Of a stretch of 64,000 bases of DNA, positions 1 through 64,000 are shown piece by piece. A program made the translations under genes and the position numbers. The notes under the pieces were generated by a model that ran no database searches, had not been told where the DNA came from, and saw only the letters and a list, made by a program, of their open reading frames with translations. Source of the stretch: Chloranthus sessilifolius (Eukaryota > Streptophyta > Magnoliopsida > Chloranthales > Chloranthaceae); assembly GCA_021018995.1 (NCBI GenBank), contig CM037590.1:63459597-63523596 (forward strand). Direction: 5' to 3'. Each line of letters begins with the position of its first letter. Positions within the stretch are counted from its first letter, which is position 1.

Positions 1-429
1 ATTTTACTTAAAATGTGAACAGAATAAGTGAGGTTTGGTTTCGTGACCAAGTGAATGAGTCGCCCAACAAGTCTTTGATATGAAGTGGGATCCTCAAGCC
101 AAGGTCCTGTAGTAGTAGTAGTAGTAAGTCTCTGATTTTGTTCCATGGCAACATAAGCTGTGCGAGATCCAAGAATTCCCTTGTATTCTAATATTTCCGG
201 AGTATACCGTCGTTGTGAGCGTAGTCACAAAAAGTCTCGAATTTTTTAATAATTTGCAAATTTAAGGGACTGCGAATTAATCCCGATTATTCACGAATTT
301 TTTAAAAAATTTCGTATTTAAAAAAAAAAATCACAAATAACACCCGAATTTTAAAAAAGTTGTGATTTTTAACATTGTCAAAAAAATTATAATTTTTAAT
401 CTTATTTTTGTTTTACTTTTTTTTTTTCT
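1..429. other. AT-rich sequence without a recognised gene
   Basis: No coding region or known repeat is recognised here. There is a short ACTACT-type run near 111-124 and a strongly AT-rich stretch (about 240-430) with repeated GAATTTTTTAA-like words. The short reading frames here are of low complexity and lack family motifs. The stretch borders the left piece of the Copia relic. Confidence 0.5.
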
Positions 430-595
430 CTCCGATTTTTCCTCCAAATATTTCCCTGAACCGAACTATTGCCGAACCCCGACTTGTTTGGTGCGAGCCA
501 CTTCAATGCCCAAAAAATATTTTAGAGGGCCCAAATCATTGATGTAGAATTAGGAGTGGAGAAAATGTTAAAGGATGGAAATAGCTCCTTCATCC
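430..595 (-). pseudogene. Ty1/copia pol relic, left (3'-most) piece of the reverse transcriptase
   Basis: Read on the minus strand, this piece gives the segment of copia reverse transcriptase that follows the catalytic YVDD: YINDLGPLKYFLGIEVARTK, in one frame, preceded by a DEGAIS..L..FLHS stretch with in-frame stops. It directly continues the piece at 8473-8823, which ends (minus strand) in SLSLAN. The two pieces are therefore the two sides of the insertion that occupies 596-8472. In a live element this region would sit in the palm/connection part of the polymerase that copies the element RNA. It is too short and too damaged to work. The left limit is uncertain because similarity fades around 430-440. 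Confidence 0.75.
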
Positions 596-634
596 TTTTT
601 TTTTTTGATAATTCAGCTTGAGGTTGGAAGGTCC
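596..634 (-). mobile_element. 3' end of a LINE-like insertion (left part)
   Basis: A T-run (596-606) followed by GATAATTCAGCTTGAGG..GG and GGTCC resembles, in the same orientation, the 3' end of the LINE at 32810 (T-run, GATAGGTAAGCTTGAGG..GGGTCCTCAC). This is the poly(A) tail and final bases of a minus-strand LINE. The rest of the fragment continues at 8373 after the LTR element that inserted into it. Confidence 0.6.
630..634. repeat. Target-site duplication GGTCC (left copy)
   Basis: GGTCC lies immediately before the left LTR and is repeated exactly at 8373-8377 immediately after the right LTR. This is the 5-bp duplication expected for LTR retrotransposon integration. Confidence 0.9.
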
Positions 635-889
635 TAATGAGGTGTGAAATATGATCATATTTCACACTTTAAAACCTATATTTAGTCACCCAATGAAGGC
701 AATCCGATTGCTATTGCACAGTTTTTATGGTTTCAGGTATTCGTGACCGTTGGATTCTGCAGGAGCATAATTGAGCATAATTAAAGGCTACATGGGAGTG
801 TTGAATCATAAAGCCAACAAAAGCATCAAAAACCATAAAGGAACCGATTGTTTCGGTCGAAGATAAAGAGAACCATAGTTGTCATATGT

Positions 890-1080
890 TAAAATCAATC
901 GATTGAGATCCATAATTCAATCGATTGAGTCTTTGACAATTGTTTGTCGCTCAAGATTTGAATTTAAACTCAATCGAGTGAAATCTGAAAATCAATCAAT
1001 TGATTTTTGAATTCAAATGAAGCCGTCATTTTTGAAATTTGAATTCAATCGATTGAATCTTGTAATTCAATTGATTGACT
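890..1080. repeat. Palindrome cluster in the left LTR (CAATCGATTG type)
   Basis: Six near-copies of the palindrome CAATCGATTG, some mutated to CAATCAATTG or CAATCGAGTG, are spaced mostly at about 22 bp with different sequence between them. The same cluster is at 7075-7265 in the right LTR. It lies just upstream of the TATA-like box, that is in the likely U3 control region. Confidence 0.8.
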
Positions 1081-1109
1081 TATATTTGGCAAATTTTCTA
1101 TCCGAGCCC

Positions 1110-1117
1110 TATTTAAA
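1110..1117 (+). promoter_or_regulatory. TATA-like box of the left LTR
   Basis: TATTTAAA is conserved at the same place in both LTRs (7291-7298 in the right one), just downstream of the palindrome cluster. This is the expected place for a pol II start site between U3 and R. The start site itself is inferred. Confidence 0.45.
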
Positions 1118-2189
1118 CAAAGCAGTATTTAGGGTTTAGAGATCTTCTTTTGTTTTTGAGGGGGTCTCTCATTTTGGGGAGCCTTTTATTTTTCTTAACA
1201 TTTTTAGTTTTCTTTTAACCTTTTCCTTTTCTTTTTCAAGCATTTGTTCTTTCAATTTTCTAGCTTTATGATTTAGATTAGTTTCTTTTGCTGGATTAAA
1301 GAAGATTGTACCGATTAGATTAAAGCTTTTGTGGAATTGTTTAAGAATCTTTTACGGTATTTTAATGTTATTTTCATTTTATCTTTCAATTATATCTTTC
1401 ATTTTTAGTATGCATAGTTAAATCTTTTTTAGGATGGGGATCTAATAAGTCTCATCCAAAGTTTTCATTTATAATAATATATATCTATAGTTGTGATATT
1501 ATTTCATCAAAGATGCCTTGATCATCAATGCCTAATTGCTCTTACCGAATTAGTAAATTTTCGATTTCCATCTAAGATAGGAGTGCTAATACCACTCCCA
1601 TAATCTCGAATTTGCAATAGGGAATTTACTCCGGGTTCTTTGTTGATAATATTTGTGACATTAATTCATCATTACGGTAGATGTTTTGCCCTATTTTACA
1701 GCATTAATTTACCGTCATTAGAAGTCCCTTTTACGATGAATGTTTTGCCTCATTTCCTTTGTGACAGTAAGAAGAGCATGCATTAAAATTATTTTCGTGA
1801 ATTAATTATCACATTTTCTGTAAATTATTGATTGAGTTCAACATTTACGTGATTGCATCTTGTGACGATATTGTATCTCAACCGTTAGATCTATATTTTG
1901 TAAATGGTAAATCAAGGATGGGAGGAGTTAGCATCCCGATCCTCTCTTCATTCTTCATTTAAGTTAATTTTATTACTTAGTTTTTATTCTCATTATACTC
2001 TTGAAAATTCATAAACTAGTTTAAATCTTGTGTTAAATTTGTAATAGTTTTTTTAGTTAATTATTATTTCCTCTTGATAATTTTCTAACCAATCTCCATG
2101 GGAAGGATCTCGTACTCCGCACCCACTCACTACAATCCGATTCGTGCACTTGCAAGTTTAAAATAATATTTAAAATCACAACAAGTTTA

Positions 2190-2207
2190 TGGCGCCGCTG
2201 TCAGGGA
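2190..2207 (+). promoter_or_regulatory. Primer-binding site (tRNA-Asp type)
   Basis: TGGCGCCGCTGTCAGGGA begins six bases after the left LTR. It agrees closely with the complement of the 3' end of plant tRNA-Asp (TGGCGCCGTTGCCGGGG), the primer used by Tat/Athila-group elements. It would prime minus-strand DNA synthesis. Confidence 0.8.
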
Positions 2208-3661
2208 TTGGGCATAAAAAATTTAAAAATTTTAGGAAATAGATAGTTAATTTTAGACATTTCTTTAGATTTAAATCAATATTTCCACTAATTAAAAATA
2301 AAAAAATATATAAAAAAATAAATAAAAATTGAAAATTTTGAAAAAATTGAAATTTTGAAATTTTACATTTTGAATTTTGAATTTTTGAATTTTAAATATC
2401 AAATTTTGAATTTTTAAATTTTAACTTTTGAAATTTGAATTGTTTGGAATTTTGGACTTGGACGATTTTTATTTTTTTAGGATTGGTAGGATTTTTAGAA
2501 TTTCTAGTTTGGGATCTTTAAGATTTTTTAGGATCTTTAGTTTATTGGCTTTTAGGATTTGTATAATTTTTAGGATATGTAGGTTCCTTTTAAATTATTT
2601 CCTTTTAGTTTATTATCTTTTTAATTCATTGCCTTTTTAGGATTTAAATTTTGAATTTTAAAAATTTGAACTTAAATTTTGAATTTGAATTTGAATTTGA
2701 ATTGAGTTTTGATTTTGAATTTTAAAATTTGAATTTGAATTTGAATTTGAATTGAGTTTTGATTTTGAATTTTAAAATTTGAATTTGAATTTGAAGTTTT
2801 TTTAAAAAATAAAAATAATAATAATAAATTTTTAAAAAAATATATAGAAAAATAAAAAGAAAAATAGAAAAATATATATATATATAACTTTAAAATTTTG
2901 AAATTTTACATTTTGAATTTTAACTTTTGAAATTTGAAATCTTTGGAATTTTGGAAATTTTGGATTTGTAGGATTTTTTTTTTAGTTGGTAGGATTTTTA
3001 AGATTTCTAGTTTAGGATCTTTAAGATTTTTTAGGATCTTTAGTTTATTGTCTTATAGGATTTATAGAATTTTGTCGATTTGTAGGATTTATAAGGTTTT
3101 CTTTTTAGTTTATTTCCTTTTAGCTTATTATCTTTTAAGATTTGTAGACTTATAGTTTAAGGTTTATTAGGATCTTTAGGATTGATAAGATTTTCTTTTC
3201 TTTCTTTCTTTTTTTATTTAGGATTTTTTTTTTTGCATTTGTAAGTTTCTTTTAGTTTATTCTCATTTTAATTTATTGTCTTTTTAGAATTTGAATTTTG
3301 AATTTTGAATTTTAATTTTAATTTTTAATTTTAATTTTAACTTTTAAATTTTAAATTTTTAATTTAAATTTTGAATTGGAATTTGAATTTAACTTTTGAA
3401 TTTGAATTTTGGAAAAAATAATAATAACAAAATTAAAAGTTTGAAATTTAAAATTTTAAAAAAAAAAAAGGTTGAAATTAAAATTTTTAAATTTTTATTT
3501 ATTTATTTTTTTTAAAGAAAAAAAAATTTTAATTTGAAAAAAATAAAAATAAATAAATAAATAAATAAAAATTTTAAGTTTGAATTTTAAATTTTAAATT
3601 TTGAATTTGAAAAAAATTTTAAAAAAATTTTGAAATTTAAATTTAAAAAAATTAATAATAA

Positions 3662-3699
<38 letters not shown>

Positions 3700-3714
3700 A
3701 TTATCGGTAAAATC
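2208..3714. repeat. AT-rich low-complexity leader with TTTGAATTTGAA-type runs and an (AT)n tract
   Basis: About 1.5 kb made almost wholly of A and T, with repeated words such as GAATTTGAATTT, TTTAGGATC and AAATAAATAAAT. It contains two diverged copies of a segment of about 250 bp (around 2420-2650 and 2925-3160; compare the TTAGGATCTTTAGTTTATT words). An (AT)n tract lies at about 3667-3697, just before the gag-like ORF. Short hydrophobic reading frames here follow from the base composition and are not called as genes. Confidence 0.75.
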
Positions 3715-4605
3715 ATGTCAATGCATGGATTCAATCCAGAATCATGTGCTATTTGTGGAAGCCCGATGCACATTACACCTATGTGTCCCTTGAACAACCC
3801 AAATTATTACCCTAAACAAGTCAATCCCAATCCTATTTGGAATACCGCTGACTGGCAAAGTCAACAACCTAATGACATGTGGAGGTTTAATCAACCTCCA
3901 ATGTATGATATGATGTCTAGCGATGATCAAAGTTTTTATCCCAACAACTTCTCATTTAAGTTTTTACAGCAAACTCAATACTTTCAAGACACAGTATCAT
4001 ATGAACTAGCCCAAATTTCTTCTTACTCAAATGAAGATTTAAAAAGTTTGTTACACACTATGAATCAATCACTTTCTAGGATACAATCTCAAGTTAGTCA
4101 AATGACCAAGTTCCTACACATTAAAGATGAAATAGAGGAGTCTCTTATTGATACCGATCAGAATGAAGAACATCTTCAAGATAACCCCTCTGATTTCATT
4201 CAAAAATTGGTCGATACGCTTGAGAGTGGCACAACGAGCGTCGAGGTAGTGCGAGAGCGAGGAGGGGAGGAAATGGAATGGAGTGATTCTGATATCGTGG
4301 AGGAAATTGAGAATCAAATTGAGCCGGAAGAGATAAAAAATGACACCCTTATAACACCTAATAAGGGAGACATAAACTTTTCCGATGAGTGTGAATTCGG
4401 TTTGAGGGAGAAAGACGAATTTCAAAGTTGTCCATTCATTGAATACATAAATAATCAACAGAATATCGAAAAAATATTAATGGATTTGAATCTGGAGTGC
4501 GGTTTTATGAATGTCAAGTACATAGAGATTGGAAGGTTAGAGAGGGACCATAGTGGTGAAACGTGGGCACAGCATGGGGTTGTAACCAAGTCTCTGATAA
4601 GATAA
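3715..4605 (+). CDS. Gag-like ORF with a CCHC zinc knuckle (296 aa)
   Basis: This is the only long intact ORF of the 7.7 kb element. Near the N-terminus (residues about 11-24) it has a perfect CX2CX4HX4C knuckle (CAICGSPMHITPMC), the nucleic-acid-binding motif of retroelement Gag. An N/P/Q-rich segment with tryptophans follows, as is seen after the knuckle in Tat/Athila-type Gag, then an acidic C-terminal half rich in E and D. The usual capsid-like part ahead of the knuckle is missing: the sequence upstream is low-complexity AT. It is therefore a C-terminal Gag remnant or a specialised short Gag. Start choice: the first ATG after the (AT)n tract; a second ATG lies two codons later. Expression is unproven, but an open frame of this length in an otherwise decayed area suggests a recent element or selection. 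Confidence 0.7.
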   Translation: MSMHGFNPESCAICGSPMHITPMCPLNNPNYYPKQVNPNPIWNTADWQSQQPNDMWRFNQPPMYDMMSSDDQSFYPNNFSFKFLQQTQYFQDTVSYELAQISSYSNEDLKSLLHTMNQSLSRIQSQVSQMTKFLHIKDEIEESLIDTDQNEEHLQDNPSDFIQKLVDTLESGTTSVEVVRERGGEEMEWSDSDIVEEIENQIEPEEIKNDTLITPNKGDINFSDECEFGLREKDEFQSCPFIEYINNQQNIEKILMDLNLECGFMNVKYIEIGRLERDHSGETWAQHGVVTKSLIR

Positions 4606-6803
4606 ATGCAGGGATTATTAAATAAATCAATGGTCATTCTTAGAAAAAATTTCATCCAGATTTGGGATCCTGGTGGACTCGGATTGTGATAATACCTTGT
4701 AGATTAATTTTGTATTTTTCTTTTTAAAAATCAAAAGAAAAAAATGATGGCTAGATACACTTATTTTTATGGTTGATTATGATAGTGTTATGCTAGTAGT
4801 GATAATTTACTATCTCCTGTTGACATTCTTTTTTGTGTGGTGAGGATGCTTGGATAGACTGATATATCTTTATGCAAGTTTTTGGGAGATTTTCTTATCT
4901 CTCCCCTTTTCATATGCTATCAAATCATTACTCCAAGTATGTTTTTTCACCTTACTCTAATATTTTGTTTATTGTTAACAATGAGGACATTGTTCAATTC
5001 AGGTTTGGGGGTGTAGTTTCTGTGTTTCTATTATTTTGATATCCCCAAAACAAAAAAAACTTTGGAACCATGACACATGTTATTTTGTAATAGTTTTCAA
5101 ACTTTAGTCAATGATGCATGTAAATTATATTTTGAGAATATTAATGTCATATTTTGATTACTTACATCTAGGATAATGAAATTTAATGTCATAATTTGAG
5201 GATGACCCTGAAATTCATGGTTAGACACTTTGTGCATGTATACTATGCTTCAGATCTAGAAATCGAGGGACTATTTTAAATTTTGAATCTTTGGTTCTTA
5301 GTGGAGACTAAATTCAGTGAGCTTTAGAGCTAATTTCCCGTCCTTAATGAGAGTTTACATAAACTCGGAGTTATCTTTGAATGCGAATTATTTTTGTATA
5401 ATCTCATACATTTTATTTTGACTTATGACTTTGTATGACATTAAATTCATATCATTGTGCTAGAACATAACATATGTTTATCAAGACAAATAAGCAATGT
5501 TACCATCTTTTAAGGACATGATTGAAGATCATCTTTGGCTCGTTTGTACTTAAAATATCTCACCTCATATAAATTTATCATTCTAGTACCCCTTTGAGCT
5601 TATTGAAAAATTTGCCTTTATATATTCTTTGATAAGCCACGCTAACCTTTACCCCTGTACTATTTCTGAAAATTCAGCTTTACCCTTCTTATTTATGAGA
5701 AATTAGAAACGAAGGATAAGAATAAACGAAAAGAGAGTAAGTGGAGAGATACCGAATTGTGGTGTTTACTGAGACTATATAGCAGAAAAAAAAAGGAGGA
5801 GAAAAAGAAAAAGAAAATTTTAAAAAGAATGAAAAATATGAGGTGTTTCAAGAAAATGAAATTCAAAAGAAGAAAAATGAGTGAAAAAAGAAAGAAAGTT
5901 GAGAAAATAGAAAAATATTGAGAAAAATAGCAAGAGATTAATGAAAGAAAAAGAGAAGAAATAGAAAAATCAGAAGTTAATTCCTTTTTCAATTTCTCAG
6001 AAATTTTGAATCCCAACTTTCATTTCTTTCTTACCCTTACTTGAGCCCCATTCTAACCTTAAAAAAGACATTTATGATCCGATCTTGCATTGGTAACTGC
6101 CTTGTGGAGAGTGAATATGCGATACCTATGACACTCGATATGACATGCTTAGGATATACGAGTATCTATTCATATGAGATTTATTTTTTTCATTGATTAC
6201 GTCATGTTTCTTCTATCATGTGAGACCTTTTTTGCTTACTTTGTATTGATCTCTCACATGTGAGTGAAAATGAACTCATTATCGGTGTGTTTCTATTTTG
6301 AAAGTATACCTAAAGTGAAGATTGTGTCGAGACATGAGATCTAATGATTTACTGTTTGGACTAGTTTCGAGATGGATGAATCTTGATTTGGGTATGCACA
6401 CACTACACGTTTAAGCATGAATGGATGAATTATCTAACGATTTAAGCATTAGACTAATTTGAATGGATACAAGTATGATTAGTATAACATTGTTATTTGA
6501 AATTGAGAATTTGCATGTTGAATTGATTAATGGTATTGTGCTTTAAAGTTAAAAATATATGAAAACCATGTTTTGAAAACTCAATTTTATCGATGGTTTA
6601 AAGATGTGTTGAAGTTTGTAGGTAATTTCACTGAAAACTGTCAAGAGACAAAACTCCTTCACTAGGGATCACCTAACGATTTAAAGGCTTGTTACATACG
6701 CTAAATGCAATCGTGCTCCCTACGAAAGTGACATTCATTACTTAGGTTGTTAGTTTATTTTTCAGTTTTGCTTATCTTCTTTGCTCGAGGACTAGCAAAG
6801 TGT
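4606..6803. other. Non-coding internal region of the 7.7 kb element
   Basis: No pol motif is seen in any frame. At 5000-5017 there is a second polypurine-like string (CAGGTTTGGGGGTGTAG), preceded by GAGGACATTG, which resembles the real PPT at the right LTR. At 5760-5990 the plus strand is a long A/G-rich tract. The remainder is AT-rich sequence with no recognised signal. Confidence 0.6.
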
Positions 6804-6816
6804 AGGTTTGGGGGTG
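6804..6816 (+). promoter_or_regulatory. Polypurine tract of the 7.7 kb element
   Basis: AGGTTTGGGGGTG abuts the right LTR (TGATGAGG..). It primes plus-strand DNA synthesis in LTR elements. The preceding CTCGAGGACTAGCAAAGTG is of the kind found ahead of the PPT in Tat/Athila-group plant elements. Confidence 0.75.
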
Positions 6817-8372
6817 TGATGAGGTGTGAAATATGATCATATTTCACACCCTAAAACCTATATTTAGCCACTCGATGAAGGTAATCTGATAGCTATTGCA
6901 CAGTTTTTGTGGTTTCAAGTATTCATGACCGTTGAATCTTGCAAGAGCGTAATTGAGCATAATTAAAGGCTATAAGGGAGTATTGAATTATAAAGCCAAC
7001 GAAAGCACCGAAAATAGTGAAGGAATCGATTGATTCAGTAGAAGATAAAGAGAACTATAGTTGTCATATGTCAAAATCAATCGATTGAGATCCAGAATTC
7101 AATCGATTGAGTCTTTGACAATTATTTGTCGCTCAAGATTTGAATTTAAACTCAAACGAGTGAAATCTGAAAATCAATCAATTGATTTTTGAATTCAAAT
7201 GAAGCCGACATTTTGGAATTTGAATTCAATCGATTGAATCTTGTAATTTAATCGACTGACCTATATTTGATAAATTTTCAGTTCGAGCCCTATTTAAACA
7301 AAGCAGTGTTTAGGGTTCAAGGGTCTTTTTTTTTGGGGGGGGGGGGTAGAGCCCTTTGGGGAGCCTTTAATTTTCCTTAGCATTTTTAGTTTTCTTTTAG
7401 CCTTTCCCTTTTCTTTTTCAAGCATTTGTTCTTTCAATTTTCTAGCTTTATGATTTAGATTAGTTTCTTCTGCTGGATTAAAGGGGATTGTACCGATTAG
7501 ATTAAAGCTTTTGTGGAATTGTTGAAGAATCTTTTACGGTATTTTAATATTATTTTCATTTTATCTTTTAATTATGTCTTTCATTTTTAGTATGCATAGC
7601 TAAATCTTTTTGAGAATGGAGATCTAATGAATCTCATCCGAAGTTTTCATTTATAATAATATATATCTATAGTTGTGATATTATTTCATCAAAAATGTCT
7701 TGATCATCAATGTCTAATTGCTCTTGCGGAATTAGTAAATTTTCGATTGTCATCTAAGATACCACTCCTATGATCTCAGATCTGCAATAGGGAATCTACT
7801 CCGGGTTCTTTGTTGATAATATTTACGACGTTAATTCATCGTCATTAGGAGTTTCTCTTTTACGGTAGATGTTTTGCCTTATTTTGCGGCATTAATTTAT
7901 CGTTATTAGAAGTCTCTTTTATGATGAATATTTTGCCTCATTTCCTTTGCGGCAGTAGGAAGAACATGCATTAGAATTATTTTCGTGAATTAATTATCAT
8001 ATTTTTCATAAATTATTGATTGAGTTCAATATTTACGTGATTGCATCTTGTGACGATATTGCATCTCAACCGTTAGATCTATATTTTGTAAATGGTAAAC
8101 CAAGGATGGGAGGAGTCAGCATCCCGATCCTCTCTTTCATTCTTCATTTAAGTTAATTTTATTGATTAGTTTTTATTCTCATCATACTCTTGAAAATTCA
8201 TAAGCTAGTTCAAATCTTGTGTTAAATCTATGGTAGTTCTTTTAGTTAATTATTATTTCTTCTTGATGATTTTCTAACCAATCTCCGTGTGAACGATCTC
8301 GTACTCCGCACCCACTCACTACAATTTGATTCGTGCATTTGCGAGTTTAAAATAATATTTAAAATCACAACA
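6817..8372 (+). repeat. Right LTR of the 7.7 kb element
   Basis: It is the partner of 635-2183 with scattered substitutions and small indels. It keeps the canonical TG..CA ends. It starts with a 28-bp perfect palindrome (6823-6850; half-site GGTGTGAAATATGA), carries the palindrome cluster at 7075-7265, a TATA-like box at 7291 and a G10 run near 7336. Confidence 0.9.
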
Positions 8373-8472
8373 GGTCCTCACCTTTATTATTGAAAGATAA
8401 AATTAAAAAAAGAGACTATTACATTCTAGTATAAGCAATAAATAAATCGTCCCTTAGGAGAGATTTCAAAAA
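8373..8472 (-). mobile_element. LINE-like 3' end (right part), beginning with TSD copy GGTCC
   Basis: It begins with the second copy of the LTR-element TSD (8373-8377). Joined to 596-634 it makes a 5'-truncated LINE 3' end of about 140 bp on the minus strand. TCCTCAC followed by an AT-rich A-run/TATTACA pattern parallels the LINE end at 32850-32890. The right limit is set where copia coding sequence resumes (minus strand SLSLAN ends at about 8473). Confidence 0.55.
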
Positions 8473-8823
8473 CATTTGCCAGTGATAATGATGTGTCATC
8501 AACATAGACGAGTACAAAGGGTTTTTTGAAGACCCGATAATGCAAGTGACAAGTGAATAATTGGCACGAGATTGTTTAAATCCAACATCCAATAATCCTC
8601 TAGAAAATTTTGCAAACCAATTTCGAGAGGCTTATTTAAGTACATAAAGGAACTTGTTTAATCGACAAACTCTAGTTTCCCCCTCTTCACAAAAATCGGG
8701 TGAAATTTTCATGTATACTTCTTTAGCGAGGTCCCCATGGAGAAATGCATTATGGACATCAAATTGAAGTAAGGACCGATCATGAATAGCAGCGAGAGCA
8801 AGGAGGCAACATATAAAACTAAC
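8473..8823 (-). pseudogene. Ty1/copia pol relic, central reverse transcriptase
   Basis: Minus-strand translation gives the copia RT core: CLLALAAIHDRSLLQFDV, HNAFLHGDLAKEVYMKI, SPDF, then LNKFLYVLK, a stop, ASRNWFAKF, and on to LVYVDDTSLSLAN with the catalytic YVDD at about 8495-8506. The order and spacing match the family. An in-frame TAA after LYVLK and frame changes show that it is dead. Upstream it joins the piece at 10565, across the 1.74 kb LTR element that inserted here. Downstream it joins 430-595. Confidence 0.85.
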
Positions 8824-9272
8824 TATTGGCTTATAAAAAAAGCTATATCTTTGATCATCACTGTTGGCTTAAAAAAAGCTTTCCCAAAATGATTATAGTG
8901 GAAACACAATAAAACATATTAAATCGGAGATGCATGATCAAGGAGATCCACGCAGAACTCCTAAAAAGAACACAATAGACGACTCTTAAAACTATATATT
9001 TTATATATTACCAAATACACTTACAAAAGACTTTGGTTCACAAACTCTAATGGTGTGTCTCTTCTCTTTCTTTTTTGCTCTCTCTAACTTGACATAGACA
9101 CAATGACCCTTTTATTGACTATTAGGACCTAAACTTAGTGCATAACAATTAATGCACATTTTACACTTTTTTAGACACTCATTAATATTACACATAATTC
9201 AAAATGAATCTAACTTAATTGACACACTTAACTAGGAATGACTCTTAGTAATCTACCCATCACACTTCGGTT
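8824..9272 (-). repeat. 3' LTR of the dsRBD-carrying element
   Basis: It matches 10116-10564 base for base in length (449 bp) with scattered substitutions. The plus-strand start is TATTGGC here against TGTTGAC in the other copy. A tandem AAAAAAAGCT duplication lies near the start in both LTRs. Confidence 0.85.
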
Positions 9273-9320
9273 TACTCAAAAAATAAATTTTGATTTACAA
9301 CTTCAACACTTCTCCTTAAA

Positions 9321-9724
9321 TCAAAATTGCGCATTGCTTCGCACTTCATCTTGAATCATATTCTTCATGTTCTTCACTTCTTTTTCAAGAGACTTGATTG
9401 ATTTTTCAAGCTTGTGTACTTTGACTTGTGTTCCATTCACATGCTCATAGTTTGCATCAATAAATTTTATATTGTATACTTCTAGAAGATAATGGAATGC
9501 AGCGAATACAACATTCTCGATAGCATCCTTCTTGGATGATGCTCCATTTCCATCAAACTTATGATAAAGATCATTTCTGATAATAGTGACAGAAGCCTTG
9601 AATACTGGTCTGTGATCTAAACTAGTTTTCTACACTACGTAAATTGGGATTTTGATCTTCAATTCATCAATCGCATCTTGTTACATTTTTTAAAATGAGA
9701 ATTTAACAACGGGGTTAGTTGCCA
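9321..9724 (-). pseudogene. Captured double-stranded RNA-binding domain (DRB-like) with coiled-coil tail
   Basis: Starting from an ATG at 9724 (MATNPVVKFSF), one minus-strand frame reads, with three or four internal stops, a recognisable dsRBD: QDAIDELKIKIPIY (helix 1 and strand 1), DHRPVFKASVTI (the PDHxPxFKAxV pattern), then GASSKKDAIENVVFAAFHYL (the SxKKxAExxAAxxAL helix-2 signature with the RNA-contacting lysines). A charged heptad-like tail follows (VHKLEKSIKSLEKEVKNMK), ending in a stop at 9321. In plants dsRBD proteins partner Dicer-like enzymes in small-RNA production. The frame is not LTR-element coding sequence, so a fragment of a host gene was probably captured. The family call rests on motif pattern only; DRB versus another dsRBD protein is open. 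Confidence 0.65.
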
Positions 9725-10101
9725 TAGTACTGCACATAAAACAAACCATCAAATAAAACATTGACCTTACCTGTATTTGCGAACACCAGGCGGACTCACT
9801 GTGGACTTTCCTCATCCAAAAGACAATGATGGACTTCACTCGTCTAAAACATATGAGAAACACAACTCTCACATAGTTCAGATGCTTCCGGCTCAATTCA
9901 ATATAGAGTGACTCTTTTCGTCGTCAAACTCTAATACATCACACTTTGTGCAACATAACTATTAAACCCTTAATAGAATTTCACCCATTTAAAAAATGTC
10001 CCCAGACAACACCTTTTTTTTCTCTTAATGATCAAACACGCTCAACCTTGACGGTTTGATACTGATGTTGACTCATAACAAGCCACATCTAAGATCGTCT
10101 A

Positions 10102-10114
10102 AGCTCTGATACCA
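10102..10114 (-). promoter_or_regulatory. Primer-binding site (initiator tRNA-Met type)
   Basis: On the minus strand TGGTATCAGAGCT lies one base inside the 5' LTR (10116-10564). This is the standard complement of the plant initiator tRNA-Met 3' end and fixes the element orientation. Confidence 0.85.
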
Positions 10115-10115
10115 C

Positions 10116-10564
10116 TGTTGACTTATAAAAAAAGCTATATCTCTTATCATCATTGTTGACTTAAAAAAAGCTTTCCGAAAATGATTATAGCGGAAACACA
10201 ATAAAGTATATTAAATCGGAGATGCATGATCAAGGAGATCCATGCAAAGCTCCTAAAAAGAACACAATAAACGACTCTCAAAACTATATATTTTATATAT
10301 TACCAAATACACTTACAAAAGACTTTGGTTCACAAACTGTGATGGTGTGTCTCTTCACTTTCTTTTTTTCTCTCTCTAACTTGACATAGACAAAATGACT
10401 CTTTTATAGACTACTAGGACCTAAACTTAGTACATCACAATTAATGCACCTTTTGCACTTTTCTAGACACTCATTAACATCACACATAATTCAAAATGAA
10501 TCTAACTTAATTGACACACTTAACTAGGAATGACTCTTAGTAATATACCCATTCCACTTCGGTT
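10116..10564 (-). repeat. 5' LTR of the dsRBD-carrying element
   Basis: It is the partner of 8824-9272. It lies next to the PBS and ends against copia sequence at the CTACC repeat. Confidence 0.85.
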
Positions 10565-11090
10565 CTACCGGATCAAAAGTCTCATGCTAATTGAGTCCTT
10601 TTTGTGTAATTCCTTTGGCAACGAGACGAGCTTTGTATCATTCAATAGAGCCATTGGACTTGCACTTAGTTTATGAACCCATTTACAACCAATGAGCTTT
10701 TTACTATTGGGAAGGCTGGTCAATGCCCGTGTTTTATTTAGCTCCAAAGCAAGGATTTCCTTAAGCATAGCATGCTGCCACTGGGGATGTTGTGTAGCTT
10801 GCTTAAAACTCTTAGGTTCAAAACTAAGATATGGCTGCCACAAAAAAATTGTGAGAGGACGATAAACAATCATATGAAATGCGCTTTTAGGGACCATGGC
10901 TGCAAAGGTCGTGGAAGCGGGTGGTTTAGAGATGATAGAAAGACAATGACAGTCCTTTAGGTAGGATGGAAGGATATGAAATCAGGTTGAGCGCCAAGTG
11001 GAAGTGTCATTAGGAGGAATTGGGTTATTTGTACTGTTGGGAACTTTATTGATGGGATCAATGGGAGTGGTTTGAACCTCAAGGGATTAG
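10565..11090 (-). pseudogene. Ty1/copia pol relic, start of the reverse transcriptase
   Basis: Minus-strand translation shows the usual entry to the copia RT: PSYLKDCHC, then EPKSFKQATQHPQWQHAM, LKEILALELNKT, LPNSKKLIGCKWVHKL, and after a frame shift the GSIE.YKARLVAKG and HETFDPV region. HETFDPV ends exactly where the 1.74 kb LTR element begins. Frameshifts and stops are present. No integrase or gag was recognised upstream of 11090, so the element is truncated there. Confidence 0.85.
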
Positions 11091-11150
11091 ATGAGCTGAT
11101 CAGGTATTGTCTCTAAAAGCAGAGACCTGAGTTCGAATTCTCTCCCCCAC
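11085..11150 (+). mobile_element. tRNA-derived SINE-like fragment
   Basis: TAGATGAGCTGATCAGG resembles a pol III A box, and GAGTTCGAATTCTCTCCCCC about 35 bases later resembles a B box. Together they resemble the tRNA-derived head of a plant SINE. No A-tail or TSD could be assigned, because a CACTA-like end abuts it. Confidence 0.4.
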
Positions 11151-11365
11151 CACTATAAAAAATAGACCATACGCGGGCTTAAATGGGCCGACGGCTGGGA
11201 CATTCTATGCCGATGGCTTGAAGCTGTTGGTGATACTTCGGTCGGCTAACGGCTACAATCATCGGAATAGGTTGGAGACCCAATGCCGACGGCTGTAGCC
11301 GTTGGCGTAGGATTTTTTATTTTTTATTTTTATTTCGCAACCTACGCCGAACATTAAAAAAAAAA
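11151..11365 (+). mobile_element. CACTA-like terminal fragment with GCCGACGGCT subterminal repeats
   Basis: It starts CACTATAAAAAATAG, a CACTA-type terminus, and then carries repeated GCCGACGGCT / AGCCGTTGGC words in both orientations (about 11190-11312), the subterminal repeat style of CACTA transposons. No matching right terminus was found, so it is a truncated end. The remainder to 11567 is AT-rich with an (AAT)n run and nothing else recognised. Confidence 0.5.
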
Positions 11366-11567
11366 TTAATAATAATAATAATAATTTTTTTTGTTAATTT
11401 ATTTCTTTCTCCACCTCAGTTTTGGAGCCATGGACCTGCCTACGGTCTAGCCCCACGCTCCGCTACCGATATATTTCTTTTCGTCTGCAACAAAGTTTTC
11501 AACTAAGGAAAAAGGAGAGAAAAAGCATAGATCCTAGATTACCTGTTTGCCACGCATATGCCCTTGT

Positions 11568-12752
11568 TAAAAGCATGGTATCAAAAATCCACCGATACGT
11601 ATATCATATCCGTATCAGATATGACATCAGAATCGGCTGATACGTATCCGATTCGATCGATACCATATCGGCCAGTGCCTTCGTTGAACTCCAATTGATA
11701 CCATGCTTCGTTCTTTCAAAATTTAAAGTTTAAAGTATAGCCCTTAGCCCCTTAGTCCTTACCCTATAGCCTATAGTCTATAATCTATACTAGTCTATAG
11801 AGTAGACTGTAGAGTCCTTAGCCCTGCCTCTATGCCCATGCCCATGTGTCTTCATGCATGTGATGGCTGGATGAGGACAAATGCAGAGTTCAAGGCCTTC
11901 AGGCCTTCAAGGAACTATGGGTAATTGGGTACAACTGTACAAGATAATGGGGTCACTAAAAAAAATAAGACTATTAGCAGCAGCCAAAAACTGCCGTTAT
12001 TAACAAAAAATTGCCGCTAATAGTCTTAATAGTAATTTTGTTAATAGCGACAGTTTTTTGTTACAAAAATTTGCCGATAATAGTTTTCTTTTTTGTAGTG
12101 GGTGGGACCGTTGGGGACCAAAGGCACCCTTATTTGAGCTAACTGACTAAGAGATTTTAAGGTTGAGAACTTGAGATTGTGGGGACTAGGGAGTGGGGGC
12201 ATGGTACATGAGATTCTAATCCATTGTCCATAAGATATTTGGCATTTAATGTCTCGTCTCCTTTTGCTTTCACTTTTGAATTTTGATAAAAAACTCCAGT
12301 GCCACAATTGGATTTCACACTCACATGCAATGATGTGCATAGGACAAGTGGGATAGAATATAGATATGCAGTATCAAGTATCAAGTATCAACTATCAAGT
12401 CATCAACAACTGACCGTTTGATAGGTGCAATGTGATCTCAAGATCATTTTTGTAGAAGATCGGGGTGAAACACGATTTCTATCATCCTATCCAACCCAAT
12501 CAATGGGTTTTTGTGATTTTCCGGCGTGAGTGTTTTCATTAAACGTGTGGGCGCGAATAAAGAGGTACCCAAAATCCTAAATAATATGTTTCTTTTTATT
12601 TTTCCACTTTTCAGTTTATATTTTTTTAAATTTTAAGTTTTTAACCAAAAATAAATAATTAAATAAAAATTTCCCATATCGGCCGATACCGATACGTATA
12701 GGTCATCAGGGAAACCGATATCAGATACCGAATTCCGATTTAATACCTTGGT
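11568..12752. mobile_element. GATACGTATC-type repeat element with imperfect terminal inverted repeats
   Basis: The left end (AAAGCATGGTATCAAAAATC) and the reverse complement of the right end (CAACCAAGGTATTAAATCGG) are similar. Both are followed by runs of GATACGTATCGG / CGATACC palindromic words (11595-11690 and 12675-12745). A related short copy lies at 60970-61255. The interior is non-coding and carries a nested 147-bp MITE and an ATCAAGT run at 12373-12402. The superfamily is unknown. Confidence 0.45.
11954..12100. mobile_element. 147-bp CACTA-type MITE with TSD GGT
   Basis: It starts CACTAAAAAAAATAAG and ends CTTTTTTGTAGTG, with terminal inverted repeats. Inner words GACTATTAGCGGCAA and their inverses make it foldback-like. 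GGT flanks both sides (11951-11953 and 12101-12103), the 3-bp duplication typical of CACTA elements. It is nested in the GATACGTATC-type repeat. Confidence 0.8.
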
Positions 12753-13013
12753 TGAAAGCACATATGAACAACAATAAACAAGGGTCAGAATCATTCCAAT
12801 AAGATAATTACTAAGTACAATAAGTAATTATTGGTTTCTTTTCAGGAAGATCTTCACAAATAAGAGAAAATGAGTCTAATAGATAAAGGAAAGGCGTTTT
12901 CTCATGCCACACTTCTTTGGCCATGCTTGATCCCGGAAGCAAAGTGGAAAACCAGCATAAAATTTTAGGAAATGCTATAAAAAATTTTTGCAACAGGTAA
13001 TAATAGAATTTTC
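12753..13013. other. No recognised feature
   Basis: Plain AT-rich sequence without coding or repeat signals that I recognise. Confidence 0.4.
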
Positions 13014-13405
13014 TAGGGGTCTCAACGTGCTGGGGTTGAGCCGGCCCGGTCTGAAATGGGCTGATTATGTAGGCCCGAAATATAAACAGGTCGGCCCAAT
13101 CCAGTCCTATTAGTATGTCGGGTAAGGTATGGGCTAGCCACAAAAGCCCAATTAAAAATCGGCCCATTTAAGCTTGGCCCGGTCAGATCATCTCTATATA
13201 AATTATATAAAAATTGGTCGGTCCGAAGCCGGCACCGGCCCGGTCTGAAATGGGCCATGTATGGGCTGAAGTGGGTAGGCCCGATTAAAAAGTAGGCCCA
13301 ATGCAGCCCAATTATTAATCGGGCCATGTATAGGCTAATTCCACAAGGCCCAATTCTAATCAGCCCATTTAAGGCATGGCTCGGCAGGGCCCATTGAGAC
13401 CCCTA
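13014..13405. mobile_element. hAT-like MITE with TAGGGGTCTCAA terminal inverted repeats
   Basis: The perfect 12-bp inverted ends TAGGGGTCTCAA (13014) and TTGAGACCCCTA (ending 13405) enclose 392 bp rich in GGCCCGGTCTGAAATGGGC words, which occur twice (13045 and 13237). Nearby flanks GAATTTTC and GATTTTTC (one base offset) resemble an 8-bp TSD. Reading frames here come from the GC-rich repeats and are not genes. Confidence 0.6.
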
Positions 13406-13622
13406 GGATTTTTCCAATTCTGTGGTAAATTTTCAAATATAAACAAATGCCAATGTGGCAATCATGACATATACTAAATATCTCAAGAAAGCAACCAGCG
13501 GCACCTGCTGCAATCAAATCTTCGACAGTCCTCTGCACATTGAGAGCATTGTCACCACCCTTTAATTATCAAAAAAAGAGAGCATTGCCACCACCCGTAT
13601 CTGAGAATCCATAAAACACCAA
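13406..13622. other. Short spacer with an imperfect tandem duplication
   Basis: GAGAGCATTGTCACCACCC (13541) is repeated as GAGAGCATTGCCACCACCC (13580). Nothing else is recognised. Confidence 0.4.
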
Positions 13623-14189
13623 GGCCTCATTCGAGTGTTTCCTGAATTTTTTCAGAAAAGCTCAAATTCTTGACACTTAAATTTCTGATAGATTCTTAGC
13701 AAACTCAGATTATTAGTTTTTTTCATATGTGTTCTTAAGTTACTCAAATTTCTGACAGATTCTTATAAAACTCAGAATCCTTTGTTTTTAAGTTCCTCTT
13801 AAAAAATCCTCATAATCGATTCAATCAATGATTATGCTATGATCGTAGAAATGTGATTTAATCATCGATTTATGTGTTATATTTGGATTTCTTTCAAAAT
13901 TTATGGGCAACTAATCGAGATGGGTCTGAACATATTTGACGGAGTTTTTTTTCGAATCTGATTTAATAGTCATTACTTTTAAAATGGGTCACTAATACCC
14001 ATTTATAGAGTTAAATTGATATTTGCAATCGACAAAATAGAATAAAAAATTAGGCTGTAAGGATTTTAGTCAACAAAATAATTCAATTCGGGAGGCACTA
14101 TCTTTGATGCTTTAGCATGTAGACAACTATTACAATAAAAGAAAAACAAAATTTTAGGCTTTGTAAGTGGGAGACTTTACATGCACAAG

Positions 14190-14549
14190 CTTTTTAAGTG
14201 ACTGCAACAAAGTTAAAGAAAGACTTTGTATTTTTGGGAGATGTGACATGTGAAAATCTAATCTATGCCTGTCTGATTTAAAGTTCATGATCTATAGATC
14301 ATTAGTGGATAAGATTAGAGTAAAACACGATATTTATCATATGATCTATTGTTATCAATTGTTAAATCAAATAATAACATTTGACTATATTTAATCACAT
14401 GATGAGGATTATATTTCATGTCAATCTTATCCGCTAAGGATCAATAGATCATGAACTTTAAATCAGATGGCCAACACGAAGTTTTCACATTTCAAATGTC
14501 TCTAAAATACAAAGTCTTTTTGTAACCTCGGTGCAATCACATAAAAAGC
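14190..14549. mobile_element. Foldback MITE of about 360 bp
   Basis: The left arm (CTTTTTAAGTGACTGCA.., AGACTTTGTATTTT, ATGTGAAAA, GATTTAAAGTTCATGATCTA) reappears inverted in the right arm, ending AATCACATAAAAAG. The arms pair along about 150 bp each, leaving a short loop. It is non-coding. Confidence 0.7.
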
Positions 14550-14620
14550 GATTGCAAGTAACGACTCCCTATTAAAGTCGGTTGCCATACGTTGCTTAAC
14601 TTTTCTATTATTATATATTA

Positions 14621-14627
<7 letters not shown>

Positions 14628-14691
<64 letters not shown>

Positions 14692-14732
14692 GCAGCTACG
14701 ACAACAGTTGTCCAACCTCTCCTCTTCAATAA

Positions 14733-14766
<34 letters not shown>
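14628..14766. repeat. (TA)n microsatellite tracts
   Basis: Two long TA runs (about 14628-14685 and 14736-14766) are separated by about 50 bp. The isoleucine/tyrosine reading frame across them is an artefact. Confidence 0.9.
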
Positions 14767-14771
<5 letters not shown>

Positions 14772-15340
14772 GTTACTTTACTTTTTGTGCATTATTTTAC
14801 TTTGCAAGGAAGAGAAGCAGCTTAATCAGCTGCGATGGAATAGAGGATGCACCGGATAGGCGTCTCAAGACAACGGTAACCTGAAATTTTAATCGAGTAA
14901 GCAGGGTAAAAATGACTGTCCAACACACCGGCCACTAGTTCCCGATGTTAGGAATCGTTCGATACCAGTCCGGTGGCCATCAGATAAGCCAAAAAATCAT
15001 TTCGGCGGCGGTGAGTTTAGGGTATTGGCACCGTCATTTTCTCCAAATTTTTTTGGTAATTTTTTTTTTCTTTGTTTTGTTTTTAAGCATGTACTGAGCT
15101 GGGATCAGATGTATATAAATTTAGCAACTATACAATGCCGCCTACAAACTGACCAGATTCTGAGCTCTTCTGAGCAATTAGCTCAGACGACTTGCTGTCG
15201 CTTTCAGTCGGAAAATGCTCGGATTCCCACTTCCCAAGTAATCTCTTGAACGCCAGATTTCTCCTTCAAAACTCAGAATCTGACACCTTTCTGAGTATAA
15301 ACTCAGATTCTGAGCTTTTCCCAACTCTCGAACAGGGCCC

Positions 15341-15523
15341 AAGTTAGAGATCTTTAAATGCATTGCTGCAAGTGTGAAAAGACATTTCTTCTCATGAACA
15401 ATATTTTAATACTTCTCTTGTACTCAAAAGAAACAAATACTATATTAACAAATGTCAAGAATTGGAAGAAACTTTACCAAAAAATATACACAAGGTAGTT
15501 GGGGCTTTAGCTTTGTTTAGGGG
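15341..15523. other. No recognised feature
   Basis: AT-rich spacer up to the TSD of the tandem LTR element. Confidence 0.4.
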
Positions 15524-15528
15524 CTTAG

Positions 15529-16171
15529 TGACGGGAATTCAGATCGGCATATTTGGACCGTGGCCGAGACAATCGAAAGAAATCAGCAAGGAAGAAATAG
15601 ATTCATAAATGGGCTTTCAAACGGCTCGCGAATAAGACGAAAATCTGAGAATTTCGATCAAATGAAAATTTCAATCGAACGATTTTCAATTTCGATCGAA
15701 ATTGCGCCGAGCAATTTTAGTTGCTTTAAACTTCTAAATTCGAACTTTAGTTTTAAGGGTATATTTGTCTTTTAGTTAATATTCGTTTTAGAATTTTCTT
15801 AGCCTATATAAAGGCATTGTAAACACTTTATTAGGGGAGTTAATTATTGATATTGAATGAAAGAGAGTTGCTTTTGTGCAAATCCCAGAGAGTTTGTGAA
15901 AAGTTTTCAATCGAGAAAATGAATCCTTCAAACCCTGAGGAGTGAGCAATCATTTCTCGTGCGACTTGGTGCGAAGCCCACATACAGCCATGGTGTGAAG
16001 CTTCGGAAAACCCGTTGGCATGAAGCCGACAGCCTCTTTGGAGCGAATCCGAAGATTTCTACTTTATTCTTCTTTTTATTTTTATTTTAATGAAAGGTTT
16101 GAATACCCTAAACCCCCTTCCGCTCGAGAATTTGCTATTTTAGGGTTAGCAGGCGACTTCGTCCCGCATCA
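15529..16171 (+). repeat. LTR A of the tandem element
   Basis: It begins TGACGGGAATTC and ends CCCGCATCA. It is 643 bp, shorter than B and C because it has a shorter run of TTCGATCGAA words (15650-15710). A TATATAAA box lies at 15805-15812. Confidence 0.88.
15805..15812 (+). promoter_or_regulatory. TATA box of LTR A (also at 17351-17358 in B and 18911-18918 in C)
   Basis: TATATAAA in the conserved context TTAGCCTATATAAA occurs in all three LTRs, about 100 bp after the palindrome cluster. It is a likely pol II promoter element. Confidence 0.6.
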
Positions 16172-16175
16172 ATTT

Positions 16176-16187
16176 TGGTATCAGAGC
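16176..16187 (+). promoter_or_regulatory. Primer-binding sites of the tandem element (second copy at 17722-17733)
   Basis: TGGTATCAGAGC, the initiator tRNA-Met complement, follows LTR A and LTR B by four bases in each case. Confidence 0.85.
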
Positions 16188-16200
16188 ACAATTGTCCATC

Positions 16201-17027
16201 ATGAGTAAAGATCAATTTATCGAAGCCTTGCACGAGTTGAATGGATTCATCGATCGGCGAAGGCTCCTTGATTTGTATCAGACGATTGGTAAGATTAGGC
16301 AAGCTTGGAGGCAGTAAAAATTAGATCGTAGAGTCTGAGGAATTTGGATTCAACAGGTCGATATTGGCCAACTTTATATGATCATGCGTTTACTCATGAG
16401 ATTAGACGTGAGTTAATAGCTACGCGTGAGATAGCGGAGGCATTAAACAAGAGTCTCGTTCAAGAATTCTTTGAAGATTTTCTCTTCAAACTATAAGAGG
16501 AAATCATATCGGTAAGACATGAAGCTTTGAAATTTAAGCTTTCAAAACTCGTGTTCGGTAACCTAAAGCCCATTCAAGAAATCAAGCCTGAACCTGTGAT
16601 TGTATTTATATCGGTGGAAGATTTCGAACCTATAGTAAGTCAAAGTACTACCATGCCTATGGAAGAACTGATGGCGTCCGTTGTTCATGCAGATCCAGTT
16701 ATCCGCCTTGATCTTGTGCCAGAAAATCGTCCGATTGACGAGTTCATACCAGTTGCTGAGACCATGGCAGATATCGAAATCGTCGAAGAGCCCACGATCG
16801 TTGAAGTTCAAGCATCCATGATCGGCCCTACCGAACCCGCAATCATCGAAGCACAGGCATCTGTGATCGTCCTTAGCGAGTCCGAGACCATTCAAAAGTT
16901 CAAGATCCAGGGGGAACAAACATATTTGATATCGCTTATCGATGTCGACCAAAGTTCGAAGTCGAACTTTTTTAAAGTCGAGGAGATTGACGAGAAATTC
17001 AGATCCGCATGTTTGGACCGTGGCTGA
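16201..17027 (+). pseudogene. Internal ORF, copy 1 (broken)
   Basis: It is homologous to 17747-18679. It opens MSKDQFIEALHELNGF and then lacks 24 bases present in copy 2 (the MMARMGSF part) and one further base near 16310, which shifts the frame. It shares the in-frame TAA (16494-16496) with copy 2. After that the frame runs on through KFKLSKLVFGNLKPIQEI and ends in the next LTR. No enzyme domain is visible. Confidence 0.7.
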
Positions 17028-17717
17028 AACAATCGAAGGAAATCAGCAAGGAAGAAATGGGCGTATAAATAGACTTTCAAACAGCCCGCAAATAAGACAA
17101 AAATCTGAGAATTTCGATCGAACGATTTTCAATTTCGATCAAATAAAAATTTTGATCGAACGATTTTCAATTTCGATCGATCGAAATTGCTATCAAAATT
17201 GTGATCGAAAATTTCGATCGAACGATTTTCGATTTCGATCGATCAAAATCACTCCGAGCAATTTTAATTGCTTTAAACTTCTAAATTCGAACTTTAGTTT
17301 TAAGGGTATATTTGTCTTTAGTTCATATTCATTTTAGGGTTTTCTTAGCCTATATAAAGGCATTGTAAACACTTTATTAGGGGAGTTGATTATTGATATT
17401 GAATGAAAGAGAGTTGCTTTTGTGCAAACTCCAGAAAGCTTGTGAAAAGTTTTCAATCGAGGGAGTGAATCCTTCAAACCCTGAGGAGTGAGCAATCATT
17501 TTTCGTGTAACTTGGTGCGAAACCGACGTATAGTCGTGGTGTGAAGCTTCGGAAAACCTGTTGGCGTGAAGCCGACAAGCCTCTTTGGAGCGAATCCGAA
17601 GATTTCTACCTTATTCTTCTTTTTATTTTATTTTAATGAAAGGTTTGAATACCCTAAACCCCCTTCCGAGCGGGATTTTGCTATTTTAGGGTTAGCAGGC
17701 GACTTTGTCCCGCGTCA
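16988..17717 (+). repeat. LTR B of the tandem element
   Basis: It starts TGACGAGAAATTC, ends CCCGCGTCA and is 730 bp. It carries the fullest palindrome cluster of the three (17110-17250, TTTCGATCGAACG and TTTCGATCGATCGAAA words). Confidence 0.88.
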
Positions 17718-17746
17718 GTTTTGGTATCAGAGCACAGTTGTCCATC

Positions 17747-18679
17747 ATGAGTAAAGATCAATTTATCGAAGCCTTGCACAAGTTGAATGGATTCATGATG
17801 GCTAGAATGGGATCGTTCGTGGATCGGCGAAGGCTCCTTGATTTATATCAAACGATTGGTAAGATTAGACAAGCTTGGGAGGCAGTAAAAATTAGATCGC
17901 AGAGTCTGAGGAATTTGGATTCAACATCTCGATATTGGTCAGCTTTATATGATCGCGCGTTTACTCTTGAGATTAGACGTGAGTTAATAGCTACGCGTGA
18001 GATAGCGGAGGCATTAAACAAGAGTCTCGTTCAAGAATTCCTTGAAGATTTTCTCTTCAAACTATAAGAAGAAATCATATCGGTAAGACATGAAGCTTTG
18101 AAATTTAAGCTTTCAAAACCCGTGTTCGGTAACCTAAAGCCCATTCAAGAAATCAAGCCCGAACCTGTGATTGTATCTATATCGATGGAAGATTCTGAAC
18201 CTATAGTAAGTCAAAGTACTTCTATGCCTATGGAAGAATCGGTGGCGTCCGTTGTTCACGCAGATCCAATTATCCGCCTTGATTATGTGTCGGAACAACG
18301 TCCGATTGACAAGTTCATACCAGTTGCTGAGACCGTGGCAGATATCGAAACCGTCGAAGAGCCCACAATCGTTGAAGTCCAAGCATCCATGATCGGCCCT
18401 ACCGAGCCCGCAATCATCGAAGCACAGGCATCTGTGATCATCCCTACCGAGTTTGAGACCATTCAAAAGTTCGAGATCCAGGGGGAACAAACATATTTGA
18501 TATCGCTTATCGATGTCGACCAAAGTTCGAGGTCGAACTTTTTCAAAGTCGAGGAGATTGGCGGGAAATTCAAATCCGCATGTTTGGACCGTGACCGAGA
18601 CAATCGAAGGAAATCAGCAAGAAAGAAATGGACCCATAAATGGGCTTTTAAACGGCCCGCGAATACGACAAAAATATGA
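17747..18679 (+). CDS. Internal ORF, copy 2, with one in-frame TAA
   Basis: An unrecognised protein of about 310 codons in a single frame, interrupted only by TAA at 18065-18067. The first part (106 codons, MSKDQFIEALHKLNGF.. to ..LEDFLFKL) is helical and charged. The second part (KFKLSKPVFGNLKPIQEI..) is acidic and P/V/E-rich, with a duplicated EEPTIVEVQAS / EPAIIEAQAS unit. The position directly after the PBS suggests a Gag-like product, but no knuckle or capsid motif is seen. The shared stop in both copies means the two parts may be separate products, or the stop may have been inherited. The last residues run into LTR C. Start: the first ATG after the PBS. Confidence 0.55.
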
Positions 18680-19278
18680 GAATTTCGATCGAATGAAAAT
18701 TTTGATCGAACGATTTTCAATTTTGATCGTTCGAAATTGCGATCAAAAATTTCGATCGAATGAAATTCAATTTCGATCAAACGATTTTTTATTTCAATCG
18801 ATCGAAATCGCGCCGAGCAGTTTTAGTTACTTTAAACTTCTAAATTCGAACTTTAGTTTTAAGGGTATATTTTTCTTTTAGTTAATATTCGTTTTAGGGT
18901 TTTCTTAGCCTATATAAAAGCATTGTAAATACTTTATTAGGGGAGTTGATTATTGATATTGAATGAAAAAAAGTTGCTTTTGTACAAACCCCAGAGAGCT
19001 TGTGAAAAGTTTTCAATCGAAGGAGTGAATCCTTCAAACCCTGAGGAGTGAGCAATCGTTTTTCGTGCGACTTGGTGCGAAGCCGATGTACAGTCGTGGT
19101 GTGAAACTTCGGAATACCCATTGGCGTGAAGCCGACAAGCCTCTTTGGAGCGAATCCGAAGATTTTTACCTTATTCTTCTTTTTATTTTTATTTTAATGA
19201 AAGGTTTGAATACCCTAAACCCCCTTCCGCGCGGGATTTTGTTATTTTAGGGTTAGCAGGCGACTTCGTCCCGCGTCA
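18559..19278 (+). repeat. LTR C of the tandem element
   Basis: It starts TGGCGGGAAATTC and ends CCCGCGTCA against the TSD CTTAG. The palindrome cluster is at 18675-18810. Confidence 0.88.
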
Positions 19279-19283
19279 CTTAG

Positions 19284-20489
19284 ATTTTTTTTTCCTCTAA
19301 CAAGTAGAATTTTATTAGTAAATGCTAACAAGGAATACAAAGAAAACAAAGAAGAGTCATAGAGGCTGCCAAACATCAATTAAACCCCACTGTTTGTCGG
19401 GCTGCTCCAACAGGGAGTACAAAACGGAGATCGGACACCTTTGTTGACCAGCTCATCCACTTTTGAGTTTCTCCCTCTGAATAAGGGTAATGAGAAACTC
19501 CTCCAAACCAGATAAGATTCTTCTAAACTCTTTGAATTCTGCCTAGTATTTCCAGGGAGGCTGGGATTCCATATTAGGCCATCAAATTACATTTGAAGAT
19601 TGTTGAAAACTTCATATAATGATTGCAACGAGAAATCCCAGAAGATTTAATTTCCCATACTGCTTCATTTCGACAAAGCACATATATAATAAAGAAACTC
19701 CACGGATGTGAGAGAAAAACATGGCAAGAGTGTGTTAACAAAAATCTCCTTCCTTTGAAATGGTAATTCAAGGAGTCACTAGCCTTAGCAAGTGGATTTC
19801 CACTATTATTAACGAGTTTTAAATTTTGTGGCCTTCAAAAGGCCTTTCTTGATTTATCTTGATGCAATTGACTTTTGTTTTATTGACAAAATATGAGAAC
19901 CATCTTTCTTGAGGTTTTTTCTCTCCCTTCTCTCTCCCTTATTTGTTATCGATTGTGCATTTTACTACATCCCTGGTGCATTGTGTGGGTACCTTTTACA
20001 TATTCAGTGTTCTCTTTAGCACACCCTATTTGAAATATTTGGTGGTAGTCTGAATCTCAATTCACGTTATAGGGGCACAAGGAATATTGTATCCTACTAT
20101 GTTTTTTTTCTCCAAGGGGGCAATGGTAATTTGAATGCGTAGATATATTACCATGTGTTAAATGTTTATCAAAATTACTTTTCATTTATTATGATTTATT
20201 CCCTAATTAATTTTATTTTAACTAATTGCAAAGGATTTAAATAAATTTCCGTAAATACTTTTGACCTCAATTTTCTGTCTATGTTTAAACGATGTTTGTG
20301 TCATGCACAATATAGATAGTCAATCTAATGCAAACGACAAGTCACCCACAGGATAAGGGCGAGTACATGGTGGATCATGCAGTAACAGATTGTCCGAGAA
20401 GTCTTTTTACATGGACTAGTGTGCACCCTTAGAATGATGGCTAGCTCTGCTTTCGTCCCAGTGGGGGTAGATCATTTTGATTTTTTGGC
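19284..20489. other. Unrecognised sequence
   Basis: It begins with a T-run, an AAGTAGAATTTTATTAG stretch and ACAAGGAATACAAAG, which is reminiscent of the antisense 3' end of a retroposed sequence. A weak minus-strand frame (19574-19810) has no clear family. No gene can be supported. Confidence 0.4.
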
Positions 20490-20814
20490 ATGCGATCGAC
20501 CATTATATCATTATCACTTCGATTCGAGCTCAAAGTATGATGAGGAACGGATGTAGTGGATAGCTCGCTTTCTTGCGAGAGCAAACGGATGGGAAGACTA
20601 TTTTTACAGATATTCCAGTTGTGTGCAAGTTTTCGAACGTATTTCCAGAGGATCTCCCTGGACTACCACCTGATCGAGAGATCGAGTTTGCTATCGAGTT
20701 GGCTCCAGGTACTGAGCCATTGTCCAAAGCTTCGTATCGTATGGCTCCAGCTGAGTTAAAGGAACTGGAGGAGTAGCAGCAAGAACTTCTAAATAAAGGG
20801 TTTATCCGACCTAG
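20490..20814 (+). pseudogene. Tekay-like Ty3/gypsy pol relic, protease-RT junction
   Basis: Plus-strand translation gives ITSIRAQSMMRNGCSG, a stop, LAFLREQTDGKTIFTD, IPVVCKFSNVFPEDLPGLPP, DREIEFAIELAPGTEPLSKA, SYRMAPAELKELEE, a TAG stop, then QQELLNKGFIRPS. This is the lead-in to the RT of plant chromoviruses. It breaks off where the minus-strand element at 20815 inserted and resumes at 31051 (SPWGAP). The left limit is approximate. Confidence 0.88.
20810..20814. repeat. Target-site duplication CCTAG (left copy; right copy 31046-31050)
   Basis: CCTAG directly precedes TGTGACGACCC and directly follows TTTACA at the far end. It proves that the 20815-31045 element inserted into the plus-strand pol relic. 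Confidence 0.92.
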
Positions 20815-23209
20815 TGTGACGACCCGACTTTTCCAATCCCTCAGGTATAGGAAAGGCCGGTTCGCCAACCTATCGAATAAACGATAAGCCGGACAAACAG
20901 GGCACATATCAGAGTAAAGCGTAATAAATATCCATAGCTAAAATAAATGCGGAAACAATTAAAAGTAAAGAACCACCGATGATGACCGATCATCATCGAA
21001 ACATGGCTCATAACAGAAATCAACGTCAAATATAAAACTATGGTATCCAACTAAAATGGGCCCACAAATTCAAGTCTAACTCTCACCACAAATAAGAAAA
21101 TCAGTAAGTTCTATACTGGGAAAAACTCCTCAGGAGGAACCTCAAGCTCTTCCTCGAGCACGTGAGTCGGGATCGATCTCACGATACGAATAGCCACGTC
21201 GATTACACGAACTTTTGACGTATAGTCGAGTGAGCTAACCAACAAAGCTCGATGAAGAAAGACATCTCTGACATTTTACTTTAACTAATATGGTTTCAAA
21301 ATAAATATCGAATATAGCTTGTCAAACATATAAGCAGATAATAAAATGAATTTAGGTGAAATCATATGTAAGATTTATTTCTAAATGTGTGAAAATAGTT
21401 TCAGAAACGAGATCACTGATGTTTGATGTCTTAGTTTCTCTAACTTCTATATGCAAAGTTCGTAATTCATGACTTAATCCTCAACTTAAAATACCTCCGA
21501 GTAAACTATATCTCGAGAGCGAGAATATAGCCGATGAGAACCCCTACCTACCATCGTCGTTCATGAACCCTTTTCAGGATGCAACAAGCCTACGTAATGA
21601 GGGAAACTTGTGTCGAAATTGTTCAGAATTTTTGAGGGTCGTTCAGTCAATCATAAAACAAATGCGATACTAATATAAATCGGATGCAAGTCTCTTATAC
21701 ATAGTTCGGGTTCTTGATTTGATTTTGAGCTTAGCGATTCGTGTTTCGAGATTCGTAGATTTAGATTTTCAGTCATTCATATCAATTTCAGTTTACAGAT
21801 GTGATTTCAATGACATATGCAAGTTTAAAGATTTTAATTCAAAATATGCATGCGAATTAAAATAAAATACTGTAAAGATGAGATTCTCCTACCTAAAACT
21901 CAGAGTTATGCGAAGTCAAGCAAGGTCCTATTGATGGCCTCTAGCCCTCAATCTACATCACAATATACGTTCATGCATTAAGATAAACTCTAATTACTAA
22001 TAATATAGACCTATTTAAGCGTTTCCTCAAAAACAAGTCAAAACAGGCAAGTTGCGTCAATCCTAGAATTTGATGTAACATTCTTATATATTTTTTACTA
22101 TAAAGACAATTGATCCATGAGTTGATCAAAATATAAAAGTTGTAGATTTTTCTATTAGCTTTCCAACGCAAAAAGAATCGTCTCAATCGAAGTTCGGGAC
22201 AAAAAGTTATGACTAAAATACCAAGGCAATGTCAAAGTTCGACAATACCTCGCTCGAGCGATGATAATAGCTCGCTCGAGCGATTTGACGTAACCTTCTC
22301 ATATATTTTTGACCATCAAGATAATTGATCCATGAGTTGGTCAAAACATGAAAGTTGTAGATTTTTCTATTAGCTTTCCAACGCAAAATGAATCGTCTCA
22401 ATCGGAATTCGGGATAAAACGTTATGACTAAAATACTAAGGTAATGTCGGAGTTCGGTGATACCTCGCTCGAGCGATGATAGAAAGAGCTACAATGACGC
22501 GATTTCGCTGGTTTTCACCCGAATCGAAACCCATACATCCCAAAGAAAAACCTATGGCTAATCTAATGATTTAATCAAAAAGTTTAATTAAAACGTACCT
22601 TTAATCTAAGGATTCCTAGATTAGAAATGAGTCACGCGAATGGAGCTTCGGAACGAAACCGACGGGTTTCCTCAACGATTCGCGCCGCGATCGATCCCAC
22701 GAGTTCACAGAGACAACTCCAACACGCCCCCAATGATCTCAACCTCTCCCAATAGCCAACTATGAATCCAAGGTTGATTCAAGTTCTTTCTAAGGTTTAA
22801 GTGCTTTCAACAAAGAGGGTTCTAGAGAATGAGGTTTTCTAAACCGATCTCATACGATGATTGAAGAAGAGAGAAGACGGAGTTTCACACGGTTGGATAA
22901 CTATCCTCTCTTAACAAAACCTAGTATAATACGGGAATGCAATTCCTTCTTATAATAGGATTGCTCACAAAGTAAAACACACACACACATCTTATGTATT
23001 ATACACTTCTAATTTTAAAACTCAAGTCCGGTGTTGAGCGGCTACACCGAGGTCGGTGCACAACTTTCGCACGAGGGTCCAAATGGGCTCTAAATTAAAA
23101 TATGTGCGCACAATCACATCTAGATAAAAATTCAAAACAAATGGTGACGTCGGTTGCCGGCGAATACACACAGGTCGGCCTAACTGGGTTCAAAATACGA
23201 GTCTTTACA
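20815..23209 (-). repeat. 3' LTR of the Tekay-like element
   Basis: It is 2395 bp and aligned with 28680-31045. Sense order (right to left): two CGCTCGAGCG palindrome clusters (22460-22480 and 22245-22285) interleaved with two copies of a GTTGGAAAGC..CTACAACTTT block (22136-22216, 22347-22428), then AGGTAGGAGAA (about 21885), a GACGATGG block (21541-21562), GAGCTTTG..GTTAGCTCACTC (about 21240) and the terminus. A (CA)n tract is at 22977-22988. Confidence 0.9.
22245..22480. repeat. Palindrome cluster CTCGCTCGAGCGA in the 3' LTR
   Basis: Two CGCTCGAGCG palindromes 22 bp apart at 22245-22285 and one more at 22460-22480. They are matched at 30062-30105 and 30278-30325 in the 5' LTR, where the last is partly mutated. 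Confidence 0.8.
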
Positions 23210-23222
23210 TTCTACCTCCTTA
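23210..23222 (-). promoter_or_regulatory. Polypurine tract of the Tekay-like element
   Basis: On the minus strand TAAGGAGGTAGAA abuts the 3' LTR start TGTAAAGAC and is preceded by ACGAAAATTCC, the standard run-up in this group. Confidence 0.8.
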
Positions 23223-23839
23223 GGAATTTTCGTCTCGAAAATGTAATGGATAGCTAAACCGAACTACGGTAAAGTCCTTATCCTAACACCAAAGATAAAG
23301 CAAAATCAAACAAATCTAAAGTCAAAGAACTTTGGTCGCGATGCGGTAGGCTTCACTAAGCACGCTTTCAAGGTGGGATCCGTAAACTCGGATGTACTGC
23401 GTGTGGCATCCCATACTGCCATAGAGGATTGCATCCGTACATGGATGCATACCTTCCCAAGTGTCACGTGCCTGGAAATATACTTCACCATGATACAAAC
23501 CTAGCACACACACCTACCTCACCCTTTTGGTAATTATTTGAGCAGAAATTTCAGATGTCAGAATCGAACATTTATTCAAAAGCATGATCGTAACATGTTC
23601 TAACGATGACACGGGTTCCAATGCATACGGTTCTAACCGAGAATGAATAAATATGACATTTAAGATTTTATTGTGTGATCGTTATAGATATATATGTAAA
23701 GCATCGATGTTATGAACCAATTTAACATTGAAGATTTTGAAGAAATTCTCCCCTTTTTTTTTTTTTTTTTTTAAAGAAGCAAATTCAAGAATTTAAAGGT
23801 ACGTATGGTTTTCTTACATAACTATAGTTTACAATATAC

Positions 23840-26800
23840 CTTCACTCGAAAAGTTGTGGAAATTGCTAGCGAATCTCCGCATCACGCTCCCATGTGGCTT
23901 CCTCTGAAGAATGGTTTCGCCACTTCACGAGTACTAAGGGAATGCTCTTTGTCCGTAAGATTTGTTCTTTACGATCCAAGATTCATATCGGTTCCTCAAC
24001 CAAGGATTGGTCTTCTTGGAGCTCAATGGGCTGGTAGTCCAATACGTGTGTCGGGTCCTTAACATATCTTCGTAACATGGACACATGAAACACGTTGTGC
24101 ATTTCGATAGGCTGGTGGCAAGGCTACTCGATAGGTAACCTACGACTACCAATACCTCGAAAGGTCCAACATAGCGCGGACTCAGCTTCCCACGCTTCCC
24201 AAAACGCATCACGCCTTTTGTAGGAGAGATTTTGACAAATACGTTATCTCCCACCTTAAACTCAACATGGTTTCTTTTCAGATCAGCGTAGCTCTTCTGA
24301 CGAATTTGAGCAATGCGTAGTCTCTCATGGATTAACCGAACTGTCTCGGTTGTATTCTCCACGATCTCGGGACCTAAAATGAGTTTCTCACCCACTTCTT
24401 CCCAATTAAGCGGAGACCGCGTGCCCATACAAAGCCGAGGGTGCCATGCCGATGCTAGCTCGGTAATGTATTGTAGGCGAACTCGATCAGCGGTAAATGT
24501 TGGTCCCATGACCCCTAAAAATCCAACATGCAAGCACGTAACATATCTTCTATAATTTGATTCACCCTCTCAGTCTGCCCATCAGTCTGAGGATGAAATG
24601 CTGTACTATAATCGAGCCTAGAGCCCATTCCTTCTTGAAATCGTTGCCAAAACTGAGATTTGTACATCGGGTCTCTATCGACACGACATCGACCGGTATA
24701 CCATGCTTTAACTATCTCCTTGATGTATAATTCTGCGAGCTTGTTGGCAGTATGCGACGTATTATAAGGAAGGAAGTGTGCGGACTTAGTCAATCGATCC
24801 ACAATGACCTAGATGGCATTGTATTTTCTTAATGTTCTTGGCAATCCCAAAATAAAGTTCATAGAAATGGCCTCCCATTTCCACTCAGGTATCGGTAGTG
24901 GTTGCACCCGCCGGATTTCGATGATCCACCTTTACTTGTCATACACAAGACATCTCGAGACATACACAATGACATCTTTCTTTAAACCTCTCCACCGAGC
25001 TTTTCTTTAAGTCTGGTACATCTTGGTATCTTGCCGGTGAATAGCGTACATAGACTTATGAGCCTCTTCCAAAATAGTGTCCCGAAGCTCAGTACTAGTT
25101 GGTACGCATACCCGGTTTCTAAACAACAAAGTGTTATCATCTTTGATAGAAAAATCTATTTTGCTTCCCCAATCACATCCCGTCGATAGCTATAAGTTCA
25201 TCATCCGTCATCTGAAGTCTGCGAATGTTCTCATAGAGGGTGGAACGAATCACCAGTGTAGCCATTAACACACCTGAACCTTTTACGTCAAATCTCATGC
25301 TACTTAGAGCCATATCTTCCAATAGATGCCATCTTTGCACCCTTGCGGTGAGATGTGATAACCGAAAGCGAGAACTTCCGACTTAACGATCCGCCACTAC
25401 GCTTTGCTTTCCCGGTGGTACCGGATGGTACAATCATAATCTTTCAAGAACTCCATCCATCGACGTTGTCTCATATTCAACTCCTTTTGTGAGAAGAGAT
25501 ACTTGAGGCTCTTATGATCGGTAAATATATCCAAGGTCTCCCCATAAAGGTAATGCCTCCAGATCTTCAGAGCAAAAATCACTGCTGCCAACTCAAGATC
25601 ATGCGTCGTAATTCAATTCTTCTCATGGTCTTTTATCTAGACCCATAAGCAATGACTCTCTCATTCGGTTAAGCACAGCCTAAACCCCCATATGATGCAT
25701 CATGATCTTTGCAAAGCCTCCCACACTTTGATGGTATAGCAAATCTGCGCAAGAGTCACTCGTTCTTGAGTTCCTGAAAACTTTGCTCACACTACTCTGA
25801 CCAATCAAATTTAGTATTCTTCTTCGTAAGATGTGTAAGAGGACCTGATATCTTGGAGAAGCCCTCCACAAACCTTCTGTAGTATCCTGCCAAACCGAGG
25901 AAACTACGAACCTCGTGTCTTTGGTTTGTTTCCCAATTCATCATGACTCAATCTTTCTGGGTCAAGCTGTAATACGGTCTCGAGATAACATGGCCTAGAA
26001 ATCGACTGCCAAGCCAAAACTCACACTTACTAAGTTTTATATAACCGATGGTCTCTAAGGGTTTGTAGAGCCACTCAGATGTTGCTCATGTTCTTCTCAC
26101 GCCTTTGAATAGATGAGGATGTCATCTACAAAAACTACTACAGACTTGTCCAAATGTGACTTGAATATCCGGTTCATCAAGTCTATAAATGACGGGTGCG
26201 TTTGTCAACCCAAATGGCATGAGCCCATAGTGCCCATATCGGGTTACGACATGTCTTGAATGTCTTGAGACTTAACTTTCAATGATGGTAGCGACCTCAA
26301 GTCGATCTTGAGAAGAACCTTGCTCCTTATGGCGATCGAGCAGATCATCAATTCTTGGAAGTGGATAACGGTTCTTAATTGTCAACTTATTTAGTGGCGT
26401 AATCGATGCAAAGCCGCATTGAACCGTCTTTCTTCTTTACAAATAGAGGTGCCCCCGGTGACACCTCGGTCTAATAAAGCCCTTATCTAGCAGTTCTGAA
26501 GTGCTCCTTCAACTCTTTCAATTCTGCAGCGCCATTCGACACGGAGCTTTTGATCTCGGTTGATGCCGGCTAACTCAATTGCAAACTCAATCTCCTGTCG
26601 TGGTAATCTGGTAGATATTCGAAAAACATCCGAATACTCGCAAGCAATCGTAATATCCGTAATATTTTCTTCTCCTCCTTATGATCTTGCAAGTAGGCCG
26701 ATAAGCACAACACGCCTCATCATACTGTGCTCGAATGGCGAGATAAACGGTATCATACAAGATTTGACTCGCAAAATCGAAAAGATTTTCTCTTGGCGGA

Positions 26801-27110
26801 ATGTTACAATCTTCAAGACAATCCACGCCGCATGGTAAGTAGATAACCAATCCATCCCTAGTATCACGTCGAACCCTTCCATGCTCAAAATGATCAAATC
26901 ACCATCGCATCCGTGGTCTTGATCATCACAATCACCGATTGACACATGGTATCGGTGCTCACCGAGTTGAGGGAATTGACGCCAAGATGAAATCAAGGGC
27001 CTTGGGAATGATTCCCAACTTCTCAACAATGAAGTAACAAAGAATGTGTAGACCTGTGGTCTATCAACACTGCTTCGTTTGCTTTTGCTTACATCGCTCC
27101 CCCGATGCAT
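23840..27110 (-). pseudogene. Tekay-like pol: protease, RT, RNase H, integrase, chromodomain (decayed)
   Basis: Minus-strand landmarks from right to left: protease (VLIDHRSTHS, where the family has a D-S/T-G active site, so the site is destroyed; then LIILSMEGFDVILGMDWLS, about 26800-27050); RT ([15 protein letters not shown], about 26100); RNase H ([40 protein letters not shown], 25397-25591); integrase core (MDRLTKSAHFLPYNTSH, then VDRDPMYKSQFW and TAFHPQTDGQTERVNQ, 24515-24802); C-terminal GKLSPRYVGPFEVL; and a chromodomain (SIPLVLVKWRNHSSEEATWE, about 23880-23950), which in this group directs integration to heterochromatin. Many 1-2 base indels break the frame. Confidence 0.88.
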
Positions 27111-27241
27111 AAAAAGGGTACCTTAGTTTAGACAAGCGTTTCAATTAAAAGTTTCTAAGCATGTGTGTTCATCCATAACTTATTAACAAAATTTATTAAA
27201 TATCAAGAAATTATATATAACACATAAAATAAGAAGACATC

Positions 27242-28530
27242 TCAACTTTTAATAATACCTTGGATCACGTCGTTCGATGTTTCGGCTTCTTGAGCCATCA
27301 CGGCATAAGCTCGACCTTGAACAGTAGGGGTCTTCGATCTCTTAGTAGAAGCCGAACTAGTTCTTCCCTTGTCCTCCTGGGGACAATCCTTAACCATGTG
27401 TCCGATTGCGCCACACCGAAAACACGCTCCAGTGTTCCTCCTACAATCCTCGGTCTTGTGTGGTTTCACCTTAGTAGTGACCGAAACAAAAGATGGTGCA
27501 CTGGAGGATCCCTGTGCCACTGAAGCTCCACTAGCATTAGAACTACCGGTCGCATGATTGCGGTGATGATGCCGCCAATCTCTAATAAGGGTCGGTCCGA
27601 AAGAAAATGTTGGTCTAGAAAATGCAAAGGTTGAGTAAGGTTCATGGCGGCTTTGTAAATTTGGCCCTCTTATTTTCATAAGTACCTGACTGCCCTTGTA
27701 CAACCCTGTCCTTGTTCGGCTGACTGCTTCTCAAAAACCACTTTTGAATTTCTTCCTCTGCTATGAGGGCCTTTGACAGTACTCCTCCATATGTTTCCAT
27801 TTCCCACATAGCCACGCTCTCCTGTATACTCGCCTAAGACCCAAATTTGAAATTTTTCGGCCTTCATCATATCGGTGGCCACATGTTGAGGTGCAAACCT
27901 TGAAAGTCGCGTGAACTCATCTCCATACTCACGACCGATATTGTCCTCGCCACCGATGAACTGAACTTCCATCCGATGCCTAACGATCTTGGGAAAGCAT
28001 CGACGTTGAACGCTTCGACAAACTCACCATGTCCAAGGAGTATTGGGAAACTCCTGCTCCCGGTGTCTAGCCACGAACTTCCACCATGGTCCAACCTGTC
28101 CATCCAGTTTGAAGGTTGCCCATCTAACCTTCTCGACATTGGTGCACTGAAGCACCTCGAAGATCTTTTCCATCTCATCCAACCAACCTTCAGCTTCCAT
28201 CGCTGTCTGTCGAAAAATTTGGAGGTCTCATCCTCCCGAATTCGCAAATCTCGATGATTGTTGTTGTCCACAGAAATCAGCTCGCTTCTTGGCGATTACA
28301 TGGTCCGAGCCATAGATGCGGTCTGGCCGAGCAATGTTGGTGGCGACTTTCCAACACTTGATCCATTCTTTCACCCTGACCTCTATCAAATCCTGCTCCT
28401 TTAGGGACTGCATTAGAACCGGATGCGACGTCAACTCCCCTTGGTGTACCGACACCTTCAGAATGTCCTCAAAGGCACCCCCTACCGCCTCCGCCTCTAA
28501 ATCTTGGGGCCATATCGATACATTGTGAAC
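27242..28530 (-). pseudogene. Tekay-like gag (decayed) with CCHC zinc knuckle
   Basis: The minus strand shows capsid-like segments across several frames (AEGWLDEMEKIFEVLQCT, VRWATFKLDGQVGPWW, YGDEFTRLSRFAPQHVATDM), then a knuckle at about 27380-27440 (CFRCGAIGHMVKDC, a perfect CX2CX4HX4C). Frameshifts separate the segments. A 130-bp AT-rich piece (27111-27241), unexpected in this group's continuous gag-pol, lies between the knuckle and protease. Confidence 0.82.
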
Positions 28531-28679
28531 ACCACAACATCACCAACATTGATTGTAAAGACAATCACAAATAAAAGATTAGTGATTCTCGACCTAACGA
28601 CATAACCTCGATGCGAATCAGACGGTCACGGTTGGTTCTCATGGGTCCTTAGAGAATCTAAACAACCATGGATTTAATT

Positions 28680-31045
28680 CGACTTTTCCAATCCCTCAAG
28701 TATAGGAAAGGCCGGTTCGCCAACCTATCGAATAAACGATAAGCCGGACAAACAGGGTACATATCAGAGTAAAGCGTAATAAATATCCATAGCTAAAATA
28801 AATGCGGAAACAATTAAAAGTAAAGAACCACCGATGATGACCGATCATCATCGAAACATGGCTCATAACAGAAATCAACGTCAAATATAAAACTATGGTA
28901 TCCAACTAAAATGGGCCCACAAATTCAAGTCTAACTCTCACCACAAATAAGAAAATCAAGAAGTTCTATATCGAAAACTCCTCAGAGGAACCTCAAGCTC
29001 TTTCCTGAATAGCCGCCAAGTACTGAACTCGTGACGATAGTGAGTGAGCTAACCAATAAAGCTCGAGAAGAAAGACATCTAGATTTTACTTTAACTAATA
29101 TGGTTTCAAAACAAATATAATATAGCTTGTCAAACATATAAGATAATAAATCAATTTAGGTGTAAATCATATGTAAGATTTATTTCTAAATGTGTGAAAG
29201 CAGTTTCAAGAAACGAATGGTGTTTGATGTCTTAGTTTCTCTAACTTATATATGCAAAGTTCAATTCATGACTTAATCCTCAACTTAAAATACCTCCCGA
29301 GTAAACTATATCTCGAGAGCAGGAATATAGCCGATGGGAACCCCTACCTACCATCGTCGTTCATGAACCCTTTTTCAGGATGCAACAAGCCCCTATGTAA
29401 TGAGGGAAACTTGTGCCAGGAAATTGTTCAGGAATTTTTGAGGGGTCGTTCAGGTCAATCATAAAATAAATGCAGATACTAATATAAATCAGATGCAAGT
29501 CTCTTATACATAGTTCAGGTTCTTGATTTCAGATTTTCAGAGCTTAAGCAGATTCAGGTTTCAGGATTCAGGTAGATTTAGATTTTCAGTCATTCATATC
29601 AATTTCAGTTTACAGATGTGATTTCAATGGCATATGCAAGTTTAAAGATTTTAATTCAAAATATCCATGCGAATTAAAATAAAATACTGTAAAGATGAGA
29701 TTCTCCTACCTAAAACTCGGAGTTATGCGAAGTCAAGCAAGGTCCTATTGATGGCCTCTCGCCCTCAATCTACATCACAATATACGTTCATGTATTAAGA
29801 TAAACTCTAATTACTAATAATATAGACCTATTTAAGCGTTTCCTCAAAAACAAGTCAAAACAAGCAAGTTGCGCCAATCCTAGAATTTGACGTAATATTC
29901 TCATATATTTTTGACTATCAAGACGATTGATCCATGAGTTAATCAAAACATAAAAGTTGTAGATTTTGCTATTAGCTTTCCAACGCAAAAAGAATCGTCT
30001 CAATCGAAGTTTGGGACAAAATGTTATGACTAAAATACCAAGGAAATGTCGAAGTTCGACAATACCTCGCTCGAGCGATGATAATAGCTCGCTCGAGCGA
30101 TTTGATGTAACATTCTCATATATTTTTGACTATCAAGACAATTGATCCATGAGTTGGTCAAAACATAAAAGTTGTAGATTTTTCTATTAGCTTTCCAACG
30201 CAAAAAGAATCGTCTCAATCGGAGTTTGGGATAAAACGTTATGACTAAAATACTAAGGCAATGTCGGAGTTCGGTGATACCTCGCTCGAGCGATGATAAT
30301 AGCTCGTTCAAGCGAGCTACAGCGACGCGATTTCGCTGGTTTTCACCCGAATCAAAACCCATACATCCCAAAGTAAAACCCATGGCTAATATAATAATTT
30401 AATCAAAAAGTTTAATTAAAACGTACCTTTAATCTAAGGATTCCTAGATTAGAAATGAGTCACGCGAATGGAGCTTCGGAACGAAACCGACGGGTTTCCT
30501 CAACGATTCGTGCCGCGATCGATCCCACGAGTTCACAGAGATAACTCCAACACGCCCCCAATGATCTCAACCTCTCCCAATAGCCAACTACGAATCCAAG
30601 GTTGATTCAAGTTCTTTCTAAGGTTTAAGTGCTTTCAACAAAGAGGGTTCTAGAGAAGGAGATTTTCTAAACCGATCTCCTACGATGATTGAAGAAGAGA
30701 GAAGACGGAGTTTCACACGGTTGGATAACTATCCTCTCTTAACAAAACCTAGTATAATACGGGAATGCAATTCTTTCTTATAATAGGATTGCTCACAAAG
30801 TAAAACACACACACACACATCTTATGTATTATACACTTCTAATTTTAAAACTCAAGTCCGGTGTTGAGCGGCTACACCGAGGTCGGTGCACAACTTTCGC
30901 ACGAGGGTCCAAATGGGCTCTAAATTAAAATCTGTCCGCACAATCACATCTAGATAAAAATCCAAAACAAATGGTGACGTCGGTTGCCGAGCCGAATACA
31001 CACACAGGGTCAGTCTAACTCGGGTTCAAAATACGGGTCTTTACA
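28680..31045 (-). repeat. 5' LTR of the Tekay-like element
   Basis: It is the partner of 20815-23209. Its inner end lacks the last ~12 bases found in the other copy (minus strand GGTCGTCACA is replaced by AATTAAAT), and the adjoining primer site is gone. Outside a zone at about 28960-29590 the two LTRs differ at only a few bases per 300. Confidence 0.9.
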
Positions 31046-31050
31046 CCTAG

Positions 31051-32809
31051 TGTGTCTCCTTGGGGAGCACCAACTTTATTTTTCAGAAAGAAGGATAGTT
31101 CGATGCGGCTCTGTATTGACTATCGGTAGTTAAACAAGTTGACGATTAAGAATCGTTATCCACTTTCACGGATTGATGACCTATTTGATCAACTGCAAGG
31201 CGCAAAGTTCTTTTCAAAGATCGATTTGAGGTCATAATACCATCAGTTGAAGATCAAGGCTGGGGACATTTCAAAGATCACATTCCGCATGAGGAATGGT
31301 CACTATGAGTTCTTAGTGATGCCATTTGGATTGACGAACGCAGCATCATCATTTATGGACTTGATGAACCATGTATTCAAACCACACCTCAACAAATCCG
31401 TAGTCATTTTCATAGATGATATCCTCATCTATTCGACGACAAGAGAGGAGCATGAGCAGCACTTACGAGTGGCTCTCTAGACACTCAGAGATCATAAGTT
31501 ATATGCAAAACTCAGCAAGTGGGAGTATTATCTTGAGCAAGTTAGTTTCTTGGGCCATGTTATCTCTGAGGCTGGCATAACTGTTGATCTAGCCAAGATT
31601 GAATCGGTTGTGAACTGGAAACAACCGAAGATAGTGACAGAAGTCCGTAGTTTTCTTAGTTTGGCAGGATACTATTGTAGATTTGTGGAAGGTTTTTCCA
31701 AGATCTCAGGGCCGCTTACATAGTTTACAAGAAAGAATGTTAAGTTTGACTGGACAAAGTAGTGTGAGCACAGTTTTCAGGAGCTTAAGAAGCAATTTGA
31801 CTACCGCATTGGTATTTGCCCTACCTTTAGGCAGTGGAGGTTTTGCAGTATACAATGACACTTCTTATAGTGGTTTGGACTGTGTACTTAATCAAGACAA
31901 GAGAGTCATTGCTTATGACTCCATGCAACTCAAAGACCACGAGAAGAATTATCTGACTCATGACCTTGAGTTAGCGACGGTGATCTTCGCTTTGAAGATA
32001 TGGAGGCATTACCTATATGGGGAGACATTTGATGTATTTACGGATCACAAGATCCTCAAATATCTCTTCACTCAGAAGGATTTGAAGATGAGGCAACGAT
32101 GCTGGATAGAGTTCCTGAAAGACTATGATTATGCCATACAGTACCACCTTGGGAAGGCTAACATTGTGGCAGATGCTCTGAGCCAAAAGTCTTCTTCTCA
32201 GTTGTCACATCTCATTGCGAGAGTACAGTGATGGCACTTACTTGAAGATATGGCATTATGCATCACTAGGTTTGACATTAATGGTTCGGGTGCTCTGATG
32301 ACTACTATTGTGATTCATTTTACGCTCTTCGAGAATATTCAGAAGCTACAAATGATCGATGATGATCTTATGACTATCAGACGGGATGTGATTGGGGGAA
32401 GTAAGATAGATTTCTCCATTAGAGAAGATGGAACCTTGCTGTTTCAAGACCGGGTATGTGTACCAACTAATACGAAGCTTTGAGACACCATTTTAAAAGA
32501 GGCTCACAAATCTATGTATGTCATTCATCTTGGAAGTACCAAGATGTACCAGGATTTAAGAGATGCTTCTAGTGGAGAGGCTTAAAGAGAGATGTAGTCG
32601 AGTACGTATCGAGATGTTTGGTATGTCAACAGGTATCACCAGAACCCATCTAGGTTATTATGACCATTACCTGTCCCAGAGTGGAAATGGGAAGCCATTT
32701 TCATGGACTTCATTATGGAGTTGCCGAGGACATTAAGGAAACACAATACTATCTGGGTTATTGCTGATAGGTTGACGAAATCCGCTTACTTCTTGCCATA
32801 TAATACAAC
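31051..32809 (+). pseudogene. Tekay-like Ty3/gypsy pol relic, RT to integrase (right piece)
   Basis: It continues 20490-20814 after the [29 protein letters not shown], stop, [35 protein letters not shown], then [16 protein letters not shown] and the catalytic FIDDILIYS (about 31410). RNase [39 protein letters not shown]. Integrase: MDFIMELPRTL..NTIWVIADRLTKSAYFL, where it is cut by the LINE at 32810. Interruptions are mostly single stop codons, several of them TAG where the family has CAG. The remaining integrase, chromodomain and 3' LTR were not found on the far side of the LINE. Confidence 0.9.
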
Positions 32810-32970
32810 TTTTTTTTTTTTTTTTTTGATAGGTAAGCTTGAGGTGGGTGGGTCCTCACGCATTGTATTAAAAAAAAAGGAAGTAATAAATTACAAAACT
32901 TCAACCAAATCTAGAGATCAAAGGAACTTCGGCACCGCCATCACCCCTTATAATCTCCAAATTCACATCA

Positions 32971-35900
32971 TTACAGATTCCATACCGTATCAGCACATTC
33001 ATCATCTTCTAAATTCTTCAAAGAACCCACCCGAAAAGAGACCTCTCTAATGATATTGTGCAATATCGTCTTTGTTTGAGTAATCACATTATTAAATATA
33101 CGATCATTTCGCTCCCGCCAAAGGAAAGCAATGGTAATGCAAAAAGCATTGCGAATAAGATGGTCCTTTCTTTTCTTCCCTTTAGCCTTTTTCATACATC
33201 TCTTCAATTCTTCAATCAAGGGAAGTTTACTGGAGTTTTTTATCCCTAACCTGAATCGAATGGATCTCCAGATCCATTGAGAAAAGCCACATCCAAAAAA
33301 TAGATGCTCTATATCCTCCGAATCCGCCCAACATAATACACATCTAGAAGGGATACTAATACCTCTTTTACAAAGATTGTCCATGGTCAGTAGCTTAAAA
33401 TTTACCGCTTGCCAAGCACAAAAAGAGTACTTTGAATATTGCCCGAATTTCATATAAATCCTTTCCAATCAACCACCACTCCTTTGATTCTAATAGCATT
33501 CCACGCCGTTCGAAGAGAAAATGTCCCATCACTTGAAGGATCCCAGGCCCATCGATCATGTTGATCCGAATTAGGCGGCGCAATAGATCGAACTGCATTC
33601 CACGCTTCTTCCAATCGACTAGTAGATGGATGCGACAAATTCCACACACCATCATGGACCACATCATTAACCATTGTGTTTTCATCAAGACCTGAATGGA
33701 CTAGTAGTCTTCTGCTATAAGTAGGAATAAGGGATCTGCCATTTACCCATGGATCAAATCAAAAGCTAGTAGTATTCCCATTCCCCAAAACAATCCGGCA
33801 ATTACTTAAGACATCTTCGCTGGTTGCCAGGATACCCCTCCATGCCCATGAAGGATCTCTAGGCAAAGAACAATTCCATATGCTTTGTCTCCCAACATAC
33901 TTAGCCCTCATAGCTTTGGCCCATAGAGAATCATTTTAAACAATTGACCAAAAAAGTTTGGCCATACCCGCATGATTCCAATTGTCAAGATTGCGAATAC
34001 TGAGACCACCTTCCTCCTTCAGTTTACAAACTCGCTTCCAACTGATGGGCGCATAGATTGAGCCAAAGACGGTCCTCTCCAAATAAAACGGCAAAAGATA
34101 TTTCCAATTTCTTTAATGGTTTTCGTTAGAAGGATAAAGGCCCTGGTCCAATATACTTGAAAGCTGCTCAAGACTGAAGATATCAACACAAGTCTGCCTA
34201 CATGAGAAAGAAAGTATCCCTTGCAACTTTCCAATCTATCTCTTATTTTATGAATAAGAGGCCTGCACATATCATGAGTCATTCTAGAAGAGAATAATGG
34301 AATACCCAAATACCGAATGGGAAGAAAACCTTGCTTGAAGTGTAGTCCATCTAGGATGTCCTTCTTGGCCCGACAAGCTCCGTTAAATATAACATAGCTT
34401 TTGTTTTCATTTGCCATAAGTCCGAAGAAGCTATGAAAGTACTCTAGAGAATCTTTGACCTCTCTAGCCGACGCAATGTCTTCCTTCAAAAAGAGAAGGA
34501 GATCATCTGCAAACATGAGATGAGAAACATTAGGTCCACCTAGCATGTTAGCAATAAGAATTCTTCCATCCTCAATTTTTTGTTCAAAAATACAAGTGAA
34601 GGCTTCTATAACAAGAGTAAGTAAGAGAGGAGACAGAGGATCTCCTTCTCTGATACCACACTTTCCACCAAAAAAACCATGAGGGGACCCATTAACAAGG
34701 ATGGAGAAGGTGGGAGTAGTGATGCATTGGGTAATCCATGCCACCCAATTATCATCAAAACCAATTTGCTTGGTGATATTGATGATGAAATCCCATCTCA
34801 CTCTATCATAAGCTTTTCGGATATCAATTTTCGCACATAAGGCTTTAACACCATTAGTTTGGTGGAATTTTCTAACCATCTCATGAGCAAGTAAAATATT
34901 TTCAGTTATCCTCCTACCCTTTACAAAGGTTGATTGATTCAGATTGACAAGTTTCGGAAGCACCAAAGCCAATCTATTCGAAAGTATTTTGGTAATAACT
35001 TTATAGACGAAGTTGCATAGGGCTATAGGTCTCAACTTATCAGCAGTATTAGCATCTTTTTCTTTCGGAATAAGTCTAATAAAAGTAGAATTTATAGACT
35101 TTAATAGTTTTTTCTTCATAAAGAAATTTCTTATCGCTCGAAGAAAATCCTCCTTGACGATATCCCAGTAGATCTTGAAAAAATCTGTAGGGAAGCCATC
35201 AGGGCCTGGGGCCTTCCCATTTGGTGAAGCAAATACCACTTTAGTGATTTCATCATTTGAAATCGGTGATGAGAGCATTGCGGCATCATTAGGAAGTAGC
35301 CGCCGTTTGAATGGAATGGCAGGCAGGGGATCAGAGCTGGACGAAGTATAAATATTTCTATAATGATTCACCAGACAGTCCCCAATCTGGCCCGGATCCA
35401 CCAATCTGCTCCCCCCATCATCCACCACCTCGTACAGATTATTCACAACTTTTCTAGCATTAACAGTAGCATGATAATACCTAGTATTGTGATCCCCATC
35501 ATTAATGCGCAGATGCCAAGACTTTTGAAAATAAAATTCTTCTTCACCGTTTAGCTCACAATTGAGCTCAACCAATGCAGTCTTCTCTTTTTTCTCTAGC
35601 TCCCCATTTAGAGGATCTCCTTGAATTGAATTCTGGATGGAATCGAGCATAGAGCGAGCAACACGAACTCTGGACTGAATAGTCCCAAAATCACGGCTAT
35701 TCCACTCACGAATAGCTTCTTTGACGAATTTGAGTTTCTGATGCAGAATAAATATTTCAGTACCTTCCACATATCTTTCCCAAGCCTTAGCAATGACATC
35801 CCTGAATCCTGCCTTAGACGTCCAAGCTGTAAAGAATTTGAAGGGTTTTGGCCCCGAGGGTACCTCATACTAAAATCTAATAATCATAGCCTAGTGATCC

Positions 35901-36489
35901 GAAATTTCAGCAAGCAAGTAATCAACCAAAACATCTAGCCATAAATATTTCCAATGAACATTGACCATAGCCCTATCAAGTCGACATAAGATACGTCTAT
36001 TTCCCAGAGATCTATTGGTTTAGGAAAGCGAATTACCAATAGCCCGAATATCATCAATCTGACAAGCCTCCAAGCAGTTATTGAATTCGCTCATGATACG
36101 CCTTGGTACTAATCTACCCCCTACCTTTTCCCCAGGAAATATCATACAATTAAAATCCCCATTCAGTAGCCACGGTCCACTGATATTAGCTGCAATATTT
36201 ATGAGGGAACTCCACAGCGATCGTCTGTCAGAGGCCAAGTTAGAAGCATATATAGCAAAAAGAAAAAACTGCATACCATCATTCCTTGTAACATTAACAT
36301 GAATAAATTGCTCAGTTTCTACCAATTTGTTAACTATGAATTTATCAGGATCCCACATAATCCATACCCGCCAATTTTGGTTTCCATGAGACACAAAATA
36401 CCGAGTTTTTGTTCCTTTATTAACTTTTTCACCTCATTGCTTTTGGTTTGCTTATTAAGCCCACGGACATTCCACGACCCACAATTCAT
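32971..36489 (-). pseudogene. LINE ORF2: endonuclease, reverse transcriptase, zf-RVT
   Basis: ORF2 starts at the ATG at 36489 with MNCGSWNVRGLNKQTKS, the start typical of plant L1 ORF2. The apurinic-type endonuclease follows, with LLNGDFNCM at about 36150. A stop and frame change lie near 36020. The longest open piece (34019-35770, 583 aa) is the RT: NGKAPGPDGFPTDFFK, KLRPIALCNFVYKVITK, KIDIRKAYDRVRWDF, GIREGDPLSPLLL, the catalytic LMFADDLLLF (about 34510) and RYLGIPLF. After further frameshifts, 32971-33468 gives the zf-RVT domain (CVLCWADSEDIEHLFFGC). This enzyme nicks DNA and copies its own RNA at the nick. The copy is dead, but the RT frame is unusually long for a relic. Confidence 0.9.
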
Positions 36490-36549
36490 TTAAACGGGTC
36501 AGAGTGCTGGGCCAACCCAGCGATATTTCCTTTTTCCTTCCCCTGTGGT

Positions 36550-37335
36550 CGAGATTTATTCTTTTGATGTTTGGGTTTATTATTACCTACTTCTTGCACA
36601 CCCATGATTTGAGAAATAGACCCAATTCCAAATTTACTATTATTGAAGACCCAAAAGTATTCTCGTCAATGCCAGCTAAGTAGTCAAAGTTATTGTGTGA
36701 TGGCAGATTATCCAAGCAGGCCTTCTGCTCAGATTTCCCCATCTCTATGTGTATAGCCGTAGGTTTGTTATTGCCATCTAAAGATGGCAGCAATTTCAAA
36801 CTTCCAACCGCACTTTTCTCCTTAAAATTTTGTCCACACATCATAAAGGAAGGTGAGACCTCATACCTTTCCGCCTCAGAAAATGCCCACATCAGCATCA
36901 CCATTCGGCCCTCTTCCCTGAAAGATTGGTAAAACAACACAGCGGCTGTCTCTATAGTCTGAAACGGCAACAATAATATTCTGCCCTCTTTCCTGATTTG
37001 CTATTTGTAATTTTTCGTGCATATCTAACTCAGAAGCCGCCACATCATCAACAGCAGCCGACCCTCTTTCCTGAAAGGTAGGTATATCTGCATATCTTCT
37101 GTCCACAAAATCAGAACCGGCACCATCCTCAGCAGTTCTCGGCCCCTTTTCCTCTGGTATACCAGCGCAACACCTTTCCCCCCTAGAAACTGATATCTCA
37201 GGGTCTAAATTTTGCTTCTCTCGCTGTATGGAAGGTGACCCAGATCTACGCTTGTGGGATCTAACAAGTTGCCATTCTTCTCCCCTAAGAGCCTGCTCAC
37301 CCTCCTGATTTCCAAGCTCTCCAATAGGCGCCGAA
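36550..37335 (-). pseudogene. LINE ORF1, C-terminal remnant
   Basis: Upstream of ORF2 on the minus strand is a charged, stop-interrupted sequence (GEEWQLVRSHKRRSGSPSI, then an E/D/R-rich tail). It is placed where plant L1 ORF1, an RNA-binding protein, ends. No RRM or knuckle remains because the 5' part is missing. Confidence 0.5.
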
Positions 37336-37627
37336 TGACCCTAATTTATGATAATATTATTGGCAAAAATAATTTAGAACTTAGCTATTCTATCTTTATC
37401 TATTTCTATAATATAATAAAATTTTGTGACATAATTATCACTGCTTTGTTTAAACATGTGTGGATAGTAGACTTGTTTAGGTATGTTTTACAGTTTCGAA
37501 GACGAAAATTCCTTGAGGAGAGGTAAATATAATGACCCTAATTTTTGGGCATATTGAATTATACTCATACTTCTTTGAAACTGGCAAGTCGATTTTCGAG
37601 GCCGAAAATTCTTTAAGGTGGGAAGAA
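37336..37627 (+). other. Chimeric junction: remnants of gypsy 3' ends with PPT-like strings
   Basis: It holds two gypsy-type run-ups: GAAGACGAAAATTCC..GAGGAGAGGTAAATATAA (37498-37532), followed by an LTR-start-like TAATGACCCTAATTT, and GAGGCCGAAAATTC (37598) with the PPT AAGGTGGGAAGAA (37615-37627) directly before the LTR at 37628. The same AATGACCCTAATTT also stands at the LINE edge (37334). These are left-overs of at least two elements joined by deletion. Confidence 0.55.
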
Positions 37628-37972
37628 TGTAATAACTCGAAAAATCAGACCCGAACTCGACTGACCTCGAGTGTGTGGTCGACACGAAAACCGATGTCAT
37701 CTTAGATTTTCTTTATAATAATAAATATTTAAATATTATTAGGATGACTTTGTGCAGACGGATTAAGGTTTAAATGTGTGTTTTGGTCTTTAGTGTGGAA
37801 GCCGTGCACCGACGCATCATATGCCGCTCAACGCCGAATCAGGACCTTGGATAAGGTTAACACCCATGTGGATGTGTATGTTTAACAAGGGAACTAAGCC
37901 CTTTAGCTAATTAAAAGACAAGCTTCTCTTGGAAGCTTCAACCGGTTGCATAACTTGGAGTTTGGGAGTTCT

Positions 37973-38003
<31 letters not shown>

Positions 38004-40582
38004 CTTCCCCGTGGAACCCTCACGAGAAATCGTGAGATTTCGATTGCAATCGCGCCGCAATCTCCGCAACCTTTGCAAAGAACATGACGACGGCCTCGCT
38101 TGAGTGTCTGTCGTTGGTAAATTCCAAATCCAACCGTTAGAGATCCGAGAACTTCAAGCCATTCAAACCCCTTTTTCCTTAGAAACCCCGTTTTTCAAAA
38201 ACCGTTCCACCTCGCGATCGCTAACCGAGCATTGAGAAGGTTGAGATCGATGCGTAGATCATTGACAACTTCATCTTGAATACGTGGTGATCAATCGTTG
38301 TGAAATCGCCGTAAAGATCCGAAAGTTTCGTTTCGAAACCCTTTTGGACAACGATCCTTAAAGGCGCGAAATCGATCAAAGAAAGGTTAGTTTTTATTTG
38401 ATTTCAATGGTTTAGATTATATAATAAATCATTGTCTTAGTTTAGTGTGTATGTGTGTGTGATTCGATGAAGATCGTAGAATATTTGGATGAAAATAGAT
38501 AAAAAATGATAAAACCTTATGGCTGTGCATTTCTGAAGGTTTTGATCGATCAATGTAAGTGATTGATCAATCAAATTGGGTGTTGATCGATTAATATAGG
38601 TGATTGATCGATCAATATCAGTGATTGATCGATCAAATTATATATACAATGATAAAAACAAGTTTGGTTGCTGGAAGTTCATTCCCGACAGCATTGATCG
38701 ATCAATGGTGAGATTGATCGATCAATGTGATGTGTTGATCGATCAATGGTGAGATTGATCGATCAATGTGATGTGTTGATCAATCAATAGTGAAATTGAT
38801 CGATCAATGTGATGGTTGATCAATCAATGTGAGATTAATCGATCAACATGATGTATTGATCGATCAATTTGACTGTGCCAACACTGCTTCAGTGTTTTGG
38901 CCATAACCTTTACTCCGAACTCTGATTGATGCAATTCTTATGGCATTGGAAAGAGGACAACTATATCTACAACTTTTATGAATTAACTAACTAATGAATA
39001 AATTATTTTGATGATCAAAATTGAGCTGGAAGTTTGGCCAAGTTCTAAGTTAGCACGTTTTGACTGAAGTATCGATATAGCTTCAGTATTTTAGCCATAA
39101 CTCCTTGTCCCAAACTCCGATTGATGCGATTCTTGATGCGTTGGAAAGAGTACGACGAGATCTAACTCTTTTATTAATTAGCTAAATCTTTAATCAAATT
39201 TTTTGAGGGTCAAAATGAAGTAGGAAGTTGGGTCAAGTTTCGATTTAACACGAAATTACCCATTTCCGTCTCAGTTTTGAGAAAACACTTAAATACGTCA
39301 ATATTATTAATAATTAGGATCAATTTTTATACATCATCATGTGTGTGATGTAGACTAAGAGTGAAGGCCGTAGATAAGAACTTTTGGACAGCTTTAGAAC
39401 GGCGTTAGATTTGCTTAGAAAGAGGTCTGACCTGAGGTAGGGGAAAACCAACCTAAACTGCTTTTGAGTATGATTTCATGTTTATTTCATATCTGCGCCC
39501 TGATTTCTATTTTTAACAAGCATGTAAGCATATCATAAATTTCTGCTATCTCTGATTTCTGTTTTCTAATTTGTTTCTGAAACCTGCTCTTGATTTCTGC
39601 TATCTGATCTGTGAGGTCTATGCGTGTATGTGATTTGATGATTTAATCAGATGATCCCCATCGACCCGACGATATATTCGAGCCTGGCACACTTGTGCAT
39701 CTGCTTGTAATCCCTCGGCACAATTGCACTCTATAGATGAGGCATTGTTGCAATCTAAAATTGTTCATATGAACGACGATTGGTTGGGATTTTCTATCGG
39801 TAAATTCCTGTTTACTCCGTGTTATATATTCACGGGAGTTTCTTAAGTTAGAAAACTAATACAATTTAAATTACTGATTATATATCTGCATCACAGTTGT
39901 TTCTTGTTTACAAATTTAGTATTTACTCTGATTTTGCCTATTTATACATTCTGATTTGATTTTCTATTTTGAAATATCATGTCTTGCATATTCATTACAC
40001 TTTAGTTGGTATTCTTCTATTGAGCTATGATGTAACTCACCCTGTTTCCATTAATATTTTAGGTTCAGAGACTAGAGTTCACGCGAGCGAGCGACGACTA
40101 CCACTGATCTAGAGTTTGAGAATTAGAGAGACGAGGAGGCCCGGCGTCGGTGGACGATTTTACCGTGAATGCAGGTATACTAGTCTGCTCATTTTTGGAT
40201 GTTGTATAAACTTTGGATTATTGTGTGCCTGGTGGCCACTTCTGTATTTACTTTCTGTAGATATTTTCTTTCTTTTATAGTATTACTATACATTCTATTG
40301 GAACCATTATTAGGAACCATTGTTTTGGGTGATGGATGTCCATCACCATTGGTTCTTCTTGGTTCCTTTTTGGGAATGTATATTTTTATATATTTAGATG
40401 CATGTTTGTTTTATTGCTTCTTTCTATTTTAAATGCCTTGTGATGACTCGATCTACCACTGCTGGACAGTGTCGACTTAGTTTTCGCTATACGAGTAGAC
40501 ACTTCGTGATTTGTCCTGGGGATCATCCAGAGTATGATCCTGATGGCATAGATTTCCGGGTGCGGAAATTCGGGCTGTCACA
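37628..40582 (+). repeat. Tekay-like LTR, 2.96 kb (GATCGATC family)
   Basis: It starts TGTAATAACTCG after a PPT and ends GGGCTGTCACA. Internal order: (GA)n at 37974-38000, a GATCGATC palindrome array (38535-38875), two TTGGAAAG..block copies (38896-38990 and 39090-39180), GAGGTAGGGGAAAACC (39433), GAACGACGATTGG (39771), TTGAGCTATGATGTAACTCA (40019), terminus. It is the 3' LTR of a largely lost element. The same family recurs on the minus strand from 61434. Short frames in its 3' part are not genes. Confidence 0.85.
38535..38875. repeat. Palindrome array TTGATCGATCAA
   Basis: About twelve copies of the palindrome TTGATCGATCAA (a few mutated to TTGATCAATCAA). The dense part (38690-38875) has a 20-22 bp period. 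The 7-9 bp linkers differ from copy to copy. Confidence 0.9.
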
Positions 40583-40982
40583 ATGCCTATCCAATCTAGA
40601 ATATCTCTGAAGAAAATTTAGTCTCAAAACTTAGACTTCTGATGAATATTCTTCTTGGGATGATAATCACCTTAATAAATGGATGCAACACTTTGAAACC
40701 AATGTGCCAATGGGAGCTCCAGTGATTAGTTTTGCATTCATGGGTCTTGTTATTGATGTTGGATAAATTGCATAACAATGAGTGAAAGTTATGTGTTGCA
40801 TGTGAGGTAAGAATATGATGTGAGCATGTAGCTACTAGTGAGTATAGGTAAGTGCAATGTGTGTGGAATAGTCCATATCTGTTACGGGGGTTCTTTGTCT
40901 TGCGTGCTGCTCTATATAAAGAGCAGGTACTTGTCTTACATGATAATACAATATAATACCAATGTAGCTCCTTTAGCAGACC

Positions 40983-41023
<41 letters not shown>

Positions 41024-42302
41024 TCTCCTCCTTCTCTTCTCATTCTTTAGACGCAATAATTCTTTTGTTTATCTTTTGTTAATCTAGTTTATGAATTTAT
41101 GTTAATCAAGTATTGAATGTATGTGTTGGCTTTCCTGTGTAGAGCAAATTGGGGATGGCTAAGACATGTTTCTTCTTTCAAGACCTTTTCTAGCAAGACA
41201 GTGGCATGCTAATTTCATAATGAATATCCTTCGCTTGGCTGGTTTTCTCATGGCTAAATTACATGATTCTACTTTTCTCCGACTCTTTTTGAAACCATAT
41301 GACATTGTATTCATTTCCTGGTTGAGGTGGCATTACTATTAATAGCCTGATGTGGTATCCTAGTTATCATGAATCCCATCATCAGCAGATTTTCTGTTCT
41401 TTGTAAGGTGGGAGATTAGTAAATTGTCACTCAAGTTGGGCATATCTGTCATCTCAGACTCTTAGTCACTGTCACAGGATTTTGCTTCAGTTATATGGTC
41501 TGAAGCCATCTGTTGGTCATTTAAATGAGTTGTTAGGCTTTTGGTTTTGACGTTCCGAAGAAAAAAGTGACTCCAATGTCAAAAAATTCATGAAACCGAA
41601 ACTCTTTCAACATTCTCTGTTTGAGATCAAGATTCTACAGGAATCTCACCTGAAGATCTCTATGCATTTTACCATTATGTTGTAGTATGTTATTTTTCAC
41701 TGGTTAAATTACTTTATTAAGCACCATTTTCAATGGCTAAATATTTTTTTTTTGTTAAATTTCTGTTGGTTGCCATGAATTTATTTCATGTTTAAGTTTA
41801 CATACTTATCACATTTTAGCGCCATTGTTTAAGTCTAATATATCCATTATGCACTTTTTTGTACAATTCTTAGTGTAAGTGTGGTTAAGTCCAACATTGC
41901 GGAGTTCCTAGGCCTCTCTATTTGCACCCTAATACTCAGAAATTTAATGAAATTTGGATAATTTCCGCATTGTGGGAGTTTATAGGTTCCTCTACCTGCA
42001 CCCAGTTTTTGTCACAACTGCATAACTTTTTCTTCCCACAATTGGATCTTGTCTGGGTATACAGGAGGGATATGTCCATACAGCAGGATAAATAGAAGCC
42101 AACTTACATAGAACTTCAATTTTATTTTATCTTAGCTTCAATCTGAAGTACAGATTGCGTTGATACATTTGTGTAAGATGTTGGTTTCTGCTGTTCCTAT
42201 TCCTGGCCATCATTGTATTTAGTTGACTATAGCATTTCATGTTATTTCTTGCTTTACAATTTGAAGTTTTTGGTTTCGTATAAATGTTCCATTATTCACT
42301 GC
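40583..42302. other. Unrecognised sequence with (CT)n
   Basis: A (CT)n tract lies at 40985-41020. A short plus-strand stretch near 40655-40765 (HLNKWMQHFETNVPMGAPV) looks protein-like but is too short and matches nothing I recognise. The rest is T-rich, intron-like sequence. Confidence 0.4.
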
Positions 42303-42512
42303 TCTCAAATATCCGAAATACGATGCATCCTGATTTTGAGAAACTTTCTATTTGACTATAATAGTCAGAAACTTTTTCTTCCCAATCCTTTTTCTATAAA
42401 TATCCAAAAAAAGGGCACTTCTCAAAAAGAGGATCCATGTTGCTAAAGTTTCTCAGTATTATACTCGAACGTAAAGTTTCTCGTAATCAGGACGCACCGG
42501 ATATTAGGGTCC
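42303..42512. mobile_element. Foldback MITE of about 210 bp
   Basis: The left arm AATATCCG..CATCCTGATTTTGAGAAACTTT and GACTATAATAGTCAGAAACTTT is repeated inverted at the right (AAAGTTTCTCAGTATTATAC, AAAGTTTCTCGTAATCAGGA, CGGATATTAGGGTCC). It is non-coding, and the TSD was not determined. Confidence 0.65.
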
Positions 42513-42620
42513 TTGAAATTCGTGACTTTGATTTATACAACTTAGTGAAATGTCATCAATACCCTGCTTTATAAACCTTGTTTTAAACTCTCTTCCCTTG
42601 CTTTTTTACATGCGACAGAG

Positions 42621-42718
42621 ACCCAAAGAGGAGCATCGACTTTTCCGGCGGGTGTTCCATCGACTTCTCCGGCGGGTGTTCCAACGAGTGCTGAGGTTCC
42701 CAGAAGAATTACCTCAAG
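42621..42718 (+). other. Possible exon fragment with a 24-bp tandem duplication
   Basis: After a T-rich run and GCGACAG (3' splice-like) comes an open stretch reading STFPAGVPSTSPAGVPTSAE, ending AAG|GTATTC (5' splice-like). The TTYTCCGGCGGGTGTTCCA unit is present twice, 24 bp apart. It is GC-rich relative to its surroundings. The gene is unknown, and a chance match is possible. Confidence 0.3.
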
Positions 42719-43193
42719 GTATTCATTTTTGTTCCAGCTCCATTCTCTTCGATTCATCAAATCAAGCCCTATTGTCTACTGATTTGCAACGAATATCCTT
42801 GGGTTGAAAATCCTAACGTTGACATCTTTGCTCTCGTAGACATCTTTTTTTGCATCTATCTTGTAAGTATTTTTGTTAGAGGTGCTAAGCATGATTTTTT
42901 TTTTAGCTGATAGTATTTTGTTTTAATGTACGGTGTAGTGTTGTGTATATGGTCTCTACATGTTCAATAAAATGCCTTGCAGAAATGTTATTTTTTTGTT
43001 TTTCATTTTCAATTTACATCTTCATTTAAAGCATTCCAAAAAATAGCTACCATTTTCTCTGTAGCTCTTTATTTTATTTTATTTTCATTTATTTATTTAT
43101 TGTTATTACCAATTAATAAACATTATCTTTTCATTGAAGAAGTAAGCAAAATCTAATTCTAAAAAAATGAGAACTACAAAGCTCTCACAAATC

Positions 43194-43580
43194 TTACTCT
43201 CTTCTCCATTTGAAGGTTCGGCATTGCCACCACCTCAAAACCGGCAAAGAAAGAGAAAGATTGCCTAAAACTATTCGAATAGAAAATAGGCGCAGTGCAT
43301 CACCACGGAAGGCTCTTTTTAGCTTGCGTTCGAATCTCCAAATTTTTTTTTTATAAAACATAAAATGTGAGGTGATCGCCCATTTGGCCAAGTTGTCTGC
43401 CACACAATTCCCTTCCCTGTACGTACATTTGCAATGCAATTTCATCTTTTGGGTAAGAGAAATCTGTGATTTCTCTGAGCTAATTGATGACATTCCATGG
43501 TATCTTACCTCCGTTGATGGTGGACGAAAGCAATTCGAGTCCAAGCATTTAAACTTAATTGATTCATGAAATAATATCAA
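43194..43580 (-). pseudogene. RNase H-like fragment of a non-LTR element
   Basis: The minus-strand frame contains KCTYREGNCVADNLAKWA, the C-terminal signature of plant RNase H-like domains (HxxREGNxxADxLA), preceded by an L/S-rich helix region. The upstream catalytic residues are not visible. It is probably a 5'-truncated LINE or retroposed remnant; an AT-rich TTTATTTTATTTTATT stretch lies just beyond its 3' end. Confidence 0.6.
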
Positions 43581-43624
43581 GATGTAATTGCTTTGTGTAA
43601 AACAGATATGCCAAGCCTATCTAC

Positions 43625-45049
43625 TAGAGCTGTCAGCAGGCATGGTCAAGTCGGGTTGGGTCGGGAAAAAATTTAGGCTGCCCAGTACTTTGGGCACTTG
43701 ACCTAACCTGACTCAATATGTGTACCCAGACATGACCTGACCTGACCCGAAAAACTGGTAAGTTGGGAAATCCCCCAAAATCCTCTATACATTGTATAAA
43801 ATATCAGGTCGGGCATGTGAATCTTGAAAATTCCCTAAACTCTTTATACCCTATATGCATAGAACTTTATGATCATCTCTTGTTTTACTCTGTTTTATGG
43901 ATAATGTGTGGGTGGGACCTAAAATTGGGACTAACCACGATAATTTTTTTAATTGTAGATCCTTGTTTCTTTGTTTTGTTGTTTTTTAAATCATGATTGG
44001 TTCGTTGTAAATACCGATGCAAATGGGTCATGTCTTGTCCGTGAAGGTGTAGATCTTACCAGACCCATTTAGTAAGCATGTCCAGATTTTGACCTACATT
44101 CACCCATATATTAATAAGTCGAGCCCAAGTCTAGGTTGGGTCAGGATTTTCAGCTACCTTTGATCTGAGGAGGTCTAAGGGTTAGGTTTACATCTAGGAA
44201 CAAATGCAACCTATTTAGAGGTGGCAGCAAGCCGGGCACAGCCGAGATAACCTCTTATAAACAGGCGGTTCTCGGGCTAGGGCCTATTGAAAAATCACAA
44301 ATATGTAAGCCTAAGCCCAACACATTACCACCCATAAACATATGAATGGCGAAATGGATGCATGTGGGTCGAGTAGCATGTAGCAAGGAAATGGAGAATG
44401 AGTGAAGTGGAGACGGTGGATGCTGATCTCTATGCCCTCTATGGCTCGCCCAAAAATGTTGATTGCTGGCAAGTGCAAAAAACAGTTGCATGTGTTGGAG
44501 ACGAGAATCGAGTGCCTTGAGGATGGATTGGAGTACATATTTAAGCGTATGATCAAAACCTGCAGAGTCTCCCTTCTCAACCTCCTTAGCCATTAGAAAG
44601 CAGATCTCTGCAGCATTCCATCCCCTTAGGCATCCTAAATTTTTTTTAATGGACATGTCTATGGGTTTTACTTGTAGATCTGTATACATTAACAAAAAAT
44701 ATGTATAGCATGTAATTTAAGCCCAAATCAATAGATTTCTGATACTATTTCTATTAACACTAATAATACATTGTCCTGTTATTGGTGTAGACTCTGCTCT
44801 ATTAGTATAAACTTACTCATAGTCTTCCAACAATAGCTCAAAATTTCGCAAATTATAATCAAACTTTAACAAAATTATATGCTCATTAAAGTTTGACTTT
44901 TATCAAATTTTAACTACTGTAATCTGACAGTACTTCTATAGGTCGGGTCAAGTCGGGTAGATTGTCGGTTCGGGTCGGGTTGGACATTTACATATTTTTT
45001 TTATTAGGCAGCCAAAATTTTGAACCAACCTGACCCATTGACAGCCCTA
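43625..45049. mobile_element. hAT-like element with TAGRGCTGTCA inverted ends
   Basis: The left end TAGAGCTGTCAGC and the right end TGACAGCCCTA (reverse complement TAGGGCTGTCA) are inverted. Each is followed by GGGTCGGGTTGGG-type words (43645-43760; 44935-44985). No clear 8-bp TSD and no transposase are seen. The 1.4 kb interior, with further GGGTC/GACCC words near 44090-44240, shows only antisense shadow frames. Confidence 0.5.
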
Positions 45050-46193
45050 ATATTGATAGACCACTTTCATGCATATGGCACACCTTTGGTTAATTCAAAT
45101 AGTTCAACTAGTACCCACAAGGCCACAATTGGCACGTGCCTCAGCCAAAGAATCAAAGTAATAAGAGCTCTGGTATTATCACATTGATGCACTTAAGTAT
45201 CAACTATTGGAAAAAAATATATCCAACCTTTTTTATTAGAATGTATGAATCGGTTCAAATTCTACAATGGATAGATCTTTGAGCCTATGGTTCTTCAATT
45301 AAGGGATTATATATGCTTTACATGAATTCTTTTCACTGCCATAGGTTTTTGCTTACATGAATTCTTTTTACTGACATTTTGCAAGGCTCGTTTATTAGTA
45401 ATATTTCTCATGTTTTCCACGAATCGGGTCGGCTTCTCATTGGGCAGCCAAAATTTTGGCCGGCTCTACCAAAATGTAAGTGTTTTACTGGCGCTAGATT
45501 TTCCTTTCGATGCTTTTCATGCGACAAGTACAATATTCTTAAATGGTCTTATCCCCACACATTGTTGTTGCACTTCCCATAGGACCCAGACCACTAAAAA
45601 TATTTTTTTTGAAGATTTTCTTGCAAGTTTGAAATATTTTAAACAATTTAGAATTCTTTACACAGATTTGAAGCTGTCATTGTTGTATTTCTTTGACAGT
45701 GCGAGATATGCAGTTAGTATTATAATTGTAATTTGCACTAATATGAAGTCAGAAAACTGTTTCATATCTAATGGGTCCATATCAGCTGAAAAGAAAACTT
45801 TGCCAACGCCCTTGGATCTGTCCACCTTTGAGTGAAAGATAGCCTCTAAATAGCTCCCTTTCTCGTTTATAATTTCCGTTCTCACTGCCTTTACATTTTG
45901 TATTTTCGAAGCCTTATTACTTTGTTCTTTTGCTACTAATATGTAACTTCATCTAATTTGTTGCCTACTTATAAGAATTGCACCCAAAATGTTTTGCATG
46001 TCCCCCTCCCCTCAAGCCTTCTGCTTGATAGGTTTACTATTGTAATTTAAATGTCCTTTACGCAGAGCAAAGAGCATTTTAGTATGGACTGTTTGTGGTT
46101 GTTAGTTCTCAATAGTATGGACTATGTTAACCATTTAGTTTCTAAACATTTGGGCGTTGCTTGTAATTTTTATCTGGCAGGTACCATGAAACG
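45050..46193. other. Unrecognised sequence upstream of the PB1-like ORF
   Basis: An imperfect tandem duplication TTACATGAATTCTTTTNACTG occurs at 45320 and 45355. The end (TTTTTATCTGGCAG|GTACC, 46167-46184) resembles a 3' splice site just before the next ORF, so part of this stretch may be a 5' UTR intron. Confidence 0.35.
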
Positions 46194-48013
46194 ATGAATG
46201 ACAACACCCTGTCAATGATATATTGTTACAATGGATATATCGAGTACAATAATGAATTTGGTTCCTACCATGGGGGGAAACGAAAAAGCAGGAGTGTCAG
46301 AAGGGACATATCATACGACGATTTCATTAAGGATATGTGTGACGTAAGCAAATGGACGGGTGACCATTCCATACCTACGTTTCAATACTCATACTACGTA
46401 GAAGGTAAGCGGAACATGGTCCTTGATCTAGAGAGTCCTTACGATCTTCAGCAGATGATTGAAACAGTCCCAAATGATTGTCGATGTATTATTATGTACT
46501 TCATCAAACCCCCAACGGACTCCGAGTCTGTTGTCGGCATTAACCGTGAAGGAATGCGTAGAGCAAAGTCAAAGCAGAGCATTCAGCTCTCTTCAAAGAA
46601 GCCTAAGACCGTAGCGGGTTCTTCACAACCCAAAATCACTATGGGTTCTTCGCAACCTAAGACCACCACGGGTTCTTCGCAACCACCACAAAATCCTCCA
46701 CCGCAAACCACTGCTGAGCAACTAGCTCCTTCTCAAGCGCCCCAACCAGACCGACCAAACAAATGGTGGGCCGAGAAGGGATTTGCTTATGAGTATACCA
46801 TTGATCCGGCGCTTTTCGAAATGCCCAATGTGCCTGGCATTGATGCTTAGGCACTTGACTATTTGGGTAAAGCCGGTTTGGATAATCTTCTGAAACCCAT
46901 TCACCGTACTATTATCCGTGCCTCGTGCGCTTATTTTATCAAAACATGTTTGATGGTCCTAATCCTGCAACCACCATCTGCACAAAGATCGATGGGAAGA
47001 CATACGTTTTTACACATGCGATGGCCTGCAAGGCCTTGGAATGTTTTGAAGTCTATGGCCCTGGAATTAACTTGTTGCCCCCAAATCCTCCAAATCTGAC
47101 CCATCTTTACGTAGTGGAGAGAATGACTCAAGGGCGAGTTGCACCTGGTAGAGCAATCAAACGAGCGGACCTACCGAGCTAGATGTGGATGCTCGATACA
47201 ATCTTCAAGTGCAACCTGTACCCGATCCGCCACAAAAATGAGAGATTAGGGGTGTTGATGGAAGCGCTATTTGCCGCTTTTGAGGGCAAATGGTTTGATG
47301 CAGCTGCAGTTATATTTGAGGGGATAAAACATGGGAGGAAGAAATTGTTGGCAGGGGCAGAAAAGCCCGAGGATTACATTCCTTATGCAAGCTTTATCAC
47401 TGCGATGTTTGATGAGTATTCTGCAACCTCGGTGCATAAGATTTCTTCGAGGGAACCTGAGTCCTCAGATATCGAAGTTTTCTACACCTTCAAGCAATGG
47501 AGGAAGACCTTCAATCAGCTGAAACCACACCTTCAGCCAACTCTTCAAGTGCCTCCTATCCCTCCTCAACCTCAAGAAGAACCTGCCCAAGGTGCGCCAT
47601 ATCAAAACCAACCTGCTCCCAATGTGCCACTTCAAGATCAACCTGAAGTCATCCCTCCAGTTCATCAGCCACCTCATATGCCAGTACCACCCGACCATCA
47701 AGCAGCTCCGATCACTAATGAGGCGTTGGCTACTCTCATTTAGGAGAGTAATTGCCAGCTCAATCAGCACCTTGATTACTATGAGCTGCTCGTGGAAGAC
47801 GTTTTGCACGCCATGTACCCTACCAACTACGTTCAGAGGATGGCAGCCATGGGTGCGCGAGTATTTGGCGCTTCTACGTCAGACACTGCTACTGAGGACT
47901 CATGGCCTGATGAGGCTGCCAGTGGGGTTCACGCCGAGGAGGAGACGGAAGACGTGGCAGATCCTACTAGAGCGGCGGATCCTGCTGGAGCGGCAGGTGG
48001 GGCTGATGCATGA
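46194..48013 (+). pseudogene. Fused ORF: MULE-type PB1-like domain + P/Q/S linker + plant-retroelement domain
   Basis: Residues about 1-105 (MNDNTLSMIYCYNGYIEY.., RRDISYDDFIKDMCDVSKW, FQYSYY, IIMYFIKPP) match the N-terminal PB1-like domain of the MULE at 53637-59677. A repeat linker follows (three GSSQPK-type units, then P/Q-rich) running straight into WWAEKGFAYEYTIDPALFE, IIRAS, then in another frame VRLFYQNMFDGPNPATT, DGKTYVFTHAMACKALE, DTIFKCNLYPIRHKNERLGV. This resembles the 'putative plant transposon protein' domain seen in many plant LTR elements. Lesions: one frameshift (about 46920) and three in-frame stops, all TAG (46848, 47180, 47744). A proline-rich and then an acidic A/D/E-rich tail ends at 48013. 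The PPT and LTR downstream indicate a retrotransposon internal region. Confidence 0.65.
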
Positions 48014-48100
48014 CAAATTTGGAAAATTTTGTGAGCTTGAGAGACTTTCCTTTTTAGAGATCTAATTTTGGATGGATGAATGTATAACTGTTTAACTATT

Positions 48101-48162
48101 GTGGCATGGTTGCCACACCCCTTTTTTTTTTATGGTCATGACTATGGTGGCATGGTTGCCAC
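48101..48162. repeat. Duplicated hairpin GTGGCA-TGGT-TGCCAC
   Basis: The 16-bp hairpin GTGGCATGGTTGCCAC occurs exactly twice (48101-48116 and 48147-48162), separated by a T-run, in the 3' untranslated part ahead of the PPT. Confidence 0.8.
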
Positions 48163-48382
48163 GATGAATTATGTCTTTTAACTTTTTATACATGATTATG
48201 TTAATCGTTTGATGGTCAATCATATGTCTAGACGGAATTAGTTAGAATTTATTGTGTGGACTGCGCGTGTGTGATAGGATTTTATAACGAAATGGTTTGT
48301 TTAGCCATGTGTGGTACCTTACAAAGCCACCCTTCTTGTGCCTAATCGCACGTTGGATCAATTTTCGAGGACGAAAATTTCT

Positions 48383-48395
48383 AAGGAGGGGAGAA
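48383..48395 (+). promoter_or_regulatory. Polypurine tract
   Basis: AAGGAGGGGAGAA directly precedes the LTR start TGTAACGTCC and follows TTTTCGAGGACGAAAATTTC, the Tekay-type run-up. Confidence 0.85.
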
Positions 48396-50950
48396 TGTAA
48401 CGTCCCTGAGTTCTAACCTATGAACTATATGCCTCCGTATACGTGCCTAACGATCCATACGTCGAGGATCGTGTCGATGGACTATGTAATGTCTATAGAT
48501 CAAATCCGACGGATCAGACTTCGTATAAGTAGGCTAGGTTATGAGTTAGTGAACACACGTTCACCAACCTTGGTGTAGGTGTGTTATACCTAAGCCTAAG
48601 GTTTAGTTAAAAGGGGAAATAAATACCCTTTAATCACTTGCATTCAATACCTTTTACTGCATATGATTAGTAGTTAAGAGGAGAGAGGGTGAAACGGGTA
48701 TTGAATGTGAATTGCATGCGTGATCGATCCGTTCTCGAGGCTTGCTGCGAAGGGTTTGGAGCGACGAATAGCCGTTGTTCGCTTGGTGAAACCCTAATCC
48801 GATCTAGAAGTAAGGATTGGAGATTCTGAGGAAATCAAGGTATGAAATTAAAGACAGATGTTAAAATTACGTTAATTATTATTTTATGCAATTTAGGATC
48901 AAAAGAAATCATAAGAAGGGGGTTGATTTCAGAAAGAAAAGAGAAAGAATGCGAAAAACTCAAGAACAGAAAGAATCTATTCATTTTGACCAATCGAAAT
49001 TGAGTTCGATCGATCAAAATGGACTTAAGGAGGAAGAATTCAAAGTCTGGAGGAATTCCTTCGATCGAAATGATATTCAACCGAACGAAGTGTGTTTCGA
49101 TAATCGAATCTCCCACTCGATCGATCGAAACATATAAAACAGAGATTTTGAAAAAGTCTGTTGTGAGGATTCGACCGATCGAAATATCCTCGATCGATCG
49201 AATTAAAATTCATTCGATCAAACTGTGCAGATTGTTATTTAGCTTCTGAGGGATTCGACCGATCGAAATATTTTCAATTGATCGAATTATGTGATTTCGA
49301 TCGATCGAACTGTGTTGTAGTCATTTGGCTCTGTGAAGATTTGACCGATCGAAATTATTTTCGATCAATCAAATTTGTGTTCGTTCGATCGAAATGGCAG
49401 AATCGTTCGATCGAATTGAGAGGTGATATATGCTTTGAGGAGTTCAACCGATCGAAATGAGATTCGATCGATCAAAATCGGGTTTCGATCGATCGAAATA
49501 GGGATTCGATCGATCAAAATTGCCAAATTCAGGATTTTGTTGTGTTTTGACTGTGAGATTTTGAGGGGAGTTGTCAGAGTATGTTTAGCATAGTTCTAAT
49601 GTGTGAACCATGGATTTTATATGTTTAGGTGACCTATCGTTGTATGACGAAGGATAAACCCAAGCGGCGGATTGAGCGCATGCGGGTTAAGATTTTGAGG
49701 TAGGGAACACTTGATATCATGTGTATTTACTACATTAGCATGTGTGTTATGTTATGATGCAAATTTTGATTCAATCATATGAATTTCGTTTGACTATAAT
49801 TTGAAAAGGCATGCGTATCATCATGTTTTCGAATTCCGTAAGAAGTATGGAATCTTTCGAGATTCACTCCAATTTATGTATGTGTGTGTGATCTTCACAT
49901 TTTATTCCGACTTTTGAGCTAAACTATAATTATTACTTTACACGGTGATAAGCTATATGTATGCACTTCAATTTAAGGTTATATGAATACCCGACCGATG
50001 GGGCGGTATAATCGTGACTGACGCGGCAGGATATCCGTGACCGGTACGGCGGCCAATCCGTACACCCTTTGTGCTATGTGTTTTCTGACTCCTATCGTAT
50101 AACGGTAATTGTGTTTGGCCAAGGGTCCACCTTTTGGGACCTTGGATATATGTGAAAAAGGATTCATATGAGCGACGATGGTGGGTATTCCATCAGGGGC
50201 TTGAGGCTATAGTTCCTTATTCAAATACTTTAAGTAAAGAACTTTTAAGTTTTCTTTTCATATGTTGGAATTAAAATGTGAACATGTGTTATGAATTTCA
50301 AACAAGAATTGCATGTGTCCTTCATGCCACAATAACCACACTGTGCATATGTTCTGACAAATTTTATTTCATTATACGATGAGATATATGTTTGATGTCA
50401 TAATAAGCATGCTATGAGTTTTTCCCTACTGAGCTTGGATGAATCTCATTCCTCGACTAAATGTCACAGGTTCAGGAGAAGGCATTGGAACAGAGATCTT
50501 GAAGAGGGAGGATCCTAAGTTATCTCTTTGTGAGGATCTAAAAGAACTTCCCCCTGAGTGTTATTTTCTTTGTGCGATGCCAAATATATCTGGCCTTAAG
50601 TTGAGAGATTAGGATTTTGAGATGATGTGAAGAATACTTAACTTTGGATTATAAATGTGACTTAATTCTTTTTGGTGAACCATGTTTCGGTAAGGATTGA
50701 TCCTTACCGGTGGTTCTCGTCGGTTCTCTTTCCACAGGTATTCAGATGGAATTAGAACCGTCATTTTTGAGTTGTTGATGGAACTAATGCATATTTCCTC
50801 TGTATTCTGTTATGTGAGTTAATTAGCATGGTTCTACTTTATTTTCATTGTGCAATGAGATGCTATGCTTTGCAATTCGTTCAGGATTCAACCTTAGCAC
50901 CAGCCCACTAACAGCGCGGGTTTCGGGGTGCCAAAATCTAGGCTATCACA
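48396..50950 (+). repeat. Tekay-like LTR, 2.56 kb (TCGATCGATCGA family), 3' LTR of the PB1-fusion element
   Basis: It starts TGTAACGTCCCTGAG and ends GGCTATCACA. Order: palindrome array (48995-49525), GAGGTAGGGAACAC (49697), GC-rich 23-bp minisatellite (49990-50065), GAGCGACGATGGTGGG (50170), CTGAGCTTGGATGAATCTCA (50429), terminus. No matching 5' LTR was found upstream of 46194, so the element is incomplete or rearranged. Confidence 0.85.
48995..49525. repeat. Palindrome array TTCGATCGATCGAA
   Basis: About 18 full or mutated TTCGATCGATCGAA / ACCGATCGAAAT sites. In the best-kept part (49440-49525) they are spaced 21 bp apart with unlike linkers. Confidence 0.9.
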
Positions 50951-53636
50951 AACAAAGGAGAAGAAGGGGTTTTTTCGTCAACTATAGATCTGAAACGAAG
51001 GAGAAGAAGGGCAAAGGAGAAGGGGCTTAACGAGAGAAAACTGTTTGGTCTTAAACTAGCATATATAGAAGGGCACTTCCGTAAACTCCCAAATGTTGCA
51101 CGTGTGAGAGATTTGTAGCTCACAGCCCTTAAAACTTCTGGAAACCGTGAAAGCATGTTTGGCTAAAAACTTTCGTTTCAGGATAATACCCTAAAACGTT
51201 TCCATTCCAAGCATGTTCCTCTAATTATCTCTAATTTTTATTGCCCAAATTAACTATAATAAATCCAGCTCTAAACTTTCTTTAATTTGGAACTCGCCCT
51301 TGTTTTTAATTAAATGTTGAAATTAATGAAGATCTTGTTCTTTTCGCCCCAACTAAGGAGAGACCATTGTCAATTCTTTGCTTATTTTGAGCTATATAAA
51401 TATTTCTATTGCAGTATTTTAAGAAAGAAAATGTTTCAAGTTTCAACTAAGTGTCCAAACTGGGCCAGCTGGCCGGGGTGAAAGAAGTTATGGAGATGGG
51501 TCTAAAGCCCAGCTTGAGCTGCCAAGCCCGTAAATGATGTAAAAAAAATTGACCCATAATCCAAGTGAAGTTCATCGTCGTCATCATCATCACCACCGTT
51601 GTCATCCTATCTAGCCTGACCAACCCGACATGTTTTTGGTAACTGGGTCAAGTTCGGGTTGAGGGTCTTAACAAACAGTGAATTTCTTTCCCTGAACCTT
51701 ATAATTTATGCACTAAGATCGACTGTTTTTTCCCCCCTGATGGGAAGAATTACCTCATAAATGAAGGGAATATATTCCTTGATAGAAATTAAGTGCTATA
51801 TTACACAATAAAATTGTTGTTCACCTACCTATTTCCATAATTTAAGTACTAAGTATCTTTATTCTCTAAAACAGAAATTTAATTTCAATACTAAACACTA
51901 ATTTATTTTTATAAAAGAACAATTATGAATTTCTATGTATCTGGCATACCTGATCCCTCAATTGAAATGTCCAGCTGACAAGCCAGCATGCCACATATAC
52001 TTAGCTCAAAAATCATTTTCAATCATCTAGTCAAAGAACTTTTTAGGGAAAATTGCTAATACACGCATGGACAACCCTTACAGGGTGAGAGCCCCAACCG
52101 TGCCACGATTATTTCACAGTTTACAGACGCCCACTACACCTGCTTAACAAAAGGGAAGTCATTTCGAAACAGTGACCTTGGGGAGCAAACCCAAGTCGCC
52201 AGATCGCTGCCCCACCAACCACCTCAAATTGATATAAAGATTCTTCATGCAATCCTATGCACAGCTAAATTCCTAAACTTGACCATTTTACCCTTTTTGA
52301 AGCATTCTTGTCGCATTTGGTCAAAGGTTGACTCAAACTTCCATTTTTGAATCTTCCGAGTCCAAGCTAGGTTTGTTTTACCCTAATATTCTCTTTCATG
52401 TTCAACCATGTGCAGGATTTGAAGCTTCAAGGTCAAAACTTAAACCTAAAGTGGGCCACCTCTATTACAGAGGTTTTCATAAGGGTGGTTTCAGTATTCC
52501 AAAATTCATAGAAAATTTATTAAAACTGGTATGATGGTGATTCCATATGCCAGTGAAAGGTGACTCATTGGAGCACATCTTAGAAGTGGAATCACTGATC
52601 AGGTATAGGTTCGTCAGACCATGTTGTGCAACTTGACCCATATTTCTACAGTTTTGATTCTGAAGATCTCAGGTCAGCCTCAACAATCTAAGGATATCTA
52701 TCACAGTACTGAGGCAAAAAGTGCATATTATATGTTGTTGGAAAGCTTAGGAAGCTAACTACAACTTTCATGCCCAGAGTTTTTCTCAAAACACTATGGA
52801 TTTGTCACAATTTTCATTCTCAGTTCAGGTATCAGTCCTGAAATTTGACAATTTGATAACAACTCTGAGACAGTGGTCTATTCCTGAATTAATGTAGAAC
52901 AAACCATTATGAGTTTTAAGCTCAAATTGTCAAATGGAGATCATTAGATTCATAAACTATGTTGGTGAATTTTGATAGAATCTGATTCTTAGTATTTTAT
53001 GGTCATACACTATATAAAAAATACTGCTACAAAATAGTTTGCATAATTTTAGATCTGAAGCATTCGAAAGAAAGGGCCTATCAAACAGGGATTATGGGTT
53101 TACAACTCATAATTTCTCTGTACCAGGATGTAATTGGCATCTCTTAAAAAAATCAGTTTGATATTCAGAGAAGACAATTCCACTTCGTAAATTCAACAAG
53201 GAGGCTGCAGTTTTGTTGGACTAGTATTGGCAGTTGTTCACAGATAATATGAGAGCTTGGTTACCATCAGAGATTAGACTCAATTTAACCAAAAGAGTGA
53301 AATACATCTATAATCTCAAATTTTAACAACATAATGAGTCGAAAACAGTCTCATTTTATTGGCATTTTCAAAATATTACGAGCAAAATACAAGGGTTTGA
53401 AAGGTAGTATTGTTGGTTAATGATAGCATCGTCAATATAGCACATTATTCCTTCCACCATAGACTTGTGCGCGTGATTGACGATAATTACTTAAGTGTTC
53501 CTCCAGCGAACTGCAAATAAATCAACTAAGGGGAATAAATAATCATGGAAGAAAATATCTTGATATATATTTTTAAATAAACTGTGAGGATTAAATAATC
53601 ATGCGACAAATACTTTCTTAGGGGTACCTCCTACCT
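50951..53636. other. Non-coding stretch downstream of the MULE transposase
   Basis: No coding region is recognised. It contains GGAGAAGAAGGG repeats (50955-51030), GGGTC-type words (51640-51670), a SINE-like piece at 52060-52225 and, at 52733-52775, a TTGGAAAGCTTAG..CTACAACTTTCATG block like that in the Tekay-like LTRs. It probably includes the MULE 3' flank, but no terminal inverted repeat was found. Confidence 0.4.
52060..52225 (-). mobile_element. tRNA-derived SINE-like repeat
   Basis: On the minus strand TTGAGGTGGTTGGTGGGGCA resembles an A box, and about 40 bases on CACTGTTTCGAAATGACTTC resembles a B box, followed by non-tRNA sequence. The boundaries are approximate. Confidence 0.4.
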
Positions 53637-56114
53637 CTAAAAGCATTCCTCTTGTGCAGCTCCACTCCTTTTTTGTGGGCAGCCCCTCCGATTGTGTCCT
53701 TTGATGCTACACAAGCTGCAATGACCTTTCCTATCAGTCTCGTGTGCTGACCTATATCGATTTTTTTTTGGGCGGCCAGAGGGGTTTCTAGGATGTGGCG
53801 GTAGAACTTTAGCGCCCTCGTATTTACCACCCCACTCACTTTCATCACCAGTGGGGTGCATAACTTCCTCGTACGTGTCACGAAATCTATCACCCTTGAA
53901 CCAATCTTCACAATAATCTAACACTTCAACTTGCCTATATTTTATTACTGTCAATGCATGGGAGCACAGGAGGCCCAACACGTCAAATCGGCAGCAAGAA
54001 CATGTTTTCATCTCTAGGTTCACATTGAATTTTTAAGTAGTAGTCTTTACCTTAAACTCATTCAAACTACAGGGAGTAGGCCACATATGCAATGCATAAT
54101 TAGCTTGTCGGCACAAATAATTTCTAGCATACTCTGTCAAACCCGTCGCCATGACTGCACCATCAAGCTTCCTTAGTAGAAAAATTCGGTTACCTTTTCA
54201 CGAGTCTTTTCAATAATGGGCGTGATAGGAAGAGCTCTATCGAACTTCAACACAGAGTTCAAAGATTCAGATATATTTGTTGTTAACAAATGATATCGCT
54301 TTCCTGGAAAATAGGCTCTAGACCATAGATGTTTATCAACATCGTTTAACCATTTCCAGCAATCAAGGTTGTTTGCCTTCAACCCATCCATTTCTGCCTC
54401 AAAATCGGGTATTGTAAATTCGTGAGTAATTTCCCATAGCCAACCTTCAAGAAACTTGCGCTTGGATTTCTTTTTAAAGTTATCACACAGGTGCCTGAAA
54501 CAATAACTTTGGATTGCATGCGGAAAAATTACATTCAGAACTTCCATCAAAGTTGTGTTGCGATCACTAATGAGCACAAAAGGAGTTTCATCATCAATAA
54601 TGATCTGTTTACGCAGTATAGTTAAAAACCAACTCCACGCTTCCTTTGTTTCTTCCTCAACCATTGCAAATGCCAAGGGGAACAACCCGTTGTTACCATC
54701 AGTTGCTATCGCAATTAAGAGTTTATCGACATATTTGCCTCTAAGATGAGCCCCATCAATTGAAATAATTTGTCGTAAGTTTTTTTTCTGATAGTTGCGG
54801 ATCGATGGGCCAAATGCTCAGAAAAATCGGAAAAAGGCATTGTCAGCATGTCGGAGTAAAATAGTCACGGCACCAGGATCTACTCGCTTTAACTCAATGC
54901 AGTAAGATGGTAATAAATTATACGATTCATCCCACCCACCGAAAGCATGTTTAAAAGCGATTTCCTTTCCCTTCCATGCTTTGAAGTAGCTGACTTCTAC
55001 ACCAAATTTTTCCTTCATATCGAATATTAATCTGATTAGCAATCCATTTACTTGATGCCTGTTAATGACCTGAACCAACCCCCGAAAATAAACATGAATG
55101 ATACGACACATAAGTTTTCACTTCGAATGCCAACACGTCTCTTTGCTTTGAAGCATGTATACGCCAGGGGTAAGAGGGATCTGCACACCTTGCTGTAATA
55201 ACTATTTTACTTGTCTTTATGGGCTTCAATCTAAAATTCTTTCTTAAAGCATATTCCCTCAAGAATGTATGGAAAACATCTTTCGAATGGAAGGTCACCC
55301 CAACGCTCAACTTGTTACACTCATCATCACTTTCGTCATCGAAAAAGAATTGAGACTCAGAATTTTGAGAACCCATCGAATCTATCGGCATATGCCGAGA
55401 AAAGAAATCTTGGTTATGAATAGATGCTGCCTTTTGGAGGTACTCTTTCATTCGGTTCTTTATTGGGCTTCGCTCCGCTAGGACATTCGCACTTCTTGCA
55501 TTTTGGGGGCACCCTTTCGTTCAGACCCTCGTTCGGCTTTATCCCATCACCCCCTTCATTCTTCCTCCATTTTGAGGATACCATTTCATTACACTCCTCC
55601 GCTGCCTCGGCCCGAATAGAGTCTTTCTTCTTTTAACTTTTACCTTCTTTCGGCTTCAACCCCTCCTTCACCTTACATCTTTCAAACTTACATTCTTCGA
55701 ATACTTCATCGACCACTATCACATCATCAACACTCTCTGTGCTTATTTTGTTGTCGTCGAAATGAATACTTTGGCCATCTCTAGAGACATTATCCAATTC
55801 ATAATTCGACACTTCATCCCTGTGATGAACAATCATTACAATAATATCAAATTTAATCGGATATATACTTTAGGGAATACAATTAAAGAATACATTTATG
55901 AATCATCATTTTAATTTGAGCTTGAATAACTTTCATAAGTTACAAACTTACATCAAATTGGTGTTTATCGTAAAACTAAAGAATATATGTGTGCCTCCAT
56001 TTTGTTCTTCTCTACTAAATTTAAGGAAAATAAAACTATCATTCCACATAAATACATCTTAGGAAATGTAAATTTTGTTGATTTTTCACTAACCTATTTG
56101 TTGGATGATTGGTC

Positions 56115-56600
56115 TCATAGCTACTGTAGCCAGAGTTTATTGGTCCAAATCGATGAAAATTTGCCCCCCTATAAACATCATTCTCATTGTTAAAACCATT
56201 GCCATATTAATTCCACATGATTTTCAGTTTCAGGCCAATAGCTATTGCGATGTATGAATGAGTAGAATGATTGTGTTTATTGTGTTTTTTATATCACCCG
56301 TCAACTTCATTATTCGTGTCATAGTTACTATAGCCGGAGTGCATTGATCCAAATCTATAGGAATTTCCCCCCTGCAAACATCGTTCTCATTGTTAGTACC
56401 ATTGACATATTATTTTCACACGATTTTGAGTATCGGTCCGATAGCTAGTATGATGTATGAATGAGTATAATAATTATGTGTTTATCGTGGTTTCTACGTC
56501 ACCTGTCAACTTCATTATTCGTATCATAGCTACTGTAGCTGGACTTTATTGGTCCAAATCTATTCTCATTTCCACTGTTGCAAATTATTGTATTTGTTAG
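56115..56600. repeat. Tandem repeat of about 205 bp in the MULE intron
   Basis: TCATAGCTACTGTAGCC..GGTCCAAATC begins at 56115, 56319 and 56524, with matching sequence (CCCGTCAACTTCATTATTCG) between. This gives about 2.4 copies. It lies wholly inside the predicted intron. Confidence 0.8.
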
Positions 56601-57574
56601 GACCTACCACATATCATTACCATATGAAAGATAGTACAAACACAATCAACAAAAGGTAACGACTTACCTATTACCGGTACCGAAGCGCTGCTTCATTTTA
56701 GAATCTACTTTCGATGAACTTCTACCTTCGTGGTTTACACCGCGACCGAATTCAAAGGCGATTTGAGGCTTAATTATATATACCATAATATATTCATATT
56801 CGTTTCCTCCTCTAATAAGCATCTCCTCAACATCTCCATCATTCTCTAAGTCGAGGACTAATGATGACTTAGCTACACTGTAGTATGAATATTTAAAGGT
56901 TAGTAGGGACTTATCGCCCATCCAATTGCTCAAGAAACACATCTCTTGTAAGAATTCCCCAAATGAGATGTCCCTTCTTATACTTTTTGTAATAACCCGA
57001 AAAAAAAAGCACGTCAAACAAGGACCTCGGGATCCGTGCCCGATTGGTCTTAGGTTTGACCATGAGATAGTTCATTGATGAACTTATGGTGAGATGAGCG
57101 AATGTGATGTGTGAACCAGTGTAGAAGAGTGGAGAGATAGAGGGGTGTGTAGAGTGGCATACACTGATGAGTGTGTATGTGCTCCACACCGAGAAAAGAG
57201 ATAAGATAAAAAGGGTTGAAAACCCTAACTTTCATGTTTTGGTGGTTGAGAGAAGTAAAGAAGAGAGAGAAAGAGAGAGGAGTAAGAGAGGAGTTATTGT
57301 GGGTGATTGGAAGAAGGATTCAAGCATTAAAGAGGCCGGATTTGACGCAAGGAATCCGTTAGAAACCAAAGCTGGAACCCTAACCTTCCAACCCTAGATT
57401 TGAAATCAACTTGAGAGCTATTCAAGGTAAAATTTTTGTAAATAAGATGCATGGATTATAGGGGTTAAGTTGCAGTAAAATGTGGGTTAAATCATAGGAT
57501 AATGGCTTAGAAAAATAGAAGAAAAAGTATGGAAAAAGATTGGGAAGAACAGCTCGAAAAGGGTTGAATCTGAC

Positions 57575-58145
57575 AATTTCGATTAATCGAAATTGGCCAG
57601 GAAGTTGAAGGGTCGGAGAACCCCGATTTCGATTAATCGAATTGAATTTCGATTAATCGACTTTGGATTTCGATTAATCGATTTGGGAATCGATGGAACC
57701 TCCAAAGGGGGTTGGAGGAAATAACTTAAGGAAAAATCGACTAATCGAAATGGGATTTCGATTAATCGATTTTGGTTTTCGATTAATCGATTTGGAATCG
57801 ATTAATCAACTTGTGAAACTCAACTGTTCGAACTGAGGGTCTACTTTGCGAAAAGAAGGATTTCGATTAATCGAAATTGGATTCGATTAATCGAATGAAA
57901 ATTCGACTATTCAACAAAGAAAATTGCTTTGCGAAAGAAGGATTTATTAATCGAAATTGGATTCGATTAATCGAATGAAAACTCATTTATCGCTCGAATC
58001 GTGAATGGACTTTGCGAAAAGGAGGATTTCGATTAATCGAAATTGCTTCGATTAATCGATATTGACCTTCGATTAATCGATTTTGGAAATCGATTAATCG
58101 AATCAGATTCGATTAATCGACTTTGGAATTCGATTAATCGACTGT
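57575..58145. repeat. Palindrome array TTCGATTAATCGAA
   Basis: About 20 full or partial copies of TTCGATTAATCGAA, in places with 20-21 bp spacing (for example 57625-57690), with linkers that vary. Confidence 0.9.
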
Positions 58146-58649
58146 AGTAAACTATGTTGACTTTTGGTTTGACTTTAAGATTCTTGGGGAATCTTATGCC
58201 TTCTTTATTGCATCCTTTGCGATGTGTTTTACCTGTTATGTGGTACCATAGGTGGTACGTGTGGACTAGTGCACAAGGAGTCACGTGGGACCTTGATGCA
58301 TTGATCAAGTGAAGACCTAAGGTAGGGAACACCCTGAACATGTACTTTATTTTACAAGAGCATGTATGTAGTGATATCAATTCAATTCAAATGTTTTTAC
58401 TACTCAATGATTATGAAAAGTGTGCGTGTGTGACATTCATAAGAGAACTTAAATGAACCATCCTGTGGGATGATGAAGTGAAGAAGTAAAGGCATCGTGT
58501 GTGATGCAAGTGAATGGATACATCCTGTGGATGTATCCATGATTGAATCATGCTTGATGAGGCCTAACTGATATAAGATAGCACAATTACACGGTGAATA
58601 ACTATATGTAAGGCACCGATATTTTTGTTATTTGAGGTTTGATAGGTTA

Positions 58650-58743
58650 CCCCACCGACGTGGCGGGATAACCACGACTGACGCGGCAGGATATCCGTGA
58701 CCGATACGGCGGCTAATCCGTAGGCCAGTACGGAGGCTTATCC
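58650..58743. repeat. GC-rich 23-24 bp minisatellite in the solo LTR
   Basis: Four units of the form GACYGAYRCGGCRGGATATCCGT stand in tandem. Two or three related units occur at 49990-50065 in the LTR at 48396. They stand out as GC-rich islands in AT-rich LTRs. Confidence 0.75.
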
Positions 58744-59677
58744 GTACAGAGTAAGCACACCCTGTGGTGTTGATGAGATGTGAAACCCGCCACCAATCCC
58801 GGAAAGGGGCTTGGTACTATTGGTATTCGGGGAATACATTTAAGCTATCTATATAGATGACGATGAAGGGTATCTTGGGCTCGATGCTATATTGCTCGGG
58901 GATTATTTAAGTTGAAGTTTAAGTTTTGCTTTAGGCCTTCTCAGCATCATTCTTGATTAACTAAAAGACATGAGTAATCTACCAGTAATTGAAGTATTTT
59001 TAACTGTTTTTCATCAATAAATGCATAGACACATCATGCATGCATATCATAGAATACATGTGAGTTATATTTTATATGTTCAATTGTGTTACATTTCCTA
59101 TTGAGCTAGGATGTAATGAACCATACGTCGCAGTCCACTACTAGCAGCCGAGGCTTGAGGAGACGCCGACGGTGAGTCGGACCTTCAGGCGAGGAGTTAG
59201 AGCCACCTCCAGAGGACTTCTTCTAGAGGACTCTGCTGTGCGACTTTGAGGAGTTTTAGTTGGAGATTGTGCGGCTTGGTATGTCAAGCCTAGTTTTTGA
59301 TTAAACCTTGTGTATATGGATATCAGAGTATTCTTTTGGGCGAACCATCCATGATGATGGTTATCATCGATGGTTCGGATCGGTTCTCCCTTCATGCAGA
59401 GGCATGAGGGTAGAACTGTCTTTTGAGAAGTGTTTTTATGTAGATCTAAATTCCGCAAGTTGTTCTTATTTATTTTATGCTTGATATACCAGTGTTCCGT
59501 GCATAGTTGAGGGGCACGGTCAAGATGATCGTGCTGATGGCACGGGTTTCGGGGTGCCGAAATCCGGGCTGTCACACTTTTTTTCTTTTGTTTCCCCCTG
59601 TGATAGTTCGCAACATTATGATCAATAGTGAGTGTCCCATCATAACAATAAATGACCGATACCATATTAGTTTCCAT

Positions 59678-60969
59678 CCTTTATATTGTACCAACATATT
59701 CCATGCCACAAATGAAGAAGCTCAATTAACAAATATAATGATAACTAGGCCGATTCTTAAAAAAGAGATCACATTGCTAAAAAATAAATAAATAATAATA
59801 AAGCAAGGAACCTTTTGTAAAAAAATGGTATTCCCAAATAATACCCACAAACCATGTTATTAGTCGCACGATAATTTACAAAAAGTAATATGATAAACCA
59901 AGCTCCTAAGTCATCCGTATAGTTATGTAACGCATGATTTTCTTATAGAAAAATAATACTATCAAGCTTAATGCATTTTATTAAGACAACCACATAAAAA
60001 CAAAACAAGTGGACTTTTTTTCACACTGTGTGTAAGATGTCGTTCAAATCCCATGCTTACGTATAAGTAAATTAACTAATAATAGATAAAAAGATATCCA
60101 AACAAACCATAAAACATATCATAACCTGGTATGAGTCTTATAGTTTCTCTTAAAATTTACAATTTATCGTTCCCATACTTTTCAGGCATCACAACTAGTA
60201 CGTAAAACTTGCAACAAAATATATGACTGGAGTTTTAATAGTTGAAAGCAAAGTTTTAAGATATTAAGGATTGCTTATTTCCTATGCAATCCATCATAAT
60301 ACGCCCAAAAAACTAAGAAGAATCACTCTTCAAATGTACCTCATAAAAGAACTACTCACGGCACCAATTATGCAAACTGAAGAATTTCTAAACAACTTTG
60401 GAAAGCTAATGGTACCCATCAAACACAGCTATATTCAAAATATTGTCATTCAAATTTTCAATCCCACCCCTATATCAATCAAAATTCTAAATCAGATTCC
60501 AGTCTTTCCCGGCCCCTGTTTATATTTCTTTATATAATAATTCAGTGCCCATTTCACCACTAAAAAGGATTATTAGTAGCCAATATTTCTTTAGAAAAGC
60601 ATGCCTCATTTTCAAACGTTAAAAATAGCCAATAGAAGTTAAAAATAAAAAAATGAAAATGCATAATTCAAGAAATCCAAGATATTGCTAGTGTCTGCAA
60701 ATTTCATCAAACAAAGTTTTCCTTTGCGGTCATTAGCAATGCAAGTTTATTGGGAAGGGAGAGTTCATCTGTATTACAAATCATTTGCTTCCATATTAGA
60801 AGGTTTCAGTGAATGAGATAAATACAATAAATTGTTAATTGGAAAATCAGAAAGTAAGTTCTACAGCTAGATGCCATGTCAAAACGATTTAAAGAATCCC
60901 CATATGTGAATTTTGGTTCACATTTCAGCTAAATGAGGTTTCAAAACTAATGAAGCGTGAACATACTTT
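59678..60969. other. No recognised feature
   Basis: AT-rich sequence upstream of the MULE. It presumably includes the MULE promoter and 5' flank, but no TIR or other landmark was seen. Confidence 0.4.
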
Positions 60970-61255
60970 GGGGCATGGTATAAAAAAAACAGCCGATAAC
61001 GATGTGTATCGGCGATATGTATAGATTTCTCAGCAAACCGATACGTTTCGGTATCTCAACTCGGAAACCGATACTGTATCAAATGATACGGGCCAATATC
61101 GGTTGATATGTATCGGGTATCGGCTGATATGGTATCAGTTTTGGTTGCTACCTCTATTTCCTTTATTAAAAAAAATGACAGATACGTATCAACCGAGTTC
61201 TATCGATCCTCCAACGACTAATATCCGATACCAAGTCCGATTTGGATACCTTCGT
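60970..61255. mobile_element. GATACGTATC-type repeat, short copy
   Basis: The left end GGCATGGTATAAAAAAAACA and the dense GTATCGG / CCGATAC words match the family at 11568-12752, here without a long interior. The right end is GATTTGGATACCTTCG. The sequence to 61433 shows nothing else. Confidence 0.5.
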
Positions 61256-61433
61256 ATGGGGGCAATGAGCGTGAATGTATGCAACATAAGGAAAAAAAAA
61301 ATCAAGACATCTTTACTATTTAAATGCGAGAAGGCAGAATATCATCCAATCTAAATTTAAAAATAAATAAATAACTGAATGACCAAGTCATAGGTTGAAA
61401 ACAGCGCTGGCCTAGGTCCCACTTGTGACAGTC

Positions 61434-64000
61434 TGGATTTTCGCGCCCGAAAATCCGTGCCATCAGTATCATACTCTGGATAATCCCCAGGACAAATCAC
61501 GAAGTGTCTACTCGTATAGCAGAAATCGACCAGACACTGCCCAGCAGTGGTAGATCAAGTCATCATAAAGCATTTAAAATAGGAATAAACAATAAGCAAA
61601 ACTTGTATTTAACTATATCAAAAGAATATACATTCCCAAAAATGAACCAAGAAGAACCAATAGTGATGGACATCCATCACCCAAAACAATGGTTCTAATA
61701 GAATGTATAGTAATACAATAAAGTAATATCTACAGAAATAAATACAGAAAGTAGCCACCAGGCACACAATAATTTAAAGTTTATACAAAATCCCAAAATG
61801 AGCAGACTAGTATACCCAGACTACGGATAAAAATCGTCCCCCTGGACGTCAGTCTCCTCGTCCTCAGCCTCAGCCTCTAGATCAGGCTGGTAGTCAGGGT
61901 CACTCTCGGTGCCTAGAACTCTTGCCTCAGAACCTAAAATGTTAATGAAAACAGGGTGAGTTACATCATAGCTCAATAGAAGAATTCCAACTAAAATGAA
62001 TTGAATATGCAGATCATGATATCTCAAAACAGGAAATCAAGTCAGAACTTACAAACAGGACAAATCAATGTAATACCGAGCTTTTAAACAAGAAACATAT
62101 GTTATACAAGTACATGATTAGTGACTTAAATTGTGTATGTTTTCTAACTTAAGAAACTCCCGTGAATATATAACACGGAGTAAACAGGAATTTACCGATA
62201 GGAAACTCCAACCAATCGTCGTTCACATGAACAATTTTAGATTGCAACAATGCCTCATCTATGGAGTGAAATTGTGCCGAGGGATTACAAGCAGATGCAC
62301 AAGTGTGCCAGGCTCGGATATACCGCCGAGTCGGTGAGGATCATCTGGTTAAATCATCAAATCACGTACACACATAGACTTCACGAATCAGATAGCAGAA
62401 ATCAAGAGAAAGTTTCAAAATTCAAAATTAGAAAACAGAAATCAGATGTAACAGAAATTTATTATATGTTAACATGCTTGTTAAAACAGAAATCAGGGCA
62501 CAGGTATGCAAGAATCATGAAATCATAGTAAAAAATAGTTTAAGTTGGTTTTCCCCTACCTTAGAGCAGACCTCTTTCTAAGCAAATCTAAAGCCTTTTA
62601 AAGCGTCATGGTCCGATCCTAGACCATAAATATCGTATACTACGTGTCAGGTAGGTCATAAGGCAACTGGTACAGTGTCCAGTAGCATTCAATTTTCATA
62701 AACAAATCAGGACAAAACAGGGGGTGATTGATCGATCAACACCTTTATTGATCGATCAATACTCCTTGTTGATCGATCAATGTCCTCATTGATCGATCAA
62801 TACACTCAACTCCATTCATCAGTAACTGGGGTAGTTGATCGATCAATAGCCTTTATTGATCGATCAACACCCTTCATTGATCGATCAATACCTTAATTGA
62901 TCGATCAATAATCTCTTTTCTTCACACTTTAGCATAGCCAAAATTGATCAACAATGCATCCTGTTGATCGATCAATGCCCTCATTGATCGATCAATAGCC
63001 TAAAATCTCAAATTTCCCACCTTCTGTTCACATTTGTGATTTATACAGATTGATCGATCAATACACCCTAGTGATCGATCAATGCCTTTGTTGATCGATC
63101 AATACCAGTCATTGATCGATCAATCTCCTTGTGATCGATCAATGCTCACAATTGATCGATCAATTCACTAATTGATCGATCAACACCTCGCGAGCACTAA
63201 ACTTCCAGAAAAAGATCCCCTCACTGTTCCCACTTAAGTCTTATACAGATTGATCGATCAATGGCTTTCATTGATCGATCACCCAAGTATTGATCGATCA
63301 ATCTTGTCATTGATCGATCAATAATGACAGAAACTCTGTCATTAATGGAGGTCATCTATTTTCCTTATTTTTGACCCATTTTCATTAATGGTTTCTTACA
63401 ACCATTAATACACACACAACACACATATAAGAGCTCTCATCTGCCCAAATTTAAAAGCATAGGCTCACCTTTGCTTGGGCCCCTTCGGGGTTTTGGCAAC
63501 GCAACCCCACGAGGGTTTCATTCCGGCATGCAATCGACAATCAATCTATCGATTCCAAAGACGCTGGAGGTCTCACATACACGTAGACTATGCTTGGGTT
63601 CGCTTCATTGAACTCACCCTACCCTAACTCAATATGACGCATGATCTTCGCAGCTCTAACCCCACTTTCTCACAAGACATGCTCGATCTCACCTAGCCAC
63701 AGACTTCCATTCTCAAGAACTAGAGGAAGAAGAAGAGAAAACACCTCTCCAGGTCTCTCCCTTCCCTTATAAGCTACCCAAACTGAAATATCTTTAATAT
63801 TTCAGTTTATGCCCTAATTTAAAGCTTCGGTGTGAAACACTCATACGGTTTCTATGGCGTAACGTGTTACACCGCTAGACCCTTCCCCAATGCCAACATA
63901 GCTCCCTGTCCGCGCCAAAGCACGTTACCAAACATGCTCCAGATGCATGCTGCTATCAATATTTTGTTGCAGCATGGAGCGAGTGGGGAGAATTTCAAAA
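61434..64000 (-). repeat. Tekay-like LTR, minus strand, running off the window (GATCGATC family)
   Basis: The plus strand starts TGTGACAGTCTGGATTTTCG. The reverse complement matches the 3' half of the LTR at 37628-40582 in order and wording (for example GATGGACATCCATCACC, CACTTCGTGATTTGTCCT). It carries a GATCGATC array at 62715-63325. The TTGGAAAG blocks of the other copy were not found. The LTR 5' end lies beyond 64000. Short frames here are not genes. Confidence 0.85.
62715..63325. repeat. Palindrome array TTGATCGATCAA (minus-strand LTR)
   Basis: About 24 copies of TTGATCGATCAA, mostly perfect, in runs with 20-21 bp period (for example 62726-62800), broken by two or three 50-70 bp gaps. 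Linkers are all different. Confidence 0.92.

What the first reader, a model, noticed from the sequence alone, without database searches (positions are those of the whole stretch)
890..63325. Every long LTR family here carries a family-specific array of short palindromes
Six of six LTR families longer than 600 bp contain a local array of one short palindrome: CAATCGATTG (890-1080, 7075-7265), TTTCGATCGAAA (15650-15710, 17110-17250, 18675-18810), CGCTCGAGCG (22245-22480, 30062-30325), TTGATCGATCAA (38535-38875, 62715-63325), TTCGATCGATCGAA (48995-49525) and TTCGATTAATCGAA (57575-58145). The families are unrelated in part (a tRNA-Asp-primed element, a TRIM-like element, several Tekay-like LTRs), so this is recurrent gain rather than inheritance of one array. 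Only the 449-bp LTR lacks one. I infer a shared role, such as a binding platform for an element or host protein, a silencing or anti-silencing site, or RNA hairpins in the transcript. I do not know of this being described as a general LTR system, but I cannot search.
Basis: partly seen in the sequence, partly recalled or inferred. Interest (0 to 1): 0.9.

Follow-up and report, generated by a model that had tools for sequence, protein, structure and literature searches.

The report
Helically spaced palindrome arrays in retrotransposons
In this plant genome several retrotransposon families each carry rows of their own short mirror-symmetric DNA word, set about two (sometimes three) turns of the double helix apart, which looks like a docking strip for a paired DNA-binding protein, perhaps one that the element itself encodes.

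Summary
The arrays are real and genome-wide. In the window four of six families (A, B, E, F) beat 300 shuffles; C and D do so weakly or only as a repeated word; the 449-bp LTR has none. TTGATCGATCAA occurs 65,226 times against 317 for its reversed control; TCGATTAATCGA 241,617 against 55. New here: neighbours are helically phased. For seven palindromes (50 listed pairs each) the commonest spacing is 20-22 bp in six and 32 bp in one; 1 of 350 is under 19 bp. In family A, in-register units match the palindrome at 97% while distinct linkers are no more alike than chance. Also new: some array-bearing families carry an extra ORF related to Pfam PF20167, with the array just upstream of it (A, G, H, I) or in the LTR beyond it (E, F). 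Best reading: operator-like arrays for a dimeric DNA-binding protein, plausibly the element's own ORF product, as in VANC/VANDAL. Binding is untested. Family-specific palindromes in Sirevirus LTRs and upstream of ENV were described in 2010, so this is a new variant of a known kind.

The parts
890..1080 (.). family B array (TCAATCGATTGA, a 22-bp doublet plus an outlier) in the 5' LTR (637-2186) of an element with a tRNA-Asp-like primer site
   Evidence: 0 of 300 shuffles reach the LTR's count
7075..7265 (.). family B array in the 3' LTR (6819-8375) of the same element
15650..15710 (.). family D (TRIM-like) array, TTTCGATCGAAA variants, first of three LTRs (15529-16174); weak
   Evidence: not above shuffles
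17110..17250 (.). family D array, second LTR (16988-17720), variants about 20 bp apart
   Evidence: TCGATCGA 5 copies, 0 of 300 shuffles
18675..18810 (.). family D array, third LTR (18559-19281)
   Evidence: TCGATCGA 3 copies, 1 of 300 shuffles
22245..22480 (.). family C array (TCGCTCGAGCGA; 22-bp doublet and a third copy, next to a 215-bp duplication) in the 3' LTR of a minus-strand gypsy element
   Evidence: marginal against shuffles
30062..30325 (.). family C array in the 5' LTR of the same minus-strand element
38535..38875 (.). family A array, 9 TGATCGATCA cores, 20/21-bp steps, LTR ending at about 40588 (plus orientation)
62715..63325 (.). family A array, 21 TGATCGATCA cores, LTR 61422-63870 (minus orientation)
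48995..49525 (.). family E array (TTCGATCGATCGAA and shorter variants) in a 3' LTR that starts about 48397; LTR end not determined
   Evidence: 21-bp spacing in the genome-wide listing
46167..47740 (+). family E extra ORF, broken (open pieces 46167-46847, 46886-47179, 47183-47740), homologous to the 492-aa ORF of family F; ends about 660 bp before the E 3' LTR
   Evidence: third piece E about 1e-80 with the iterated HMM
57575..58145 (.). family F array, TTCGATTAATCGAA, neighbours mostly 19-21 bp apart, in LTR 56988-59579
8822..9272 (.). 449-bp LTR family without an array (negative case; partner 10114-10564)

Best explanation
Each array is a strip of operator-like sites for a homodimeric, sequence-specific DNA-binding protein. 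Each palindrome is one dimer site; a spacing of 20-22 bp (or 31-32 bp) puts neighbouring dimers on the same face of the helix so that they can touch and bind cooperatively. The strips lie in the first half of the LTR and again upstream of an extra ORF in some families. The binder is most likely the element's own extra-ORF (PF20167-related) protein, which would find its own family's copies and open or activate them, as VANC does for VANDAL elements; related families escape cross-talk by changing the palindrome. Shown: arrays, spacing, linker randomness in A, ORF conservation in F, proximity of array and ORF. Inferred: dimer binding, identity of the binder, anti-silencing or activation. Confidence: a dsDNA dimer platform about 0.8; a binder encoded by the element about 0.45.
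For: Genome-wide excess over the reversed-word control (0 control pairs in all seven pair searches). Spacing: perfect neighbours 12-35 bp apart lie at 19-22 bp in 58 of 58 (A) and 50 of 52 (F) cases; seven palindromes, 350 listed pairs: 228 at 19-23, 51 at 30-33, 39 at 40-46, 24 at 34-39, 7 at 24-29, 1 below 19. In-register middle units match the palindrome at 97.0% (A, 36) and 97.3% (F, 93), against 41-42% for the best of four offsets in window sequence; A linkers show 0.244 and 0.270 mean identity against 0.25 by composition (distinct linkers only). Extra ORF: F 492 aa (L038), dN/dS median 0.13 over 91 pairs of 14 copies; homologs in A, E, G, L019. Arrays beside it: A internal array L053:5224-5641 just before the ORF; F array about 0.8-1.0 kb after the ORF in 13 of 14 copies fetched and 1.4 kb after the longest open piece in the other; E in the window. 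Of eight loci picked by Pfam PF20167 alone, four have 3-5 copies of one palindromic 8-mer upstream (GGACGTCC or CTCGCGAG), reached by at most 0.005 of 200 shuffles. The F protein has no membrane helix by simple hydropathy (max 1.12) and a heptad-like stretch near its C-terminus.
Against: No binding, expression or methylation data. Families B, C and D have arrays, but no extra-ORF homolog was found in the copies examined (window, L003, L013, L037), so a host protein or a partner element would have to serve those. Of the eight PF20167 loci, the other four give no support: L061 two GGACGTCC (0.1 of shuffles), L059 and L060 one CTCGCGAG each, L054 no repeated palindrome. A 69-aa homolog fragment in L009 has no array nearby. 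F has the ORF but no internal array. The 14 F copies were among the best protein hits of one family, so their arrays are not independent and dN/dS is biased low. The F protein scores 29-34 bits, below the Pfam cut-off of 45, and A and E pieces do not match PF20167 at all; no solved structure matches. F linkers are not random (0.42-0.45 against 0.27-0.30), as in partly homogenised repeats. Array CpGs show deamination (F 62 of 122, A 13 of 57 single mismatches), so they are probably methylated at least at times. Hydropathy peaks of 1.8-2.0 occur in A, G and H pieces.
Confidence: 0.5

Rival explanations
1. The same phased dimer platform, but bound by host transcription factors of one family with a TCGA-type core, which the elements recruited as promoters or enhancers.
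For: All six window palindromes and family G contain TCGA; families B, C and D have arrays without a detected extra ORF; arrays mostly lie upstream of TATA-like words; Bousios 2010 compared Sirevirus motifs with known plant factor sites and mainly recovered stress-related ones (PMC2829016 section 9).
Against: The palindrome changes between related LTRs (A, C, E, F) while spacing stays; families H and I (CGGACGTCCG, CCTCGCGAGG) lack TCGA; in five families the array stands beside the extra ORF.
Confidence: 0.27
2. RNA-level role: transcripts of the arrays form hairpins and long stems that feed small-RNA silencing or packaging, as argued for maize Sirevirus palindromes.
For: Strong folding: z -13.7 (A62, 20 shuffles) and -8.7 (F57, 100 shuffles); maize small RNAs are enriched at Sirevirus palindrome clusters (Bousios 2016, seen only as cited in a passage of PMC10760457).
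Against: Any repeated self-complementary word folds well, so this is no independent sign; RNA pairing does not require 20-22 or 31-32 bp spacing with random linkers.
Confidence: 0.09
3. Rotational nucleosome positioning: words placed every two turns favour a bent, positioned nucleosome.
For: Neighbour spacing near 20.5 bp is two turns of DNA; an LTR motif with a cryptic inverted repeat that fixes nucleosomes is reported in einkorn (PMC11302176 passages).
Against: Positioning needs dinucleotide periodicity rather than an exact 10-14-bp palindrome (recalled); gaps between blocks (45, 50, 66, 69, 88 bp) break the phase; I prefers three turns.
Confidence: 0.06
4. A neutral minisatellite: 20-21-bp units spread by slippage and unequal exchange, with no function.
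For: Tandem Repeats Finder sees periods of 20-21 and 41 bp; F linkers are partly homogenised; a 215-bp duplication lies in the C LTR.
Against: Homogenisation acts on whole units, yet in A the palindrome is 97% kept while linkers are random and their length is fixed to about one base; the same spacing recurs with different words.
Confidence: 0.08

Closest known systems
Sirevirus (Ty1/copia) LTR repeated motifs (RM), Bousios et al. 2010, PMC2829016
   Same: Family-specific palindromes in high copy, mostly in the upper half of the LTR, upstream of the TATA box, with extra copies upstream of the ENV ORF (77 of 79 linker copies); tobacco Tnd-1 has ACAATCGATTGT, which contains family B's CAATCGATTG; Usier has GTCGGACGTCCGAC, which contains family H's CGGACGTCCG (section 9).
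   Different: Where domain order could be read (F, L037) the hosts are Ty3/gypsy-type; A-G have TCGA rather than CGG-CCG cores and a helical spacing rule. I found no spacing rule in that paper's main text by term searches (its one 'helical' is in a reference title); its supplementary figures were not seen.
VANC / VANDAL anti-silencing system, Hosaka et al. 2017 PMC5735166 and Sasaki et al. 2023 PMC10398659 (passages)
   Same: Element families with diverged short motifs repeated in non-coding regions, and a diverged element-encoded protein.
   Different: VANDAL are DNA transposons (Mu-like by a title cited in PMC12844716); the VANC21 motif is YAGTATTAY, and 'palindrom' does not occur in either main text. 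No binding or demethylation is known here, and homology to VANC was not tested.
PF20167 (Transposase_32) 3' additional ORF of an Athila element, sunflower, PMC11728184 (abstract and passages)
   Same: Sense ORF with partial PF20167 similarity at the 3' end of the element, predicted nuclear; the later paper PMC12844716 asks whether such ORFs modulate the epigenetic landscape, citing VANC (passages).
   Different: Here the ORF also sits after integrase in tRNA-Met-primed gypsy-type elements (L038, L053) and stands beside palindrome arrays; 'palindrom', 'inverted repeat' and 'array' do not occur in PMC11728184.

Membership tests
Sirevirus repeated motif (RM) | palindromic motif repeated at least 8 times per element | tested here: met
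   A 9 and 21 cores per LTR, F 15, E 14 overlapping TCGATCGA; perfect copies of one word in B, C and D are fewer than 8 per LTR
Sirevirus repeated motif (RM) | cluster in the upper half of the LTR, upstream of TATA | tested here: met
   arrays start at 253-725 bp and end by 1157 bp of 1550-2592-bp LTRs; TATA-like words downstream at 841 (B), about 1700-1860 (A, C, F); in E the only TATA-like word lies inside the array; A38 start and E end assumed
Sirevirus repeated motif (RM) | extra copies upstream of the ENV ORF | tested here: met
   A: L053:5224-5641 before the ORF at 5779; G: L010:6638-6816 before 7165; H: L055, L057, L058; I: L056; not in F. Whether the ORF is an ENV is open
Sirevirus repeated motif (RM) | CGG-CCG core (12 of 13 published motifs) | tested here: not met
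   A-G have TCGA; I is CCTCGCGAGG; only H (CGGACGTCCG) has it
Sirevirus repeated motif (RM) | host is Ty1/copia (integrase before RT) | tested here: not met
   F (L038) and L037 have RT before integrase; lineage of G, H, I not tested
VANC-type anti-silencing | element-encoded protein binds the motif | not testable with these tools
   needs gel shift, DAP-seq or ChIP-seq
VANC-type anti-silencing | related elements carry different repeated motifs | tested here: met
   A, C, E, F share the PPT region and LTR start but not palindromes
VANC-type anti-silencing | expression removes DNA methylation from own copies | not testable with these tools
   no methylation data; CpG deamination in arrays is equivocal
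PF20167 (Transposase_32) | reaches Pfam's curated cut-off (45 bits) | tested here: inconclusive
   F 29.3 and 34.3, G 27.2 and 12.8 bits, below cut-off; A and E pieces no hit; the 150 places scored in the family search are marked above it, and the eight sampled from these join the same iterated HMM family as F
plant ENV-like protein | transmembrane segment | tested here: inconclusive
   F ORF maximum 19-residue hydropathy 1.12 (no); pieces of A, G and H reach 1.8-2.0
Ty3/gypsy Tekay lineage | RT phylogeny or chromodomain | not tested

The most novel reading that the evidence does not exclude
The PF20167-type 'extra' or 'env-like' ORFs of plant LTR retrotransposons, across gypsy and possibly Sirevirus lineages, encode dimeric DNA-binding proteins that bind helically phased arrays of their own family's palindrome in the LTR and upstream of the ORF, and so switch on or de-silence only their own kind. 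Palindrome and protein co-evolve, and this lock-and-key is what keeps families apart in one genome.
Probability: 0.35. Interest if true: 0.92.

Novelty: new variant of a known kind. Interest (0 to 1): 0.74.

Why it matters
LTR palindromes and 'env-like' extra ORFs of plant retrotransposons have each been puzzles. If they are the two halves of one recognition system, the function of a class of unexplained ORFs becomes directly testable (one DAP-seq experiment per family), and it would show that copy-and-paste elements evolved family-specific lock-and-key control like the VANC system of DNA transposons. The helical spacing rule also gives an annotation-free way to look for such systems in other genomes.

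Tried and rejected
Protein homologs of the F extra ORF in the public protein collection: none at E 0.001 among the 7993 candidates scored. PDB by sequence: none up to E 1. Structure prediction was not run: the window's own E ORF is broken into short pieces, and ORFs from genome-fetch loci are not on that tool's list of accepted sources. Exact palindromes in papers: 152 papers hold at least one of six words; I saw only the 20 listed, none of them by title about retrotransposons; the other 132 were not seen. Literature on arrays, spacing and the ORF. Symmetric mutation patterns inside palindromes were discarded as evidence: strand symmetry alone gives them. CpG deamination is equivocal and not used for the mechanism. 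In one search identical linkers were collapsed before the identity was computed (A 35 to 29 and 24 to 24; F 43 to 24 and 73 to 37). L001 was chosen because it holds an array; L014 and L015 flank the window; the other 17 of 20 loci were arbitrary places. L021-L036 were chosen because they hold arrays.

Full report
WHAT IS THERE. The window lies in a 2.17-Gb, 32-contig genome held without a name. I call the families A (TTGATCGATCAA, 38.5 and 62.7 kb), B (TCAATCGATTGA), C (TCGCTCGAGCGA), D (TRIM-like, 15.5-19.3 kb), E (TTCGATCGATCGAA, 49 kb) and F (TTCGATTAATCGAA, 57.6 kb). Against 300 dinucleotide shuffles per LTR, perfect 10-bp palindromes exceed all shuffles in A, B, E and F and not in C or D; the 449-bp LTR has none. 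By repeats of one palindromic 8-mer, D2 and D3 stand out (0 and 1 of 300), D1 does not (277 of 300), C is marginal (6 and 11 of 300) and B5 is reached by 8 of 300.

GENOME-WIDE. Word counts against the same word read backwards, itself a palindrome: TTGATCGATCAA 65,226 against 317; TCGATTAATCGA 241,617 against 55. Pairs of the same palindrome 2-30 (A) or 2-32 bases apart: A 33,274, B 23,861, C 19,495, E 2,259, G CTTTTCGAAAAG 1,337, H CGGACGTCCG 2,643, I CCTCGCGAGG 74; the control is 0 in all seven. In a de novo scan of 20 fetched loci plus the window, palindromic 10-mers form clusters (at least 3 in 400 bp) in 17 cases against 7 for mirror words, 2 for direct and 0 for complement words. A case is one word in one sequence, so overlapping words count apart. 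Apart from the window (6) and L001 (1), 10 clusters lie in 6 of the other 19 loci; two of these 10 are AT-type words without CpG. Of 119 arbitrary 1,250-bp windows, 17 hold at least 3 copies of one palindromic 8-mer.

THE SPACING RULE. Neighbouring perfect palindromes 12-35 bp apart are at 19-22 bp in 58 of 58 cases for A and 50 of 52 for F (window and 36 loci, many chosen for their arrays). From the coordinates of the genome-wide listings (50 pairs per palindrome, seven palindromes), the commonest spacings are A 20-21, B 22, C 21-22, E 21, G 20 with a second peak at 31, H 20-21 (also 23 and 40), I 32. Of 350 pairs, 228 lie at 19-23, 51 at 30-33, 39 at 40-46, 24 at 34-39, 7 at 24-29 and 1 below 19. 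These are copies of shared families, so the independent evidence is the seven family modes, all near two or three helical turns. Larger gaps inside arrays (45, 50, 66, 69, 88 bp) do not keep the phase, so phasing holds within short blocks.

LINKERS. Where two perfect palindromes lie 40-42 bp apart, the unit between them can be judged without choosing it by its sequence: 36 such A units are 97.0% and 93 F units 97.3% identical to the palindrome, against 41-42% for the best of four offsets in window sequence. The 6- and 7-bp linkers of A have mean pairwise identity 0.244 and 0.270, the value expected from base composition (0.25); those of F are partly alike (0.42-0.45 against 0.27-0.30). Identical linkers were collapsed first. 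A neutral tandem repeat would homogenise or decay as whole units; keeping the word and the distance while the linker turns random is what a row of protein-binding sites would do. This is inference, but the alternatives fit worse.

THE ELEMENTS. A, C, E and F share a polypurine-tract region and an LTR start of TGTAA; A, C and F share an LTR end in GTCACA and a tRNA-Met-like primer site (for C seen in L003, for F with mismatches). L038, the inside of an F element, has gag, protease, RT, RNase H and integrase in Ty3/gypsy order. B has a tRNA-Asp-like primer site; a relative (L037; 81% identical over 1.8 kb) has gag, RT, then integrase, and carries TCGATTAATCGA and TCGATGCATCGA where B has its own word. 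So related elements change palindromes.

THE EXTRA ORF. Between integrase and 3' LTR, L038 has a sense ORF of 492 aa (5676-7151) with a weak match to PF20167 'putative plant transposon protein' (29 bits; cut-off 45). The genome search gave 53,099 first-look candidates, of which 87 were scored, at 80-92% identity besides the query itself. Of 14 further copies fetched, 14 have 9-15 perfect CGATTAATCG sites downstream, starting 0.8-1.0 kb after the ORF in 13 and 1.4 kb after the longest open piece in one; these are among the best hits of one family. Over 421 codons, 13 of these with a long open frame plus L038 give a median dN 0.057, dS 0.443, dN/dS 0.13 (91 pairs; L039 left out, its frame being cut); choosing by protein score biases dN low. 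Homologs at about 29-39% identity, with short stretches at 54-59%, occur in A (L053, broken), E (window 46167-47740, broken), G (L010, L006) and a fragment in L019. In A, 14 TGATCGATCA sites lie at L053:5224-5641, directly before the ORF pieces that start at 5779; A's LTR carries the same word elsewhere (window, L001; the LTR array of this very copy was not fetched). In G, CTTTTCGAAAAG-type sites lie 0.35-0.53 kb before the L010 ORF and two TTTTCGAAAA 0.23-0.35 kb before the L006 ORF. In L019 degenerate TCGACCGGTCGA-like sites lie before the fragment (read by eye). A 69-aa fragment in L009 has none.

A BLIND CHECK. I then took eight loci from the PF20167 search (150 scored places), choosing by alignment coordinates and score, not by palindromes, with about 1.25 kb upstream each (0.98 kb for L061). 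Four have 3-5 copies of one palindromic 8-mer (L055, L057 and L058 GGACGTCC; L056 CTCGCGAG; reached by at most 0.005 of 200 shuffles); L061 has two GGACGTCC (0.1 of shuffles), L059 and L060 one CTCGCGAG each, and L054 no repeated palindrome. In L057 the GGACGTCC centres run 926, 967, 987, 1028: spacings 41, 20, 41. All eight join the same iterated HMM family as the F ORF. So new ORF families came with new palindromes in half of the sample, with the same spacing where it was read.

MECHANISM. A palindrome suits a homodimer; same-face spacing suits cooperative neighbours; random linkers say that nothing else matters. The first-half-of-LTR position and the second array before the extra ORF look like control regions of two transcription units. 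The F protein has no membrane helix by simple hydropathy and a heptad-like stretch near its C-terminus, which fits a nuclear dimer better than an envelope; that is weak evidence, and pieces of A, G and H have higher hydropathy peaks. The most economical reading is that the extra ORF makes the binder. The main objections are that B, C and D have arrays without a detected ORF and that no binding was measured.

PRIOR ART. Bousios et al. 2010 (PMC2829016; section 9 read whole; passages) described family-specific palindromic motifs in Sirevirus LTRs, and upstream of ENV where there is one, in 13 elements. One of them (Tnd-1, ACAATCGATTGT) contains B's word, another (Usier, GTCGGACGTCCGAC) contains H's. 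Hosaka 2017 and Sasaki 2023 (passages) describe VANC and its motifs. PMC11728184 (abstract and passages) reports a PF20167-like 3' ORF in a sunflower Athila with a predicted nuclear signal, and PMC12844716 (passages) asks whether LTR-element ORFs modulate the epigenetic landscape. Other passages read: PMC10760457, PMC11963269, PMC7264820, PMC11302176, PMC10342631. Bousios 2016 and Sasaki 2022 are not held. I found no statement of a helical spacing rule, of such arrays in Ty3/gypsy LTRs, or of the array-ORF pairing in Ty3/gypsy elements in searches, which cover open-licence papers only and of which I saw listings and the passages named.

VERDICT.

Noticed in passing
L011 (G000:C6:9000001-9010000), about 3950-4700: A run of odd-centred near-palindromes of the type GTCAAA-N-TTTGAC, seen by eye; possibly another array family.
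   Followed up: no
G000:C1:2899376-2912636: Many TCAATCGATTGA pairs in several clusters over 13 kb, far denser than in the window's family B LTRs.
   Followed up: no
L037 (G000:C1:458601-468600): A relative of the window's family B element (81% over 1.8 kb) carries TCGATTAATCGA and TCGATGCATCGA instead of CAATCGATTG: palindrome change inside one lineage.
   Followed up: partly
L038:3659-5689: In the F element the integrase ORF stops just after the catalytic core and overlaps the extra ORF; no SH3_Tf2-1 match, unlike the family C element.
   Followed up: no
15529-19281: A TRIM-like element with three LTRs and two internal parts, as from a tandem insertion; primer sites at 16176 and 17722.
   Followed up: partly
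22068-22481 and 29885-30315: A 215-bp direct duplication inside the family C LTR, in the stretch that holds the CGCTCGAGCG copies.
   Followed up: no
2299-3700: AT-rich, self-similar region inside the family B element, with many short tandem repeats; a similar region in L013.
   Followed up: no
34019-35869 and 54173-55520: A reverse transcriptase ORF (RVT_1, with zf-RVT at 32971-33468; non-LTR type by recall) and pieces of a MULE/MuDR transposase.
   Followed up: no
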